From Elusimicrobia bacterium RIFOXYA2_FULL_47_53 (GTDB lineage Bacteria; Elusimicrobiota; Endomicrobiia; Endomicrobiales; XYA2-FULL-47-53), in the NCBI GenBank assembly GCA_001800315.1, contig MGVE01000006.1, positions 234,021 through 298,020 on the forward strand: a DNA stretch of 64,000 nt. The letters are read 5' to 3'. The notes under the pieces are model-generated. The model did not search any database. It saw nothing but the letters and a program-made list of their open reading frames with translations, and was not told where the DNA came from. The stretch's first letter is position 1, and every line of letters begins with the position of its first letter. Position numbers and translations under genes: made by a program. Positions 1-64,000 of this stretch are shown here, in pieces.

Positions 1-3000
1 TTAACAAAGTGCCAGTTCAAATAGGAATGAGACGAAACCTTGAAAAACAGAGAGGACACAAATTCAGGCAGGTTTTTTAACATTGAAATTATTGAAACCG
101 CCCCAAACGCGCGCCGGCCGGTTTTTTGCGTTTTTATTTCGCCGTCACCCGATTTCTTTTCCGGCTTAACCGCAGGCTCATCGGGTTCTTTAAGAGCTTC
201 AATGGTTGACGGTTTGGAAAAATAATCAAATAGAAACATATTCCAAATGGTTGAAAACACGAAGGCATGCAGGAATATCAGGACATTGGCCGAGTCAAAA
301 TACGGGAAATAGGTGCGCATTGCGTCGTCTAAGCTCCAGCCCACTGTCATCGCGGCAGTCCAGTACAAAGTGTTATAGCCCATGAGCCTGGCGTAGCGGT
401 TCCACAAATTTGACACCACATTCTTAACACCGGGTTTGTCGTATTCCCCTAAAAACAGCCCTCTTATGGATATTTTATGAATAGCGAGCTCCATGGTAAG
501 CACCCTTAAACCTGTGTTCACAAGCGGTGAGACAAAACCCACATCAAATATCACCCTCGCGAATATCCCCATCACCTCTCCCTGTCCTGCCAGAGCGGGA
601 GTAAAGTATCCGGCCATAAAGAATCCATAAAGGAAAATATACCGGTAATAGCTTGTAAGAAGGGATTTAAACGACCAGCGAATAATTTCTCTGAAGCCGC
701 CCGGGTCAGTTACTCCCCGTTTCATAAGATTAATCTTATTTGACAGTCCCTTGCCCTGGCTCAGCCTGGCCCTTGACATCCAGGAAGCTACAAACGCGGT
801 GGCAAACGCTATCGCGACTTTATAGATATGTCCGGCCGAACCGACTCCGTCGTAACCAAGATTTGAAAGCGCAAAATGAATAAACGGTATCGCGGCTGTC
901 GCGGGAATAACGAAGGCGAAATTGGTTCTTACTATTTTTGGGATAGCCCTTATCGCAGCGTATTTATTTTCCAGGGCGGCGGCGCGCTCGCTGAGCCATT
1001 TACCTGCCAAGATACTGCTGTTTAGCAACCAGCCTCCCGCTACCAATACCGCGAAGGGCGCCAAAAGGCCCGGGAAAGCGGGCAGGATATAGAAAATTGA
1101 AATACCTATATATAGAACTGTCAGCCAAAGGCCGAATTTATTTATTCCTCTTATTATCGCGGGCTTATATTCCGAAATACCGAAGGCCGCGCGCAGTGCT
1201 TTGCCGAAAACAAACCTGCCGATCGCGTAGGTGCTCGTCAAGGTGAGCGGTGTGTTGATTTTCTTTGGTAAAACTATGGTGAAAGCCGCTCCCTTATCTT
1301 TCACGCTATGAATGCTAATTGTCCCGTTCATACTTTCAACCATGTCTTTGCAAATAGCAAGGCCGTAACCGGAGAGCCCTCCCTCTTTACTTGTTTCTCC
1401 AGGATTAAACAACCTGTTATCTTTCAGAAGCTCTTCCGGAATGCCTGGCCCGTTATCAGAAAATACAATAATCCAATTATCATCGTCTTCTGAAACGCGA
1501 ATTTCACGCAGAGGTTTCCAGTCAGTTTGTGCGTGTTTCATTAAAAGATAAATTTCATAATCATAGGAAGCTTCCTGTGAATTTTTAAGCAGATTTTTAA
1601 ATATTCGCGATAATGCGCCTTTATTGCCCAATATTTCAGTCTTATCTCCTCCCCAATTAAACTCAAGTAAAGCATCCTCACGAGTTATTGAGCGGAGTTG
1701 TTGTTCAAACACCTCATTATTTATGGTTGTGAGTTCTCTGCTGTCCTCTATAATATTCTGCAATTCATCAACCATGTTCAGCAGATCATTGTCCTTTTCT
1801 GTTAGCCGCGCTTTAATATTATCCAGCTCCAGAACAAGTTCGCGCGCAAGAGAGTCTAACTGCTCCGAGATAATTCTTTCGTTACTCTGTTTGTTCTTAT
1901 CCTTAGCCTCCCAGATCTTATTTACATATGCGGCGCTCAATTCTTGAAACCGCCGCGGGTTTATTTTATTTTCACCGCGATTACTAACTTCTATGATTTT
2001 TTTCTTGAACTCCGGAATAAGAGCCAAATCATGTATCCGCATAGTGTGTTTAACAATATTTTTTCTTGTATCCAGTTCCAGGGCAGTCAATTTTGTTTCT
2101 AATTCATCTTTTTCAAACACGGGCTGTACATTGGCCTTGGATGAAACGGTTTTTTTGCTGTATATCGCGGGAAGCAATTCTAACAGCTGAGGTTCGCCTC
2201 TTTCTATTTCTTCAAGGATCGCGTACGCAACAACCTCGTCGGCATATCTTAAAAGGCTGTGTATCTCGCCGGCGTATCTTCTGTCGTTTCTTTCAACCCC
2301 CAATACTTCCCGCTGGTCAATTATGCGGATGTGTCCGTCATTAGAAATATGGTATTGAATGTCTCTGTCAAAATCCAGGCCCTTTGCATTTAACCGTGCC
2401 CTGGCTTCTTTGAGTTCCAGGTAAGTCTGCAAGGTAATGTTGTTCCTGCCGGCAAAAGGCATTTCACCCGGGACTATATCCATAACAATGTTAAGTTTGT
2501 CCTCGCTGTCGCGGTAAACGCCGTACACTTTCGGGCCTATGCCCAGCCGGTCCGCCGTGACCGCGCCCTTGTAATCCTGAAGAAATTCTTTTTCCAGTTT
2601 TCTGGGCGAATCTTTTCGCGTGAGCTTGCGCAGAGCAACCGGCGTACCGTCGTCAAGCCAGCCAACCCTGACCACGGCGTTACCGCCGCTGAAATGCGCG
2701 CTGCCAAGAATTATCTCTTTTCCCGGGAAATTGACATTTTCCAATAGCGGTAAGTTATCCGCGGTGAAATTCGTATCGCCGGTTTCCCGGGCCGCTCTTA
2801 ATCCGCCGACGGTTGAATAACCGACAGGGAGATCCTCGGAGCGGATAGCCATGGTGGGCAGATAAACAAAGTTATCGCGCCTTTTTCTTTCTATATAATT
2901 GAGTATACCCTCATCTTTTACGACCTTTTCCGTACTTTCAGCGGCTCTTTTTAAAAGGTGTTCTATCGCGGGCGGCATCTTTGTCCTGTACTCGCCAGTC

Positions 3001-6000
3001 TCCGCGACAGGAACAGAGGCGCCGTCGGCCACGCCTTCTTTCTGCCACAGCTCCAGCTCCCAGTCATAAGTTGAAGCGAATTTGCCGGCCATTACTTTTT
3101 CAAAAGCATTGTTTATTTCATCATTTAACAAATCAAGCTTGACGCCTCTTTCGCCGTTTCTCCATTGGCTGGTTATTTTTTCCCATACTGACCTGAAATT
3201 TTTGTTGAGCTTTTTTTCACTGATATCGGGGCCTATAACAATTACCTTTGAAGAGGCTGTCACAACATCTATGAATTTTTCAATTTTATTGTTTACGCTC
3301 AACGAAGCTTTCTGGAGATAGACATCAACCGGCGTGAGATAATCAACCCCTGTAATATCGCCCTTTTTAAGCGTTATGGAGCGCATTTTTGGTTTCTCTG
3401 CGCCGGGATAAGCCCACCAGAATTTCAGCACCGCGCTCCCGTCGGTATTTACAGAAATCGGAAGAATATCATTTTGTTTGACGCCTAAGGCCTTGAGTTC
3501 CAGGACTATAAGCTCCTCCATATATGAGTCAACAAGCTGTATGGGCCAGTAGCCGAGGTGATTTCTGTATTCATAGTAAGCGGCAGGATGGCTTTCATAA
3601 ACATCAAGCTCAATATCATCCCATTTCTCTATCAGAGCCTGCAGGCCATTTCCGTCATACCCCAACTTGTCAATAAATTCCATTTCCGTGGCATCCGCAA
3701 TGAACAGCGGGCTTGCTATATCCGGACCGGAGGCCGCGTATCTTAAAGAAATTCCTAAGCTCTTCGGATTTATTATTTCCTTGTTTTGCAGGTAATACTC
3801 CATTTGTTCCGGGCTTATAAGCCCGTTTTCAACAGCGGGTATTCTGTTGATAAAATCTTCATTTTCTGACATTTTGCCGCTGGAGGTTATTTCTTTTCCA
3901 AAAATCAGCGGCTTGCCGGCTTTGGTGCCGCTTCCAAATAATAAATTGTAAAGCGCGTGCGTTGAGGCGTTGGCAAGGTAGGCTATATAGGCGTTCTGCG
4001 TGAAGTGCCACGCGAGGTAGGTCGCTGTCCATATTGCGCCGGCTCCGGCAAGCCTCGGCCAGTCGGGTTTGCCCAGCAGGAAATTTATCAGTATCTGAAG
4101 TGTGTGCAAAACAATATCAGGCAGCCAGAAGGGGGCAAATTTCAGCTCTACCCACCGCTTCATTTGCGGTTCATTGGAAAGCGTTTCTTTGTATTGCGGA
4201 TTGCTCTTGCGGAAATTCTTGAAATACCATCTCCCTATTTTATAGGTGCTCGCATGCGTAAGCCGGGAACCATTTTCATCCGAACTAATTTCTTCGGTGC
4301 TGTGCACTTTCCCGGTAGATGAAACCCCGGCGTATAAACCAGATCTATCTGTATTCGGACTGCTGTGAACCGATTGTCTTGGCAAATCGGGCCATGGGAT
4401 GTCTTTAAATTCCGAGAATTCCGGGCCCGCCATAAACCTATTATTATCTGTTTTAATAATTCTGCCATCCTCTTCAAAAACCGCGAGGTTTTCTGACAGG
4501 GCGTTTACATCCGCCTCATAGCCAAATTTACCATTTACTATCTTTTGAATATCTGAAACGGTGAATGTTTTATCAATTAAATATAGACGCACCACTTCGC
4601 GAATCATGCCCCTGTAAATAATGCTCTTTAACTCATTCCCTCCCAAAGTGATTTTTTCGTCACTGATATATTTAAGGGTTTTTGTGAAATCGCCCAGCAA
4701 TCTTTCCCCAAACTTCATTGAAACGGCAGAGGTTATGGTTGCGCTTTTTCTTTCATTTTCACTCAGTTCAACCATCTCTTGTAGATAGTCAAGAAGGATT
4801 CGCGTCTGCTCGTCAATCAATTGCCTTATAAGCAGCTGTTCTTCGCTCTTTATTTCTCCGAATTTGGCTGAGCGGAAAATAATCTTCAATTCCCAGAAGA
4901 ACATCGCCTGGCTTTCTTCCCATTGCTTAATTAAATTTATGATTTCCGAAATGTCTTTGTCTTTGAAACTATATTCGTATGCGAGCCGATTGGGATCATA
5001 AGTATCTTTATCTATTAATCCCAAATCAATCAACTGCGCGGTGAACCTGCTTTGCGTCATCGGGATATACATTTTAAGCGGATAGGTTATGCGGCTATCC
5101 ATGCCCGTTTTTTTAAGAAATGATATATTTTCCTTAACCTCTTCTGTCGTAACCAATGGGTCTACCATTATAAATCCCGGCACAACATAAATACCCATGG
5201 ATTCTATTCGCGCAATTGCTTCTTCATTCTCTGCAACTGTGGCCGCCTTGCCGTAACGCTTTAGTTGTGCGGGCGACCCTGATTCAATGCCGATGAACAA
5301 CACCCTTAACCCGGCCGCGTAAAGTTTTTTATACGCGTTCAATCGCTTTTCATTTTCAAAATCCGAGTCATTCTGCCTGTACACATTGCGAACGCTTGCC
5401 GAGGTGCCGAAAATTAATCCCGGGTGAATGTTGCCTTTCTTTTTTTCATCAATGATTCTGTCGGCCAAATCAAGCACCCTTTCCACGCCGCCGGCAAATA
5501 GATCTTCATCAACAAAATTTATATTCCGCACCCCTAATTTGCTCGCTTCAATAATGTCCTCAATAATTGAATTGATGGGACGGCCTTTCCATCCTCCTTC
5601 CAAAAACGGTTTTCTGTCGCATATAGCGCAATTAAACGGGCACCCGCGGCTGGTTTCCATGTATACAACACCGCCTGAATTCACAACTGCCGGGAGTATA
5701 TCGGGCAAGGGTATGCCAATATTCTCTATGGAGTTGCTGCTGCGCGGCCCATTCCGCCTGATTCCGTTTTCGTCAATGTATGAAACATTATGAATTGCTG
5801 ATTTGGGTATATTCCCCTTCGCAAACTTTACGGTATCTATCATTGCTTCTTCGCCCATCCCAACGCAAACCATGACCTCGGGAAACTTTTCAAGAATGAA
5901 GTCAACATTATAAGAAGCGACAATGTTTCCAGCGATAACAATTGGCCTTTCGCTTTTTGGCAGAGAGTTGACATAAGCCATTACGGCGAATAATTCCCGC

Positions 6001-9000
6001 AATGATCCGAAACCTAAAGACAAGCCGAGAATTTTTGGTTTTTCCTGATTTATGCGTTCTATTATCTTTTGAACATCGCCTTCTTCAAGGTAATGAACCA
6101 TTGACACTTTAACAGAATCCTTGAAAGTATTTTTTAGTGTGCCGCCGAGCACGGCAATACTTAATGGATTGTCAATCTTGGATGTATCTCTTATTTTACT
6201 GAAGAATGAAAGTGTAACTTTCACTGATTCATTGTCAACCATGTTTATGTCAGAAGAATCCTCACCGACCGTCAGCGGCTTGATAGCTTTAGTGCCGCTT
6301 CCGAATAATAAATTGTATAGCGCGTGCGTTGAGGCGTTGGCGAGGTAGGCTATATACGCGTTTTGCGTGAAGTGCCACGCGAGGTAGGTCGCTGTCCATA
6401 TTGCGCCGGCTCCGGCAAGCCTCGGCCAGTCGGGTTTGCCCAGCAGGAAATTTATCAGTATCTGCAGTGTGTGCAAAACAATATCCGGCAGCCAGAAGGG
6501 GGCAAATTTCAGCTCTACCCACCGCTTCATTTGCGGTTCATTGGAAAGCATTTCTTTGTATTGCGGATTGCTCTTGCGGAAATTCTTGAAATACCATTTC
6601 CCTATTTTATAGGTGCTTTCAAGAGTCAGGTGAGTACCATTATTTATTTCATTAGCCCGCGGCGGCTCCGCAGGTTTTATGCCCCCGGTATTTTTATATG
6701 TGCTCGGATCGATATTTGCCAATATTTCAATTATAATTTCCCCGCCACCGCCGGATTTTGAATCTTGCCCGTTTTGTTTTCTTTCAGCGAACTCGGATTG
6801 TATCAACTCAACCCGTCCTAATACACCATGCGCATTCCAACGAATATTTCCCGTGACTCCTTCTCCTGTGACCAGCCTTTCTAATACTTTTATGCCTTCA
6901 GATACATCTTTGTTCCGCGTGGCCTCCAAGGAAACAACATCGCGTATCTTATCCATCGCTGTCTCGCGTAATTCTTCAGATATTTTTTCTTCTCGCGCAA
7001 GTCCTTCAAGTACTCGCAGGCCTTCATAAATGTCTTTGTCTTCCAAGCCTTTCGCTGAGATAGCTGTGCCAATGTTTTGGATTAGGACAAGACTATCAAT
7101 GAATGCTAAATCTTTGTCTCTTACCGCACGGGCAAGCACATCCAACCATCTATTGACATGCCCTGTTTGCGCGGCATTTTCAGACAAAACTTCGCCCAAA
7201 ACCTTGATTGATGTCCTTCGCAGCAATCCCGGCCCTGTTTTGTCCTTAAATATGTCTTCCATTAAAATTAAGGCTTTGTTTACGATTTCTTTGTTGACTG
7301 CACCACCGGCAAAATTTCCTATCGTTCTGAGTGCAGTAGCGCGCAATTCAACGGGCAGCATTATATCCCCAGGCAAATTAAAGAGAATATTTACCCCTTC
7401 AGAAACATCTTTGCCGAGCTCCGCCCGCTCGGACATGCTCACGCCTATATTTACGATCGCCATGCCTCTCAAATCATTGGACAAAAATTTATCTTCGTAT
7501 AAATCACGGAGAATATTTATTCCTTCGGAAACATCTTCTGTTCGCGTCCCCGCGCGGGTTATTATTTTTCTTATGCAACTCAGCATTCCTACGCGGGCTT
7601 CTAAAATAATTGTGGCATTATTTGTGTCCTTATTGCCCAGCAATTTCAGTATCTCGGAAACATCCTCGCCGCGCTCAGCCTTAATGGATATAACATCGCC
7701 TATCGCATTCCATGCCGTTTCGGCAAAATTCCTGTTCCTTTCTCTTCCTTCTTCACGCGCCAAATTTAACAGCATATTCAGCCATTTTGAAATATCTTCA
7801 CCCCGCTCAACCTTCGCGGAGAGAACATTCCCTACTGTTACTATTGCCGCGCTGCCAAAACTTCTGTCTTTTTCTTCTTTGCGTACCGCATCAAACAGCA
7901 TATCCAGCAATTTAGCGACATCCTCGCCGCGCTCATCTTTTGTGATAATAATCCGTTCTATAGCTTTATATAGCGCTATGTAAAATTGCTGCGTTTTTTT
8001 TCTGTTAAGCATATCAGGCAATTTCTCAAGGCTCAAATTTCCTTTTTCCCAGGCCTCGTAAAACTTGTTCTTCCCGTCCATATTTACCGCTCTCTCATTT
8101 AGTGCTTCCAATCCTTCGCTGATCTCCAGCTTCGTCTCGGTATTAAGACCTTTTATAATATCTGTCACCTTATCCTTTTGTCTGCCGACAGCAGAAATGC
8201 GGCCCAGCATTTCCTTAACCCGTTTTGCGTGTTTCTCCTCAACTACACCGTCCCATATATGCCGCCTCCCGCCGGAGGCCAGCCTTTTATAAACACCGAG
8301 TTTGCCGCGCAAAAAGTAATAGCTCTTTACTTCGTTTTCTATAGTTTTTCTGCTCCTCATATCGCTTTCGTCTATAGGTATAGCGTTCCGTCCGCTGTAA
8401 AGCAAAAGCCTCTTAAAGGACAATATCGCGGCGCGGTTTTCTCCAAAGACTGCCTTAAGCGCCCTGTCAAGATTGCTAAAATCTATTCTTTGCTCATATC
8501 CGCTCGCGAACACCGGCAGAACCACATCCTCCAGGCCGGTTACCCCTCCTTCCATTATCGCCCTTGTCAGACCGTCGCTTACCGTAAGCGCATCCCTTAT
8601 ATACTGCGCCCGCGCTCTATTATTCAACGGTAACGCTCTTACAGGCGTCATTAAAAACCGGCTCTCTATTGTGTTATGATCGCGGGAAAAATTAATTATG
8701 TTATGGTGATAAAATACTTTAGCGTCCATGTGGTTTTCTGTCACTACAAATAAGTATGGCAAGATTAACTGTCTGCCTCCTATTTCCTCGCCATTATGAG
8801 TATTAATGGCGCACAGATAACCGTCAAGAAACAATGCGATTGTATACAGGTTTCTCTTTTGTTCGGCCGTAATCTCGCTCTCATAGGCGCCACGGTCGCA
8901 ATGAATATGCATTGACGCATTATAATCGGCTCCAAGTTTTTTGAAAAATATTTTTAATCCGTTCCACGACTTTTGCTTTCCGTTGTCAATTAAATAATCT

Positions 9001-12000
9001 TCTTCTTCATCAGCGTTCATCTCTAATTCTATGCCGAATTTTCTCGTAATCCCGGGAATTGGCTCAAACTTAGTTTCACCCAGCAGGGGGCTTATCAGGT
9101 CATAGCGCTCTTTCAGCCGTTTATCGCCTTCTCCCTCAAACACTCCGCTTATCCATCTCAATTCCCCGGCGCATTCCTCAAACACTATCACCTTTTCCGC
9201 TATTTCCAGCAATTTTGACTTTGCCGCTTCGTCCCATTCCCGGCTTCTCCCTAATATCCGAACCAGCGATCTGAACTCAGGGACAAAATCTTTAAAATAT
9301 ATTTCCCTAAACGCCGCTATGCGCGCCCCCGGATGCTCAGCGTCACTCGTGTTTAAAGCCTTTAGATAATCCGTATAGCCGGCCACAGCCAAGTTTACTC
9401 TCGCGGAAAGTATTTCAAGCAGTTGATACCTTAATTCTTTCGCGAGCTTGTCCGCGCCGGAGGCATCCGCCCTGATAATAAATCGTGTAAACGCTTTTTG
9501 AGTTGCATCCCTTACCTCGCCTGCCCGATCATCTCCTTTCAGGACGCCGTTTATCATATTGGAGTACACAAACCCTGCGGCCCGGCGCGCCGAGACAGCC
9601 ATACGCCTCTTACTATTCCCGCCTAAGTTGTTGTAGCGTTTGCTAAACTTCTTGGCGTTAAATTCTTTCCCAAATATCATATCCCACAACAACCTGTATT
9701 CCGAATCCGCGCCTTTTTGCAAAGCGTAATCAGCGTATTCATCGTTTACCCGTCCGCGGCCGCGTTCGCCCCGCTCATCCTCCATCCTTACGCTTTCTAA
9801 ATATCGGTTCATCAATAGGGGCAGCTGCTCCGCACCCATGCTTGCTATCAGCACGCCGTTTTTATTGGCAAACTCCGTCCCAAGCTTTGTTTCGCCGCTA
9901 ACACCGTACCGCGCGCTCTCTTCCGCGCTGGCTCTTACAACCTCTGTTTCGGTTTTTTTTGATTCCTTTTGCGCCGGCAACACTATCGCGGCACGCTCCA
10001 GTTTATCCAGCAAATCAACCGCTCTTCCTATTCCTGCCGCGTCTTTTCCGTTTATTAACGCGACTATCGCCGCATCCGTAACCGGTATTATCCGGCGGTT
10101 ATCAACCGCGTCAGGCCTTACAAGTAAGCCTCCGGCTGAAGTTATCAGCGGATTTTTTTCGGTTGGAATTAAAATATTTTCATCTCCGGTTTCTGAAGGT
10201 TTTATTCCGAAGCCGTCTTCACCGACCGTCAGCGGTTTTCCGGCTTTAGTGCCGCTTCCGAATAATAAATTGTAAAGCGCGTGCGTTGAGGCGTTGGCAA
10301 GGTAAGCTATATACGCGTTTTGCGTGAAGTGCCACGCGAGGTAGGTCGCTGTCCATATTGCGCCGGCTCCGGCAAGCCTCGGCCAGTCGGGTTTACCCAG
10401 CAGGAAATTTATCAGTATCTGTAATGTGTGAAAAACAATATCCGGCAGCCAGAAGGGGGCAATGGTAAGCTCGGTCCAGCGGTCCATTACTTTTTCGTCG
10501 GTAACCAGCGCGGGCAGGGTTGACTTAGTTGTTTTGCCATCAAGGGTTTCTTCCTCCTGCTGAGGCTTGACTAAACCTTTTCTCAGCGCGAAATCCCGTC
10601 CCTTCAGGGAAGCTGCCAGCGCCGAAACCGTAAGCGCGCGAAAATCTTTACGGGCATCAATTAACGGGCTTGAGAAAAGCGGCGAAATTGCTATCTGCGA
10701 AACGCTTCCGTCAGCGCCCTGGTCTCTTTTTTCAATTACCGGGTACCCGACATTCCCGCCCGGAGTTACGCCAAGAGCGATTGAAGGGTAGAGGTCACGA
10801 AACTCGTCTCTCAGGACATATTTGCCTTCGGAATTTTTTACGGCGTATATCTTATATAGCCTGCCCAGCATGCCGGTTAATTTTATCTGGCCGTTCTCTT
10901 CGGCCACTTCACCGAGAATGTCAGTAATTTCCCTGGCATTCTGTCCTGAAATCCTTGATCTTGAACTGTAAGCTTTGTCCGGTTTAAGGGCCCAGGCGCC
11001 GTTTCTGTTTCGTCTGGAAATAAACTTGGTCGTCATCCCGCTGACATATAAATATATTTCGTTCTTTGCGCGGCCCTGCTGGCTGTCTATCATCTGCTGA
11101 AGCGGAACCAGCACGCTGCTCATAGCGGTAGCGCTGTTTCTGTCGGTAAAAAACGCCAGCCTGACTCCGCGGTTATAAAGCGCAGCAAGTACAACGGCCA
11201 TCTCATAGCGGTCTTCATAAAGATTTTCATAGACCGTCTTTTTCTGGCCGTTTACTATTACATCTTTCTTGCCCAAAATAGTGTCGTCAATATCCAGCGC
11301 GATAAATTTCGGCAGTTCTCCCGCGGGAAGGTTAAAGATCCTCTGAAGTTCTTTCTGAGCCGCGTCTATGCCGCTTCCGATGGCCACCGCCTCGGGAATT
11401 ACTCTGTGCTGGTCCTCGTCAACGGCAAGAACAGTAAGGCCGTCAATGCCGCACAAAATCCCGTCGCGCTCATTTATAGAATCCGTCTGGTTGCCTATGT
11501 ATATGCCGCCGGAAGCCCTGAACCCGGTTTTGCGCAGGTAATCCTTCATAGCGTCTTTTTTCGTGGGTACCGGAGCCCTGGAAATATCTATAGTGCTTCT
11601 GCCGCCCTCTCTGATTACTATATCCTGCCCGTTTATTCCCGCTGTCTGCTCGGCCCGCGGCCTTTTCGTTGAGGCGGAGGGAAGAAGGCCGGTTTCTATC
11701 CGGCTGAATATCTCGGCGAGACGGGGCAGCGAATAATGGTAGCTTTGCGCGGCCCTGCTTCCGTCGGAATCACGGGGCTGAAGGGACGCGGATATCTCGG
11801 CAAGCCTCTCCCCGACGGGGATTATGCTTTTTGCTTCTATAAACTCCCTGTCTTCCCGGCTGATCTCAAAAGTCCCCAGAGCGTGTTTGCCGGCTTCAAG
11901 CGGCCGCCTGGACGCGTCGGAGCGTATTTCCTCAATTTCTCTTGCCTCGCCCGAAATAAAATCGGCCAGCGCGGGATCGTCAACCGGGGCTTTATTAAAC

Positions 12001-15000
12001 ACCACATGCGTAACAATATCGCCGAAGGAATAATCGCTTTCAAGGGAATCATTTATGGAGCGTTCTATAGCCGTGATCAGAGTTTGAGGAGTGTGGTTAA
12101 GCGTCTCCATATCCTTTGTCGCGTTAAATATAAATATTATCTGAACCCCTCTCTCTCTTGCCTTTTTGAGCTCGCGCGCCACGCCGTCGGCCATCAGGTT
12201 TACGGCGATGCTTGTAAACGCGCTGCCCGGGCCTATGACAATCCTTTTCGCGTTTTGAATCATCGCCAGCGCCTTGGGGTTGGCCGGCATTTTAACAGGA
12301 TTGCCCGCGTTATCGTAAAACGCGACTTTTTCTATATAACTGGCAGGATGGTAACCGGCCGTAATATCTTCCTGGCCTGTCAGCAGGCCGCCGTCAGACA
12401 GGAGAGCCGTGAAACTTGCATCCCTGTATGTCGCGGGGCTTGCCGGAACCGATACCGAACCGCTCCCGGTAATACGCATCGCGCGCTCAAGCGCCCTGTT
12501 GTATCTTGACGGCACTACCCAGCCGGAAGGACAAGCGTTTTCCGCGTCCAGCGCCGCGAGGAAAATAATATTTTTTACGCTGTGTCCCCTGCCGGATATT
12601 CTTATTTTGCCTTTCCATTTATTATCGGCATTTTTAAAATAGGGCAGAAGCCTGTTATAGAATGCCTCTAATTCCGTTTCGCCAACCTTTCCCTTAAATC
12701 TCTCCGCGGCCTGAACCTTCGCGCTGTCAAGCAGTTGAACGAAACTCCGGGCTTCAAACGAGCGGGCATTGAGGAACCAGCGCTTCCATTCTTCGGCAAC
12801 ACCGCCTGTTATAGCGCTCATTACATCGCCGGGATGGGGAATGGTCGCGGCACGGACAGCCTCCCTGGCCGGCCTGCGGGCCGGCTTACCGGCGGCCCAG
12901 TAAAAGGCGATATCGTCCATTATGTCTTTGGAACTGCCGCCATTATCCATGTAGCTGGTTATTGACCGGATCCCGTCTTTGAAGCGGCCTTTGAACAGCT
13001 CCACAATTTTGCCGGAACCCGTCCCGCCGCCAATGATGAGGACTTCGGCAGGCGCGTCAAGAGGAGATTCGCGCGTAAAAGCGTTTTTAATCCAGCCCAG
13101 GGTTTCTTGCCCGGATTCATTAATATTTATGATAAAGTGCGGAATGGAAAGCGATAAATAGGCGGCGACAAGCGTTGCTGTAAGGGGAAGGCTGAACACA
13201 TAGAAAGAATAAAAAATGGTAAGCGAGGCGAGAACGGCGATAACCTGCAGGCCGTAGGCCTGTCTGTCGCTTAAATCGTCTCTCGCGGCATGGATAAAAA
13301 GGTCGGGTACAAAAAGCGGCGCGAAAACAAGCTCTATTAGCCTGTTTATTACGGGATGGTCAATAGCGAAGGTGGGCGCTTGGCCGAAAAGCAGCTGAAC
13401 GCCGCCAAAGAAGCCCCTGAATGTTGACCTGGTCTGCGGCGCAGTAAGCATTTCCTCATCCGCCAAAGCTTTCTTATCGCGCAAACGCGCCTCTTCCTCT
13501 TTGCGTGAAAGCATATCTTCATCCTGGGCCGTGATCTCCATTAGAATACTATAGGCGCGTTTGATTATCGCAAGCGCCTCGTCTTCGCTGATTCCGGCGG
13601 AATTCGCCGCTTCCTGCGCCGTATACCCTTTTGTGAGAACCTTTTCAACCACTAAGCGATCCGCCGCCTCAAGCCTGCCGAGCAGAACCCGAATCTCGTC
13701 GTTTTCCTCAACCGCCAGGGAGTAATCGCTATCGTCATAGGTCATTCTCTCAAGCTTCGTCGGGCCCTCGCCGTCTTTTGAAGATATTTTTTCATCAAGG
13801 GATTTTTCCTTAAATCTCGCGCGGTTCAGCTCTCTGGCGGCGAGGTCTAAAGCGGCTCCAAGCTCTCCCTGAACATATTTTTCAAAACTGATATTGCCGA
13901 ACAACCCGTCGGCTATATATCTGTCAATCAGATCGTAAAGCGCGAGCAGCCCTTCGCTTATCAGCTCATCCTGGCTGAACAGATCGTACCTGGCGTAGTT
14001 ATTAACGACTATATTTCTCACAAGCCAGATGTAATTTCCTATTATATGTTTCCTGGCCTCGGCCTTGCGGTCCGCGTTATTTTTCAGGCCCAGAATTCTG
14101 AACATTTCATTTTCAACGGCCCTGTCTATCTCGGGTTTGATAAAAATCTGGCCGGGGGTGGCCTCGGTTCCCGCGGTTCTTGCCATGCTCAATTCGGCAA
14201 GATGCCTGGCCGCGCCGTAAACATTTGTCGTTTTGTCGGCCTTTTTCATCAGGGCTTTCGCTTTCTTAAGGGCGTCCTTGTAACGGCCGCTTTTGTAAAG
14301 TTTGTTGACGGTTTCGTACAGTTCCCACCCTTTGCATTCATTCATGAGCCGTTTGGACATCTCGGCAAGGTAGGGATCCCTGTTCTGACGGAAACTTTTC
14401 AGCTGCGCCGTCGCCTCGCCGAACCGTTTTTGAACCATAAGGGAAAGCGCGGACTCAAGCTTTACGGAAGCGCGGCTGTCGGAAATCCTGGCGGAAACCA
14501 CGGCTGTCAGTGGGTAGTCGTTTTTCGCGGTTTTTTTCAGATGAGTGAATAATTCCATGGCTTCCGCGAAATGTCCCGCGGCAAAAAGGCTTTCCGCCAT
14601 TCGGTACTGCGAATTGAAAACTTCATCCTGCTCGGAGCTCAGGCCGGCGGTTCTTTCCGCTGCGATAATACCGTTTATCCTTTCTAAATAATTCTGGGCT
14701 TTATACGCGAGGTTCTGTTCGGCGAGGTTCGCCGAGGGAAGTGACCTGCCTCTTACCACGATATAGGCAAATTTCCTGCGGGCCGCGCGGTCCTCGCCTT
14801 TGATAAATAATTCCACCGCGCTGTCATAGAGTTTCTGAAGATAAGAGGCACGCCTTGCCTGAGCGGCCGGCGACTTCTTCCTCATCTGATTTTTAATATC
14901 GTTGTTCAGCAATATTTCCAGCGGCTGGCCGTTGACATCAAATATGGGCTCGCCATCTTTGTCTTTTAAGTATTTAACGCTCACCGGGCGGCCGTTCTCA

Positions 15001-18000
15001 ATGTATATCTCGGTTTCGGCGTTAGGGTAAAGGTCTAAGTCAAGAAAGCGCTCGTTCCCGAAACTGATGGCTCCGGTTTTGTCTGTTATAAACTGTCTGA
15101 TGGTATGGCCTGATAGTTTTGCGAGATCCGCCGGGTTCAATTTCTCAAACCATTTAACAGGCCGGCCCGTGGCGTTTTCGTAAACAAGCGCGAGCTTTTT
15201 GGAGGCCAGCACTTTCCCGTCTGACAGGATTTTTACCTCGGAGGGCAGGCCCCCGACAAGCTCAAGCTCCGCGTCGCGTTCCGGATAATTGGCAAAAGAA
15301 ATCACGGCATTGTCTATCCATATCAGGGAGTCTTTGCCGGTCTTTATATTGCGAATAGTGCATTTTTCAAGCCCGAGCCTCGCGGCGCGCGATAATTCAT
15401 CCACCGATTCAACAAGCCTGCCGGTTTCGTCGTAAACAAGCGCGAGAGCCTTATTTTCCGTCACTTTCCCGTTCTCAACGGTCCTTACGCCCGTGACAAC
15501 TCCTTTTCGCACATCCAGCTCGGCGTAAATACCGCCTTTTTGGGTTTTGCAGATATATTTTCCGCCGATCTGAATCACCCTGTTTTCCGGAACAAAGAAA
15601 TCTGTTATTGTATGATTATTAAGCTTAGACAGTTCTTCGGGGCTGAGTTTTTCAAATGAGCCGGTTACTTGACCGGTTTCGGCGCTGCGTATAATTTTGT
15701 ACTTTATTTCCTCGTCAAGCCTGCCGTTTTTATAGGCCCGGGCAGCGACAACCACGCCATCCCGTATATCCGCCTCAGCTTCCAGGTCAGGTTCCCGTCC
15801 CACATGATAAGACTTTTCCATGAAGTTCAGCAGCATATTGCCGTCGGTGTGCAGATTTTTCACGGTAGCGTTTTTAAGGGTTCTCAACTTCGCGAGAGCG
15901 GGCTTTTCGGCAGACATGATTATTTTCCCGCTTTGATTGTCGTGAATCGTAATAAGTTTTTTCTCTTCCGAAACTCTGCCGTCCTTTATAGACCTCAGCG
16001 CAACCGCGACGCCGTCTTTAAAATCTATCTCTACCTCGCTGAACGGCTCCTCGCCGATTCTTGCTATGTAGCCGCCCAATACCGCGGCGTTGTCTTTGTT
16101 GGTTCTGTATTTTTTTACTGTGTGGTTTGTAAACTGAGCCACATCGCCTTTGGAGATGAAATCCCTGAACGACTTAACCAGGCGGCCGGTACTATTGTCA
16201 TAAACCAGCGTGAACGGATAGCTTTCCGCCACCCTGCCGTCCACTATTACCCTGAGCTCGGTTACAACGCCGTCAACAACATCAATCTCGGCCAGGCCGT
16301 CCGGATTCTGCGCTATGCCGAGCCTTAATTTGCCCCCTTCTATCACGACTCGTCCGTTAGAATAGATCCGCAGATTTTTAACCGTGTGTTTTTTTAATTT
16401 TTTGAGTGCTTCGTAGGTGAGCCTATCAATCCTGCGCTCCGAGGAGGGATTATTTGTTTCAAACACGGCAAGGCCCCCCTCTTCCTCTTCTGCGGCGCCA
16501 GCGGTAAGCGCTTCCCCCTGAAGGGCGTATAAATTATAAATATTGTGAGCGGCGGCATTTGCGAAGTAAGCTGAAACCAGGGTTGTAAAAATCGGCAGGT
16601 TAAGCAGGTAGAACGAAACCAACAGCATCGCGGAGGTAGCAATAGCAATAGCTTTAAGGCCCGAGATCTGGCTGTCGCTTAAATCGTCTCTCGCGGCATG
16701 GATAAAGAGGTCGGGTACGAAAAGCGGCGCGAAGACAAGCTCTATTAGCCTGTTTATTACGGGATGATCAATACCGAAGGTGGGCGCCTGGCCGAAAAGC
16801 AGCTGAGCGCCGCCGGCAAGCCCTCTTGCAAGCGAATAGGTGCCGGGCACAGTGAGTGTTTCGCCATCGCGCAGCTCGCCGCGGGTTATTTCTTCAATAT
16901 TTGCGATTTCGCGCTTCTGCGGGTCACTGGAATTGGCATCCACGAACCATTTTAGCCGCTCAAATTCATTTTTTGTGAGCACGGCCTTCGCGAACTCAAA
17001 TGCCATTTCCCTGTTTCCGCTAAAATACTTTTCGGCGAATTCCTGTTCAGCGGGAAGCCGCGAAGAAAGAAACTCTTTCATTGACAGTATTTCGTCCCGC
17101 AAAAGCCTTATGCCTTTTTCAAGCATCTGCCGGTGGGTATCCCTGAATCTGAGCTCTTCATCTCCGAGCAGCATCAGTTCCGTCAGCCCGATGCGATATT
17201 TTGACTGACTCGCCAAATCAAGCATTCCCTGAAAACCGGACATTTTGTCCTGCAGATTCAAAAGAGTATTAATTTTATTATCAAGTTTATTACTCTCTCT
17301 TTTCTGCAACCTGTCGGCAATAGCTGTCCCTACACTTTCTGAGAGATAGGGAAGCCAGTACAAAAACATCAGGCCCGCGAAAAAAGCAACCAGCTGCAGA
17401 GGAGTGGAAACACGCAGCCAATGGTTGTATAACCACGGAAACGCGGTGACCATAACAACCAGAACGATGTTTTTAAACATCCTTATAACAAATTCCGTTT
17501 CCGCGAATCCTTTGTTGTTTGATAATATCTCTCCGAGACCGGCCGCGTTGAAACCGAAGGCTTTTCTCACTCGTCCTTCTTTGACGAGTTCCTCAAACCA
17601 TTGAGAAACCAGATCTTTATCAACAGTTTCTATGTTTTTTAATATGCCGTACAGTTCAGCCTCTTCTCTTTCAAGGCGCGGCACAAGGTATTCAAGCATT
17701 TTTGGCACGAGCAGCGGCTGGAAGCGCGGGTCCACGCCGGCCTCTTCCATTGAAACCACGAGCTGAATTACCGCGTCGCAGAGTATTCGCTCGGCATACA
17801 TGTGTGCTGAATCACCAAGGCCTCGTTCTAAAGTTAAATCAGGCGCGGGAATAAAAAAACTATCCGGATTGTCCAGGAGGCTGATAACCGGAACTCCGAG
17901 CAGAATTGCGACTTCATTATTTAATTGCTCTTCCTGACCGCTGGAAGCGGTTTTCATCTCAATTTTTTTGCGTTCCGCGGCATACCACGAATCCGACGCG

Positions 18001-21000
18001 GCTTTTGCCACCGGCCCCTCAGCCACCTCATCAAACGCCAGTATTTCGCTGGGCGTAAGTTCCGGCTTTAACTGCCCGTCCGGTTTAACCCCCTGGACGC
18101 TGTCTATTACTTCGTGACTATTGAAGTCGTAAGGGAAAATGTCTTCCCTGATGATTTTTAACGCCTTTTCGGCCTCAGGCATTTCGGCGAGTTTTTCAAA
18201 AAGCGCTTCGTTGGCTCGGTATTTAAGGTAAATGTATTCCGCGGCTCGTTTTGTCATGCCAGACGAGGGCTTTTCGCTGAGAAGAAACATTCTGTCGTAA
18301 AGTTCTCCGCGCACCTTGTCCCACAGGCCTTTTGGTGGCCTGACTATATTGTTTTCTTTTTTAAGTTTGAGATATGAAAACAGATGGCCGACCTCGGATG
18401 GAAGAAAAAGCAGGTTATGAGTCATACGCACTTTATGCAAAGATAAGCCGCTTTCAAAAAACGCGCTTAACCAGTTATTGTCTGCCTCAAACCGTGATCT
18501 TGCCTGCTGATCATAAAAATGATGTTTCTCTACTAAATCGGGGTGCAGCATTTTAAGCATATAAGAAGGGATTTTGCTCAGCAGCCTGGCGTAAACGAGG
18601 CCCTGCAGGAAATTCTTAAAGTTATGCAGGTCAATGTGCTGGTCATCAAAGATATCCACTATCTTCGCGACTTCGTATTCGGCGCTTGTGGAATACGCCC
18701 CCGCCCTTATCTCGGGGATTGAGGCGTAAATCAATACGATCTGATAGGGCACATCGGCCCACGAGATATCCGCCGCGGGAGGAGGGATATTTCTTTTCAT
18801 CATCTCCTCTCTTATAAGAGGAGCGAGATAGCCCTCTGTCCATTTTTTAAACGCATCTTCTTCCGAGCATGTGAAAAGAGCGGAAAGCATATACGCGTTC
18901 GTTTTAGGAGTAAAACCGAACTTTTGCGCGGCGGTTTTGTAAATTACAAGAAGAGACTGGGAAATAGACGCCACCCGGGCTCTCTTTTCTCCGACAAATA
19001 ATTTGTTCGTATCAATCCATCTTTTCATCCCGAGAACAAGGTATTTCTCATTTTCAGTCAGCTTCATTGACTCAAAAAACCATCTGAGGGTAAGGTCATA
19101 TTTATTGCCCTGGATAAGCGGTTTGAGTCCGAGCGGCAAATTTCTTTTTCTTATCTCCGAGCGAATCTCCCGGATTCTGAGAGCCAGCTTGTCCCCGGAG
19201 AACCCCGCGGCAGACGGAATTGAATATTTAATATCTGAAAGCAATATGTCAATTGACGGTTTTTTCCGGGCAGACTCTTTTAAGAAATTTCTAAAAACCC
19301 GCCCGTCGGCCTCCGCCAATATTTTCAGCATCGCATTAAGCTTAATGAATTTGCCGGCATCCTCTTTCCGAAGCATTTCCGCTACTGCGGGATAGGCCTC
19401 GGCAAGAATAGCCATTTCTGCTGAAGGCAATGCCCCAATAGTATCTGACATCTCGCGCAGATACTCTGATGTTTCCTCAAAGGTCAAGCCGTTGCCGCGC
19501 ATAATGGAGGCGCTCTTTGATGCCGCGTTGAGGAATATTTCCCTTTCCTGCGCTAATTCTTCTCCTGCGCCGAGCGGAGAAATATCAAGTATTTCGGCCC
19601 AGCCAGCCACATCCTCGCCGTTAAAATGTCCCTCTGTTAAATCAAAAATTTCGTTTAAATATATTTTTGTGTCGGGAGAATTGGCTTTAATCATCTCGGA
19701 CAGCTTATTAACGAATTCCGCTTTTGAAAGATTCCAATTATTTTCCGCCTCTTTAAGCGTTTCACCTGGATCAAGCTTCTTTTTATATTCAATAAGCGAG
19801 TTCTCGGCCTGCGGGTTTAAAAGAAGGTACGCGTTTCTAAGGGCGGTGGCGATAGCGCCGGATGCTATCCCGAGAGAAAAAGCTGAAAGCAATAATACCG
19901 GTGCTGATTCCTGCGGAGCCGAGAAAAAAACGCTCCAGCTAAAGCCGGCGGCCGCCACAAGCAGCTCAAAGAAGCGGCTGCGGAAATACCGGTCGTACCT
20001 GCGTTTCCTGTACTGTTCCGGATTTCGGAACCGTTCAATAAAATCCGAGATGCCGAACAGTTTTGTTTCTTGATCGCGGGGTTGAATTCTAAATTCGTTT
20101 CGCGCGGAGGATTTTTTCGCGTCTTCGCTGCCGCGCGCCCTTGCGGCATCCCCGGTGAAAGGAGCCGCGCTGTCAATAAGTTCTCTCAGGCTGACCTCGT
20201 CGCCCCTGTCGCCTATAATTTCCGCGTATTTTATAAGCAGCATGTCAATCTTGACGCTGTTTCTTCTTTTCCACTCCTCGCTGCCGCCTATCTCTTCAAT
20301 GACCTTCTTTGTGTCCACTTCTCTGTAATCATAGCGGTTCTTTATTAAAAACATAAACAAGCCGCTTTCAATCTCATCGGCATGCTCATCATCTGTCGCG
20401 GTTAAAAATGCTTTTAAATATTGTTCGGCCGCCTCGCGGTATTTCCGCGTATTCTGATAGACGATGGCCAGCGACTCGTAAGCATAGGCTATTTTAGCGT
20501 GGCCGGTCCGGAGCGCGGCCTTCAGCAAAAACAGGGCGCCGTCATAATTTTTCTGCCTCATGTAGCTTTCCGAGAGCCCCAGCCGCGCGTCAAAATTTTC
20601 CGGATATAACCTTAGTGTTTTTTCAAACAGCGGAATCGCTTTTTCGGGTTGTCCGGATTCATTATAGAAATCCCCGGCCGCGTTTATGTACATTGGATCG
20701 GTGGGAACCAGTTCAAGGCATTTCAGCAGGCTTTGCTCCGCCTTATCGTTTCTTCCCAATTCTATATTGCAGAGGCCTTCCCAATAATAATTGTCGGGGT
20801 CATCAGGTCCCAGCTTAATGGACTCTTTAATATAGGCAAGCGCCGCCTCGTGGTCGCCGAGGTCGTAATATTCGGCCGCTATTCTTGTCATAAGCGATGA
20901 TGCGGCATGCTTCTCGTCAAAAACATTCAGGTAAGAATATCCGGCGAGCGGTTTTCTGCTTAAGTAGCGCTCAAGAGGGGTATCGGGATCCCTGTTAAAG

Positions 21001-24000
21001 CTCATATTTAACACTATGGGACCGACCTTCCGCATGGCAAAATCAAACGCCAGGATGTACTCTCCGGCCATAAGCCCAAGAAAAACATGCTGCGGGACGC
21101 CGATATGCACTATTTTGACCGCGTCGGGCAGGGGCAGAGACTTCAGCAGTTCCCAAAGCGCGTACGCAATTACCGTGCAGTCCCCTTCGCTCAAAATATT
21201 GACAAACTGCTCGGGTACGAGATTTTGAATTAATTTTTTCCTGGCCGCTTCCGAAATGAAATAGTTCTGGAACGCGTCAAATGTCTTTCCGTATCTGTTT
21301 TTTGCCTCCGGCCCGTATTGCGCAAAAGTGACAAATTTATCTATAAGCACCAGCAATGTTTCAAGCCCGTATCTGCCTCCGATAAACTCTTTCATCAGCG
21401 CCGCGGTTTCTGAAATATTTGCAGTGTTGAGCCGTCCAAGTTCACTCATCAGTTGACGGTTTTTAAGCTGATGGACTCTGTAAAGGTTTTCGTCCCATCT
21501 GCCGGGCACCCTGCCCGAAACGGTTTCCGCCGCTCCGCTCCAGAAAAAGGTGAATGCGTCGGCGCCTTCGGGGAGCGCTGCCGTGAACTCAGTCATGTTT
21601 TTTGAAAGAAGCGGCACAAGAAATGTTTTAGCGGTTTGTCCTGTTTCCGGTGACGGGGTTTGGGTGGCCCAGACAAAACCCGGGCCTCCCACTGAAACGC
21701 TGTCGGCAATTCTCGCGCGGTTCTCAAAAGTCCAGGAAAGGTTATTGTTGCCGCGGCTCCCGGCTTGCGTTGAGTCTATCTGGTATTTTCCGTAAAGCCT
21801 GGCGGCGGCGTATGAAAATATCCTGGCGGTATCTTTTTGCCTTACGGGCTGAACGGTGAAAAGACGCCCGGGGCCGGTTTCCTTTTCAAATTCTCCGGAG
21901 GCTATTTTGCCAACGGACACGGGAACGGTATTCTCGGGAAGATAGCCCCCCAGCGGAGTTATTTTTGTGTCTCTAAAATCGCCTATATGAGAAACTACGC
22001 TGACAGCCATGCCTCTGCCGTTTAAATGCGCGGTGAGCCTGCCCAGAATACCGTCTTTATCAATCGGTTCCTGGCTCTGGTTTATTAACTCAAAAGACTG
22101 TTGTGAGGGCGCGAAAATTTCTCTGCCGGAGTTGAGGGCGAAGTACAGCCTTCCCAGCAGATGAATCTCGTCGTTTCTATTCAGGTCTTCCGCGAGCGGG
22201 CCGATAATTTTTTTATAAAACCATTCTTTGCCGGAGCTTGAATGAAGCACCAGATTGCCGCCCGATCTCAGGAGTTCTTTTATGGATTTTATCTGGGTTT
22301 TGCCGAGCAGTCCGTTGTCGTCCGTTATACTTTCTATATCCGCCGAGAGAAGCGGCACGGCCCTTTCGTTAATAGCTTTTTCAAGCCTCAGGGAGAACTC
22401 GCCCGCCTCGGGCCCGCTTATGGCCCCGCCCTTGGCCCTAAAACCGATTGACTGGAATATGGCCGCGGCCGCTGTTATCGCCGCCGCGAGCGTAATGGCT
22501 GCCGGTGAAATCATAAATTCCAGCAGCGGGAACAGGTTTGACACAACGCTCTGCGGGCCGCCGGGCATTAAGGCGCCGAGTTCCGGCGAAATTCCAACGA
22601 GCGATGCCGCAAAGAAGAAGACGGGCGCTAAATGCGCCGATAAAGTTATACCGGACGGCTTACCGGCTTTCCCGGCCCCGTCCGCGGGTTTGGCGGCATC
22701 CAGGGCTGCTGTTTCCAGCTTTGGCTTTCCGGCGGGGCGCTTTCTTCCGAGAATGTTAGCGTATTTTTCTTTCTCTCTGTCTTTATACTTTTGCGCGGGC
22801 CCGCCGCTGTCAAGCAGATCCAGCTCGGCGTCTTTTCCCGACAGCATATAATACAGCTCGTTAACATCCTGTCCGAGCCTGGCATGGTTTTCCAGCAGAA
22901 AATTTACGGCATTTTCCAGCTCGCGCCCTTCATAGCCGGCCTGCTCGCAAAGCCTCTGCAGGGTGTCGCTGTCAAGGGACTTAAAATTTTCAATACTTTC
23001 TCTCAGATAGGTTTCATTTAAGGACTCGGCCTGCGTAAGCCCGGCTCCAAGGCCGTATTTTTCAAACATCAACAGAAAATACGCGCGTACCGTCGCGTAA
23101 TCCGTCTGTTTCATCAGCGCGACTAACGCTCTGTAATCTTCCGACCAGTCGCTGCTAAGTGGTTTAACGGTTTTTGCCGTACTGAAGACGCTGTGGTACA
23201 GGAACAATGAGTAAAAACGGTTAATTCCACCCCCTCTGTTGTCAAACAAATAGAAAGGGAGGACTTCGTCGTTGTCAATGGTAACCGGCAGGTCTCCGGC
23301 AAACGCTATATTACCATAGTGCTGATCCCACTTTCGCAGAAGAATATTTGTCACAAAATTCGCGTTAAAGGCCCTGGCCCTGTCCCGCACCGCGAGTTTT
23401 GAGGCATCAATGTTTGAGGGAACCACTAACCGGGTAAGATAATATCTGTAGAGCTCGTCTTTGTTGATGAAATCTACGCCTTTTAATTCCTGCGGCGAGA
23501 GGAACCTGATCTCCGCCATGTTGGACCTGCCTTGAGAGATAAGCCAGGCCAGCATCTCGTGAGACGGAGTATCCTTGATTTTTCGGTCCGGGGCATTCCG
23601 GTCCCGAGCGAATATATCCTGTTTTTTTACTATCCAGTAAATGCCGTCTTCGTCCTTTATTAAACCCTCATGAAAAACATCGCGCGGGATAAGTTCAACT
23701 ATATTTGTTTCCCTGACAATTCCGGGCTTAACCTTGCCGGCACTCAGTATGCCCCCGGAAAAATCACCGATATACTCCGAATAACCCGCGGTAAGCGTTG
23801 TCATTAATTCGTTGATAAGCCTGTCGCTTTCGCCGAAAGAGGCGGCGCTGTATGAATGAACCGCCGCCGCTTGCTCTGTTTCATTCGCCGCCGGCTCCTG
23901 CCCGTACGCCCCGAAACCGGCGATAATGCCGCCGAAAAGATCCGCCAGCAAAAGAACTTTGAGCCATTCCTCCTGTCCGGCTTTTTCGTGAATATTTATA

Positions 24001-26228
24001 TTTCGTTTTTCCCGTTCACTGATAATAGCCTGCGCGAAATCCGGGAAGCGCGCCAAAATCTCCTTCTCAATGCCGTCAATCTTCTCTTGCGCGCTTAATG
24101 CCGGATCGGATACAATTTCGTAAATTAAACCATTGCCGGTTAAAATGTTGTTTGCCGCGGCAAACTCAAACAGCTCCCTTGCTATGGAATAGATATCGCC
24201 AAAAACTATTCTTGAAATAAATCCGGCGGCATCAAGCAGTTCGTAAACCGCCGCCTTGGCCTCCGCCACGAGCCCCGCGGGCTGGCTTACAATCTCTCCG
24301 GTTATTTCGCCGCTCCCCAACTTTATGACTGTGCCGTTCTCAAAAGTTAATTCTCCGCGGCTTGTGTTATAGCTTGCTTTTTCTCCGAAGGCCTCTTCTA
24401 TTTCGCGTATCAGTCTGGTTTTCTCGGATATACCAGCGCCTTTTATTTTATTATCCAGGGCTTTTATCGTAAGCTCAAACAATTTAGGCGCGGAACTCTG
24501 CGAGGCGAGAGCCAGGGCCAGTTGTTCCGCCGGAGACGCCGCCGCGTTTATCATGTCTCCGCCGGCTTTCGCGCTCCGCTCCAGGGAATGAGTTTCACCG
24601 TTAATCTCAAGGGCCTGCCGCATGGCAAGCCGCGCGTAAACTCTGGCCGCGGTTTTATCTTCTTTTGTGGCGCCCGGCGTGATATTTATGTACGAAATAT
24701 TTCTTTCTCTGAGCAGTTCATTGAGCCCCCGGGTATGGAAACCTCCGGTAATAACGGCAATGATTTTTGTATTTTTCAATTTGTTTACGAGTTCGGCTTC
24801 CCGGTATAAAGCTCCCCGCGCCGCGCCGCTCGCCGCGGCCTGCGTTTTCCGCTCGCCGCGGAGTTCTTCAATATTATTCAGGAAACGGGTATTTCTGCCT
24901 TCGTTTGTTCCGTAGAATTCATTGAGCAGGGCAAAATCCTTTTCCAGCGCTCCGATTTTGTCGTCGTAAGCGTATTTCAGCCATACGGTTTTAAATTTTG
25001 CGAACCTGGACTTGAAGTATTCATAGTCCTGCGCGGTAATGCTGTTTAAAAGAAATCCTTTGAAATACGGGAAGAAATCGGCGAGGAAAGCGACCTCAAG
25101 CCCGCTTCTGTCGCCGGCGAGCGCCACCCTTATATCTTCCGTCAGCCTTCTTTCTTCCTCAATAATTTTTAAGGGATTTATCGCGCGGTTATTCTCTATA
25201 TAACGGAAAAACCCGCAAAGTTCCGGGAAGCGCGACTCAACCCAATCCTGATAAGGCGCCCCGGCGGAGGCGCCGGGTTTTTTAGCCAGCTGAGCCAGGT
25301 AAACATACAGTTCGTCCACCTTTGAAAAATTGCCGGTTTTCTCAAGCAACGAGTTATACAGATTAAAGCTGATCCTTGATTTTAATTCCTGGATGAACTG
25401 CTGCATCTGGCCCGAAACTTTTCCGTAATTTAACTTTTTGCCCTGCCTTATCAGCGAGGCGTAAGCCGCCAGGCCGGGGAATTCTTCGGTTTTGATGGAA
25501 AGCGGGCTTTGGTAATCCCCGGGGTTTTCGTTTATTCTATCGGCATACGCAAAAAGCCTTTTATAGTATTCGGCGGCCTCTATTTTTCCCTTCTTATAGT
25601 CCTCTATCAGCCGGTTAAATTTCCGGCTTTCCGGGCTCATGTATTTGGCCTGCATGAAACCAAGCTCTTTTCCCAGCGCCCCGGCGGCTTTTTCAAAATG
25701 CTCCTTCTTTTCAAGTATGAGCCCCAGCCTGGCGATATTCTGCCTGTGGATCTCTTTGTCTTCAATGCCCGTCAGAATATCGGGTTTATAGGCGGTTATG
25801 GAGAAATACTCTCCGCCGGTCAGGCTTCCGTTTTCCAGCAGGTTTTCCACGAGCTCTTTTTTTATCGCTCCGTCTTTTATTCCCGCTATGCGGGCGGTGC
25901 TGATCCTGCCGTAGCCGCCCTCCACATACACATTGGCGAGTCCGAATTTTCCGTCCAGCTCGGACAATATTCTTGAGATATTTCTCTGCACCTCGGCATG
26001 GCAGTGCAGGTCCTGAATATTTACAACCGTCAGGCTGTCGGCGCCGGCGTCTTCGGGAGCCCAGAATTCGGTTATCCTGCCCGCCGTGTGCGCGATAATG
26101 ATGTCTTCCAGCGCGCGAGCCTGCGGCCCCGCGCCGCCGCTGATTTGTACGGCGGCCTGGATGGGCTCGGCCATCACGAAGGAGAACAGAAAGCTTGATA
26201 ATGAGATGAGCGCTATGATTTTTTTCAT
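1..26228 (-). CDS. Giant multidomain secreted/membrane protein, at least 8,742 residues, C-terminus outside window
   Basis: Reading the minus strand from the ATG at 26228, one frame stays open to base 3 with no stop, so at least 8,742 codons are visible and the gene continues past the left edge. An in-frame TAA lies at 26247-26249 and this is the first ATG after it. No Shine-Dalgarno sequence precedes it. The first ~25 residues form a signal peptide (MKKIIALIS..., ending near VMAEPIQA). In order (approximate residues): TraB/TIKI-like 57-523; kinase-like 828-1060; membrane pair 1197-1263; degenerate HAD-like 1285-1420; transglutaminase-like 1677-1730; TPRs 1775-1948; membrane pair 2082-2137; unknown helical 2138-2900; membrane pair 2917-2967; cassette B2 3120-3230; six beta repeats 3270-3767; helical 3780-4040; sigma-70-like 4057-4233; cassette B1 4264-4366; YvcK-like 4392-4776; HAD 4973-5050; cassette A1 5243-5338; amidoligase-like 5720-5870; HEAT-like 6080-6460; cassette A2 6530-6654; B12/radical SAM 6673-7080; cassette A3 7324-7442; unknown 7450-7790; degenerate kinase 7794-7993; histidine-kinase ATPase 8057-8323; multi-membrane end 8325-8660. 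The overall function is not known to me. Confidence 0.93.
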   Translation of the reverse strand, partial: MKKIIALISLSSFLFSFVMAEPIQAAVQISGGAGPQARALEDIIIAHTAGRITEFWAPEDAGADSLTVVNIQDLHCHAEVQRNISRILSELDGKFGLANVYVEGGYGRISTARIAGIKDGAIKKELVENLLENGSLTGGEYFSITAYKPDILTGIEDKEIHRQNIARLGLILEKKEHFEKAAGALGKELGFMQAKYMSPESRKFNRLIEDYKKGKIEAAEYYKRLFAYADRINENPGDYQSPLSIKTEEFPGLAAYASLIRQGKKLNYGKVSGQMQQFIQELKSRISFNLYNSLLEKTGNFSKVDELYVYLAQLAKKPGASAGAPYQDWVESRFPELCGFFRYIENNRAINPLKIIEEERRLTEDIRVALAGDRSGLEVAFLADFFPYFKGFLLNSITAQDYEYFKSRFAKFKTVWLKYAYDDKIGALEKDFALLNEFYGTNEGRNTRFLNNIEELRGERKTQAAASGAARGALYREAELVNKLKNTKIIAVITGGFHTRGLNELLRERNISYINITPGATKEDKTAARVYARLAMRQALEINGETHSLERSAKAGGDMINAAASPAEQLALALASQSSAPKLFELTIKALDNKIKGAGISEKTRLIREIEEAFGEKASYNTSRGELTFENGTVIKLGSGEITGEIVSQPAGLVAEAKAAVYELLDAAGFISRIVFGDIYSIARELFEFAAANNILTGNGLIYEIVSDPALSAQEKIDGIEKEILARFPDFAQAIISEREKRNINIHEKAGQEEWLKVLLLADLFGGIIAGFGAYGQEPAANETEQAAAVHSYSAASFGESDRLINELMTTLTAGYSEYIGDFSGGILSAGKVKPGIVRETNIVELIPRDVFHEGLIKDEDGIYWIVKKQDIFARDRNAPDRKIKDTPSHEMLAWLISQGRSNMAEIRFLSPQELKGVDFINKDELYRYYLTRLVVPSNIDASKLAVRDRARAFNANFVTNILLRKWDQHYGNIAFAGDLPVTIDNDEVLPFYLFDNRGGGINRFYSLFLYHSVFSTAKTVKPLSSDWSEDYRALVALMKQTDYATVRAYFLLMFEKYGLGAGLTQAESLNETYLRESIENFKSLDSDTLQRLCEQAGYEGRELENAVNFLLENHARLGQDVNELYYMLSGKDAELDLLDSGGPAQKYKDREKEKYANILGRKRPAGKPKLETAALDAAKPADGAGKAGKPSGITLSAHLAPVFFFAASLVGISPELGALMPGGPQSVVSNLFPLLEFMISPAAITLAAAITAAAAIFQSIGFRAKGGAISGPEAGEFSLRLEKAINERAVPLLSADIESITDDNGLLGKTQIKSIKELLRSGGNLVLHSSSGKEWFYKKIIGPLAEDLNRNDEIHLLGRLYFALNSGREIFAPSQQSFELINQSQEPIDKDGILGRLTAHLNGRGMAVSVVSHIGDFRDTKITPLGGYLPENTVPVSVGKIASGEFEKETGPGRLFTVQPVRQKDTARIFSYAAARLYGKYQIDSTQAGSRGNNNLSWTFENRARIADSVSVGGPGFVWATQTPSPETGQTAKTFLVPLLSKNMTEFTAALPEGADAFTFFWSGAAETVSGRVPGRWDENLYRVHQLKNRQLMSELGRLNTANISETAALMKEFIGGRYGLETLLVLIDKFVTFAQYGPEAKNRYGKTFDAFQNYFISEAARKKLIQNLVPEQFVNILSEGDCTVIAYALWELLKSLPLPDAVKIVHIGVPQHVFLGLMAGEYILAFDFAMRKVGPIVLNMSFNRDPDTPLERYLSRKPLAGYSYLNVFDEKHAASSLMTRIAAEYYDLGDHEAALAYIKESIKLGPDDPDNYYWEGLCNIELGRNDKAEQSLLKCLELVPTDPMYINAAGDFYNESGQPEKAIPLFEKTLRLYPENFDARLGLSESYMRQKNYDGALFLLKAALRTGHAKIAYAYESLAIVYQNTRKYREAAEQYLKAFLTATDDEHADEIESGLFMFLIKNRYDYREVDTKKVIEEIGGSEEWKRRNSVKIDMLLIKYAEIIGDRGDEVSLRELIDSAAPFTGDAARARGSEDAKKSSARNEFRIQPRDQETKLFGISDFIERFRNPEQYRKRRYDRYFRSRFFELLVAAAGFSWSVFFSAPQESAPVLLLSAFSLGIASGAIATALRNAYLLLNPQAENSLIEYKKKLDPGETLKEAENNWNLSKAEFVNKLSEMIKANSPDTKIYLNEIFDLTEGHFNGEDVAGWAEILDISPLGAGEELAQEREIFLNAASKSASIMRGNGLTFEETSEYLREMSDTIGALPSAEMAILAEAYPAVAEMLRKEDAGKFIKLNAMLKILAEADGRVFRNFLKESARKKPSIDILLSDIKYSIPSAAGFSGDKLALRIREIRSEIRKRNLPLGLKPLIQGNKYDLTLRWFFESMKLTENEKYLVLGMKRWIDTNKLFVGEKRARVASISQSLLVIYKTAAQKFGFTPKTNAYMLSALFTCSEEDAFKKWTEGYLAPLIREEMMKRNIPPPAADISWADVPYQIVLIYASIPEIRAGAYSTSAEYEVAKIVDIFDDQHIDLHNFKNFLQGLVYARLLSKIPSYMLKMLHPDLVEKHHFYDQQARSRFEADNNWLSAFFESGLSLHKVRMTHNLLFLPSEVGHLFSYLKLKKENNIVRPPKGLWDKVRGELYDRMFLLSEKPSSGMTKRAAEYIYLKYRANEALFEKLAEMPEAEKALKIIREDIFPYDFNSHEVIDSVQGVKPDGQLKPELTPSEILAFDEVAEGPVAKAASDSWYAAERKKIEMKTASSGQEEQLNNEVAILLGVPVISLLDNPDSFFIPAPDLTLERGLGDSAHMYAERILCDAVIQLVVSMEEAGVDPRFQPLLVPKMLEYLVPRLEREEAELYGILKNIETVDKDLVSQWFEELVKEGRVRKAFGFNAAGLGEILSNNKGFAETEFVIRMFKNIVLVVMVTAFPWLYNHWLRVSTPLQLVAFFAGLMFLYWLPYLSESVGTAIADRLQKRESNKLDNKINTLLNLQDKMSGFQGMLDLASQSKYRIGLTELMLLGDEELRFRDTHRQMLEKGIRLLRDEILSMKEFLSSRLPAEQEFAEKYFSGNREMAFEFAKAVLTKNEFERLKWFVDANSSDPQKREIANIEEITRGELRDGETLTVPGTYSLARGLAGGAQLLFGQAPTFGIDHPVINRLIELVFAPLFVPDLFIHAARDDLSDSQISGLKAIAIATSAMLLVSFYLLNLPIFTTLVSAYFANAAAHNIYNLYALQGEALTAGAAEEEEGGLAVFETNNPSSERRIDRLTYEALKKLKKHTVKNLRIYSNGRVVIEGGKLRLGIAQNPDGLAEIDVVDGVVTELRVIVDGRVAESYPFTLVYDNSTGRLVKSFRDFISKGDVAQFTNHTVKKYRTNKDNAAVLGGYIARIGEEPFSEVEIDFKDGVAVALRSIKDGRVSEEKKLITIHDNQSGKIIMSAEKPALAKLRTLKNATVKNLHTDGNMLLNFMEKSYHVGREPDLEAEADIRDGVVVAARAYKNGRLDEEIKYKIIRSAETGQVTGSFEKLSPEELSKLNNHTITDFFVPENRVIQIGGKYICKTQKGGIYAELDVRKGVVTGVRTVENGKVTENKALALVYDETGRLVESVDELSRAARLGLEKCTIRNIKTGKDSLIWIDNAVISFANYPERDAELELVGGLPSEVKILSDGKVLASKKLALVYENATGRPVKWFEKLNPADLAKLSGHTIRQFITDKTGAISFGNERFLDLDLYPNAETEIYIENGRPVSVKYLKDKDGEPIFDVNGQPLEILLNNDIKNQMRKKSPAAQARRASYLQKLYDSAVELFIKGEDRAARRKFAYIVVRGRSLPSANLAEQNLAYKAQNYLERINGIIAAERTAGLSSEQDEVFNSQYRMAESLFAAGHFAEAMELFTHLKKTAKNDYPLTAVVSARISDSRASVKLESALSLMVQKRFGEATAQLKSFRQNRDPYLAEMSKRLMNECKGWELYETVNKLYKSGRYKDALKKAKALMKKADKTTNVYGAARHLAELSMARTAGTEATPGQIFIKPEIDRAVENEMFRILGLKNNADRKAEARKHIIGNYIWLVRNIVVNNYARYDLFSQDELISEGLLALYDLIDRYIADGLFGNISFEKYVQGELGAALDLAARELNRARFKEKSLDEKISSKDGEGPTKLERMTYDDSDYSLAVEENDEIRVLLGRLEAADRLVVEKVLTKGYTAQEAANSAGISEDEALAIIKRAYSILMEITAQDEDMLSRKEEEARLRDKKALADEEMLTAPQTRSTFRGFFGGVQLLFGQAPTFAIDHPVINRLIELVFAPLFVPDLFIHAARDDLSDRQAYGLQVIAVLASLTIFYSFYVFSLPLTATLVAAYLSLSIPHFIININESGQETLGWIKNAFTRESPLDAPAEVLIIGGGTGSGKIVELFKGRFKDGIRSITSYMDNGGSSKDIMDDIAFYWAAGKPARRPAREAVRAATIPHPGDVMSAITGGVAEEWKRWFLNARSFEARSFVQLLDSAKVQAAERFKGKVGETELEAFYNRLLPYFKNADNKWKGKIRISGRGHSVKNIIFLAALDAENACPSGWVVPSRYNRALERAMRITGSGSVSVPASPATYRDASFTALLSDGGLLTGQEDITAGYHPASYIEKVAFYDNAGNPVKMPANPKALAMIQNAKRIVIGPGSAFTSIAVNLMADGVARELKKARERGVQIIFIFNATKDMETLNHTPQTLITAIERSINDSLESDYSFGDIVTHVVFNKAPVDDPALADFISGEAREIEEIRSDASRRPLEAGKHALGTFEISREDREFIEAKSIIPVGERLAEISASLQPRDSDGSRAAQSYHYSLPRLAEIFSRIETGLLPSASTKRPRAEQTAGINGQDIVIREGGRSTIDISRAPVPTKKDAMKDYLRKTGFRASGGIYIGNQTDSINERDGILCGIDGLTVLAVDEDQHRVIPEAVAIGSGIDAAQKELQRIFNLPAGELPKFIALDIDDTILGKKDVIVNGQKKTVYENLYEDRYEMAVVLAALYNRGVRLAFFTDRNSATAMSSVLVPLQQMIDSQQGRAKNEIYLYVSGMTTKFISRRNRNGAWALKPDKAYSSRSRISGQNAREITDILGEVAEENGQIKLTGMLGRLYKIYAVKNSEGKYVLRDEFRDLYPSIALGVTPGGNVGYPVIEKRDQGADGSVSQIAISPLFSSPLIDARKDFRALTVSALAASLKGRDFALRKGLVKPQQEEETLDGKTTKSTLPALVTDEKVMDRWTELTIAPFWLPDIVFHTLQILINFLLGKPDWPRLAGAGAIWTATYLAWHFTQNAYIAYLANASTHALYNLLFGSGTKAGKPLTVGEDGFGIKPSETGDENILIPTEKNPLITSAGGLLVRPDAVDNRRIIPVTDAAIVALINGKDAAGIGRAVDLLDKLERAAIVLPAQKESKKTETEVVRASAEESARYGVSGETKLGTEFANKNGVLIASMGAEQLPLLMNRYLESVRMEDERGERGRGRVNDEYADYALQKGADSEYRLLWDMIFGKEFNAKKFSKRYNNLGGNSKRRMAVSARRAAGFVYSNMINGVLKGDDRAGEVRDATQKAFTRFIIRADASGADKLAKELRYQLLEILSARVNLAVAGYTDYLKALNTSDAEHPGARIAAFREIYFKDFVPEFRSLVRILGRSREWDEAAKSKLLEIAEKVIVFEECAGELRWISGVFEGEGDKRLKERYDLISPLLGETKFEPIPGITRKFGIELEMNADEEEDYLIDNGKQKSWNGLKIFFKKLGADYNASMHIHCDRGAYESEITAEQKRNLYTIALFLDGYLCAINTHNGEEIGGRQLILPYLFVVTENHMDAKVFYHHNIINFSRDHNTIESRFLMTPVRALPLNNRARAQYIRDALTVSDGLTRAIMEGGVTGLEDVVLPVFASGYEQRIDFSNLDRALKAVFGENRAAILSFKRLLLYSGRNAIPIDESDMRSRKTIENEVKSYYFLRGKLGVYKRLASGGRRHIWDGVVEEKHAKRVKEMLGRISAVGRQKDKVTDIIKGLNTETKLEISEGLEALNERAVNMDGKNKFYEAWEKGNLSLEKLPDMLNRKKTQQFYIALYKAIERIIITKDERGEDVAKLLDMLFDAVRKEEKDRSFGSAAIVTVGNVLSAKVERGEDISKWLNMLLNLAREEGRERNRNFAETAWNAIGDVISIKAERGEDVSEILKLLGNKDTNNATIILEARVGMLSCIRKIITRAGTRTEDVSEGINILRDLYEDKFLSNDLRGMAIVNIGVSMSERAELGKDVSEGVNILFNLPGDIMLPVELRATALRTIGNFAGGAVNKEIVNKALILMEDIFKDKTGPGLLRRTSIKVLGEVLSENAAQTGHVNRWLDVLARAVRDKDLAFIDSLVLIQNIGTAISAKGLEDKDIYEGLRVLEGLAREEKISEELRETAMDKIRDVVSLEATRNKDVSEGIKVLERLVTGEGVTGNIRWNAHGVLGRVELIQSEFAERKQNGQDSKSGGGGEIIIEILANIDPSTYKNTGGIKPAEPPRANEINNGTHLTLESTYKIGKWYFKNFRKSNPQYKEMLSNEPQMKRWVELKFAPFWLPDIVLHTLQILINFLLGKPDWPRLAGAGAIWTATYLAWHFTQNAYIAYLANASTHALYNLLFGSGTKAIKPLTVGEDSSDINMVDNESVKVTLSFFSKIRDTSKIDNPLSIAVLGGTLKNTFKDSVKVSMVHYLEEGDVQKIIERINQEKPKILGLSLGFGSLRELFAVMAYVNSLPKSERPIVIAGNIVASYNVDFILEKFPEVMVCVGMGEEAMIDTVKFAKGNIPKSAIHNVSYIDENGIRRNGPRSSNSIENIGIPLPDILPAVVNSGGVVYMETSRGCPFNCAICDRKPFLEGGWKGRPINSIIEDIIEASKLGVRNINFVDEDLFAGGVERVLDLADRIIDEKKKGNIHPGLIFGTSASVRNVYRQNDSDFENEKRLNAYKKLYAAGLRVLFIGIESGSPAQLKRYGKAATVAENEEAIARIESMGIYVVPGFIMVDPLVTTEEVKENISFLKKTGMDSRITYPLKMYIPMTQSRFTAQLIDLGLIDKDTYDPNRLAYEYSFKDKDISEIINLIKQWEESQAMFFWELKIIFRSAKFGEIKSEEQLLIRQLIDEQTRILLDYLQEMVELSENERKSATITSAVSMKFGERLLGDFTKTLKYISDEKITLGGNELKSIIYRGMIREVVRLYLIDKTFTVSDIQKIVNGKFGYEADVNALSENLAVFEEDGRIIKTDNNRFMAGPEFSEFKDIPWPDLPRQSVHSSPNTDRSGLYAGVSSTGKVHSTEEISSDENGSRLTHASTYKIGRWYFKNFRKSNPQYKETLSNEPQMKRWVELKFAPFWLPDIVLHTLQILINFLLGKPDWPRLAGAGAIWTATYLAWHFTQNAYIAYLANASTHALYNLLFGSGTKAGKPLIFGKEITSSGKMSENEDFINRIPAVENGLISPEQMEYYLQNKEIINPKSLGISLRYAASGPDIASPLFIADATEMEFIDKLGYDGNGLQALIEKWDDIELDVYESHPAAYYEYRNHLGYWPIQLVDSYMEELIVLELKALGVKQNDILPISVNTDGSAVLKFWWAYPGAEKPKMRSITLKKGDITGVDYLTPVDVYLQKASLSVNNKIEKFIDVVTASSKVIVIGPDISEKKLNKNFRSVWEKITSQWRNGERGVKLDLLNDEINNAFEKVMAGKFASTYDWELELWQKEGVADGASVPVAETGEYRTKMPPAIEHLLKRAAESTEKVVKDEGILNYIERKRRDNFVYLPTMAIRSEDLPVGYSTVGGLRAARETGDTNFTADNLPLLENVNFPGKEIILGSAHFSGGNAVVRVGWLDDGTPVALRKLTRKDSPRKLEKEFLQDYKGAVTADRLGIGPKVYGVYRDSEDKLNIVMDIVPGEMPFAGRNNITLQTYLELKEARARLNAKGLDFDRDIQYHISNDGHIRIIDQREVLGVERNDRRYAGEIHSLLRYADEVVAYAILEEIERGEPQLLELLPAIYSKKTVSSKANVQPVFEKDELETKLTALELDTRKNIVKHTMRIHDLALIPEFKKKIIEVSNRGENKINPRRFQELSAAYVNKIWEAKDKNKQSNERIISEQLDSLARELVLELDNIKARLTEKDNDLLNMVDELQNIIEDSRELTTINNEVFEQQLRSITREDALLEFNWGGDKTEILGNKGALSRIFKNLLKNSQEASYDYEIYLLMKHAQTDWKPLREIRVSEDDDNWIIVFSDNGPGIPEELLKDNRLFNPGETSKEGGLSGYGLAICKDMVESMNGTISIHSVKDKGAAFTIVLPKKINTPLTLTSTYAIGRFVFGKALRAAFGISEYKPAIIRGINKFGLWLTVLYIGISIFYILPAFPGLLAPFAVLVAGGWLLNSSILAGKWLSERAAALENKYAAIRAIPKIVRTNFAFVIPATAAIPFIHFALSNLGYDGVGSAGHIYKVAIAFATAFVASWMSRARLSQGKGLSNKINLMKRGVTDPGGFREIIRWSFKSLLTSYYRYIFLYGFFMAGYFTPALAGQGEVMGIFARVIFDVGFVSPLVNTGLRVLTMELAIHKISIRGLFLGEYDKPGVKNVVSNLWNRYARLMGYNTLYWTAAMTVGWSLDDAMRTYFPYFDSANVLIFLHAFVFSTIWNMFLFDYFSKPSTIEALKEPDEPAVKPEKKSGDGEIKTQKTGRRAFGAVSIISMLKNLPEFVSSLFFKVSSHSYLNWHFV
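240..1255 (-). other. Giant protein: multi-membrane cassette C
   Basis: Residues ~8325-8660. Opens with 'PLTLTSTYAIGRFVFGKALR', the same leader seen before cassettes A2 and A3, then several strongly hydrophobic stretches ('WLTVLYIGISIFYILPAF', 'KVAIAFATAFVASW', 'YYRYIFLYGFFMAGYF'). It is longer than cassettes A and B and shares only the leader with them. It likely anchors the preceding ATPase domain at the membrane. Confidence 0.6.
1260..2070 (-). other. Giant protein domain: histidine-kinase-type ATPase (HATPase_c)
   Basis: Residues ~8057-8323. A long helical stretch is followed by an N box 'FKNLLKNSQEAS' (~8211-8220), G1 box 'FSDNGPGIPE' (~8256), a G2 box 'GLSGYGLAICKDMVES' (~8283) and a final 'GAAFTIVLP'. 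All ATP-binding boxes of HATPase_c are present. A phosphoacceptor-like His is seen in 'IVKHTMRIHDL' (~8059) but it does not look like a standard H-E-x-R/N DHp box, so histidine autophosphorylation is uncertain. Confidence 0.85.
2260..2760 (-). other. Giant protein domain: degenerate protein-kinase-like fold
   Basis: Residues ~7824-7993. 'PVALRKLTR' (~7860) occupies the place of the VAIK lysine strand and 'DIQYHISNDGHIRIIDQRE' (~7954-7972) the place of the catalytic loop and DFG, but the HRD and DFG residues are only partly kept (IIDQ in place of DFG). This looks like a RIO/APH-type or pseudokinase fold. It lies just before the histidine-kinase-type ATPase. Confidence 0.45.
3905..4260 (-). repeat. 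Giant protein membrane cassette A, copy 3
   Basis: Encodes leader 'LTHASTYKIGRWYFKNF' then 'FAPFWLPDIVLHTLQILINF', 'LLGKPDWPRLAG', a second hydrophobic stretch and 'LYNLLFGSGTKAGKPL'. By eye about 97% identical in DNA to copy 2 over ~300 bp, with only a handful of mismatches, several at codon third positions. Such silent-site identity points to recent duplication or gene conversion. Confidence 0.9.
5000..6215 (-). other. Giant protein domain: B12-binding-like plus radical SAM
   Basis: Residues ~6673-7080. The first ~150 residues have the Rossmann-like pattern of B12-binding domains ahead of radical SAM enzymes ('KPKILGLSLGFGSL', 'IVIAGNIVA', 'VCVGMGEEA'). 'METSRGCPFNCAICDRK' then holds a complete CxxxCxxC cluster motif with cysteines at residues 6863, 6867 and 6870 (codons near 5642, 5630, 5621). 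'FIGIESGSP' follows as the usual beta-strand 6 motif. This is a full-length, apparently intact domain of the B12-radical SAM class. The unusual feature is its location inside a membrane/secreted giant. Confidence 0.85.
6268..6625 (-). repeat. Giant protein membrane cassette A, copy 2
   Basis: Leader 'LTLESTYKIGKWYFKNF' and the same two-membrane-segment body as copy 3, ending 'LLFGSGTKAIKPLTVGED'. It follows the HEAT-like repeats and precedes the B12/radical SAM domain. The stretch at 6371-6457 is identical or nearly so in all three A copies. Confidence 0.9.
6840..7990 (-). repeat. Giant protein domain: HEAT/ARM-like helical repeats
   Basis: About eight units of 41-44 residues carry the signature 'E-R-G-E-D-V-S-E-G-I-x-x-L' (e.g. 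'ERGEDVAKLLDML', 'ERGEDISKWLNML', 'ERGEDVSEIL', 'LGKDVSEGVNIL', 'TRNKDVSEGIKVL') followed by 'R-x-x-A-x-x-x-I-x-x-V'. This is the two-helix rhythm of HEAT/ARM solenoids. Likely a protein-binding scaffold between the amidoligase-like domain and cassette A2. Confidence 0.65.
8620..9060 (-). other. Giant protein domain: amidoligase (COOH-NH2 ligase)-like
   Basis: Residues ~5720-5870. 'KFGIELEM' (~5725) is the typical opening strand of amidoligase_2/GCS-type ligases (FGxExE), 'SMHIHCDRG' (~5770-5778) matches the HxHxD/S metal-binding strand, and 'HNTIESRF' (~5850) resembles the 'xIExR' motif. These enzymes form amide bonds, often on peptides or cell-wall components. The assignment rests on three motifs in the right order. 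Confidence 0.55.
10218..10495 (-). repeat. Giant protein membrane cassette A, copy 1
   Basis: Body matches copies 2 and 3 from 'APFWLPDIVFHTLQILI' to 'GSGTKAGKPLTVGED'. DNA identity is very high from about 10218 to 10460 and then stops abruptly, so the STY leader of copies 2 and 3 is missing. It separates the HAD domain from the amidoligase-like region. Confidence 0.9.
11070..11320 (-). other. Giant protein domain: HAD-type phosphatase core
   Basis: Residues ~4970-5050. 'FIALDIDDTILG' is a good HAD motif I (DxDxT) and 'RLAFFTDRNS' (~5020) supplies motif II. It lies between the YvcK-like domain and cassette A1. The domain extends further to about residue 5200 with less clear motifs III and IV. 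Substrate unknown. Confidence 0.6.
11900..13055 (-). other. Giant protein domain: YvcK/CofD-like (UPF0052) domain
   Basis: Residues ~4392-4776. 'VLIIGGGTGSGK' at the start, 'SYMDNGGSS' (~4424-4432), 'GDVMSAI' and 'VIGPGSAFTS' (~4660-4670) follow the order of the YvcK/CofD family, whose members bind UDP-sugars (YvcK) or transfer lactyl-phosphate (CofD). Relative to cytosolic YvcK the region between the two glycine motifs is expanded. The nucleotide-binding motifs appear intact. Confidence 0.72.
13130..13440 (-). repeat. Giant protein membrane cassette B, copy 1
   Basis: Encodes 'GGVQLLFGQAPTFAIDHPVI', 'RLIELVFAPLFVPDLFIHAA', 'RDDLSDRQAYGL' and a hydrophobic hairpin. About 13266-13415 is close to identical to 16678-16827 (roughly nine mismatches in 140 bp by eye). 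It separates the sigma-like and YvcK-like domains. Confidence 0.88.
13525..14065 (-). other. Giant protein domain: sigma-70-like regions 2 and 4
   Basis: Residues ~4057-4233. 'IWLVRNIVVNNYARYDL' followed by 'SQDELISEGLLALYDLIDRY' and 'FEKYVQGELGAALDLAARE' follows the order of sigma-70 region 2 (the '-DL-xx-G-x-x-GL-x-x-A-x-x-x-Y/F' core). After an acidic linker, 'LLGRLEAADRLVVEKVL' and 'YTAQEAANSAGISEDEALA' match region 4, including its helix-turn-helix. The aromatic -10-melting residues are poorly kept. Seen: the motif order. Inferred: a sigma-derived fold. Its position in the middle of a signal-peptide protein makes a transcription role puzzling. Confidence 0.6.
14905..16430 (-). repeat. 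Giant protein domain: six ~86-residue beta-type repeats
   Basis: Six copies of a unit carrying a signature like 'NHTVKNLRT' (KHTVKNLRI, NHTVKKYRT, NATVKNLHT, NHTITDFFV, KCTIRNIKT, GHTIRQFIT) recur about every 256 bp. Each is followed by short alternating hydrophobic strands with 'DGVV', 'GRVVE' and 'LVYDxxTGR' turns, which suggests a beta-rich fold such as a propeller or solenoid. Sequence identity between units is modest, so the expansion is old compared with the membrane cassettes. I do not recognise the family. Some resemblance to MORN- or YD-type short beta repeats is visible but weak. Confidence 0.7.
16540..16870 (-). repeat. Giant protein membrane cassette B, copy 2
   Basis: 'TLTVPGTYSLARGLAGGAQ' leader, then the same 'LLFGQAPTFGIDHPVINRL' body as copy 1 and two hydrophobic stretches. 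It precedes the six beta repeats. The cassette B body shares the 'APFW/APLFVPD' membrane-entry motif with cassette A, so A and B may be distant relatives. Confidence 0.88.
20380..21205 (-). other. Giant protein domain: transglutaminase-like triad followed by TPR repeats
   Basis: Residues ~1677-1948. 'GDCTVIAYALWELL' (Cys), 'PQHVFLGL' (His) and 'ILAFDFAM' (Asp) give the Cys-His-Asp order of transglutaminase/papain-like domains. Right after it come about five TPR units: recognisable 34-residue pieces such as 'EAALAYIKESIKLGPDDPDNYYWEG' are seen as A-x-x-x-x-x-A-L-x-x-x-P patterns. Such transglutaminase-plus-TPR pairs are common in bacterial envelope proteins. Cross-linking or amide hydrolysis is only a guess. 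Confidence 0.55.
21970..22380 (-). other. Giant protein domain: possible degenerate HAD-like segment
   Basis: Residues ~1285-1420. 'LLSADIESITDDNG' followed by 'IKELLRSGGNLVLHSSSG' has the shape of HAD motif I (DxD-G-T), then helix and 'G-x-V-x-I-x-T/S' motif II, but the second catalytic aspartate is not in its place. It follows a pair of hydrophobic segments (~1197-1263). It could equally be an unrelated alpha/beta fold. Confidence 0.28.
23050..23745 (-). other. Giant protein domain: PI3/4-kinase or HipA-type kinase-like fold
   Basis: Residues ~828-1060. 'YWIVKKQ' (~859-865) provides a candidate ATP-binding lysine. 'KWDQHYGNI' (~965-973) matches the D-x-H-x-x-N catalytic loop of HipA/PI3K/actin-fragmin-type kinases, and 'TIDNDE' (~980-985) sits where the metal-binding aspartate is expected. 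The key residues look intact, unlike the second kinase-like domain near residue 7860. The fold assignment is inferred from motif order and spacing. Confidence 0.5.
24660..26060 (-). other. Giant protein domain: TraB/TIKI/ChaN-like N-terminal domain
   Basis: Residues ~57-523. An early 'NIQDLHCHAEVQ' motif (~69-80), then 'VYVEGGYG' (~100-107), and a late 'ITGGFHTRG' (~493-501). The HxH, E-G-G and GGFH elements recall the TraB/TIKI/ChaN superfamily of putative metal-dependent hydrolases, which pair an N-terminal H-rich motif with a C-terminal GxxH. I assign this by motif pattern only; activity and substrate are unknown. It directly follows the signal peptide, so it should be the exported head of the protein. 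Confidence 0.45.
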
Positions 26229-26264
26229 GATTATTTTTTTAAAACATTATTCTGAAAAAAGAAA

Positions 26265-26289
26265 AACCCGGTTTTTATCAAACCGGGTT
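26265..26289 (-). terminator. Intrinsic terminator between small secreted protein and giant gene
   Basis: Nine-base stem AACCCGGTT/AACCGGGTT (26265-26273 and 26281-26289), read on the minus strand and followed by T-rich TTTTTCTTTTTT. It ends the 26289-26771 gene and overlaps its stop. The giant gene starts only about 36 bp further on, so it needs either read-through or a promoter packed into this space. Confidence 0.8.
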
Positions 26290-26771
26290 CATCTGCGGCT
26301 AAACGAAAAAAAAGCGTACGCGTCCGCGGGCAGATTACCCCTGCGGAGCATAACAAAATAGATTAGCAAAAACACAAATGCAAAACCGGGCGGGGCGTGA
26401 GCGCGCGGCGTGCCCGGCGCGAAACCTCGTAAAGCCGTAAAGGCGCCGGCATTTTCGCCGGAAGTCTCTTGCTGAATCAGTTTGAAATAGCTGGAAGACG
26501 GCGCGGCCAGAGAATATTTAGAGGCTTTGCCGAAATCGTTGGAGTTTGAGGCTTTGCCCGGCTGCCTGAACTCCGGGAAAAGAGGAGCCCCGGATTTTAT
26601 TAAGCCTTCAACCATCCTGCCAGGAAGGTCGGCTAAAGCCGAGAGCCTGTGAAGCCCGGACTCTATCTGAGGCTGGGCCGGCACACTAAAAACAGGGCGC
26701 GCCGCAAAAAACCCCGCAAGGCTGTTTAGCAGTATAAATATAGGTATTGATAACAGGAAAAACTTTCTCAA
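26289..26771 (-). CDS. Small secreted protein with C-terminal membrane segment
   Basis: 160 residues from a TTG start at 26771 (AGGG about eight bases upstream; no better ATG). An N-terminal signal sequence ('FFLLSIPIFILLNSLAGFFA') is followed by a Ser/Pro/Ala-rich low-complexity body and a C-terminal hydrophobic stretch ('FAFVFLLIYFVMLRR') with a basic tail. That layout resembles sortase/exosortase-type sorting tails, although no PEP or LPxTG motif is seen. It lies just upstream of the giant gene on the same strand, separated by a terminator. It may be exported with, or associated with, the giant, but this is only context. Family unknown. Confidence 0.6.
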   Translation of the reverse strand: MRKFFLLSIPIFILLNSLAGFFAARPVFSVPAQPQIESGLHRLSALADLPGRMVEGLIKSGAPLFPEFRQPGKASNSNDFGKASKYSLAAPSSSYFKLIQQETSGENAGAFTALRGFAPGTPRAHAPPGFAFVFLLIYFVMLRRGNLPADAYAFFSFSRR

Positions 26772-26899
26772 GCGCGTAACCCTGTTTAAAATTTTAACTA
26801 CCGCTATATTTTTGCTTTATTTTCTTATTATTTCAAGTGTTTTTTAATATATTTTTCGGCCTTCAGGCAGGAAGGCCCGCCTGCTGCCTGCCGTTTTGA

Positions 26900-26928
26900 T
26901 TGACAGTTCGCGGCATTTTAGGTATAAT
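26900..26928 (+). promoter_or_regulatory. Consensus sigma-70 promoter for rpmH operon
   Basis: TTGACA (26900-26905), a 17-bp spacer and TATAAT (26923-26928): a perfect -35/-10 pair with optimal spacing. rpmH starts about 41 bp downstream of the -10 box. This also suggests the housekeeping sigma factor here has standard specificity. Confidence 0.92.
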
Positions 26929-26969
26929 CGGTGTGCGGTAAAAATATTTATCAACAAGCGAGGAAAATT

Positions 26970-27107
26970 ATGACAAAACGCACTTATCAGCCAAACAGAA
27001 GGCGCAGAAAAAAGAAAATCGGATTCCTGGCCCGCATGTCCACAAAGGGCGGCAGAAATGTTTTGAGCCGTCGGCGCAAAAAGGGCCGCAAAACCCTTAG
27101 CGCATAA
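26970..27107 (+). CDS. rpmH: 50S ribosomal protein L34
   Basis: 45 residues starting [16 protein letters not shown] and ending GRKTLSA, the full canonical L34 sequence with its very basic composition. It binds 23S rRNA at the subunit surface. GAGG lies seven bases before the ATG and a consensus promoter sits upstream. It opens the plus-strand cluster rpmH-rnpA-yidD-yidC-jag-mnmE. In many bacteria rpmH is divergent from dnaA; here it points toward dnaA. Confidence 0.97.
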
Positions 27108-27130
27108 TAACCCTTGCGGGAAATGTTTCC

Positions 27131-27505
27131 ATGCCTGCCGAAAAAAAATTAAGATATACTTTTTCTTTCCTTGAAAAAATACACTCACAGAAAGATTTTG
27201 AGCAGGCGTTAAAAAAAGGCCGGAGGCTGGCGCATCCGGCGATTTTAATTTATGCCTATGGCAATCCCGCCAACCGCCAGGCCAGGCGGCTGGCTCTTAT
27301 AACAAGCCGCAAGGTCGGCATAGCCGCTGACAGAAACCGGGTTAAGCGCCGTTTAAGGGAAATATTCCGGTTAAACAAACATTTTATCAAGCCTGGAACC
27401 GACCTTCTCTTTGTGCCCAAATCGGGAGCGGTCGGCATGAGTTATAAAGAGCTTGAGGCCGTGGTTTTATCACTGATTACAAAAGCCGGCGCGATGACGG
27501 AATAA
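27131..27505 (+). CDS. rnpA: Ribonuclease P protein component
   Basis: 124 residues. The RNR-type signature is present as 'ALITSRKVGIAADRNRVKRRLREIFR' (shown here in pieces: SRKVG, DRNRVKRRLRE), the RNA-binding core of RnpA. It is the protein cofactor that helps the RNase P RNA cut 5' leaders from tRNA precursors. The start at 27131 is chosen by length and by its position 23 bp after rpmH; the GGGAAA upstream is a weak ribosome binding site. Standard operon with rpmH and yidD. Confidence 0.95.
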   Translation: MPAEKKLRYTFSFLEKIHSQKDFEQALKKGRRLAHPAILIYAYGNPANRQARRLALITSRKVGIAADRNRVKRRLREIFRLNKHFIKPGTDLLFVPKSGAVGMSYKELEAVVLSLITKAGAMTE

Positions 27506-27558
27506 ATCGGCCGCTCGGTTATTGGATCGGCGTTGTTCGCGGGCTATAATCTAAATAT

Positions 27559-27786
27559 ATGAAGCATCTCATTATTTTTCTGATTCGCGTATACCAGCAG
27601 TTCTCACGATATTCCCTGCCCAGATGCAGATTTCATCCCACTTGCTCCCAATACACGGCTGAGGCGGTGCAGGCTCACGGGACATTCGCGGGCCTGTGGC
27701 TCGGAATTAAAAGGGTGGCCAGGTGCCATCCGTTTAACCCCGGCGGCGTTGACCCTGTCCCAGGCAGAAAATCCGGCGTCAAATAG
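27559..27786 (+). CDS. yidD: Membrane protein insertion efficiency factor YidD
   Basis: 75 residues with the family signature '[21 protein letters not shown]' in two parts ([13 protein letters not shown]) and '[18 protein letters not shown]'. All conserved cysteines are present. YidD is a small membrane-associated amphipathic protein that aids YidC-mediated insertion. Position between rnpA and yidC is the usual one. Confidence 0.95.
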
Positions 27787-27850
27787 CCGGGCCGGCGGCG
27801 GATTTTAATAGATAAAAAATCTTCAAAAATAATTATAAACGGAGCAGTAT

Positions 27851-29383
27851 ATGGACAAGAACACAATTTACGCGGTAGTGCTTTCAATGGGGTTTTTAGT
27901 GGCATGGTGGTTTTTCTTCCAGCCGAAACCTCAACAGATTGTAACCCGGACACCGGGAACCGAGGCCGTCGCGCCGGCAGTAAGGACTCCGGAGCTCAAG
28001 CACCCCGGGCCGTTAACCTCAAAAAGCAAAGACATTCAGGAAAAAGAAATAATCGTTGAAACAAACAGCTATAAGGCTGTTTTCACTACCCGCGGAGCCG
28101 CGGTTAAACACTGGTTTGTTAAAGAACATAACGGTTCGGTGGTGGACCTTGTTATGGCCGACTCAACCCCGCTGGCCACATTCCCGGGTTTAAATTACAC
28201 GACCGCCGGCGCTAAAGACGGGAAAATAGTTTTTACGGCCCAGCCGGACCGCGGGCTTAAGGTTATTAAAACTTATGAGTTGTCCGACAATTACCTCCAT
28301 AATCTTACCATTAAAACTATCGCTTCTTCGCGGGAGATGCCCGCTACCGAGCTTATATGGGACGGCGGTATCAGCACCGACGACCGGGAGAAACAGGAGA
28401 ACCCGAAACTCATAAGGGTCCTCGGTTTTACCAGCGCCAAGCCCAACGAAATAGAAGTATTAAAAAAAGCCGGCGATTTTGCCGCGGCTTCCTATAAATG
28501 GTTCGCGGTGGACAACCGCTATTTTCTATCGGCTTTTATTATGGACAAAGACGGCGGCTTTGAATCGGCCAATGTCACCAGAGAAAAGGGCAAACAGCCT
28601 GTTCTCACCCTTAACGGCAGAAAAACTCCCGCCGGGACAGAACAGACCTGCTCGCTTTCGTTTTATCTCGGCCCAAAAGGGCACGCCCACTTAAAATCCA
28701 TCGGGCTTGAACTGGAAGAAGCCGTTGATTTTGGCTGGTTTGGCTTCCTTGGAAAACTCGTTCTTAAAGCCCTGACATTTTTATACGGCATAACGCAAAA
28801 TTACGGCTGGGCCATAGTTATTCTGACTATCGGCCTTCAGCTGATCGTGCTGCCGCTTTCGCTTAAGAGCTTCCAGGCCTCTATAGCGATGAAAAAACTT
28901 CAGCCGCACATTAAAGAGCTGCAGGTGAAATTCAAAGGCGAACCCCAGCGCCTGAACGCCGAAATGATGAATCTCTATAAGACAAAAAAAGTTAATCCTC
29001 TCGGAGGATGCCTGCCTATGCTTTTGCAGCTTCCGATATTCTGGGCGCTTTTCACGACTCTGCGCAACGCCTACGAACTGCGCGGCGCCAGCTGGCTGCT
29101 CTGGGTTAAAGACCTTTCCGCGCCCGACACTTTAATAAGGATCGCGGGCCTGCCTATAAACATTCTGCCGCTTGTAATGGGAGCCGGCATGTTTTTACAG
29201 CAGAAGATGATGGGCGTTTCAACGGATCCGGCCCAGGAAAAAATGATGTATCTTATGCCGATTATTTTCACCTTCATATTCTGGAATTTCCCGTCCGGCC
29301 TTGTGCTCTACTGGCTGATAAACAATATATTGTCCTTAAGCGAGCAGTACTACCTGATGAAGAAAGATGCGGCAACGGCCTGA
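27851..29383 (+). CDS. yidC: Membrane protein insertase YidC
   Basis: 510 residues. A single N-terminal membrane segment ('YAVVLSMGFLVAWWFFF', ~8-24), a periplasmic beta-domain (~60-280) and the five-helix Oxa1/YidC domain (~290-500). 'YGWAIVILTIGLQLIVLPL' and 'NPLGGCLPMLLQLPIFWALF' are typical insertase helices. Length with the large periplasmic domain is the Gram-negative type, which supports a two-membrane cell. It inserts membrane proteins alone or with SecYEG. It follows yidD at 64 bp. Confidence 0.96.
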   Translation: MDKNTIYAVVLSMGFLVAWWFFFQPKPQQIVTRTPGTEAVAPAVRTPELKHPGPLTSKSKDIQEKEIIVETNSYKAVFTTRGAAVKHWFVKEHNGSVVDLVMADSTPLATFPGLNYTTAGAKDGKIVFTAQPDRGLKVIKTYELSDNYLHNLTIKTIASSREMPATELIWDGGISTDDREKQENPKLIRVLGFTSAKPNEIEVLKKAGDFAAASYKWFAVDNRYFLSAFIMDKDGGFESANVTREKGKQPVLTLNGRKTPAGTEQTCSLSFYLGPKGHAHLKSIGLELEEAVDFGWFGFLGKLVLKALTFLYGITQNYGWAIVILTIGLQLIVLPLSLKSFQASIAMKKLQPHIKELQVKFKGEPQRLNAEMMNLYKTKKVNPLGGCLPMLLQLPIFWALFTTLRNAYELRGASWLLWVKDLSAPDTLIRIAGLPINILPLVMGAGMFLQQKMMGVSTDPAQEKMMYLMPIIFTFIFWNFPSGLVLYWLINNILSLSEQYYLMKKDAATA

Positions 29384-29439
29384 AAGATTAACATTACTGT
29401 GCCCGCGGCTGAAAAGCCGTTTCGGGCGGGAGGAATAAG

Positions 29440-30081
29440 ATGTCAGAAATTGAAATTGAAGCAAAAACCGTAGAGGAAGCTATTCAGGAAGGCTTAAAGC
29501 AGCTGGATTGTTCCCGCGATAAAGTTGAAATAAAGATACTCAACGAAGGCGCGAGCGGCCTGTTCGGGCTTATGGGCAACAAACCCGCAAAAGTGCGCAT
29601 GGCGACCAAAGACGGCTCGGCCTCCGATTTGGGTCTTGCGCAGGAAAGCGTAAAAAAGATATTAAATGACCTGCTGAAAATGATGTCAATAAATTATACC
29701 GCGATTACGGTTTCGCTGATGGGCGGCAGGGTGCTTGCCGATATAAAGTCCCCTGACAGCAGTATAATAATCGGTAAAAACGGCCAGGCGCTGGAAGCGC
29801 TTGAAAGCATAGTAAACCTTATACTCAACCGCGACGAGAAAACGCGGGTCAAGGTTTCCATTGACTCCGAGGGATACCGGCTCCGCCAGGAAGAGCGCCT
29901 CCAGGAACTCGCGCGCCAGGCCGCAGACCAGGTCAAAAAAAGCGGCAAAACTTTCAATTTTGATCCCATGCCCGCGAGAGACAGGCGGATAATTCACCTC
30001 GCTCTTAAATCCGACTCCGCTCTTGAGACACTTTCGGAAGGCGAGGGGATGTTCCGCAAGGTAGTTGTAAAACTTAAATAG
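29440..30081 (+). CDS. jag: RNA-binding protein Jag/KhpB
   Basis: 213 residues. Jag N-terminal domain ('IEIEAKTVEEAI', 'LGCSRDKVEI'-like, 'SGLFGLMGNKPAKV') at 1-55, KH domain with 'IIGKNGQALEAL' GxxG loop near 107-118, and an R3H domain at the end ('PMPARDRRIIHLAL'). KhpB binds RNA, usually with KhpA, and affects cell elongation. Normal partner of yidC. A GGAGG-like site (cgggaggaa) lies directly before the ATG. Confidence 0.94.
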   Translation: MSEIEIEAKTVEEAIQEGLKQLDCSRDKVEIKILNEGASGLFGLMGNKPAKVRMATKDGSASDLGLAQESVKKILNDLLKMMSINYTAITVSLMGGRVLADIKSPDSSIIIGKNGQALEALESIVNLILNRDEKTRVKVSIDSEGYRLRQEERLQELARQAADQVKKSGKTFNFDPMPARDRRIIHLALKSDSALETLSEGEGMFRKVVVKLK

Positions 30082-30145
30082 CTCTTAAGCTTGTTTTTGT
30101 ATTTTTCTCACGGCTTATGAGCTTAAGAGCCAAAGAGCTGACACT

Positions 30146-31546
30146 ATGTATTCACCGCTTGACACTATCGCCGCTATTTCCACTCCCAGAGGGCACGGCG
30201 GCATAGGAATTATCAGGCTTAGCGGCCCGCTTGCCCTTGAAATCTCGTCTAAAATATTCTTCCCGTCAAGCAAATCCTCCTTAGAAAATATTAAGCCGAA
30301 TGTTCTGGTTCACGGCTGGGCCCGCGACGAAAAAAACCGCCCGGTAGACGAGGTTATGCGCGTTTTTATGCGCGCGCCGCACTCTTACACCGCCGAGGAT
30401 ATAGTGGAGCTTTCGGCTCACGGCGGAGCCGCGGTGCTGGATAAACTGCTCGGCCTTTGCCTGAAATACGGCGCCAGGCTCGCGGCCCCAGGAGAGTTTA
30501 CCTTAAGAGCCTTTGTGAACGGACGCATGGATCTTTCCCGCGCCGAGGCCGTAGCTGATATTATCACCGGCAAAACCGAGCTTGCCGCGCGTGCCGCGGC
30601 CGTTCAGCTTACCGGCGCCTTTTACGAAAAATTAAATACTTTCAAAAATTTCCTTCTGGAGTTTCTTTCGCGGCTTGAAGCTTCCATTGACCACCCCGAC
30701 GAGGATATCCGCTTCTGGGAAGCGTCTTCGGTAAAAGAAAATCTTTTGGCGATTATCGGCGCTATGGAAGGGCTGCTTGCGGGAGCTCAAAAGGGCAGGC
30801 TGCTGCGGGAAGGCATGAGAATAGCGGTAATTGGAAGGCCCAACTCGGGAAAATCCTCAGTTTTAAACGCGCTTCTTCAGCGAGAACGCGCGATAGTTTC
30901 GGATATTCCCGGCACGACTCGCGACACCATAGAGGAGTCCGTTGATATCTGCGGCATTCCGGCGATTATTGTTGATACGGCCGGTCTGCGCAGCCATACT
31001 CTTGACCCGATAGAGAAAATCGGCCACGCCAGAACCGTTGAGAACATTAAAAACGCCGATATGATATTCTGGATCTTTGACGCTGCCGACAGTATTGGGG
31101 AATCGGAACGGCATATAGCCGGCATTTTAAATGAAATGAACGCGGCACGCAAAACCGTGCCCGTATTAAATAAGATTGACCTTGCGCCCAGGCTTGAAGA
31201 GGGCGCTATAAACGGCCTGGTTGAAGGCCTGCGCGGGCCTGTAAGGATCTCGGCCCTTAAAGCCGTTTCTCTGGAAAGCCTGGAGCAGGCCGTCGCGGAT
31301 TTTTCGGGCATAAACACGCTTTCTTTAGACGAACCCGTGCTGACAAACAGCAGGCACTCTGACATATTAAAACGCGCTAAAAACAGCTGCGAAGAGGCTT
31401 TACAATCGGTTAGCGGGGGCGAAAGCGACGAGTTCACCGCGTTCCATGTCCGCGAGGCCTTAAATATAATCGGCGAACTGACGGGCGAAACCTCCACCGA
31501 AGATATTCTGGAGAATATATTCTCAAAGTTTTGCATAGGAAAATAG
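30146..31546 (+). CDS. mnmE: tRNA uridine-5-carboxymethylaminomethyl synthase GTPase
   Basis: 466 residues. N-terminal folate-binding domain opens with 'YSPLDTIAAISTPRGHGGIG', the G domain shows 'GRPNSGKSS' (~229-237), 'DIPGTTRDT' and 'DTAGLR', 'LNKID' and the protein ends in CIGK, the modified-cysteine tail of MnmE. With MnmG it modifies wobble uridine in tRNAs. MnmG is not in this window. Located downstream of jag with 64 bp between, containing an 11-bp inverted repeat. Confidence 0.97.
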   Translation: MYSPLDTIAAISTPRGHGGIGIIRLSGPLALEISSKIFFPSSKSSLENIKPNVLVHGWARDEKNRPVDEVMRVFMRAPHSYTAEDIVELSAHGGAAVLDKLLGLCLKYGARLAAPGEFTLRAFVNGRMDLSRAEAVADIITGKTELAARAAAVQLTGAFYEKLNTFKNFLLEFLSRLEASIDHPDEDIRFWEASSVKENLLAIIGAMEGLLAGAQKGRLLREGMRIAVIGRPNSGKSSVLNALLQRERAIVSDIPGTTRDTIEESVDICGIPAIIVDTAGLRSHTLDPIEKIGHARTVENIKNADMIFWIFDAADSIGESERHIAGILNEMNAARKTVPVLNKIDLAPRLEEGAINGLVEGLRGPVRISALKAVSLESLEQAVADFSGINTLSLDEPVLTNSRHSDILKRAKNSCEEALQSVSGGESDEFTAFHVREALNIIGELTGETSTEDILENIFSKFCIGK

Positions 31547-31562
31547 CCAAACGGAATAATTT

Positions 31563-32363
31563 ATGAGACAACCTCACGGACAAAATTTTCTTACCGACAG
31601 GTTTATGGCTGCCAGAATCGTTGAGGCGGCTGATATCGGCCCCGGAGACACCGTGCTTGAGATTGGGCCGGGCCGAGGCATTCTCACGGAAGAACTGGTT
31701 AAAGTTTCATCAAACCTGACCTGTATTGAAATTGACTCTGAACTTGCCTTAAAACTTCGCGCTAAATTTCAAAATCTTTCTAATGTAAAAATCATTAACC
31801 AGGATTTTCTTAAATTTGACTTTGCTTCTCTTGAGGGCTCTTCGGGAAAAAAGATTAAGATTGTAGCCAATCTGCCCTATAATGTGGCTACCGCTATTGT
31901 TGAAAAGGTCATTCCCTGTAATAACTGGGAAAGCGCGGTATTAATGGTTCAAAAAGAGGCCGCGCTGAGGGTTTTAGCGGCACCGGGCGCCGGCGAATAC
32001 GGTTATTTTTCCGTCTTCTGCTCCTATTACTGCGAAAGCCGAAAGCTTTTTAATGTTGATCCGGGGGCCTTTTATCCAAAGCCTAAAGTTGATTCAACTG
32101 TAATAAAATTAACTAATATTTTCCCTCCCGCGGCCCCTCCCGGGCTTTTTGAACTGGTTAAATCAGCGTTTTCCCAGCGCAGAAAGACGATTTTAAACTC
32201 TATTTCTTCATCCCTTTCCTGTCCAAAACAGGAAGTTGCCCTCATTTTGGAGCGCTCCGCTATCAACCCTTCCTTAAGGCCTGAGCGGTTAAATTTGTCA
32301 GAATATAAAAGCTTGACATTACTCTTAGGAAAGTATATAATTCCTAAAGGTAAAACCGCTTAA
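31563..32363 (+). CDS. rsmA: 16S rRNA dimethyladenosine transferase
   Basis: 266 residues, matching KsgA/RsmA length. SAM-binding motif 'VLEIGPGRGILTEEL' (~31-45), acidic motif 'CIEID', catalytic 'NLPYNVAT' (~104) and a late 'FSQRRKTILNSI' all present. It dimethylates two adjacent adenosines near the 3' end of 16S rRNA during small-subunit maturation. It begins 16 bp after mnmE and ends 96 bp before dnaA. Confidence 0.96.
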   Translation: MRQPHGQNFLTDRFMAARIVEAADIGPGDTVLEIGPGRGILTEELVKVSSNLTCIEIDSELALKLRAKFQNLSNVKIINQDFLKFDFASLEGSSGKKIKIVANLPYNVATAIVEKVIPCNNWESAVLMVQKEAALRVLAAPGAGEYGYFSVFCSYYCESRKLFNVDPGAFYPKPKVDSTVIKLTNIFPPAAPPGLFELVKSAFSQRRKTILNSISSSLSCPKQEVALILERSAINPSLRPERLNLSEYKSLTLLLGKYIIPKGKTA

Positions 32364-32421
32364 AAATAACAAAATATGGTAAAAGAAACCATATATTCGG
32401 TAAAAAAGTAATGCACAATAC

Positions 32422-32441
32422 TTATCCACAGTTGTGGATAA
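32422..32441. promoter_or_regulatory. Inverted pair of perfect DnaA boxes upstream of dnaA
   Basis: TTATCCACA (32422-32430) and its reverse complement TGTGGATAA (32433-32441), separated by two bases. A third TGTGGATAA lies inside the dnaA coding start at 32492-32500. The pair sits 20-40 bp before the dnaA start, so it could autoregulate dnaA and form the upstream half of a bipartite origin. Confidence 0.9.
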
Positions 32442-32459
32442 ACCTGGGGAAACTATTCA

Positions 32460-33824
32460 ATGCTTAGTCATGAAGATGTCTGGAAACAAGTTGTGGATAA
32501 CCTGCGCCAGCAGGTGGTAGCCGAGACTTTCACGCTTTGGATCCAGCCTCTAAAACCGATATCTCTTGCCGATGAAAAACTTGTTTTGCAGGTCCCCAAT
32601 AAATATTTTTCGGACTGGATAAAAAATCATCAGCAGGAAAATATAGAAAAAATACTGAAAGATGTCGTCGGACAAAATATAAAAATTGAATATCAGGAAG
32701 CGCAGGACCTCACCTCCATATTAAAAAAAGTGGAAGATATTCAAAGCCCCGACGACGCTCCGATTTCCGTGAAAGCTCCGGGCGACGACCATTTAAACTC
32801 AAAGTATACTTTTGACCGTTTTGTCGTGGGAGCCTCCAACCGTTTCGCTCATGCCTCCTGCGAGGCGGTCGCAAAAGACCCGGGCCGGCAGTTTAATCCG
32901 CTTTTTATATACGGAGGGGTGGGCCTCGGGAAAACTCATTTGCTCCATGCTATCGGCAACCATATCAAGAAAAATAACCCCTCTCTCCGGGTTCTCTATG
33001 TTTCCAGCGGCCAGTTTATAAACGAGTTCATTGATTCCCTCAGATTTGAGAAACCCGCTTCTTTTCGCAATAAATACAGAAACTTGGACTGCCTTCTCAT
33101 TGACGATATCCAGTTTTTGATCGGCAAGCAGAGCTCGCAGGAAGAGTTTTTCTTTACCTTTAACACCCTTTACGATTCAAAGAAGCAGGTGGTTATAACT
33201 TCCGACAGGCCCCCCAAGGAACTGCCTACTTTAGAGCCGAGGCTTATTTCACGGTTTGAGTGGGGCGTAATTGCCGACATTCAGCCGCCGGATTTGGAAA
33301 CCAGAATAGCCATCCTGCGCAAGAAAGCCGAGGAAGAGCGCCTTTACATACCTGATGATGTTGTCTTATATATAGCCACCCAGATAAAGTCCAATATCCG
33401 CGAGCTGGAAGGTTCTCTTTTAAGGATAACAGCTTTTTCGGCTTTCACCGGCACGCCCCTGACGGTTGATTCCGTCCAGAAAATATTAAAAGATGTGGTC
33501 CGGCCCCCCGAGGACACGGCACCGATTACTATAGACCGAATTCAGAAAGTTGTCGCCAAACACTTTAATCTTGAAGTAAAAGATATGAAATCAAAACGGC
33601 GCACCGATGCCGTGGCTTTCCCGCGCCAGATAGCCATGTATCTGGCCAGGACGCTCACAGACGAATTTTCAACCACTGAGATAGGCGAAGCTTTTGGCGG
33701 CAAGGACCATACGACGGTTATGCATGCCTGCAATAAAATTAAGGCCAAGATGTCTTCGGACCCGTATTTTGTGGCAAAAGTGAACCAGATCAGCCAGGAA
33801 ATACGCGCGGGCAAGGAAGAATAA
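32460..33824 (+). CDS. dnaA: Chromosomal replication initiator protein DnaA
   Basis: 454 residues with all four domains: N-terminal oligomerisation domain (1-85), linker, AAA+ domain with Walker A 'GGVGLGKTHLL' (152-162), Walker B/sensor 'LLIDDIQFL' (~213), and a C-terminal DNA-binding domain with 'FPRQIAMYLARTL' and 'GGKDHTTVMHACNK'. It binds the boxes at 32422-32441 and likely those at 33902-33919. Its start follows a short AT-rich leader with an inverted box pair. Confidence 0.98.
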   Translation: MLSHEDVWKQVVDNLRQQVVAETFTLWIQPLKPISLADEKLVLQVPNKYFSDWIKNHQQENIEKILKDVVGQNIKIEYQEAQDLTSILKKVEDIQSPDDAPISVKAPGDDHLNSKYTFDRFVVGASNRFAHASCEAVAKDPGRQFNPLFIYGGVGLGKTHLLHAIGNHIKKNNPSLRVLYVSSGQFINEFIDSLRFEKPASFRNKYRNLDCLLIDDIQFLIGKQSSQEEFFFTFNTLYDSKKQVVITSDRPPKELPTLEPRLISRFEWGVIADIQPPDLETRIAILRKKAEEERLYIPDDVVLYIATQIKSNIRELEGSLLRITAFSAFTGTPLTVDSVQKILKDVVRPPEDTAPITIDRIQKVVAKHFNLEVKDMKSKRRTDAVAFPRQIAMYLARTLTDEFSTTEIGEAFGGKDHTTVMHACNKIKAKMSSDPYFVAKVNQISQEIRAGKEE

Positions 33825-34073
33825 TTCTTCGCGCGCGGATGAAAATATTTTTTTGTATGAAAGCCTGATAACTTTGAGATGTTGTTGAAAACCGCTTTTT
33901 CTGTTGATAGTGTTGATAACTTCATAATGTTTTCCACTTGAATCTCTACTTTAACTATCGCTCTATTCGGCTGTCTTTGCGGGCTACTTTATTTGTTTTG
34001 AAAAGTTTTACAGGTTATCAGGCCGCCTACTACTACCACTACTAGTTTTCTATTCTATATATGGAGGCATTAG
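33825..34073. other. Candidate oriC unwinding region (dnaA-dnaN intergenic)
   Basis: 249 bp with tandem TGTTGATAG/TGTTGATAA boxes (33902-33910, 33911-33919; one mismatch from the consensus box), a weak TTATCAGGC at 34015-34023, a GC-rich spot, then a run of trinucleotides CTA-CTA-CTA-CCA-CTA-CTA (34027-34044) leading into AT-rich DNA (34046-34062). That order (box, GC-rich, trio, AT-rich) matches the DnaA-trio unwinding element of Bacillus-type origins, in the same intergenic position. See the upstream boxes for the other half. Confidence 0.75.
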
Positions 34074-35180
34074 ATGAAAGTAATTTGTGGAAAAGAAGAA
34101 CTTTTAAGAGGAACGCAGATTGTCCAGACCATAGTTTCGCCGAGAAGCACTCTTCCTATTCTTTCAAATTTTCTTTTTGAAACCGAGGGAGATAAAATAA
34201 AACTTTCATCAACCGATCTTGAGGTCGGGGTTTCCTGTTATATAAAAGCTGAAATAGTAAAAGAGGGCAATATAACCATTCCCGCCAAAAGGTTCGGCGA
34301 TATAATTAGAGAGCTTCCTGAAAATCAGGATATAGAAATAAGAGCCGACGAGACAAACCAGATAAGCATTAAGAGCGGAAAATCGCATTTTGTACTTATG
34401 GGGCTTCCAAAAAGCGATTATCCGGTTCTTCCCACTTTTCCAGAAGACAAAGTTTTCACGATACCCCGCCAGGAGCTTAAAACAATGCTGCGCAGAAGCG
34501 TTTTCGCGGTTTCCACCGACGAAACAAGGTATGTTTTAAACGGGGTTTACCTGATAACAGAAGAAGGGTCGTTAAAGCTTGTGTCAACGGACGGCAGAAG
34601 GCTGGCTTTTGTTTCCAGGCAGGGGCTGGATAAAAAGCTGGCGTACCACGCGATAATACCCACGAAGGCCGTAAACGAGGTCCAGCGGGTCCTCTCGGCG
34701 CAGGAGGGAGACGAGGAAACAAAAATAGGAGTCACGGAAAATCAGATAGCCTTTAAGATAGACTCGGTAACCATAATTTCCAGATTAATTGACGGTGTTT
34801 TCCCGAACTATGACCAAGTGATTCCAAAGAAACACGAAAGGCAGATAAAACTTAAAGTCAAAGAACTGCTTTCCTGCGTGCGCCAGATGTCTCTTTTAAC
34901 CTCGGACAAGTCTTCCATAGTAAAATTTACTTTCGGCAAAAATATCCTTAGAATCTCGGCTTCGGCCCAGGGCCTCGGCTCCGGCGAAGTGGAGATGGAT
35001 GTTGACCACCCCGGCACAAACCTGGAAATCGCTTTTAACCCGGCGTTTCTTATAGATGTCCTTAAGAATGTGGATGAAGACGAAATCTACATGGAACTTT
35101 CAAACGCGCTTACCCCGGCGCTTATCAGGCCGGTGAAAGATAAAGATTATATCTGCGTAGTCATGCCCATGAGAGTATAG
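34074..35180 (+). CDS. dnaN: DNA polymerase III subunit beta (sliding clamp)
   Basis: 368 residues, three-domain clamp length. Typical strands 'STLPILSNFLFE', 'TDGRRLAF', 'IDGVFPNYDQVIP' and a C-terminal 'YICVVMPMRV' are present. It tethers the replicative polymerase to DNA and recruits other factors. A GGAGG (34062-34066) lies eight bases before the ATG. It begins directly downstream of the candidate origin element and is followed by the DUF721 gene and gyrB, the classic dnaA-dnaN-(recF)-gyrB order but without recF, which is absent here. Confidence 0.97.
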   Translation: MKVICGKEELLRGTQIVQTIVSPRSTLPILSNFLFETEGDKIKLSSTDLEVGVSCYIKAEIVKEGNITIPAKRFGDIIRELPENQDIEIRADETNQISIKSGKSHFVLMGLPKSDYPVLPTFPEDKVFTIPRQELKTMLRRSVFAVSTDETRYVLNGVYLITEEGSLKLVSTDGRRLAFVSRQGLDKKLAYHAIIPTKAVNEVQRVLSAQEGDEETKIGVTENQIAFKIDSVTIISRLIDGVFPNYDQVIPKKHERQIKLKVKELLSCVRQMSLLTSDKSSIVKFTFGKNILRISASAQGLGSGEVEMDVDHPGTNLEIAFNPAFLIDVLKNVDEDEIYMELSNALTPALIRPVKDKDYICVVMPMRV

Positions 35181-35254
35181 TAAATAAGCTCACGGGTTCT
35201 TGGGTTGTCAGGCCGCTCATAAAGAGCCTGCGCGCCAATAAACAGGTTTAGGCT

Positions 35255-35539
35255 ATGGCATTAGTGTTTGCCGGAAATATTCTTGACGCAATAAAAAAAC
35301 AGCTCGGCTTAGACGAGAAAATTCATGTTATTATGCAGGCCTGGGAAAAAGAGCTTGGCGCCATGTCAAAAGACGCGGAGCTGGTGGCCGTGCATAAAGG
35401 GACTCTTTTAGTTGAGGTCGCCTCAAGCGCGCACTTTCAGGAGCTTTCCTTAAGAAAGCGGGAGCTCATCAACAAGCTTAACCAGTATTTCGGAAAAGAA
35501 AAATTCGTTAAAGCGATAAAAATAAAATTAAAAACCTAA
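35255..35539 (+). CDS. dciA: DUF721/DciA-like protein
   Basis: 94 residues: 'GLDEKIHVIMQAWEKELG', 'TLLVEVASSAHFQELSL' and 'INKLNQYFG' follow the DUF721 pattern (N-terminal helix, central 'L-x-V-x-V-x-S-x-x-W/F-x-Q-E-L' KH-like core). DUF721 proteins of the DciA type load the replicative helicase in bacteria that lack DnaC/DnaI. Its place between dnaN and gyrB supports a replication role. The Trp of the core is Phe-like here. Symbol assigned from the family and context. Confidence 0.75.
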   Translation: MALVFAGNILDAIKKQLGLDEKIHVIMQAWEKELGAMSKDAELVAVHKGTLLVEVASSAHFQELSLRKRELINKLNQYFGKEKFVKAIKIKLKT

Positions 35540-35555
35540 TCGGAGGCATTTTTAA

Positions 35556-38012
<2,457 letters not shown>

Positions 38013-38045
38013 ACAATATTTATCTCAGGGAAAGGAAACCAAAAA

Positions 38046-40652
38046 ATGCCAGAAGACAAAGAGAAAAAATCAAAAAAATCCAAAGAGAAAGAAGAAGAGG
38101 CGTCGCTGCCCGCGGAGCAAAGCCCCGCGGCTCCCGGCGCGCCGGCTCAGGGCGGCGCCGACAAAGCGCCCGCGCTCCCGGAAGTCCCGCTTGACCCTAA
38201 TGTAATACCGCGCGACATTGAGGATGAAATGAAGACATCCTACATTGATTACGCCATGAGCGTAATCGTGGGCCGCGCCCTGCCTGATGTCCGCGACGGA
38301 CTTAAGCCCGTTCACAGAAGAATCCTGTTTGCCATGAAGGAAATGGGCTTAAAGCACAATACGGCCTATAAAAAGAGCGCCAGGGTCGTCGGAGATGTTT
38401 TGGGCAAGTACCATCCTCACGGCGACAGTTCGGTTTATGACGCCATGGTCCGTATGGTGCAGGATTTCTCCCTGCGCTACCCCATGGTTGACGGCCAGGG
38501 CAACTTCGGCTCCATAGACGGAGATTCCCCGGCGGCCATGCGTTACACCGAGGTGCGCCTTGCTTCCATAGCCGATGAAATGCTTGCCGATATAGACAAA
38601 GACACGGTGGATTTCGTTCCCAACTACGACGGTTCGCTTTCCGAGCCGGCTATACTCCCCGCGAAAATTCCAAACCTTCTGGTAAACGGTTCCTCCGGTA
38701 TCGCGGTCGGCATGGCCACGAATATACCCACCCACAACATTTCCGAAATTATTGACGGCACCGTGGCTTATATTGACAACCCGGATATAGAGATAGCGGA
38801 GCTCGGCAAGATTATTAAAGGCCCGGATTTCCCCACCGCGGGCATTATCACCGGCAAAAGCGGCATAAAAGAATACTTTGAAACCGGCCGCGGTTCCATA
38901 AAGATACGCGCGAAAGCCGAGATAGAAGAGATGAAAGGCAACAGGGAAGCGATAATAATCCGCGAGCTTCCTTACCAGGTCAACAAAGCCCAGCTGCTTG
39001 AGACGATAGCCGGGCTGGTCCGTGACAAAAAAATAGAGGACATTTCGGACCTGCGCGACGAGTCGGACAGAGACGGCATAAGAGTTGTCATAGAAATAAA
39101 ACGCGACGGCAACGCCCAGATAGTTTTAAACCAGCTGTTTAAACACACTCAGATGCAGATATCCTTCGGTGTTATAATGCTCGCGCTTGTCAACAACAAA
39201 CCGCGCGTGCTTAATATTAAGGAAATGCTGCATTATTTTGTTGAGCACAGAAAAGTCATTGTGGTGCGCCGCACGAAATTTGAGCTTGCAAAAGCCGAGG
39301 CGAGAGCGCATATACTTGAAGGTTTAAGGATAGCCCTTGACCACCTTGACGCTATAATCAAAACAATCAAAGAGTCCAAAGATGTGGAGACCGCGAGAAC
39401 AAAATTGATGGAAAGGTTTAAGCTCTCCAAGATTCAGTCCCAGGCCATTCTGGATATGAAGCTTCAGCAGCTGACCGGCCTGGAAAGAAAGAAAATAGAG
39501 GATGAATACCTTGAGGTAATAAAAACCATAGGCCGCCTGAAAGCTATTTTGGCCGACCCGAAAAAAGTCCTCGGCATTATTAAAGAAGAGCTTGCTTACC
39601 TTAAAGAAAAGTACGGCGACGAACGCCGCACCAAGATCGTGGCCCAGGCCATTGAGCTTGATATTGAAGACCTTATTCAGGAGGAGGAAGTCGTAGTCAC
39701 GCTTTCGCACGCGGGTTACATTAAACGCCTGCCCTCCACAACCTATAAGGCCCAGCGGCGCGGCGGCAAAGGCGTGGCCGGCGTCACGACCAGGGAAGAA
39801 GATTTCATTGAATCGCTGTTTGTGACAAACACGCACTCGTCCCTGTTGCTGTTTACCAACAAGGGCCGCGTTTACTGGATCAGAGTTTACGAGATACCCG
39901 AGGGCGGAAGAGCCGCCAAGGGCAAGGCCATAGTCAACCTCGTTCAGCTTTCGTCCGAGGAGAAGATAACGGCCGCCATACCTATCCGCTCCTTTGAGGA
40001 AGAGAAAGAAAGCTATCTGTTAATGGGCACGAGAATGGGCACGGTCAAGAAAACGCCCCTCTCCGAGTTCGCCAATCCCAGAAAGGGCGGCATTATTGCC
40101 ATCGGGCTTGATGACGGCGATGTGCTGATAGATGTTAAGCACACGGACGGCAAGATGCAGCTTGTGACCGCGACCAAAGAGGGCCTGGCGATCAGATTTA
40201 AAGAGGCGGAGGTAAGGCCCATAGGCCGTTCCGGCAAAGGCGTAAGAGCGATAAGGCTTGACGACAAAGATATAGTGGTCGGCATGGAAACCGTCACGCC
40301 CAAGGATGTGCTTCTGATAGCGACCGAGAACGGATACGGCAAGCGCACCGACATTGAGGATTACAGGGTTCAGGCGCGCGGCGGCAAGGGCGTCATTAAC
40401 ATAAAAACAACCGACAGGAACGGCAAAGTTGTCGGCATCAAGAAAGCCAACGACGGCGACGAACTCATGCTTATGACGGAAAAAGGCATGACCATACGAC
40501 AGCCCGTAAAAGACATATCCATAATAGGCCGCAACGCCCAGGGCGTGCGCCTCTTAAGGCTTGACGAGGCTGATAAGCTGGCCTGCATAGCTACCGTGGC
40601 CAAGGAAGAAGAAGTGGTCCAGGAAGAAGGCGGGCAGCCCGAGAAGAAATAA
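38046..40652 (+). CDS. gyrA: DNA gyrase subunit A
   Basis: 868 residues. Charged low-complexity N-terminal ~50 residues (Lys/Glu then Ala/Pro-rich), then the breakage-reunion domain with '[16 protein letters not shown]' and the catalytic Tyr in 'AMRYTEVRL' (~167). The C-terminal beta-pinwheel carries the GyrA box 'QRRGGKG' (~569), which marks gyrase rather than topoisomerase IV. Six pinwheel blades appear as 'RxxGRxxxGVR' repeats. The N-terminal tail is unusual in length and composition. Confidence 0.98.
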
Positions 40653-40655
40653 AGC

Positions 40656-41069
40656 GTGAAGAAATACTCCGTATTTTCTCACACAGCGGATATAGGAATA
40701 AAAGGAGCCGGCAGAAATTTAGCCGGCCTTTTTATTTGCCTGGCAAAAGCGCTCGCCACACTGTTAAAAACTGAGCAAAACAAGAATAAGCCGGTCACGG
40801 CCAGGATAAAATTATCCGCCCCGGACACCGAGACTCTGCTTGTGGCATGGCTTAACGAGATAATATATTTAAACTCCAAAAAAAGAGCGGTTTTTGACAA
40901 ATTCAAAATATTAGAGATTTCGCCCGGTTTTTTGAAAGCCGAAATTTACGGAAAAAAGATTATAGCGGGAGCCAGGCCGCCGCGCGAGATTAAGGCCGCG
41001 ACCTTTCACAAACTTAAAATATTAAAATCAGCCGCGGGATTTTCAGCGAAAGTAATACTTGATATTTAA
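40656..41069 (+). CDS. Archease-like protein
   Basis: 137 residues from a GTG start at 40656, four bases after gyrA. 'FSHTADIGIKGAG' at the start is the archease signature (SHTADI), and 'AWLNEIIYL' and 'VKAATYH'-like 'EIKAATFHKLKI' follow. Archease helps RtcB guanylylation and turnover. rtcB is in this window (50262-51683) but not adjacent. The central acidic residues needed for metal binding are only partly visible. Confidence 0.8.
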   Translation: MKKYSVFSHTADIGIKGAGRNLAGLFICLAKALATLLKTEQNKNKPVTARIKLSAPDTETLLVAWLNEIIYLNSKKRAVFDKFKILEISPGFLKAEIYGKKIIAGARPPREIKAATFHKLKILKSAAGFSAKVILDI

Positions 41070-41432
41070 AATTTTGTTTAAGGCTTTACGCCCTAACAAC
41101 CGATCTAAGGTTTCTTTGAGTGCGCAAAGAAACCTTAACCAAGAAACGCACCCCTATGGCTATTTCGCTTCGCAATTTTCGGAAGCTGCGGAACTCGCCC
41201 TAAAAAAGCGGGCTCAGACAGTCCTCGCTTCCTTCCCCAAAAATACGCTCGCTCATTACCAGCCATAATGGGGAAGTAACTTCAAAAGGTGCGCTCACTG
41301 ACCAATGGGCTTATGGACAAATGAATGCCTTTAGCGGTTTAGTCGTGGACTCTATGACTCAAGAACCCCTTTTGGTTTTCTGCTTTAAGGTTTCGGCTTT
41401 TTTTGGTATAATTTGCCGTCACTTAAAATACT
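41070..41432. other. Intergenic region between archease and PHP gene
   Basis: 363 bp. The first 200 bp is the dispersed element above. The rest (41274-41432) has no gene. A TATAAT at 41407-41412 lies about 20 bp before the PHP start but has no good -35 partner. Short frames crossing the element look non-coding. Confidence 0.7.
41080..41273 (+). repeat. 194-bp dispersed element, copy 1 (inverted partner at 44843)
   Basis: Begins AAGGCTTTACGCC and ends CCATAATGGGG. It holds a 13-bp stem (TAAGGTTTCTTTG/CAAAGAAACCTTA, 41106-41137) with loop AGTGCG, then a cattaccagccataat end. A second copy lies in opposite orientation at 44843-45036. The two span the PHP-folD-unknown genes. A short frame crossing it looks non-coding. 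No transposase is present, so it resembles a MITE/REP-type or structured RNA element. Confidence 0.85.
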
Positions 41433-42503
41433 ATGCACGACTACGCGGGCTCCTTTCATGTCCATACCAGTTATTCCTTTGACGGCAACACGGGCGTTGA
41501 GGAAATAATTAAAGCCGCTTCAAAAAGCGGGGTGGATTTCCTGGTGATAACCGATCATTTCAGGTTGGACGCCAAGCTTGACGGCTGGGAAGGCTGGCAT
41601 AACGGGGTGCTGGTGCTTGTGGGCGAGGAGATATCCCCAAGGCATAACCATTACCTCGCGCTGGGAATTGAAAAGCCGCTGGTTTTCTGGAAAAAATCTT
41701 CCAAGCCGCAGGATTATATAGACGCGGTCAATAACGCGGGCGGTTTTGGGCTGATAGCCCATCCCGACCACACCGGAGCTCCGAAGCACGGCGTCAAAAG
41801 CTACGCCTGGAACGACTGGTCCGTAAAGGGATACAGCGGCATCAGTATCTGGGATATGATGACGGACTGGCAGGAGAAGCTAAGATCTCCGATTAAATCC
41901 GTTTTTTCGCTTCTTTTCCCTGCCTGGGCTCTAAGCGGGCCGAAAGAAATTACGCTTAAAAGATGGGACGAGCTTAACAGGTTCGGCAGAATTCTCGGCT
42001 ACGGCGAAATTGACAACCACAACACCATAAGAAAGTATCCGGGTTTTAAAATAAGGATATTTCCCTTTGAGGTCGCGTTTAAGACGATAAAAACAAGGAT
42101 CGTTTTAAACGAGCCCTTAAGCCGGGATTTTGATACCGCGAAACGGCAGGTTTTTTCGGCGTTAAAAGCACAGAGCGCCTATGTCAGCCAGGAAAGCTGG
42201 AACAGCGCGAAAGGTTTTAATTTTGAGATAAGCAGCGGCGCCGCGAAGGCCGGCATAGGGGGCGGGCTTGAGCTGGAAGGCAGCGCAGCGGTTTCTATAA
42301 GCCTGCCTAAAAAAGGAAAGATAAGGCTTGTTGCCGACGGCCGGGTAGTTGCGGAAAAAACATCGGATAGGCTTGAATTTACGGCGAGCAAGCCCGGCCT
42401 TTACAGGGTTGAAGCCTGGCAGAGAATATTCGGAGTTTATAAACCCTGGATATTTTCCAATCACATCAGGCTTTCGGTGAATACGCTAAAAAAGGAAAAT
42501 TAA
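41433..42503 (+). CDS. PHP-domain metal-dependent phosphoesterase
   Basis: 356 residues. N-terminal PHP motifs: 'HVHTSYSFDG' (9-18), 'ITDHF' (39-43), 'GEEIS', 'HPDH' and 'GYGEIDNHN', which together form the metal-binding His/Asp cluster of PHP hydrolases. The last ~100 residues form a beta-rich domain of unknown role. The substrate is not evident. PHP relatives act on phosphoesters such as histidinol phosphate or nucleotide phosphates. The gene ends directly against folD, whose ATG follows immediately, so they are probably co-transcribed. Confidence 0.85.
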   Translation: MHDYAGSFHVHTSYSFDGNTGVEEIIKAASKSGVDFLVITDHFRLDAKLDGWEGWHNGVLVLVGEEISPRHNHYLALGIEKPLVFWKKSSKPQDYIDAVNNAGGFGLIAHPDHTGAPKHGVKSYAWNDWSVKGYSGISIWDMMTDWQEKLRSPIKSVFSLLFPAWALSGPKEITLKRWDELNRFGRILGYGEIDNHNTIRKYPGFKIRIFPFEVAFKTIKTRIVLNEPLSRDFDTAKRQVFSALKAQSAYVSQESWNSAKGFNFEISSGAAKAGIGGGLELEGSAAVSISLPKKGKIRLVADGRVVAEKTSDRLEFTASKPGLYRVEAWQRIFGVYKPWIFSNHIRLSVNTLKKEN

Positions 42504-43385
42504 ATGAGCGCCATACTTATTGACGGAAAAAAAATCGCGTTAGAAATCAGGCAGGAAATAAAGGCAAAGGTTGATGAACTCAAAAAGCAGGGCGTGGAAC
42601 CGGGCCTGGCGACTATTCTTGTGGGGGAGGATCCGGCGAGCCATGTCTATGTCTCCTCTAAAATCAAGGCCTGCAAAGACCTGGACATAAACTCCTATCA
42701 CAGTCCGCTTCCCGCTACGGCGAGCGAAAACGACATAATTAATTTGATCAATAAGCTGAACTCCGACCCCAAAGTGCACGGCATTCTTCTGCAGCTGCCT
42801 CTGCCCAAAGGCCTTTCTTCGGACCGCTGTATACAGGCCATAGCGCCCAGAAAAGATATTGACGGCCTGCACCCCTACAACATCGGCGAGATGACGGCCG
42901 CCAAATCCTGGCGAGAAATCACCGAAAAAGAACTGCTTTTGCCCTGCACGCCGCACGGAGTTATTTTAATGCTCCAGAAAATGAATATCCCTATTGAGGG
43001 CCAGAACGCGGTTGTCGTGGGGCGTTCAAATCTTGGCGGCAAGCCGGTCGCTACTATGCTGCTTGCCAACAACGCCACGGTCACGATAGCCCATTCTAAA
43101 ACAAAAGATCTCGCGGGCGTCTGCCGGCAGGCCGATATCCTTGTCGTAGTGCTCGGCAAGCCCAAATTCATCACCCGCGACTTCGTAAAAAAAGGCGCCA
43201 CCGTCATTGATGTGGGGATAAACCGCACCGGCGACGGCATCTGCGGCGATGTTGACTTTGACGGAGTAAAGGAAATCGCCGGTTACATTACGCCCGTGCC
43301 GGGAGGCGTCGGCGCTACCACCATAACCATGCTTATGCAGAATACCGTTAAGGCCGCAAGGAAACAGAGCCTTGCGGCTCTCTGA
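42504..43385 (+). CDS. folD: Methylenetetrahydrofolate dehydrogenase/cyclohydrolase
   Basis: 293 residues, normal FolD length. 'GEDPASHVYVSSKIKACKD' (Lys of the cyclohydrolase site in 'YVxxKxKxC'), 'LLQLPLP', 'DGLHPYN', 'PCTPHGV' and 'VVVGRSNLGGKPVATML' are all clear, with 'PGGVGATTITML' near the end. It interconverts methylene-, methenyl- and formyl-THF using NADP. Its ATG touches the PHP stop. In this window it sits near a B12-dependent methionine synthase, which also uses THF. Confidence 0.97.
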   Translation: MSAILIDGKKIALEIRQEIKAKVDELKKQGVEPGLATILVGEDPASHVYVSSKIKACKDLDINSYHSPLPATASENDIINLINKLNSDPKVHGILLQLPLPKGLSSDRCIQAIAPRKDIDGLHPYNIGEMTAAKSWREITEKELLLPCTPHGVILMLQKMNIPIEGQNAVVVGRSNLGGKPVATMLLANNATVTIAHSKTKDLAGVCRQADILVVVLGKPKFITRDFVKKGATVIDVGINRTGDGICGDVDFDGVKEIAGYITPVPGGVGATTITMLMQNTVKAARKQSLAAL

Positions 43386-43443
43386 GCCGGGAATTGCCGG
43401 CGAAAATTGAAAACGCAAAGCAAAACATATATAATTAGCCTCT

Positions 43444-43983
43444 ATGAACGAAATTATTCTCAAGCCCCGGAAGTTCTCAATCAACATACTAAGAGATCTT
43501 GAGCGCGCCGGCCTGATAGCCCTGTTTAATCCGACTCCGCGCGCGCTTGCCCTGCCTGCGGGAAAAAGCGGGTTTGTGGAAACGATATACAAAACCTCGC
43601 CGGCGTCCGGGCCGCAAAAGCTTATATGTGTGGGCAAAAACGATACCGATATCCGTCTTACAACGCATCCGGATAACGAGGAGATAATTTTATTAAATCA
43701 GTCCGCCCGTAAATATAAGCCGCTCTACCTTGTGCTCGGGCTTTTAAAAGAAAAAGAATTTGAGAGAAAATCTTGCTCCGGCAGGCTGTCTGTTAAGGAT
43801 TTCGCCGCGATAGAGCTTGAATATAACACGCCGTTTAGCGTTTTTACTTTGCTTAAAGGCACGGTACATTGCGAGGTGACAAAGCCGGGCAGAGGCCGTC
43901 ATCCCGTGTTTTTCGTCACCGAGCCGGCCGATATGAAAATGAAATGCATTGAAACGCGCGGAATTGAATTGAGGTTAGAATGA
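43444..43983 (+). CDS. Conserved hypothetical, cupin-like C-terminal half
   Basis: 179 residues, about half beta-strand in its later part: 'AIELEYNTPFSVFTLLKGTVHCEV' and 'HPVFFVTEPADMKMKC' resemble a small cupin-type barrel. No catalytic motif is seen and I do not recognise a family. The stop overlaps the next ATG (ATGA), indicating co-translation with the membrane protein. Confidence 0.6.
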   Translation: MNEIILKPRKFSINILRDLERAGLIALFNPTPRALALPAGKSGFVETIYKTSPASGPQKLICVGKNDTDIRLTTHPDNEEIILLNQSARKYKPLYLVLGLLKEKEFERKSCSGRLSVKDFAAIELEYNTPFSVFTLLKGTVHCEVTKPGRGRHPVFFVTEPADMKMKCIETRGIELRLE

Positions 43984-44771
43984 TTACTGCACTTGTAACG
44001 CTGCTTGTTCCCCTTATCGCGGGGCTTGTATACTTTGTTATGGCCGCCGAGATCCAGCGGGTAAGCAAATTCAGAAAAATAATGTTCGGCGAGATAGGCT
44101 ATAAAAAGGTCTTTCTGGCGTTTCTGCTTTTCGGCGTGTATTTCGCGACGCGTCCTCTGCAGAATCTTCTCGGGCCTCATCCCTGGCCGATGATAGTAAA
44201 CTGCATGAGGCAGGTTTTCCTTATGGCCATTATATCGCCCTCCATACTTGTGGGAATTCTGCACTGGGTGCCGAGCGAAAAAGGCACCCCGAAATCCGTC
44301 GTTGTCGCGGCTTACGGAGCAGGCGCTATGGCGGCGCTGATATTCGTGCTTATTAATTTTATCGCTATAGACGGTTCAAAGGTGCTTGCTACGATAGGCG
44401 GGATAAATATTTACGACGCTTCGTGGTTTTCAAGCGGGCCTCAGCGCCCCGAGCTTGTTATAGTGCACCTTGTTTCCCAGCTTATTTCCCCCGTGGGATT
44501 TTTCCTTCTCTCCGCGGCTTATGTAAGGCACAGAAGGTACAATTATCCGCTGAGCGAGGTGTACAATTTAATGCCGCTTAAGTGGAAACACCTTGAAATA
44601 AGCCTTTTGATTTTCGCGTTTTCTCTGGTCTTCGCGGGTCTTGCCGCGTTTCTGGGCCAGTATTACACTTATCTTTGGGTGATATATTTTTCGGCCGCCA
44701 TTATAGCCGGGCTGATTGAACTTAAGGGAATCAAGATTCCCCCGAGAGAAGACCCGCAGGATCTCCAATAG
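43980..44771 (+). CDS. Integral membrane protein, 6-7 helices
   Basis: 263 residues, mostly hydrophobic helices ('VTLLVPLIAGLVYFVM', 'KVFLAFLLFGVYF', 'VFLMAIISPSILVGIL', 'GAGAMAALIFVLINF', 'ISPVGFFLLSAAYV', 'ISLLIFAFSLVFAGLAAF', 'WVIYFSAAIIAGL'). No catalytic motif is visible. The shape recalls seven-transmembrane sensory or transport modules but I cannot assign a family. Overlaps the preceding gene by four bases. Confidence 0.6.
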   Translation: MITALVTLLVPLIAGLVYFVMAAEIQRVSKFRKIMFGEIGYKKVFLAFLLFGVYFATRPLQNLLGPHPWPMIVNCMRQVFLMAIISPSILVGILHWVPSEKGTPKSVVVAAYGAGAMAALIFVLINFIAIDGSKVLATIGGINIYDASWFSSGPQRPELVIVHLVSQLISPVGFFLLSAAYVRHRRYNYPLSEVYNLMPLKWKHLEISLLIFAFSLVFAGLAAFLGQYYTYLWVIYFSAAIIAGLIELKGIKIPPREDPQDLQ

Positions 44772-45111
44772 TTATTATTTGAGGAATCATTTCCGCTGTA
44801 ATTTTAATATTTTGACTGAATTAATTTTATGGGTTTGCGATGCCCCATTATGGCTGGTAATGAGCGAGCGTATTTTTGGGGAAGTAAGCGAGGACTGTCT
44901 GAGCCCGCTTCATCAGGGCGAGTTCCGCAGCTTCCAAAAATCGCGAAGCGAAATAGCCATAGGGGTGCGTTTCTTTGTTAAGTTTTCTTTGCGCACTCAA
45001 AGAAAACTTAAATCGGTTGTTAAGGCGTAAAGCCTTGTAATAAGAAAGATATTAAAGTCTTTTGATGTGGCCGGGTAGCTTTGCAGAGGTGTAATACTTT
45101 TTATTGAGTTC
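44772..45111. other. Intergenic region downstream of the membrane protein gene
   Basis: 340 bp between converging genes (43980-44771 plus and metH minus). It is mostly element copy 2. The flanks are AT-rich and show no clear intrinsic terminator with a T-tract. Confidence 0.6.
44843..45036 (-). repeat. 194-bp dispersed element, copy 2 (inverted)
   Basis: Reverse complement of the 41080-41273 element, starting from CCCCATTATGG and ending GGCGTAAAGCCTT. Its central stem reads TAAGTTTTCTTTG/CAAAGAAAACTTA (44979-45010) with loop CGCACT, the complement of AGTGCG. Compared with copy 1 the fourth paired position is T-A instead of G-C, so both stem sides changed together. An apparent frame across it (44716-45030) looks spurious. 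Confidence 0.85.
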
Positions 45112-47517
45112 TTATTTAATAATATGTTTCGCGAGTTTGGCGGCTTCTACGGCGTCTTTGGCATAGCCATCGGCGCCGATTTCTTTCGCGAATTTTTCGG
45201 TAACCGGAGCCCCGCCTACTATAACTTTCGTTTTAATGCCCGAGGCGTTTCTTGCCTTAACCACCTCTTCCATCTCAAGCATTGTGGTAGTCATAAGAGC
45301 CGAAAGCCCAATAAGCCCCGCGTTTTCGGTTCTGGCCTTTTCAACGATTTCTTTCGCTTCCACATTTTTTCCGAGGTCTATAATTTCCCAGCCGTGGCTT
45401 TCCAGCACCGCGGCAACTATATTTTTGCCGATATCGTGCACATCTCCTTTTACCGTGGCAAGCACCATTTTGCCGGAAGAAAATCCGCCGCCGGACTTTA
45501 GCAGAGGCTTGATAATGCCGAAGGCCAGCTGTGCCGCTTCCGCCGACAATATTACCTGGGGAAGAAAATATTCTTTTTTAGCGAACTTTTCGCCCACGCT
45601 GTTAAGGCCTTTTAAAATTATGTCGTTGGCGGCCGCGAGCGGCGGCATTCCCAGAGAAAGCACCTGTTTGACGAGCGCGGGAGTTTCTTCGCGGTTGCCT
45701 TCAACTATGGCTTCGTAAAGCTTTTCCTGCGGGGAAACTTCTCTGCCTGCCGGCGCAGGAACCTTTTTCGGGGCGCCCGAATATTTCGCTATGTAGGCCG
45801 CTCCGTTGGGATCGTTGCCTTCAAGCAGGTTTTTTGCCAGCTCGTCAGAGATCTTCCAGTCTTCATGCGGATTCAGGATCGCCATATCCAGCCCGGCTGT
45901 TTCGCAGAGTTTTAAAAAGGTGGAATTTAATACCTGCCGGACGGGAAGGCCGAACGAGACATTTGAAACCCCCAGCACGGTTTTGACTTTCGGCCATTTC
46001 TTTTTTGAAAGCCTTATAGCTTCTATGGTTTCTTTTATCTGGGGAGCCATGGCGCTCGCCGCCAGAGTCAGATAATCAATTATAATATCTTCTTCCCTGA
46101 TGCCGTATTTTTTCGCCTCGCCAATTATCCGTTCCGCTATTATCAGGCGCTCCGCCGCGTTTTTTGGTATTCCTTTGTCGTCTATCGCAAGGCCTATAAG
46201 CGCCGCGCCGTATCTGGCGGCAAGAGGCATTATCTCGTCCATTTTTTTCTGTTCGCCGTTGACCGAGTTTATTATGGGACGGCCGGCGCAGGCCTTAAGG
46301 CCCGCTTCAAGCGCTTTGGCCGAGCTTGAGTCAAGGCAGAGAGGCGCCGCGACCACTTCCTGGATTTCCTCCACGGCTTTTTCCATCAGGGCCGTTTCGT
46401 CTGCTCCCGGAAGGCCGAGGTTTATGTCAAGAATATGCGCGCCGGATTTTACCTGCTCCTGCGCTTCTTTTCTTATAGTTGAAAAATTTCCCGCGAGCAG
46501 TTCTTCCTGAAACTTTTTGCGGTTTGTGGGGTTTATGCGCTCGCCGATTTTGATAACCGGCTTCTGGGCGTTTAAATCAAGCGCTCTGGTGCGCGAAGAG
46601 ATATAGAAATGTTTATTTATTTTTCTTGCCGCGGGTTTTTTGCCTTTCAGTTCCAACGAAAGAGCCTTAATAAATTCCGGCGTCGTGCCGCAACAGCCGC
46701 CGAGCAGGTTTATTCCGGATTCATAGGCGGCCTTTGAGGCGTCGGCAAATTCTCCGGCGGTGCCCGGGAAAACCGTCTGGCGGTTGACGAGCTTGGGCAT
46801 GCCCGCGTTGGGTTTAAAGGAAACCGGCAGTGAGGTGTTTGAGGAAAGCAGCCTGCCCAGCTCCAGCAGGTCTTTAGGGCCTACGGAGCAGTTCATGCCC
46901 ACAGCGTCGGCGCTGAGCGATTCGGCTATAGAGAGAAACGAAAGCACATCGGTGCCGGTTACCGTTGAGCCGTCGGCTGTAAATGTCATCTGGACGATCA
47001 CCGGGCCGTCAAAATTGTCCTTGCAGGCCAGTAGCGCGGCGCGGACTTCTTTTATCTCGGCCATGGTTTCAATGAAAAGCATGTCAGGCTTAGCGGCCGC
47101 GAGGGCTTTTACCTGTTCGGCGAAACAATCGTAGGCCTGGGTGAATGAAATAGCGCCCAGCGGCGCTATGTAGGAGCCGACGGGGCCTATGTCTCCGGCC
47201 ACGAAAGCATTGTATTTAGAGGCGACTTCTCTGGCAAGTTTTATGCCGGACTGGTTTATCTCAACTATTTTTGACTGCAGGTTGTAATCGGCGAGCTTGC
47301 GGGAATTGGCTCCGAAAGTATTGGCGATAACCACTTCGGCGCCGGCTTCCAGGTAATCTCTGTGGATCTCGGCAACGCGTTGCGGGTATTTTATGTTAAG
47401 TTCCTCGGGCGAGCCAATATCGTCAAGAAAACCGCGTTTCTGCAGTTCGGTTCCCATGGCGCCGTCAAGGATAAGTATTTTTTCGGAAAGCAGGGACCTG
47501 AATTGTTCTTTATTCAT
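45112..47517 (-). CDS. metH: B12-dependent methionine synthase, no reactivation domain
   Basis: 801 residues, clearly shorter than the ~1,200-residue E. coli enzyme. Homocysteine-binding barrel (1-290) with 'MNCSVGP' and 'GGCCGTTPEF' (Cys near 274-275) for zinc, pterin/folate barrel (~315-570; 'VGERINPTNR', 'ILDINLGLPG'), then cap and cobalamin domain (~600-801) with 'VKGDVHDIGKNI' (~691-700), the DxHxxG base-off His. The SAM-dependent reactivation domain is a separate gene just upstream (47521-48141). It transfers methyl from methyl-THF to homocysteine via cobalamin. Confidence 0.94.
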   Translation of the reverse strand: MNKEQFRSLLSEKILILDGAMGTELQKRGFLDDIGSPEELNIKYPQRVAEIHRDYLEAGAEVVIANTFGANSRKLADYNLQSKIVEINQSGIKLAREVASKYNAFVAGDIGPVGSYIAPLGAISFTQAYDCFAEQVKALAAAKPDMLFIETMAEIKEVRAALLACKDNFDGPVIVQMTFTADGSTVTGTDVLSFLSIAESLSADAVGMNCSVGPKDLLELGRLLSSNTSLPVSFKPNAGMPKLVNRQTVFPGTAGEFADASKAAYESGINLLGGCCGTTPEFIKALSLELKGKKPAARKINKHFYISSRTRALDLNAQKPVIKIGERINPTNRKKFQEELLAGNFSTIRKEAQEQVKSGAHILDINLGLPGADETALMEKAVEEIQEVVAAPLCLDSSSAKALEAGLKACAGRPIINSVNGEQKKMDEIMPLAARYGAALIGLAIDDKGIPKNAAERLIIAERIIGEAKKYGIREEDIIIDYLTLAASAMAPQIKETIEAIRLSKKKWPKVKTVLGVSNVSFGLPVRQVLNSTFLKLCETAGLDMAILNPHEDWKISDELAKNLLEGNDPNGAAYIAKYSGAPKKVPAPAGREVSPQEKLYEAIVEGNREETPALVKQVLSLGMPPLAAANDIILKGLNSVGEKFAKKEYFLPQVILSAEAAQLAFGIIKPLLKSGGGFSSGKMVLATVKGDVHDIGKNIVAAVLESHGWEIIDLGKNVEAKEIVEKARTENAGLIGLSALMTTTMLEMEEVVKARNASGIKTKVIVGGAPVTEKFAKEIGADGYAKDAVEAAKLAKHIIK

Positions 47518-47520
47518 AAA

Positions 47521-48141
47521 TTATTCCTTATTTTTTATTCCTATTATCGCTGATACGGATTTTTCCGGAAGCATCTGAAAATTATCGGTCAGCTTAATGC
47601 CGATCTGTCCGGCGCCGAGCCAGGCAAGAAAATCTTTCTGGCCCGAAAGGTGCCAGTCGCCGTAGCCGGGAGAAAAGCGCATGGTTGTAACCATCCCGTT
47701 TCTGGCGGCATCTTCTTTAACCTGCGCGTTTGTCAGCTCGGCGAGCTCTTCGGCGACAACGGAGCCTATGGCGTCAAGCACCAGAGCTCTTACCGTATTT
47801 TTCTGGGCCAGAAGAACCCTTATCTTTTCTTCCAGGTGGTATCCCAGGGTTACGGCAAACCCGCAGGCCGATTCGCAGTCGCTTAGAAGTTCGGAGATCC
47901 TGATGCTTTTAATGGCAAGGCCGGGTTCCAAGTTTACGGTAACCGGTTCGTGGCGGCTGATTTTTGAATATGCCACAACCTGTTTGGGCGAAATTATGCG
48001 CCTGGAGAGGTCAATCTCGTCTTTGATCATGGCTTTTGTCCTGACATCAAGATGAGTTTTGCCGCTCGCGTATCCGAGCCGCGCGAGAACTTTTTCAAAC
48101 GAAGGTGTTATGGAAGCGAACTGGTCCGGGTTTATCTGCAG
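47521..48141 (-). CDS. Methionine synthase reactivation (activation) domain protein
   Basis: Ends 'MRFSPGYGDWHLSGQKDF' and 'LPEKSVSAIIG', the signature of the MetH activation domain. An ATG at 48030 gives only 169 residues, but the frame stays open upstream and that extension reads 'PSFEKVLARLGYASGKTHLD', which fits the domain's usual N-terminus. The only start candidate with a site is CTG at 48141, with GAGGT six bases before it, giving 206 residues. It is next to metH (three bases), so the pair is a split MetH in which this protein rescues oxidised cobalamin. The CTG start is an inference. Confidence 0.82.
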   Translation of the reverse strand: MQINPDQFASITPSFEKVLARLGYASGKTHLDVRTKAMIKDEIDLSRRIISPKQVVAYSKISRHEPVTVNLEPGLAIKSIRISELLSDCESACGFAVTLGYHLEEKIRVLLAQKNTVRALVLDAIGSVVAEELAELTNAQVKEDAARNGMVTTMRFSPGYGDWHLSGQKDFLAWLGAGQIGIKLTDNFQMLPEKSVSAIIGIKNKE

Positions 48142-48238
48142 AAAAATACCTCAAAGGCCGTCAGCCGGCCTATTATTTTAGTCCGGTCTCAGAGAGAAAT
48201 ATACCAAATATCCCGCTTATTTTCAAGCAGAAATATGG

Positions 48239-48244
48239 TATAAT
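48239..48244 (+). promoter_or_regulatory. TATAAT -10 box before rmuC
   Basis: TATAAT directly upstream of rmuC (start 48254). No convincing -35 hexamer is seen at 17 bp. The region between the divergent metH/activation pair and rmuC is only ~110 bp, so a shared control region is possible. Confidence 0.45.
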
Positions 48245-48253
48245 TACCTCACA

Positions 48254-49348
48254 ATGATTATTTACGCGCTTTTGGGTATTATTGTTATTCTTTTAGCGGC
48301 GCTTGCGCTGGTTTTTTTAAGAAAACCCGCTGACAGCGGCCAGCCGCTCATGCTTATGCAGCAGCAGCTGGAGGGCCTCAGGGCCCAGCTTTCGGACAGC
48401 CTAAATAAGAATACGGAAAGCCTCAACAGGCAGTTAAATTCCATTACCGAGCAGGTCAACGGACAGCTGAGCACGGTTACGGCCAGAATGGTTGACTCGC
48501 AGAAAATCGTTGGCGACAGGCTTGATAACGCGGCGCGGGTAGTGGCCGATGTGCAGAAGAGCCTCGGCAGTCTGGGCCAGGCCACCGACCGCATTTACGA
48601 GGTCGGAAAAGATATCGCCAGCCTCCAGGAGATTCTCAAGGCCCCCAAACTGCGCGGCACGCTCGGCGAGCTGTTTCTGGGAGACCTGCTTTCCCAGATG
48701 CTCGTTGACGGGAACTACACTCTTCAGCACAGGTTTAAGAGCGGCGAGACGGTAGACGCCGTCATAAATATCGGAAAATATTCCGTGCCGGTTGACTCTA
48801 AGTTCCCCCTTGAGAATTTCAGGCGCATAGTTGAAGCTCAGAATGACGCCGACAAGAAAGCCGCGAGGAAGAAATTTGTCACGGATGTCAAAAAGCACAT
48901 TGACGCGATTTCAACAAAATACATACTCCCCGACGAGGGCACCTTTGATTTCGCGCTTATGTATATTCCCGCCGAGAATGTGTATTATGAAACCATAATC
49001 AGGGACGAAAATTCCGGCGAAGCCGAAAGCATTTCCACCTACGCTCTGTCAAAGAAGGTTATACCCGTCTCGCCCAATTCATTTTACGCTTACCTGCAGG
49101 CCATAATCCTGGGGCTTCGCGGAATGAAGATTGAAAAGAGCGCCCAGGAGATAATTAAACAGCTCGCGAGGCTAAAGGGCGACTTTGAAAGGTTTAATAA
49201 AGAGTTTGAGATACTCGGCGGGCATATAACAAACATTAAAAATAAGTACGACGAGGCCGCCAAGCGGCTCGGCAACTTCAACGACAAGCTGACAGGTACC
49301 GGCGAGAGCGACCTGGAAAAACTTCCTGTTTCCGGCACAGGAATTTGA
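48254..49348 (+). CDS. rmuC: DNA recombination protein RmuC
   Basis: 364 residues. N-terminal membrane helix ('IYALLGIIVILLAALALVFL', ~3-22), a coiled-coil (~35-130), then the RmuC core with 'GTLGELFLGDLLSQML', 'PVDSKFPLENFRR', 'FALMYIPAENVYYE' and 'VIPVSPNSFYAYL', a PD-(D/E)XK-related fold. RmuC limits DNA inversions at short inverted repeats. An AT-only hairpin follows at 49355-49371. Presence of several inverted repeats nearby is notable. Confidence 0.93.
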   Translation: MIIYALLGIIVILLAALALVFLRKPADSGQPLMLMQQQLEGLRAQLSDSLNKNTESLNRQLNSITEQVNGQLSTVTARMVDSQKIVGDRLDNAARVVADVQKSLGSLGQATDRIYEVGKDIASLQEILKAPKLRGTLGELFLGDLLSQMLVDGNYTLQHRFKSGETVDAVINIGKYSVPVDSKFPLENFRRIVEAQNDADKKAARKKFVTDVKKHIDAISTKYILPDEGTFDFALMYIPAENVYYETIIRDENSGEAESISTYALSKKVIPVSPNSFYAYLQAIILGLRGMKIEKSAQEIIKQLARLKGDFERFNKEFEILGGHITNIKNKYDEAAKRLGNFNDKLTGTGESDLEKLPVSGTGI

Positions 49349-49721
49349 GAAAAAATCTAATATTTTTAGATACGAAATGTAACAGCAGGTCCCCGCAAAT
49401 CTAAAATCGTTACCCACCACTACATTTTCCTTCGTAACACAGCAGGTCACTTATGGCTATTTATAGGTGGTTTTGGCTGTATTACACTCAACTTTACGCT
49501 TTTTTACCCTACGAGTAATTTATACCATAGGTAAAAACACACGCGAGTATATTTGACAATGATAGAACATTCCTTAAAGAATTGATTTAGAGAGAATGCG
49601 ACCGTCACACCCCTTCCACGCTCATCCAATGTCCTCAAGAATCCTGACATACCGCTTCTTTATCGCATATTCCTTTTAGACCGAAATTGTGGTATAATAG
49701 GCAAAAGTTACATATTAAGCT

Positions 49722-49742
49722 GCCGCCATCGTCTAGGGGTTT
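49722..49742 (+). repeat. 5' fragment of tRNA-Glu
   Basis: GCCGCCATCGTCTAGGGGTT (49722-49741) plus one T is identical to the first 21 bases of the real tRNA-Glu at 49910-49930. A TATAAT (49693-49698) sits 24 bp upstream. After the fragment the sequence turns into an unrelated stretch with a hairpin (TTGGCGGG/cgccaa). So a ~168-bp insert appears to separate a promoter and tRNA start from the complete tRNA. Confidence 0.9.
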
Positions 49743-49909
49743 CCCGCCACTAAGTCGTTGGCGGGTTCGCCAAAGTCTCAGTGGCGAAAGGACATCTTGA
49801 TTGAAGTGGTCGCTGTTGCGACGAACAGAAGCAACGAGCCCTCGGGCGATTCCGCAAAAGTAGTGGGAACACCGGCAAATTTTATTTACATAATTGATAA
49901 CTTTCAGCT

Positions 49910-49986
49910 GCCGCCATCGTCTAGGGGTTTAGGACATCGCCCTCTCAAGGCGGAGATCGGGGGTTCAAATCCCCCTGGCGGCGCCA
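49910..49986 (+). tRNA. tRNA-Glu (anticodon CTC)
   Basis: Full cloverleaf: acceptor GCCGCCA pairs with TGGCGGC, D-arm with TCTAGGGGTTTAGGACA, anticodon loop CTCTCAA with CTC at 49944-49946, and T-arm GGGGGTTCAAATCCCCC. CCA is encoded at 49984-49986. Reads GAG. A terminator follows at 49991-50025. Confidence 0.95.
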
Positions 49987-49990
49987 ATTT

Positions 49991-50025
49991 TACCCTCTGA
50001 GCAAAATAATGCAGAGGGTATTTTT
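49991..50025 (+). terminator. Terminator of tRNA-Glu
   Basis: TACCCTCTG (49991-49999) pairs with CAGAGGGTA (50012-50020), followed by TTTTT. A perfect nine-base stem. The same block recurs at 50160-50194. Confidence 0.88.
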
Positions 50026-50026
50026 A

Positions 50027-50135
50027 TCAGCAGACAAAAGAATAGGGATTTGAAGCCGACCCGAGCGCTGCCGGTGGCAGAAGAAGCGAGGGCGGCGGGA
50101 CGCGGGTGAGCGAGCGAAAGAGAGCGATGGAGCGG
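50027..50135 (+). repeat. tRNA-trailing element, Glu copy
   Basis: After the terminator, 'AATAGGGATTTGAAGCC' (50041-50057) opens a GC-rich stretch with ACCCGAGC and GGCGGGACGCGGGTGAG. GGATTTGAAGCC is the reverse complement of a T-arm-like GGCTTCAAATCC. The element ends where the tRNA 3' block starts again (50136). Compare 55836-55950 and 63910-63950. Confidence 0.72.
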
Positions 50136-50195
50136 AAATCCCCCTGGCGGCGCCAATTTTACCCTCTGAGCAAAATAATGCAGAGGGTATTTTTA
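50136..50195 (+). repeat. Duplicated tRNA-Glu 3' end and terminator
   Basis: An exact copy of the 60-bp block AAATCCCCCTGGCGGCGCCA (then the terminator hairpin and T-run) found at 49967-50026, offset by 169 bp. It contains the tRNA 3' half of the T-arm, acceptor, CCA and the full terminator, but no tRNA body. Confidence 0.92.
50160..50194 (+). terminator. Second copy of the tRNA-Glu terminator
   Basis: TACCCTCTG (50160-50168) and CAGAGGGTA (50181-50189) followed by TTTTT, identical to the first copy. It may also insulate rtcB from upstream transcription. Confidence 0.8.
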
Positions 50196-50261
50196 TTGGC
50201 AGGATAGTTAGCCCTACATGAGATGTTTTATTCTTAATTTCAAAAGATATATAATCTATTT

Positions 50262-51683
50262 ATGAACATAAGAAAAATAAACGAATTCACTTTTGAAATA
50301 CCCAAAACCGGCAGTATGCGCGTTCCGGGAATAATTTTTGCTTCGGAGCGGATGATAAATCATGCCGTAAAAGAAAAGGCCGCCGAGCAGGTCGCCAATG
50401 TAGCGTCCATGCCGGGAATTGTCGGCAGGTCAATGGCGATGCCGGACATCCACTGGGGCTACGGTTTTCCCATAGGCGGCGTAGCGGCCTTTGATGAAAA
50501 TGAGGGCGTGATCTCCCCCGGCGGCATTGGCTATGATATTAACTGCGGCGTAAGGCTTCTGCGCACAAACCTTAAAAGAGAAGATGTCGCGACCGCCTTA
50601 GACATATTATTGCCCGCGCTTTTTTCAAATATTCCCTCGGGGGTGGGTTCCACCGGAAAGCTTAACATCCCCTCCGCGGAAGTTGAAAAGGTGCTTGAGA
50701 AAGGCGCGGCCTGGGCCGTTTCCAAAGGTTTCGGCGAAAAAACTGACCTTGAAAATACCGAGGAAAACGGGACCTACCGCGGAGCCGACCCTTCGGCGTT
50801 AAGCAACAGAGCGGTGGAGCGCGGTAGAGAACAGCTTGGCACGCTTGGCGCCGGGAACCATTTTCTTGAAATTCAGGAGGTTGCTGTCATTTACGACAAG
50901 GCCGCGGCCGAAGCCTATGGGCTTTTTGAAGGACAGATAACCGTTATGATTCATACCGGTTCGCGCGGGCTCGGCTATCAGGTCTGCGACGATTTTCTCG
51001 CGCTTATGCAGAGTGCGCAGAGAAAATACGGAATTGTTTTGCCCGACCGCCAGCTTGCCTGCGCGCCGATAGGATCCGCCGAAGGAAGGCGGTATTTTTC
51101 CGCGATGGCCGCTGCCGCGAATTACGCCTGGGCCAACAGGCAGATCATTACGCACTGGGCCAGAGAAACTTTTATGAAGGTTTTAAGCCTTTCTCCCCGG
51201 GAACTGGGAATAGATGTCGTATACGATGTGGCGCATAATATAGGTAAATTTGAGGAGCACGGCGGAAGAAAACTGTTTGTTCACAGGAAGGGCGCGACCC
51301 GCGCTTTCGGGCCCGGCGAAAAGGGAGTTCCCGAAAGGTATTCTAAGGCCGGCCAGCCGGTATTAGTCCCCGGCACCATGGGAACGGAATCTTTTGTGCT
51401 TTGCGGCACAAGGGCCGCGATGGATAAAACCTTCGGTTCCACATGCCATGGCGCCGGCAGGGTGATGAGCCGGACGCAGAGCATAAAGACGGTAAACGGC
51501 CGCGAGCTCGTGAAAAAACTTAAAGAAAATGGTATAAATGTATTATCCGATTCATATAAGACGCTGGCGGAGGAAGCGCCGGGCGCTTATAAAGTAGTTG
51601 GAGATGTCGTTGCCGTATGTGAGGCCGCCGGAATTTCCAGGAAGGTGGCGAAACTAAAACCCCTCGGGGTTATTAAAGGATGA
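50262..51683 (+). CDS. rtcB: RNA-splicing ligase RtcB
   Basis: 473 residues. 'MPDIHWGYGFPIGG', 'GIGYDINCGVRLLRT' (Cys/Asp metal site), 'LGTLGAGNHFLEI', 'MIHTGSRGLGYQ', 'YDVAHNI' and 'GSTCHGAGRVMSR' with the guanylylated His are present. RtcB joins 2',3'-cyclic phosphate and 5'-OH RNA ends with GTP, in tRNA repair or stress RNA healing. Archease, its usual helper, is encoded at 40656-41069. The stop overlaps the next ATG by four bases. Confidence 0.96.
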   Translation: MNIRKINEFTFEIPKTGSMRVPGIIFASERMINHAVKEKAAEQVANVASMPGIVGRSMAMPDIHWGYGFPIGGVAAFDENEGVISPGGIGYDINCGVRLLRTNLKREDVATALDILLPALFSNIPSGVGSTGKLNIPSAEVEKVLEKGAAWAVSKGFGEKTDLENTEENGTYRGADPSALSNRAVERGREQLGTLGAGNHFLEIQEVAVIYDKAAAEAYGLFEGQITVMIHTGSRGLGYQVCDDFLALMQSAQRKYGIVLPDRQLACAPIGSAEGRRYFSAMAAAANYAWANRQIITHWARETFMKVLSLSPRELGIDVVYDVAHNIGKFEEHGGRKLFVHRKGATRAFGPGEKGVPERYSKAGQPVLVPGTMGTESFVLCGTRAAMDKTFGSTCHGAGRVMSRTQSIKTVNGRELVKKLKENGINVLSDSYKTLAEEAPGAYKVVGDVVAVCEAAGISRKVAKLKPLGVIKG

Positions 51684-52114
51684 AGTTCAGGAAAAATACC
51701 AGGCTGAAGAGTTATGATTATTCTTCTGACGGATTTTACTTTGTAACTGTTTGCACTTATTGCAGAAAGCCTTATCTTGAGAAAGTTGCAGTGAAAGAAG
51801 TTGCTGAGCTTGCTCAGCTTGGCAATCTGCCCGGAGTGCATGTTGATTATTTTGTTGTAATGCCGACACACATTCACTTTATTTTGCGACTGGATAGTTC
51901 AAAATATACGCTTTTTCAGATTGTCAGAGGATTTAAGTCAAAAACTACCGTGTTTGTTAATAAGACAGCCGAGCAAGCTCGGCGGCTACATAGGCTTTGG
52001 CAGCCCAATTACTACGAACATGTTATCAGGTCAGAAAAAGCATTGCTGAATATCCGCAGATACATTGAGAATAATCTGGAAACCGAAAAACTGAATTGGA
52101 AAACATTGGATTAA
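51680..52114 (+). CDS. REP-associated Y1 transposase (TnpA-REP/RAYT-like)
   Basis: 144 residues. The HUH motif is 'PTHIHFILRL' and a candidate nucleophile Tyr lies in 'PNYYEHVIRSE'. The start 'RLKSYDYSSDGFYFVTVCTY' fits the RAYT/IS200-like Y1 family. It starts on the last bases of rtcB (ATGA), so it is co-transcribed with it or was captured. Two 16-base hairpins lie inside the gene (51803-51818 and 51968-51983). RAYTs cut single-stranded REP hairpins; their effect here is not shown. Confidence 0.85.
   Translation: MKFRKNTRLKSYDYSSDGFYFVTVCTYCRKPYLEKVAVKEVAELAQLGNLPGVHVDYFVVMPTHIHFILRLDSSKYTLFQIVRGFKSKTTVFVNKTAEQARRLHRLWQPNYYEHVIRSEKALLNIRRYIENNLETEKLNWKTLD
51803..51818 (+). repeat. REP-like hairpin 1 inside transposase gene
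   Basis: GCTGAGC-TT-GCTCAGC, a seven-base stem with a two-base loop. The second hairpin, read on the minus strand, is GCCGAGC-TT-GCTCGGC, so the third pair is T-A here and C-G there. Confidence 0.6.
51968..51983 (-). repeat. REP-like hairpin 2 inside transposase gene
   Basis: GCCGAGC-AA-GCTCGGC on the plus strand (TT loop on the minus strand). Same stem and loop size as hairpin 1 with a compensated base pair. Confidence 0.6.
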
Positions 52115-52140
52115 CATTATTTTAAACAGGAAGGAAGAAA

Positions 52141-53418
52141 ATGCTTGACATTAAATTAATCAGGGAAAACGCGGAAAAAGTAAAGCTGGGCCTTAAAAAA
52201 CGAAATTTTGAAATTCAGCTTGAGGAGCTTTTAGGCTGGGATTCCGAACGCAGGCAGATAATTTCCGACATGGAAAAACTGCAGGAAAAAAGAAACAAGT
52301 CGGCCGAGGAGGTCGGCAAGCTTAAGCGCTCCGGTCAGGAACCCGCGCCGGGACTCCTTGAAGAGATGAACAAGGTGCGCGACCAGATCCAGGAGAGAGA
52401 AAGGTTTCTGGTTGTCATAGAGCAGAAAATTGAAGATTTCCTGCTAAGGGTCCCCAATATCCCCGATGACAGCGTTACCGTTGGAAAGGATGCCGCTGAA
52501 AACAAGGTGGTCCGGCAGTTCGGTGAACAGAAAAAGTTTTCTTTTAAGCCCCGTCCCCACTGGGAGATAGGAGAGAATACGGGCATAATAGATTTTGAGG
52601 CCGCTTCAAAGATTTCCGGCTCGCGCTTCGCGCTGCTCAAAGGCCAGGGCTGCGCGCTTGAAAGGGCTCTTATAAGCTTTATGCTTGAGACGCACCTTTC
52701 AAGGGGCTATACCGAGGTTTTTACCCCGTTTCTTGTGAACCGCGAATCAATGCGCGGCACGGGCCAGCTGCCAAAATTTGAGGAAGAGCTTTTTAAGTGC
52801 AAGGACGATGAGTTATATCTGATACCGACCGCCGAGGTGCCCGTGACCAATATTCACCGCGGCGATATGCTGGAGGAAAAAGACCTTCCAAAAAAATATG
52901 TTTCTTATTCGGCGTGTTTCAGGCGCGAGGCAGGTTCTTACGGCAAGGACACCAAGGGCCTTATCAGGAACCACCAGTTCAATAAAGTTGAGATTGTTAA
53001 ACTCGTTAAACCCGAGACATCGGCGGCAGAACTGGAGTCTCTCCTTAACGACGCCGAGGAAGTGTTGAAAAGGCTGGGCCTTACTTACAGGGTGCTGGAG
53101 CTTTGCACGGGAGATATCGGTTTTTCCTCGTCCAAAACCTACGATCTTGAAGTCTGGATGCCGGGAGAAAACATGTGGCGCGAGATCTCGTCGTGTTCTA
53201 ATTTTAAGGATTTCCAGGCCAGGCGGATGAACACCAAAGTAAAGTATTCCGACAAGAAAAAGGATTTCGTGCACACGCTTAACGGTTCGGGAGTGGCGGT
53301 TGGAAGGACATTCGCCGCGATCCTTGAGAATTACCAGGAAAGCGACGGGAGCATCACAATTCCAGAGGCGCTGAAAGGTTACATGAAGGTTGATAAAATT
53401 GAAGCGCGGAAAAAATAA
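52141..53418 (+). CDS. serS: Serine-tRNA ligase
   Basis: 425 residues, class II. N-terminal coiled-coil tRNA-binding arm (~30-105), class II motif 2 '[20 protein letters not shown]' and motif 3 '[19 protein letters not shown]' near the end. 'TAEVPVTN' serves the serine-binding region. It charges tRNA-Ser, one of which is at 55749-55835. AGGAAGG-type site precedes the ATG. Confidence 0.97.
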
Positions 53419-53432
53419 GAAAGGGGTCCGGC

Positions 53433-53951
53433 ATGGGAAGAAAGCTGATATTTTCAAATTACATCGTTGACAAAGAGTTTCAGTATTCTTTTATTCTAAG
53501 GAATATTCTTTTCCTTGTTTTTACTCTTGTTTTTCTCGGGGCTTTGATAGTTGGGTGGAACGCCATAAAATTCAAGCAGGGATTTCTTTTAAAACTTCCT
53601 CCCGCCGAGCAGGTCGCGCAATGGGCGGTGGAAAACGGAGTATCGTCGGAGAGCGCCGAGTACACAAACCAATTTATACTCCAGGCAAAGCCCTACACTT
53701 TTGTTGATCTTATCTGGCGCCCCGTGATAGTGGTTTTGGCCGCGGACATTATTTTTCTTATTATTTACGGGTTGTATTACTCTAAAAAAATAGCCGGGCC
53801 TGTTTACAGGCTTAAACAAGCAATGCGGGACAAGATTGAGGGCAGGAAAACAGAGCGCTTGATTTACAGAAAAAGTGACCCCTTCCATGAGCTTGAAGAA
53901 CTCGCGAACAAAGCCCTGGAGCTTGAAAATAATCACGCCAATGCCAAGTAG
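53433..53951 (+). CDS. Two-helix membrane protein with HAMP-like domain
   Basis: 172 residues. Membrane segments at ~24-43 ('NILFLVFTLVFLGALIVGW') and ~98-118 ('VIVVLAADIIFLIIYGLYY') flank an extracytoplasmic loop. A HAMP-like piece follows ('KKIAGPVYRLKQAMRDKI', 'HELEELANKALELE'), the usual signal-relay module of chemoreceptors and sensor kinases, but no output domain is attached. It starts 14 bp after serS. Likely a stand-alone signal relay or structural protein. A terminator follows. Confidence 0.7.
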   Translation: MGRKLIFSNYIVDKEFQYSFILRNILFLVFTLVFLGALIVGWNAIKFKQGFLLKLPPAEQVAQWAVENGVSSESAEYTNQFILQAKPYTFVDLIWRPVIVVLAADIIFLIIYGLYYSKKIAGPVYRLKQAMRDKIEGRKTERLIYRKSDPFHELEELANKALELENNHANAK

Positions 53952-54014
53952 TTGAATATACTGCTATTCGGTTTTTGTTTTACGCCCCACCCCCATGTGT
54001 GTGCGAAAGAGTAG

Positions 54015-54040
54015 GGCCGTCCAAATGGACGGTCTTTTTT
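54015..54040 (+). terminator. Intrinsic terminator after serS-HAMP genes
   Basis: GGCCGTCC (54015-54022), loop AAAT, GGACGGTC (54027-54034, with one G-T pair) then TTTTTT. Strong short stem. Confidence 0.82.
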
Positions 54041-54184
54041 ATTTAATACGGAAAGGATGATTGGCGTATCAATTTTGCTGAAGGAGGGTATTGGAATGCT
54101 AAACAAAGCGTGTTTGGCCGCACGCACGCGTACATATTTAAACTACCACTTGCAAACTGTACATATATTTGCTATCCTCCTGGC

Positions 54185-55354
54185 ATGATAATTAAACGAA
54201 ATATCTCAGAAGAGCTGCTGAAACTTGGCAGGCAATATCCGATTATTACGGTTGTCGGGCCCCGCCAATCTGGCAAAACAACGCTCGTGAAGAGTGTTTT
54301 TCCAAAGAAACCATATTATTCTTTTGAAGATCCCGACACAAGAAGAATTGCGCTTAGCGATGCCAGGTCATTTTTGAAAAAAATTCATGCCGGCGCGATT
54401 TTGGACGAGATTCAGCGGGCTCCTGAAATATTGTCGTACCTGCAGGGAGAAGTTGACGCCGACAGAAGGCCCGGCAGATTCGTGTTGACGGGAAGCCAGC
54501 AGTTAAATCTATTGGAAAATGTCACACAGTCCCTCGCAGGCAGAACCGCTCTGCTGAAGCTTTTGCCATATTCAATCGCGGAATTGCGTAAAGCGGCTCC
54601 TAAGCCTCTTGGCGCGGATGATTACATCTATCAGGGATTTTATCCCGGTTTATATTCTCAGAAGTTAAATCCTACCAAGGCATATCGGAATTATTATGAA
54701 ACTTATATTGAGCGTGATTTGCGGCAGCTGATGCACATTAAAGACCTTCACCTGTTTCAAAAGTTCGTCAGATTGTGCGCCGGGAGAATAGGCAATATTT
54801 TCGTAGCCAGTCATTTGGCTGCCGAGGTCGGCGTTTCAGTGCCTACCATTCAAAAGTGGGCCTCGCTGTTAGAGGCATCATTTGTCATATTTTTCTTACA
54901 GCCTTATTACGAAAACTTCGGAAAAAGGGTCATTAAGTCGCCGAAACTCTATTTTTATGATACGGGAGTTGCGTCCTACCTTCTGGGCATTGAAAATATA
55001 AATCAGGTTGAGCGGGATCCTCTGCGCGGCGCTCTTTTTGAAAATCTGGTCATTCTTGAAATGATCAAAGAACGCTACGATAAGGGTTTGGATCATAATC
55101 TTTATTTCTTCCGTGACAATCACCAAAATGAAGTTGATGTGGTTTACAAATACGGTTCCGAGCTGATTCCGATAGAAATAAAGTCTGCCGAAACATTTGA
55201 TGAAGGTTTTTTTAGGGGCTTGCATTACTTCTCAAAGATAAGTCCGCGAAAAGCAAAAAATGGTTTTCTTGTTTATGCGGGTACGGATGAGCATACATTG
55301 CACGATATAAAAGTGATTAATTACCACCATGTCTCGCGCGTTGTAAGCCGTTAG
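54185..55354 (+). CDS. AAA_14/DUF4143-type ATPase
   Basis: 389 residues from ATG 54185; a longer frame begins at 54110 but its extra 25 residues do not look like this family. Walker A 'GPRQSGKTTL' (25-34), Walker B 'AGAILDEIQRAP', 'FVLTGSQQLNL' and 'QSLAGRTALLKLLPYS' are typical of AAA_14. The C-terminal half has the DUF4143 'NYYETYIERDLRQL', 'GRIGNIF' and 'LFENLVILEMIKE...NQNEVDVV'-like stretch with a PD-(D/E)xK-like 'EIDL/IPIEIKSA'. Often mobile, of unclear role. Frequently a marker of horizontally transferred genes. Confidence 0.85.
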   Translation: MIIKRNISEELLKLGRQYPIITVVGPRQSGKTTLVKSVFPKKPYYSFEDPDTRRIALSDARSFLKKIHAGAILDEIQRAPEILSYLQGEVDADRRPGRFVLTGSQQLNLLENVTQSLAGRTALLKLLPYSIAELRKAAPKPLGADDYIYQGFYPGLYSQKLNPTKAYRNYYETYIERDLRQLMHIKDLHLFQKFVRLCAGRIGNIFVASHLAAEVGVSVPTIQKWASLLEASFVIFFLQPYYENFGKRVIKSPKLYFYDTGVASYLLGIENINQVERDPLRGALFENLVILEMIKERYDKGLDHNLYFFRDNHQNEVDVVYKYGSELIPIEIKSAETFDEGFFRGLHYFSKISPRKAKNGFLVYAGTDEHTLHDIKVINYHHVSRVVSR

Positions 55355-55445
55355 GTTCAAAATATGACGAGATACAGTATTTAGTTGAATAAAAGCGTGG
55401 TGTTTTAAAACAGTATTTGTGTTATTGTGAAGTTCAAAAAAATGA

Positions 55446-55451
55446 TATAAT
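55446..55451 (+). promoter_or_regulatory. TATAAT -10 box upstream of tRNA-Ser repeat units
   Basis: TATAAT at 55446-55451, about 20 bp before the first 119-bp unit. A TTGTGA at 55425-55430 is a weak -35 partner at 15 bp spacing. If active, transcripts would run through both units and the tRNA. Confidence 0.4.
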
Positions 55452-55468
55452 ACCATTGAAAAGTCATC

Positions 55469-55587
55469 TATAAACAGGCTGGTGAGCACCCCGGGTGAAG
55501 GTGCGGAGACGGAGTCTCCGAAAAAGAGCCGGTTTGCAGAAAGAAGAATAAAGCAATACGAGAATAGATGGAAGGATGGCCGAGTGG
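55469..55587 (+). repeat. 119-bp duplication unit, copy 1, ending in tRNA-Ser 5' fragment
   Basis: Begins TATAAACAGGCTGGTGAGC and ends in GGAAGGATGGCCGAGTGG, the tRNA-Ser start. Copy 2 at 55648-55766 differs at two bases seen by eye (T/C and A/T). The copies lie 179 bp apart. The unit contains the palindrome GGAGACGGAGTCTCC. After copy 1 the tRNA sequence stops at its D-arm and goes into an unrelated GC-rich stretch. Confidence 0.9.
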
Positions 55588-55647
55588 GCCGCAGCGCGAC
55601 GAGTAGGAGCGCAGGGTTGCGGCGGGTGCGAGAGAACAAAGAGAATT

Positions 55648-55766
55648 TATAAACAGGCTGGTGAGCACCCCGGGTGAAGGCGCGGAGACGGAGTCTCCGA
55701 ATAAGAGCCGGTTTGCAGAAAGAAGAATAAAGCAATACGAGAATAGATGGAAGGATGGCCGAGTGG
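55648..55766 (+). repeat. 119-bp duplication unit, copy 2, running into tRNA-Ser
   Basis: Same unit as copy 1, here continuing without break into the complete tRNA-Ser. So the real tRNA has a leader that was duplicated together with its first 18 bases. Confidence 0.9.
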
Positions 55767-55835
55767 TTTAAGGCGCTGGTCTTGAAAACCAGTTTAGGGT
55801 TTACCCTAACGGGGGTTCAAATCCCTCTCCTTCCG
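55749..55835 (+). tRNA. tRNA-Ser (anticodon TGA)
   Basis: Acceptor GGAAGGA pairs with TCCTTCC (55828-55834), G discriminator at 55835, anticodon stem CTGGT/ACCAG and loop CTTGAAA with TGA at 55783-55785. The long variable arm (TTTAGGGTTTACCCTAAC) is typical of tRNA-Ser. CCA is not encoded. Confidence 0.95.
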
Positions 55836-55950
55836 TATATGTTTATTAAATAGATTGGGATTTGAAGCCAACCCGAGCCCGCCATTGGTTCAGTGGCGGG
55901 AGGGGGGGCCGGCGACGGAGGAACCCTCCGAAAGGAGGGTGGGTGAGGAG
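55836..55950 (+). repeat. tRNA-trailing element, Ser copy
   Basis: 'AATAGATTGGGATTTGAAGCC' in two parts (AATAGATTG, GGGATTTGAAGCC) opens a GC-rich stretch with ACCCGAGC, GGCGGGAG and a late GGGTGAGG, then joins AAATCCCTCTCC, the tRNA-Ser 3' end (55951-55967). Same opening and same junction logic as the Glu copy. Confidence 0.72.
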
Positions 55951-56006
55951 AAATCCCTCTCCTTCCGTATTTTTTGTCAGGGCACCAAGTGCCCAGACAA
56001 AAAATA
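55951..56006 (+). repeat. Duplicated tRNA-Ser 3' end followed by a long hairpin
   Basis: AAATCCCTCTCCTTCCG repeats the last 17 bases of tRNA-Ser. It is followed by TATTTTTTGTC (55968-55978), one mismatch, GGGCAC, loop CAA, GTGCCC, mismatch and GACAAAAAATA (to 56006). The stem is 11+6 bp. It may be the displaced terminator of the tRNA. Confidence 0.82.
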
Positions 56007-56123
56007 TGAAAAGCGGTTGGGGTAAGAACCCCGCGACGCGAAGCGACGCAGGGTCACGACCGAGCGAAATGGCTTGCCGGACGGTGTGCAGATGCAAGCC
56101 AGCGAGGAAGTCCCCTTGCGGGA

Positions 56124-56136
56124 AATCCCTCTCCTG
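56124..56136 (+). repeat. Third partial copy of tRNA-Ser 3' end
   Basis: AAATCCCTCTCC recurs after GCGGG, then diverges (TGTGGG). The ~117 bp between the hairpin and this fragment is GC-rich and contains CGAGCGAAATGG but no gene. Confidence 0.6.
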
Positions 56137-56386
56137 TGGGCGCTCACATCTCGCGCCCGTTGCAGGATACCAACCGTTGAAAATACAGTGTGTTTTGACA
56201 TATAGTAAAAAACGGCATTTCCCCAGCTTCTGCTATATTCCTGCGCCGGGGGCCGATGTTTTAAAATAACCATTCCAAAATCACTCCCAGATCTGTTGCT
56301 CTCCTCCGCAGTACTATGCCACGAAATTATTTTCAAAACCGGAACGATTAATTTTATTCTGCAATCAACTTTTTTGTGCAAAGTTA
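56137..56386. other. Intergenic region upstream of the MNT gene
   Basis: About 250 bp with no gene or recognisable element. AT content rises toward the MNT promoter. Confidence 0.6.
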
Positions 56387-56413
56387 TTGACAAAAAGATA
56401 CTTATTGTATAAT
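56387..56413 (+). promoter_or_regulatory. Promoter of the MNT-HEPN operon
   Basis: TTGACA (56387-56392) and TATAAT (56408-56413) with a short 15-bp spacer, or TAATAT at 17 bp. It lies 40 bp before the MNT start and overlaps alternative upstream starts, arguing for the 56453 start. Confidence 0.7.
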
Positions 56414-56452
56414 ATATGTTACATATGGAACAAATATTATACAGAGGGCATC

Positions 56453-57070
56453 ATGCGGTTTAAAAATTATCTTGATACGATATTCTCACAGCCGACAAAA
56501 GTAAGGCTGTTGAGATTCCTTTTTGAAACGAGGCCAGAAATGACCGGACGGGAACTCGCGCGTTTTGCCAAAATATCGCACATGCAAGTTTACCGAAACC
56601 TTGATGACCTGAAGGCTCACGGGATAGTGACTAAAAAGCGCGTAGGCGGCGCGTTCGTGTTTTCCCTAAACGAGAAGAATGTGCTGGTAAAGGAAGTGCT
56701 AAGTACGCTCTTTCAGAAAGAAGGGAGGCTGCTGGAAGATGTATTGAAGGCAATTTTGCAGAAAAAAGCCGGCGATATGTTGTCTGTAGTAGTATTTGGG
56801 AGCGCGGCAAAAGGCGAGGAAAGGCCGGCAAGCGATGTGGATATTTTTATCCTTACCAAGAACGAGAGTAACAGCAATTTGGTAAACAACTTCCTTTCCG
56901 ATGCCGATATAAGGTTCAATGAACAAACGGGAAACCGCCTGTCGCCTATCGTTATGACTATCAATGAATTGAAAGAAAAAAATATGACCAATAAAACGCT
57001 GATTGCAAGGGTGCTATCCGGTAAAGTTATTTTCGGTAAATCCCCGGGGGAGTTCATCAATGGTAGGTAG
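56453..57070 (+). CDS. MNT nucleotidyltransferase antitoxin fused to a winged-helix domain
   Basis: 205 residues from ATG 56453 (AGAGGG just before). Residues 1-75 form a winged helix ('PTKVRLLRFLFETRPEMTGRELA', 'LDDLKAHGIVTKKR'), and 105-200 a minimal nucleotidyltransferase with 'VFGSAAKGEERPASDVDIFIL' (GS at 116-117, D128 and D130). In MNT/HEPN (type VII) pairs the MNT enzyme AMPylates and silences the HEPN toxin. The DNA-binding domain could autoregulate the operon. The HEPN gene overlaps its end by 11 bases. Confidence 0.85.
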   Translation: MRFKNYLDTIFSQPTKVRLLRFLFETRPEMTGRELARFAKISHMQVYRNLDDLKAHGIVTKKRVGGAFVFSLNEKNVLVKEVLSTLFQKEGRLLEDVLKAILQKKAGDMLSVVVFGSAAKGEERPASDVDIFILTKNESNSNLVNNFLSDADIRFNEQTGNRLSPIVMTINELKEKNMTNKTLIARVLSGKVIFGKSPGEFINGR

Positions 57071-57467
57071 AAGGCCGCGCAAAGGAAGGGACAAATCGTC
57101 GTATATTAACTATTTAAAGAAAGCACGGCAGTTTAGCGAGGTTATGACACAGTGCTATCATGAACATAATTATGATGCCGCCGCGTTAAACGGAATACAT
57201 GCGATAATTTCCGGGATTGACGCGGTCCTTATTTTCCGTCATGGTGTAGTCAGTTCCAGCCAGAACCATGAGGACGCGGTCGGGCTATTGATTGAACTTA
57301 TACCTGACGGCACGGCCCAGGCAAAACACGCCCTGGCAGTCATAAGGAAAAAATCGCTGGTTGAATACATGGATACTTTGTGTAGCGCTTCTGACGCTTT
57401 AGAGATCATGAAACATACAGAAAGATTTCTTGACTGGGTAAAGACAAAACTTCCCTCTAATGCGTAG
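57060..57467 (+). CDS. HEPN-domain protein (putative toxin of MNT/HEPN pair)
   Basis: 135 residues from ATG 57060, inside the end of the MNT gene. All-helical: 'YINYLKKARQFSEVMTQCY', 'YDAAALNGIHAIISGIDAVLI', 'QAKHALAVIRKKSLVEYMD' and 'ALEIMKHTERFLDWVKTKL' follow the four-helix HEPN pattern. A classic Rx4-6H RNase motif is not obvious; 'RHGVV' after helix 2 is the nearest. It could be a catalytically weak or differently arranged member. Operon and overlap with the MNT gene support the pair. Confidence 0.75.
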   Translation: MVGRRPRKGRDKSSYINYLKKARQFSEVMTQCYHEHNYDAAALNGIHAIISGIDAVLIFRHGVVSSSQNHEDAVGLLIELIPDGTAQAKHALAVIRKKSLVEYMDTLCSASDALEIMKHTERFLDWVKTKLPSNA

Positions 57468-57597
57468 TCAGTTCTTTAAGGATATAATGATAAAATTAAA
57501 TGTCAGTGTTAGGTAGAGTCATCGGCGCCGTTTGATGTTGTTGTGCCATGGTTTTCTCAAAGATATCTTTTAATTGATTGGGAATATAGGAGGCCGA

Positions 57598-58683
57598 TTG
57601 TCCTGCATTAAAGATACCTTTATGGAATATTCCATAATGACCACGAATCGCTGCAACCTGCGCTGTTCGTACTGCATAAACAGTTCCCGCCGTTCACACA
57701 ACAATTCAAAGTCAGCCGATGCAGATAAGATAATCGCTCACATAATAAAAGACTCCGCGGAAAATTCCTATGATCCTGTGGTAATAACTTTTTATGGAGG
57801 AGAGCCGCTTTTAGAGCAGGGGCTGATTGAAAAAATAATGTCCGAAACCGCCGGCCTTAACCCCCATTATAATATTTTTACTAACGGAACCCTTGTCTCG
57901 CGGGATAACCTGGCAATTTTGAACAAAATGAATTTGATTTCCATTTCCATTGACGGGGAAAAGGAAAAACACGATGCCACCAGAGGAAAAGGCAGTTTTG
58001 ATAAAACCATGCGCGGTTACAGGTCGGTTAAAAAGGATTTGAAGTCCTCCACGCTGGCATTTATTACGGCAACCCCAAAAACCAGAATATTTGATTCGGT
58101 TATGGGCGTAATAAATGAGTTTGACAATGTCTTCTGGTTTCTTGAGAACTCAAACCGCGCCTCCGGTTTAGATGGTTTTCTGAAAGATTATAGCGCCGGG
58201 TTAGACGGGCTGTTGGCTTTCTGGATGGAAAATCTTCGGGCAGGCAGGATATACAACCTCGTGCCCTTTCAGGGGCTCTACGATATTATTGAGCAGAAAC
58301 ATATTTATACGGGCCTTCCGTGCGGAATCGGGGATAACTTTCAGGCGATAGCCATAGACGGTTCGGTATATTCCTGCGAAGATTCGTACCACAACAGAAT
58401 CGGAGACATATATTCCTCCGTTGATATAGGCAAAGCGCGCGAGAAATATTCCTTTTCCGTTTGCGGAGAGTGCGAGATAAAAAGCATATGCGCCGGCCGC
58501 TGCGTAATCCCGCACATGAATTATGACGCTTCTAAAGTCAGGTTTTACTGCGAGTGTTCAAAACTTTTGATAGGTAAGTTCAGGAGAGTATTGCCAGAGA
58601 TCAAAGCTCTGGTCAGGGTCGGAATTATTGACGAGCACGGGCTGATTAATCATATAGCCCGTTTCACCGATGTAATTCCTTAG
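57598..58683 (+). CDS. Radical SAM protein with SPASM-like C-terminus
   Basis: 361 residues. Start chosen as TTG 57598 because AGGAGG (57588-57593) lies four bases before it. 'TTNRCNLRCSYCIN' gives the CxxxCxxC cluster (Cys 19, 23, 26), 'ITFYGGEPLL' and 'ISISIDGEKEKHD' follow. The C-terminal cysteines ('PCGIGD', 'YSCEDS', 'VCGECEIKSICAGRC', 'FYCECSK') resemble a SPASM domain binding extra clusters. Such enzymes mature peptides or proteins (sulfatase or peptide modifications). No precursor peptide is obvious next to it. Confidence 0.88.
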   Translation: MSCIKDTFMEYSIMTTNRCNLRCSYCINSSRRSHNNSKSADADKIIAHIIKDSAENSYDPVVITFYGGEPLLEQGLIEKIMSETAGLNPHYNIFTNGTLVSRDNLAILNKMNLISISIDGEKEKHDATRGKGSFDKTMRGYRSVKKDLKSSTLAFITATPKTRIFDSVMGVINEFDNVFWFLENSNRASGLDGFLKDYSAGLDGLLAFWMENLRAGRIYNLVPFQGLYDIIEQKHIYTGLPCGIGDNFQAIAIDGSVYSCEDSYHNRIGDIYSSVDIGKAREKYSFSVCGECEIKSICAGRCVIPHMNYDASKVRFYCECSKLLIGKFRRVLPEIKALVRVGIIDEHGLINHIARFTDVIP

Positions 58684-58690
58684 GCTAGGG

Positions 58691-59431
58691 TTAAAGAGTT
58701 TTTGAGAACCAGTTTTCTATCGCTGAAAGAAGTATTTTGAAGTAGCCTTGCAGCATGTATTCGGCGTGAGAACCGGTTTTGACGATCAGGAGTTTTTTCC
58801 TTGATTTGGTGCTATCATAAAGCGCCTGGGAGTGCCAGGGCTTTACAAGCCAGTCTTTGTCTCCGGTAATGTAGAGCACGCTCGCCTTTAATTTCGGCGC
58901 CGAATCCACGGGCCTTGTTTTGGCAAGCCAGAAGGGCCCCGGTTTAACCCCTTTCCCGATTTTACCGTCTTTTAAAAACAGCGCGTAGAAAATATCTTTC
59001 TCGGCGTCAGGCTCAAATATTTTGTAGTCAACTTTAGACACATCCGACGGCGAACTCACGCACACGAGCGATTTGACGGTTTTAGGATCCAGAGCCATTG
59101 TGTTTATCGCTATGCTTCCGCCGAGCGAAAACCCGACAACCCCTATTTTTTTATATCTTTCCTTTAGATGCTCAATAACAACCTGAAGATCCAGCGATTC
59201 TTTGCTTGTCAGCGTAAATACGCCGCCGCTCTCGCCGTGGCCCCTGAAATCAAACAAAAACACATCGTATTTTTTTATAAGGCTGTCTTTGAGCTTTTGC
59301 AAAAGCAGGGAGTTTTTTGAATTGTAAAAACCGTGGGCTATGATGACGGCCTTTTTGTGGCCGTTAAGATAGTGGTTTGTTGAAATAAATATTCCATCCT
59401 GAGTTTTCAGGTATCCTGAAATAAGTTCCAT
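58691..59431 (-). CDS. Alpha/beta hydrolase
   Basis: 246 residues. Oxyanion 'IAHGFYNSKNS', strand 'FDFRGHGES' and nucleophile elbow 'GFSLGGSIAIN' (Ser ~98). 'LYITGDKDWLVKP' supplies the acid and 'TGSHAEYML' the His. Small serine hydrolase/peptidase-like fold, substrate unknown. Converges with the radical SAM gene, seven bases between their stops. Confidence 0.88.
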   Translation of the reverse strand: MELISGYLKTQDGIFISTNHYLNGHKKAVIIAHGFYNSKNSLLLQKLKDSLIKKYDVFLFDFRGHGESGGVFTLTSKESLDLQVVIEHLKERYKKIGVVGFSLGGSIAINTMALDPKTVKSLVCVSSPSDVSKVDYKIFEPDAEKDIFYALFLKDGKIGKGVKPGPFWLAKTRPVDSAPKLKASVLYITGDKDWLVKPWHSQALYDSTKSRKKLLIVKTGSHAEYMLQGYFKILLSAIENWFSKTL

Positions 59432-59828
59432 GGGTTAATTTTATATCTTTTAGGCGTATTTAGGCAAGTGGGAATACCGTACGGTAGCAATCCTCAGATA
59501 GAGCTCGGGGCCTGCCGGTGTTGATTTTACCGGACAGGTAAAGTCACCCTGACGAAGCGAAGGGGCTCGTTTTTCATCCAGTGACGAGATTCTTCTCTCC
59601 CTTCGGGAGATCAGAAGGACCGCGCCGCCCTACCGGAGGGACCGTACTTCCAAATATCCGGCAAGTCAGTTATATGTAAAAAGTCATTGACTATTAAACA
59701 AATATTGGCAATAATATCAGCGCGGTCATATAGAGGCAAATGGCTATTGATTTACGCCGTGGTATAGAGTAAATCTTTACGGCAAAATACGCTGTAATTT
59801 TAACGCAATTTGTTTCACCGGTGATTTT
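59432..59828. other. Intergenic region between divergent hydrolase and response regulator genes
   Basis: 397 bp with no gene. It holds GC-rich palindromic bits (CTCCCTTCGGGAG near 59596-59610; CCGGTG..ACCGGACAGG near 59515-59540). REP-like, but not related to other repeats here as far as I can tell. Confidence 0.55.
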
Positions 59829-60692
59829 ATGGAAAACATTCTTGTTGTTGACGATGAAGCCGAAATCTGGAAAATCTGTCAGCACACTCTTGAGCGAAAG
59901 GGCTACATGGTTCACACCGCCCCAAGCGCGGACCACGCCCTGGAACTTTTTAAAAGTGTCGTGTTTGACATAGCTTTTGTGGATTTACGCATGCCCGGGC
60001 GAATGGACGGAATAGAGCTTTTAAAATACATCCGCGAGAACCACCCGGACACCAAGGCTATAGTTGTGACAGCCGAGGATGCCATACGCACGGCCATTGA
60101 ATGCCTCAGGGTTGGCGCCTTTGATTATATTTTAAAACCTTTTCAGCTTAGCGAACTGCTGAATTCAGCTAAACTCGCCTGGAATTACTCCTGCTCCCGG
60201 GGAAATAAATGTGTTGAGAACAGCGAATATTTAAAATTATATCCCGGCAGCGGAGAGGAGAGCGTTTCAAGCGAAGAAATGCTTAAATCCATACTTGACA
60301 TGGCCGTCAAGGAGCTGAAAGCCGACGAAGGCTCCATTCACATGTATTTACCGCGGAAGAAAACGCTGAAATTGCTTGTCGCGACGGGAACTGAAGCCGA
60401 GCGGGAAAACGAGATTAAGCTTGGCGAGCGCGTCGTGAGCTGGGTCGCGAAAAACAGGGAACCTCTTCTTATTCACGACGAAATGCAGGACTTCCCACAG
60501 TTTAAGGAACTAACGATAAGCAGCGAGTTGTCATCGTCTATAATTATTCCGCTTATCAGGCATGAAACTTTTTTAGGCGAAATATGCTTAAGCCGGCTCT
60601 CAACGCGTACCAATAAACGGTTTACCAAAGACGACCTGCTCTCGTTGCAGCGCTTCGCCATACACACTTCCCTTGTCATGCTGCTGCAATAA
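59829..60692 (+). CDS. Response regulator receiver with GAF domain
   Basis: 287 residues. REC domain 1-125 with acidic pocket D8-D9, phosphoacceptor D52 ('FVDLRMPG') and K103 ('ILKPF'). A GAF domain fills ~150-285 ('EEGSIHMYLP'-like 'DEGSIHMYLPRKKTL', 'SSIIIPLIRHETFLGEI'). No DNA-binding or enzymatic output. Converges with the histidine kinase at 60721-62031, a likely partner. A small-molecule-sensing adaptor is a fair guess. Confidence 0.9.
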   Translation: MENILVVDDEAEIWKICQHTLERKGYMVHTAPSADHALELFKSVVFDIAFVDLRMPGRMDGIELLKYIRENHPDTKAIVVTAEDAIRTAIECLRVGAFDYILKPFQLSELLNSAKLAWNYSCSRGNKCVENSEYLKLYPGSGEESVSSEEMLKSILDMAVKELKADEGSIHMYLPRKKTLKLLVATGTEAERENEIKLGERVVSWVAKNREPLLIHDEMQDFPQFKELTISSELSSSIIIPLIRHETFLGEICLSRLSTRTNKRFTKDDLLSLQRFAIHTSLVMLLQ

Positions 60693-60720
60693 TTGCCCGC
60701 CGCTTTTTTTGCGAATAATC

Positions 60721-62031
60721 TTATAAGGTGAGTTCTTTTACCGGGGAGTGTTTTGGAAGCAGAAAGCTCATTTCAGAGCCTTTGCCGGGCTCGCTCTTTA
60801 TATGGAGCTCCGTTTTATGCGAGTCCAGGATACTTTTTACAATTCCCATCCCAAGGCCCATGCCCTGTTTTTTAGTCGTGAAAAAGTTTTCAAAAGTATT
60901 TTTTAATACCGTCAGATCCATCCCTTTGCCGTTATCCTTAACCGTTGATTTAATATATTCCCCGGAATCTTCCATTGTTACCTCTATAATTCCCTTCTGG
61001 CTTCCCATCCCCTGAATGGCATCGGCCGCGTTCTTCAAAAGGTTATAGAAAACCTGCAGGATTTCTTCCCTGCATCCGTAAACTGAAAATATCTTTGAGG
61101 TGTCGTAGTTTTTAACATAGTTTATGTATTTGTATAAAGGATCCATTTTCAGCACGGCTATGGAGATGTCCACCAGCTCATTTAAGGAAAGTTCGCCCTT
61201 CTCGCCGTCGCCCGGCTTGACGAACTTGCTTAATTTGTTAACCAGGTCGTTGAAGTGGTTCATAACCGAGCTCACGCTCTGCAGGTCCTCGCGGAGCTGC
61301 GGTTCCATTTTACCTTCTTTAAGAGAGATGGCGATAAACGCGTTTATGGCGGTAAGCGGGTTGCGTATTTCGTGAATCAACTGGGCCGACATGAACCCGA
61401 TGTGATAGGTGCTGTTTACCTTGGTTATCTGCTCTTTGTAGGCCTCGTTCTTTTCGTGCTCTTTAAAAAGCTGATCCTCAAGGTTGCGCACGATTATTTT
61501 CTCAAGGTAGCCGGCCATGAACAGAAACATCAGGACGCTGGCCATAAAGGCTATTATTGTCGCGGGGCTGTTATCATAAAGCATATATGTTGATATTGAC
61601 GGTTTTGTGATAACCCCGAAGTATTCCAGTCCTACGACGGAAAGATACACGCCTATTACCAGCGGCAGGTCCCAGCGGGTCGCTATGCCGAAAGTTATAT
61701 TTGAAATTAAAATCGCGGCGAATATCACGGTGTAGGGCGAAAGCACACCTCCCGTGGAATGTATTACCATGCCCATTAAGATAATATTGACATATCCCAT
61801 CAGCGCGAGCCCCGTCGGGCTGAGGCGCTTGAAGATAATATAAAAAAACAGATGCATAAGCGACGAGAAAAGCATGGCCCATAAAAACAGGGTGTCAAAA
61901 GGAAGTTTAAATAATATGTAGAAGACCACTCCGGTCAGCGAGGAGAGCGAAGTGAAGAGCAGCTGCACTTTCATTTTTTCGTTCAGCTGCATGTTTTTGG
62001 GGAATGAAAATATAAAAAATTTTGGGAACAT
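60721..62031 (-). CDS. Membrane-bound sensor histidine kinase
   Basis: 436 residues from ATG 62031, one base after the preceding stop with GAGGG nearby. About six membrane helices fill ~20-190, then a short coiled coil and HisKA 'LIHEIRNPLTAINAFI' (~218-232), N box 'YNLLKNAADAI', G1 'VKDNGKGMD', 'FFTTKKQGMGLGMGIVKSIL'. The sensor part has no large periplasmic loop, so it may sense within the membrane. It ends the operon of lycopene-cyclase-like proteins. Confidence 0.92.
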   Translation of the reverse strand: MFPKFFIFSFPKNMQLNEKMKVQLLFTSLSSLTGVVFYILFKLPFDTLFLWAMLFSSLMHLFFYIIFKRLSPTGLALMGYVNIILMGMVIHSTGGVLSPYTVIFAAILISNITFGIATRWDLPLVIGVYLSVVGLEYFGVITKPSISTYMLYDNSPATIIAFMASVLMFLFMAGYLEKIIVRNLEDQLFKEHEKNEAYKEQITKVNSTYHIGFMSAQLIHEIRNPLTAINAFIAISLKEGKMEPQLREDLQSVSSVMNHFNDLVNKLSKFVKPGDGEKGELSLNELVDISIAVLKMDPLYKYINYVKNYDTSKIFSVYGCREEILQVFYNLLKNAADAIQGMGSQKGIIEVTMEDSGEYIKSTVKDNGKGMDLTVLKNTFENFFTTKKQGMGLGMGIVKSILDSHKTELHIKSEPGKGSEMSFLLPKHSPVKELTL

Positions 62032-62032
62032 T

Positions 62033-62560
62033 TTATCTACCCTCAAAACCTTTCTGCCAGTAGCGCACGAATGTAGGAGCCACCATCATCAGCAGGCCGT
62101 ATCCCACCAGGGCCTCAAGCGGCATGCCAAAGACCGGTATGGTAATGCCGCTCCAGTTTAACAGCTCATAATGGTAATCCCAGACGCCGGTCCAGAGACC
62201 GATTTTCTCAAGCGGCAGGCCCACCATGGGAGCGGCGATGACATCGGTTATAAATATTCTTTTATCGTAGGGCAGAATCTGTTTTTGCTTAAAAAGCAGC
62301 ATGTAAAGTTTTTCTGACACAAAGACCGCGGTGGTGAACATGATGCCCCATCCAAGCACAATACCGGGCGGGATATCTTTGTACGCGGTTATTATAAAAT
62401 GATAGTCCCAGAGAGGTTCGGTCGCGAATTCTATGTAAGCGCCAATTATGGTGCCGGCGATAAGGTCGCCTATGACATTTCGCTTCGCGAGTTTCCAGAA
62501 CAAATAGGCCACGACCGGCGCCTGCAGGTACGACCAGACTTCCATAAACTTTAAAAGCAT
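62033..62560 (-). CDS. Four-helix membrane protein, cyclase-like paralog 2
   Basis: 175 residues from ATG 62560 (GGGGAG just before). It is a close paralog of the preceding gene: both start 'MLLKxMExWSY' and end 'APTFVRYWQ'. Shared 'KDIPPG', 'LGWG', 'LPLEKIGLWTGVW' and 'PVFGMPLEALVGYGLLM' resemble the W-x-Y and P-x-E motif pair of lycopene-cyclase-domain proteins, but less clearly than the next two genes. Probably a tandem duplication. Confidence 0.65.
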   Translation of the reverse strand: MLLKFMEVWSYLQAPVVAYLFWKLAKRNVIGDLIAGTIIGAYIEFATEPLWDYHFIITAYKDIPPGIVLGWGIMFTTAVFVSEKLYMLLFKQKQILPYDKRIFITDVIAAPMVGLPLEKIGLWTGVWDYHYELLNWSGITIPVFGMPLEALVGYGLLMMVAPTFVRYWQKGFEGR

Positions 62561-62579
62561 GATTTTCTCCCCATAAGTT

Positions 62580-63101
62580 TCATTCAAAACTGCTCTGCCA
62601 GTATCTTACGAAAGTCGGAGCGATAAGCATAAGCAGGCTATACCCTATCATAACTTCGTAGGGCATGTCAAAAACCGGAATTCTTGAGGGGCTCCAGTTT
62701 AAAATTTCGTAGTTATAGGTCCAGACCCCGGTTATAAGGCCCAATTTTTCAAAAGGAAGCCCAATTATTACCGCGGAAATCAGGTCAGTAATGAATATTC
62801 TTTTGTCCCGGGGTTTTCCCTGGGTCTGGCTGAAGAAAAGGAAATACAGCTTTTCCGATAGAAAAACCGCCAGCGTAAACATTACTCCCCAACCGAGCGG
62901 CACTCCGGGAGGGATGTCTTTGAAAATATTAAAACTGAAATTGTAATTCCAGAGCGCCTCGGTGGAATACTCCCAGAAGATTCCGATAATAGTTCCGGCA
63001 ATCATTTCGCCGAGAACATTTCTGCGCGCGAATCTTTTAAACAGCAGCCAGCACAGGGGCAGTTGGACATAGGACCAGATTTCCATAATTTTTAAGAGCA
63101 T
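62580..63101 (-). CDS. Four-helix membrane protein, cyclase-like paralog 1
   Basis: 173 residues, ATG 63101 overlapping the preceding stop (TGATG), good AAAGGAG. Paralog of 62033-62560. 'VWTYNYEILNWSPSRIPVF' and 'DMPYEVMIGYSLLMLIAPT' hold the aromatic/E motif. Its role is unknown; a heteromeric cyclase-like or lipid-modifying subunit is only an inference. Confidence 0.65.
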   Translation of the reverse strand: MLLKIMEIWSYVQLPLCWLLFKRFARRNVLGEMIAGTIIGIFWEYSTEALWNYNFSFNIFKDIPPGVPLGWGVMFTLAVFLSEKLYFLFFSQTQGKPRDKRIFITDLISAVIIGLPFEKLGLITGVWTYNYEILNWSPSRIPVFDMPYEVMIGYSLLMLIAPTFVRYWQSSFE

Positions 63102-63517
63102 CAGGCGGCTCCTTTTTTGCGGGCGCGCTTTCGCAGGTAGTTATAAATAATAAGCATGGTAAAAACCACGAACAGCTGCGGAATCCAGTAATAGATAAGC
63201 GGTTCTTCAATCGGTATGCCCCATATTCTCGGGCCCAGTATACGGTTATCGTTATAAACCCAGTGGCCCCGGGTTATGCAGATATGCTCGGTAATGGTAA
63301 GCATAATTTCGGAAAAAATAATCATAGCCAACGCCGCGGTCCAGTTGATATATTTTCTGGTTTTGAAATAGACATAAACATAAATTATAAGAAAGGGCAG
63401 GGCGAGAATAAACCAGGCGGGCCATTTGGCTCCCCGCGCGTAACGGAAGACGCCCTTCAGGTCCCTCTTCATAAGAGGTTTTATTATCCAGACGAAAGCA
63501 GAAGAATTACCGGGCAT
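63101..63517 (-). CDS. Lycopene-cyclase-domain membrane protein (CrtYd-like)
   Basis: 139 residues from ATG 63517 (GGAG upstream). The end 'GHWVYNDNRILGPRIW', 'GIPIEEPLIYYWIPQLF' is the lycopene cyclase domain motif (W-x-Y ... G-I-P-I-E-E). CrtYc/CrtYd-type half proteins together cyclise lycopene ends. No other carotenoid gene is in the window. The 11-base overlap with the upstream gene suggests a two-subunit enzyme. Confidence 0.78.
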   Translation of the reverse strand: MPGNSSAFVWIIKPLMKRDLKGVFRYARGAKWPAWFILALPFLIIYVYVYFKTRKYINWTAALAMIIFSEIMLTITEHICITRGHWVYNDNRILGPRIWGIPIEEPLIYYWIPQLFVVFTMLIIYNYLRKRARKKGAA

Positions 63518-63854
63518 ATTTTCTCCGGTGCCAGTATTTTCTGTCCAGGTAATCAAACAGCATATAGAGCATGGTATAGAAAACCGGGGCGCCAAACCAA
63601 AAAGCGAATTCTTCTATGGGCGCTCCGAAAATTGAGATTCCCAGCAGAGGGTCAAATTCTTCCGAGAAATTCCATATGTCCGCCCATAGATAAAGGTATT
63701 CGGCGGCAAAGGTGACAGGACACCAGATAAGCAGATTTATCCAGAAGGCTTTTTTCTGAAGGGAGTTTGTTTTTTTGCGCAGGAATAAATAGATAATGAC
63801 GGCGGGAAGCCAGAAAATCAATATGTCGGTTAAAAAATATCTCGGCACTTTCAC
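63507..63854 (-). CDS. Lycopene-cyclase-domain membrane protein (CrtYc-like)
   Basis: 115 residues from GTG 63854 (GTG at 63848 is also possible with a better-spaced GGGGG site). Three helices and 'WNFSEEFDPLLGISIFGAP', 'IEEFAFWFGAPVFY', again the W...G-x-P-I-E-E motif. Together with the next gene this forms the likely heterodimeric cyclase pair. Starts the operon ending in the histidine kinase. Confidence 0.75.
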   Translation of the reverse strand: MKVPRYFLTDILIFWLPAVIIYLFLRKKTNSLQKKAFWINLLIWCPVTFAAEYLYLWADIWNFSEEFDPLLGISIFGAPIEEFAFWFGAPVFYTMLYMLFDYLDRKYWHRRKYAR

Positions 63855-63904
63855 TACCCCCGAACTTTTGCAATCAAAATCGCCGTTGATATGGTAAATA
63901 CAAT

Positions 63905-63950
63905 AACCCTGCCCGCCTACGCGGCGGCCGGTTCAAATCCATTCTATTCT
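63905..63950 (-). repeat. tRNA-trailing element, right-edge copy (minus strand)
   Basis: Read on the minus strand: AATAGAATGGATTTGAACC, then GGCCGCCGCG and GGCGGGCAGGG. It matches the openings of the Glu and Ser copies. No tRNA lies inside the window here, so one is expected just to the right, or the element has moved. Confidence 0.6.
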
Positions 63951-63990
63951 TTGATTTTTTGTATGGGCTTTTGCCCATTCAAAAAATCAA
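63951..63990. terminator. Long terminator-like hairpin at right edge
   Basis: TTGATTTTTTG (63951-63961), mismatch, ATGGGC, loop TTTT, GCCCAT, mismatch, CAAAAAATCAA (to 63990). Same 11+1+6 layout as the hairpin at 55968-56006. Confidence 0.65.
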
Positions 63991-64000
63991 CAGTTGCAGC

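Follow-up and report, generated by a model that had tools for sequence, protein, structure and literature searches.

A 9,296-codon gene from an uncultured Elusimicrobiota bacterium and its family of predicted exported, modular giant proteins

The stretch of DNA analysed here (64,000 nucleotides, hereafter the window) covers positions 234021-298020 of contig 6 (C6) in the 2.41 Mb, 20-contig genome of an uncultured Elusimicrobiota bacterium. Its left part is occupied by a single minus-strand reading frame (window 1..26228), which encodes residues 1-8742 of a giant protein. As an earlier, sequence-only reading had stated, the frame is open from the ATG at 26228 to the left edge: no stop is met as far as window base 3, that is over 8,742 codons. 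Following the contig leftward, a check which that reading had proposed, places the stop at position 232361, 554 codons beyond the window edge. The whole ORF comprises 9,296 codons or 27.9 kb (C6:232361-260248, of which C6:232361-234020 lies left of the window); the stop-to-stop span is C6:232361-260266, with the ATG seven codons in. Given the base composition, an open frame of this length is expected with a probability of about 10^-222. Codon-position GC keeps a coding signal along the whole gene, with a dip in GC from residues 5500 to 8500, and ortholog pairs give a dN/dS of about 0.13-0.24 (dS above 1), the body being similar to the head domain described below. We conclude that the gene is real, and that its product is a 9,296-residue protein with predicted export.

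The replication-origin gene set (rpmH, rnpA, yidD, yidC, jag, mnmE, ksgA, dnaA, dnaN, gyrB and gyrA, window 26931-40652) adjoins the giant and its partner gene. Transcription of the giant runs away from this set, and the gene that comes next after the giant is uvrD. Left of the window, a further ORF of 17,343 codons (C6:90173-142201, loci L006-L009) lies on the same strand. It starts with an N-terminal hydrophobic segment and has long divergent internal repeats but no head domain, and no Pfam match was obtained among its first 2,733 residues.

Directly upstream of the giant, on the same strand, lies the partner gene (26289..26771), encoding a small predicted-exported protein with a signal peptide and a predicted C-terminal membrane helix (...PPGFAFVFLLIYFVMLRRGNLP...), which belongs to no Pfam family. 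Similar small ORFs precede most members of the giant family for which enough upstream sequence is available, including all five in the same genome. A partner model trained without this genome matched 4 of its 2,147 ORFs, all 4 directly upstream of giants; the three matches in genome G005 are also upstream of giants, and upstream ORFs were likewise the only matches in G003 and G007. Between partner and giant, the leader scan detected a terminator-like hairpin with a T-run (26264..26290, minus strand). Of 39 members, 21 had such a hairpin; among 190 controls there were 5 (p = 1e-14). Because the next conserved genes past the partner (rpmH, rnpA, yidC and so on) are divergently oriented, the hairpin belongs to the partner-giant unit. 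A riboswitch in the leader was considered and dropped, as no Rfam match was obtained. Among 20 leaders from Omnitrophota, Goldiibacteriota and FCPU426, the partner was not found and one hairpin was seen. To judge from these sequences, a partner gene and a hairpin just upstream are the usual arrangement in Endomicrobia.

At its N-terminus, the giant carries a signal peptide (MKKIIALISLSSFLFSFVMAEPIQA, 26151..26228, minus strand), identified by hydropathy and matched by an equivalent leader in the paralogues, in line with the sequence-only reading; signal peptides with A at -1 recur among the members inspected. It is followed by the head domain (residues 38-525, 24654..26117, minus strand), which defines the family and resembles TIKI/ChaN/EreC proteins in its residue pattern and predicted structure. 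The invariant residues of the head are D73-x-H75, Q81, E103, R445 and G495/G496-x-H498. Nine key columns are invariant in an alignment of 45 sequences, and D-x-H, E(+28) and GxxH are kept in all 45. In the TIKI peptidase described in PMC6254334, two His and two Glu (2His/2Glu) form the catalytic set: E-x-H, a second Glu 28 positions further along, and a His later in the sequence. The spacing in the head is that of this 2His/2Glu set, with a change of E to D: D73-x-H75, E103 (28 on) and H498 within GGFH.

An AlphaFold2 model of the head (pLDDT 86) aligned best to ChaN (Z 7.4), EreC (6.7), HopBA1 (6.7) and BcR135 (6.3), which occupy ranks 1-5 and are members of one superfamily; the alignments cover about residues 40-524, with every Z below 8. 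Foldseek with the same model returned nothing significant (E of at least 0.08), and hhalign found no match between the head and 2-3 ChaN/Ere sequences, which are very shallow templates. For these three reasons, we grade membership of the head in the TIKI/ChaN/EreC superfamily as likely, not proven. Among the Pfam matches listed for head members, none passed the cut-off (DUF1722 appeared below it only), the ChaN (PF04187) and Erythro_esteras (PF05139) models had no match in the genome, and a PDB sequence search with the head profile gave no convincing match. Lipoprotein-like signal sequences (e.g. LLFTIAITSACG) were also noticed within the chain after the head in three members (L070, L090 and L092, about residues 730-820); they look like scars of captured exported genes.

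Behind the head, modules of unrelated types follow each other, all on the minus strand: TPR repeats (residues about 1775-1949, 20382..20906; Pfam and PDB), a tandem array of about five ~86-residue repeats with no Pfam match (residues 3244-3756, 14961..16499), a sigma-70-like module (13542..14060; NCBIfam E 1.3e-6, below the curated cut-off), a YvcK/CofD-like module (residues 4384-4880, 11589..13079; Pfam 2.7e-20, and PDB), a HAD-like module (residues 4970-5209, 10602..11321; DIDDT motif, Pfam only at E 0.09), a B12-binding/radical SAM module (5097..6170; CxxxCxxC intact) and a histidine-kinase-type HATPase module (1251..1778; Pfam 4.5e-19, DNGPGI intact). Of the "at least ten recognisable domains" claimed initially, the TPR, sigma-70-like, YvcK/CofD-like, radical SAM and HATPase modules were recovered by profile searches, whereas the HAD, amidoligase and kinase-like modules come down to motifs or weak matches. 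Pfam did not confirm the HipA-like and amidoligase (GIELEM) modules recognised by eye. GT5, HD, nucleotidyltransferase, protein-kinase, GGDEF, LysM and HEAT modules occur in the paralogues. Module order is not fixed: in the relative G001, behind the most similar head (48% identical), the HAD and YvcK modules stand in the opposite order, and a changed order of common modules was found in other pairs of relatives too. A recent origin of the modules from the genome's own genes was rejected: the stand-alone YvcK shows an identity of only about 30%, and in 16 genomes no relative of the sigma module was detectable.

Repeat comparison revealed two kinds of membrane cassette between the modules, again on the minus strand. 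Type A is present in two copies, 59% identical to each other (residues 3104-3233, 16530..16919; residues 4242-4369, 13122..13505). Type B, of ~100 residues with two predicted helices, is present in three (residues 5239-5341, 10206..10514; residues 6513-6667, 6228..6692; residues 7304-7457, 3858..4319). The claim that membrane segments separate unrelated folds within one exported chain is thereby borne out, the segments being predicted from hydropathy only. At the DNA level, the type B copies are 95-96% identical, share exact runs of up to 101 nt and all lie in one frame. In the 5,435-codon paralogue, three cassettes form a set of their own, and such paralogue-specific sets suggest lineage-specific duplication or gene conversion.

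The type B repeat is also the one realistic site for an assembly error, by which different giant genes would have been joined at the repeated cassette; a fall in GC from 0.50 to 0.44 after residue 5500 points in the same direction as the near-identity of the copies. Against this, the close relative G001 carries head, HAD and YvcK in one ORF and has cassette and C-terminal domain in a second ORF, both of them truncated at the end of a contig, and comparable intact giants exist in many independent assemblies. We regard such an artefact as highly improbable.

The two ends of the chain bear on the same question. The C-terminal domain (residues 8700-9296) begins in the window (1..131, minus strand) and ends outside it with ...SIKKVLLAA-stop. 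The last ~560 residues form a domain common to part of the family, found together with the head in one ORF in more than ten members. C-terminal domains vary among members, and only the final residues are general: an A[AG]-COOH end is present in 38 of 45 complete members (two sets pooled, 27/32 and 11/13), against 4 of 213 control ORFs (p = 9e-34). In the readable Omnitrophota giants, Ala comes last in 13 of 13, and (S/A)A in 11. Head and tail are both family-specific and bracket the frame, an arrangement that a chance fusion would hardly produce. A frameshift or chimeric join, which would have undone the initial claim, was not seen, and in many relatives the family-specific head and tail share one frame. 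A fold for the C-terminal domain was not retained: its lobes resembled a starch synthase at Z 8.0 and, at Z 9.0, a TIM-barrel enzyme, in a model (pLDDT 75) too weak for a function to be assigned.

The distribution of the family was established with the head. An initial profile, built from two sequences over their first ~540 residues, retrieved five head copies in the genome itself (ORFs of 9,302, 8,801, 5,435, 4,792 and 4,652 codons). Of 59 relatives, 36 had matches, as many as 26 in one genome. The named matches belong to Elusimicrobiota, mostly Endomicrobia; Omnitrophota and Goldiibacteriota each account for one, and FCPU426 for two. An origin of the DNA in Omnitrophota, assumed at first, was dropped on the basis of these names. 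With a 45-sequence profile, the head was detected in 60 of 247 sampled Elusimicrobiota genomes and in 105 of 193 sampled Omnitrophota genomes, where head-bearing ORFs reach 35,113, 23,964 and 16,199 codons. Some Omnitrophota genomes also contain stand-alone head ORFs of 518-550 codons; those examined at L165-L168 end in SDEE or similar, not A[AG]. No head copy was found in the single contig of G014, probably Endomicrobium proavitum, nor in many genomes of genus g7, whose members are probably endosymbionts. Two loci stand apart. At L042 (G002:C145:1-13338), one stop codon (7987-7989) stands between two long ORFs of the same frame, of which the second has NILSAA as its end; we report the locus as a broken or recoded giant. 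At L090, the ORF immediately upstream of the giant ends GILAAA, so that two giants may stand there in tandem. We conclude from these sequence comparisons that the giants form a large, apparently undescribed, multi-phylum family with a common head, a mostly common short tail, and shuffled enzyme modules between. This corrects the view of the ORF as a lone oddity outside standard operon logic: it is one of at least five paralogues in its own genome, and giant ORFs were already on record for Elusimicrobiota and Omnitrophota. The features that define the family, i.e. head, tail, partner gene and hairpin, had escaped the sequence-only reading.

Where would such a chain reside? Cysteine makes up 0.12-0.25% of the body in the genome's five giants, compared with 1.0% in cytosolic-like ORFs and 0.48% in signal-peptide-like ORFs. 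This low content and the signal peptides favour export, as far as composition can indicate it. The positive-inside rule gave no decision on topology, the charge around the hydrophobic hairpins being mixed overall: long loops stand 16:2 for cargo outside, and very short loops 7:27 for the opposite. Counting against export, the ATP-, SAM- and sugar-nucleotide-type modules keep intact motifs and would be expected in the cytoplasm. Intact cytosol-type catalytic motifs in an exported chain are the main contradiction of the export reading.

One way out of it is that the head stays outside while a later membrane segment returns the chain, the modules then forming a membrane-bound, cytoplasmic multi-enzyme. 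Modules that look catalytically intact and need cytosolic substrates would fit, as would several early helix pairs of the giant with basic flanks and neutral loops. The strong cysteine depletion of the body, the basic loops of the long-loop hairpins and the lack of a consistent single membrane segment behind the head all speak against such a scaffold, which we consider unlikely. Alternatively, the modules could be passed into another cell and do their work in the cytoplasm there, as an effector or a weapon of predation. This would account for export signals combined with cytosol-type enzymes; it agrees with the missing copies in G014 and many g7 genomes, and a predatory role has been proposed for Omnitrophota giants (PMC10066038). 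Pfam scans of the five paralogues, on the other hand, detected none of the secretion, repeat or autoprocessing domains known from systems of this kind (neither RTX or RHS repeats nor an autoprocessing domain), and the gene next downstream is UvrD, not an immunity-like gene. Delivery of this kind seems doubtful to us. The same scans were negative for NRPS/PKS adenylation, ketosynthase and carrier domains.

A third possibility is a polyprotein: the exported giant would be cut between modules into separate membrane-tethered enzymes, by the TIKI-like head or by a protease recognising the tail. The head retains the catalytic set of a superfamily that contains peptidases, cassettes recur between modules, and heads exist on their own in Omnitrophota; the -LxAA end, moreover, resembles tails read by PDZ-type C-terminal proteases. 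No conserved cleavage-like motif has been established between modules, and we consider a polyprotein rather unlikely.

Overall, we find it reasonably probable, with a good share of doubt, that the ORF is a single functional gene and encodes a member of a family of exported, modular giants. The giant would be exported and tethered to the envelope, and may be cut, displayed or delivered. The chain would leave the cytoplasm via the Sec system, and its head would fold outside as a TIKI-type hydrolase, possibly a peptidase. Cassettes would hold the chain in the envelope, the tail would serve as a sorting or processing signal, the partner could be an anchor or chaperone of the giant, and the hairpin would lower the giant relative to the partner. 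In this arrangement, the modules might act in the envelope or on cells nearby, interacting with other microbes or hosts. As a more specific and quite tentative proposal, Endomicrobia may possess a dedicated two-gene system. Its head, a peptidase of the TIKI type, would process or deploy the exported chain to which it belongs, with its interchangeable enzyme modules; the A[AG] tail would be the signal that is recognised, the small membrane protein the cognate partner, and the hairpin in the leader the element that sets the ratio of the two products. Head and tail would have an older origin and be common to these giants and those of Omnitrophota, some of which are among the longest ORFs of bacteria.

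Most giant proteins of bacteria have so far entered the record as outliers without annotation. With a common head that has a candidate catalytic site, a common tail and a partner gene of their own, they can be defined as a family that spans several phyla, and the 525-residue head, 160-residue partner and short tail offer small expressible handles on the function and export of chains of a megadalton and more. A literature search without preprints found none of the four shared features (head, tail, partner, hairpin) described in print, and priority is not established.

Giant ORFs have been reported in Omnitrophota (Seymour et al. 2023, PMC10066038), in a paper that mentions few annotated domains and suggests adhesion or predation. 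Huge proteins are reported in Elusimicrobiota (PMC11573180), and PMC12057145 is a further report on giant ORFs in these phyla. The giants of PMC10066038 and PMC11573180 resemble ours in having ORFs above 20 kb (27.9 kb here), predicted membrane helices, export and few annotated domains, and in coming from uncultured bacteria of the same broad group. As far as read, the two papers put the emphasis on adhesion domains and do not describe a head, tail, partner or hairpin in common; the modules found here are mostly enzymes and regulators. With the TIKI/ChaN/EreC superfamily, the head probably shares its predicted fold, and it has the same spacing of D-x-H, E(+28) and GxxH. It differs in its large helical insertion (about 157-444), in its first acidic residue, D instead of E, in matching neither the Pfam ChaN nor the erythromycin-esterase models, and in the thousands of residues attached to it. 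MARTX-type multi-effector proteins are likewise exported chains of great length in which several unrelated catalytic domains are combined, and in some of them one of these domains belongs to the TIKI superfamily, as the head probably does here. In the giant, neither RTX repeats nor a cysteine-protease domain were found; it has instead an N-terminal head, membrane cassettes and a partner gene.
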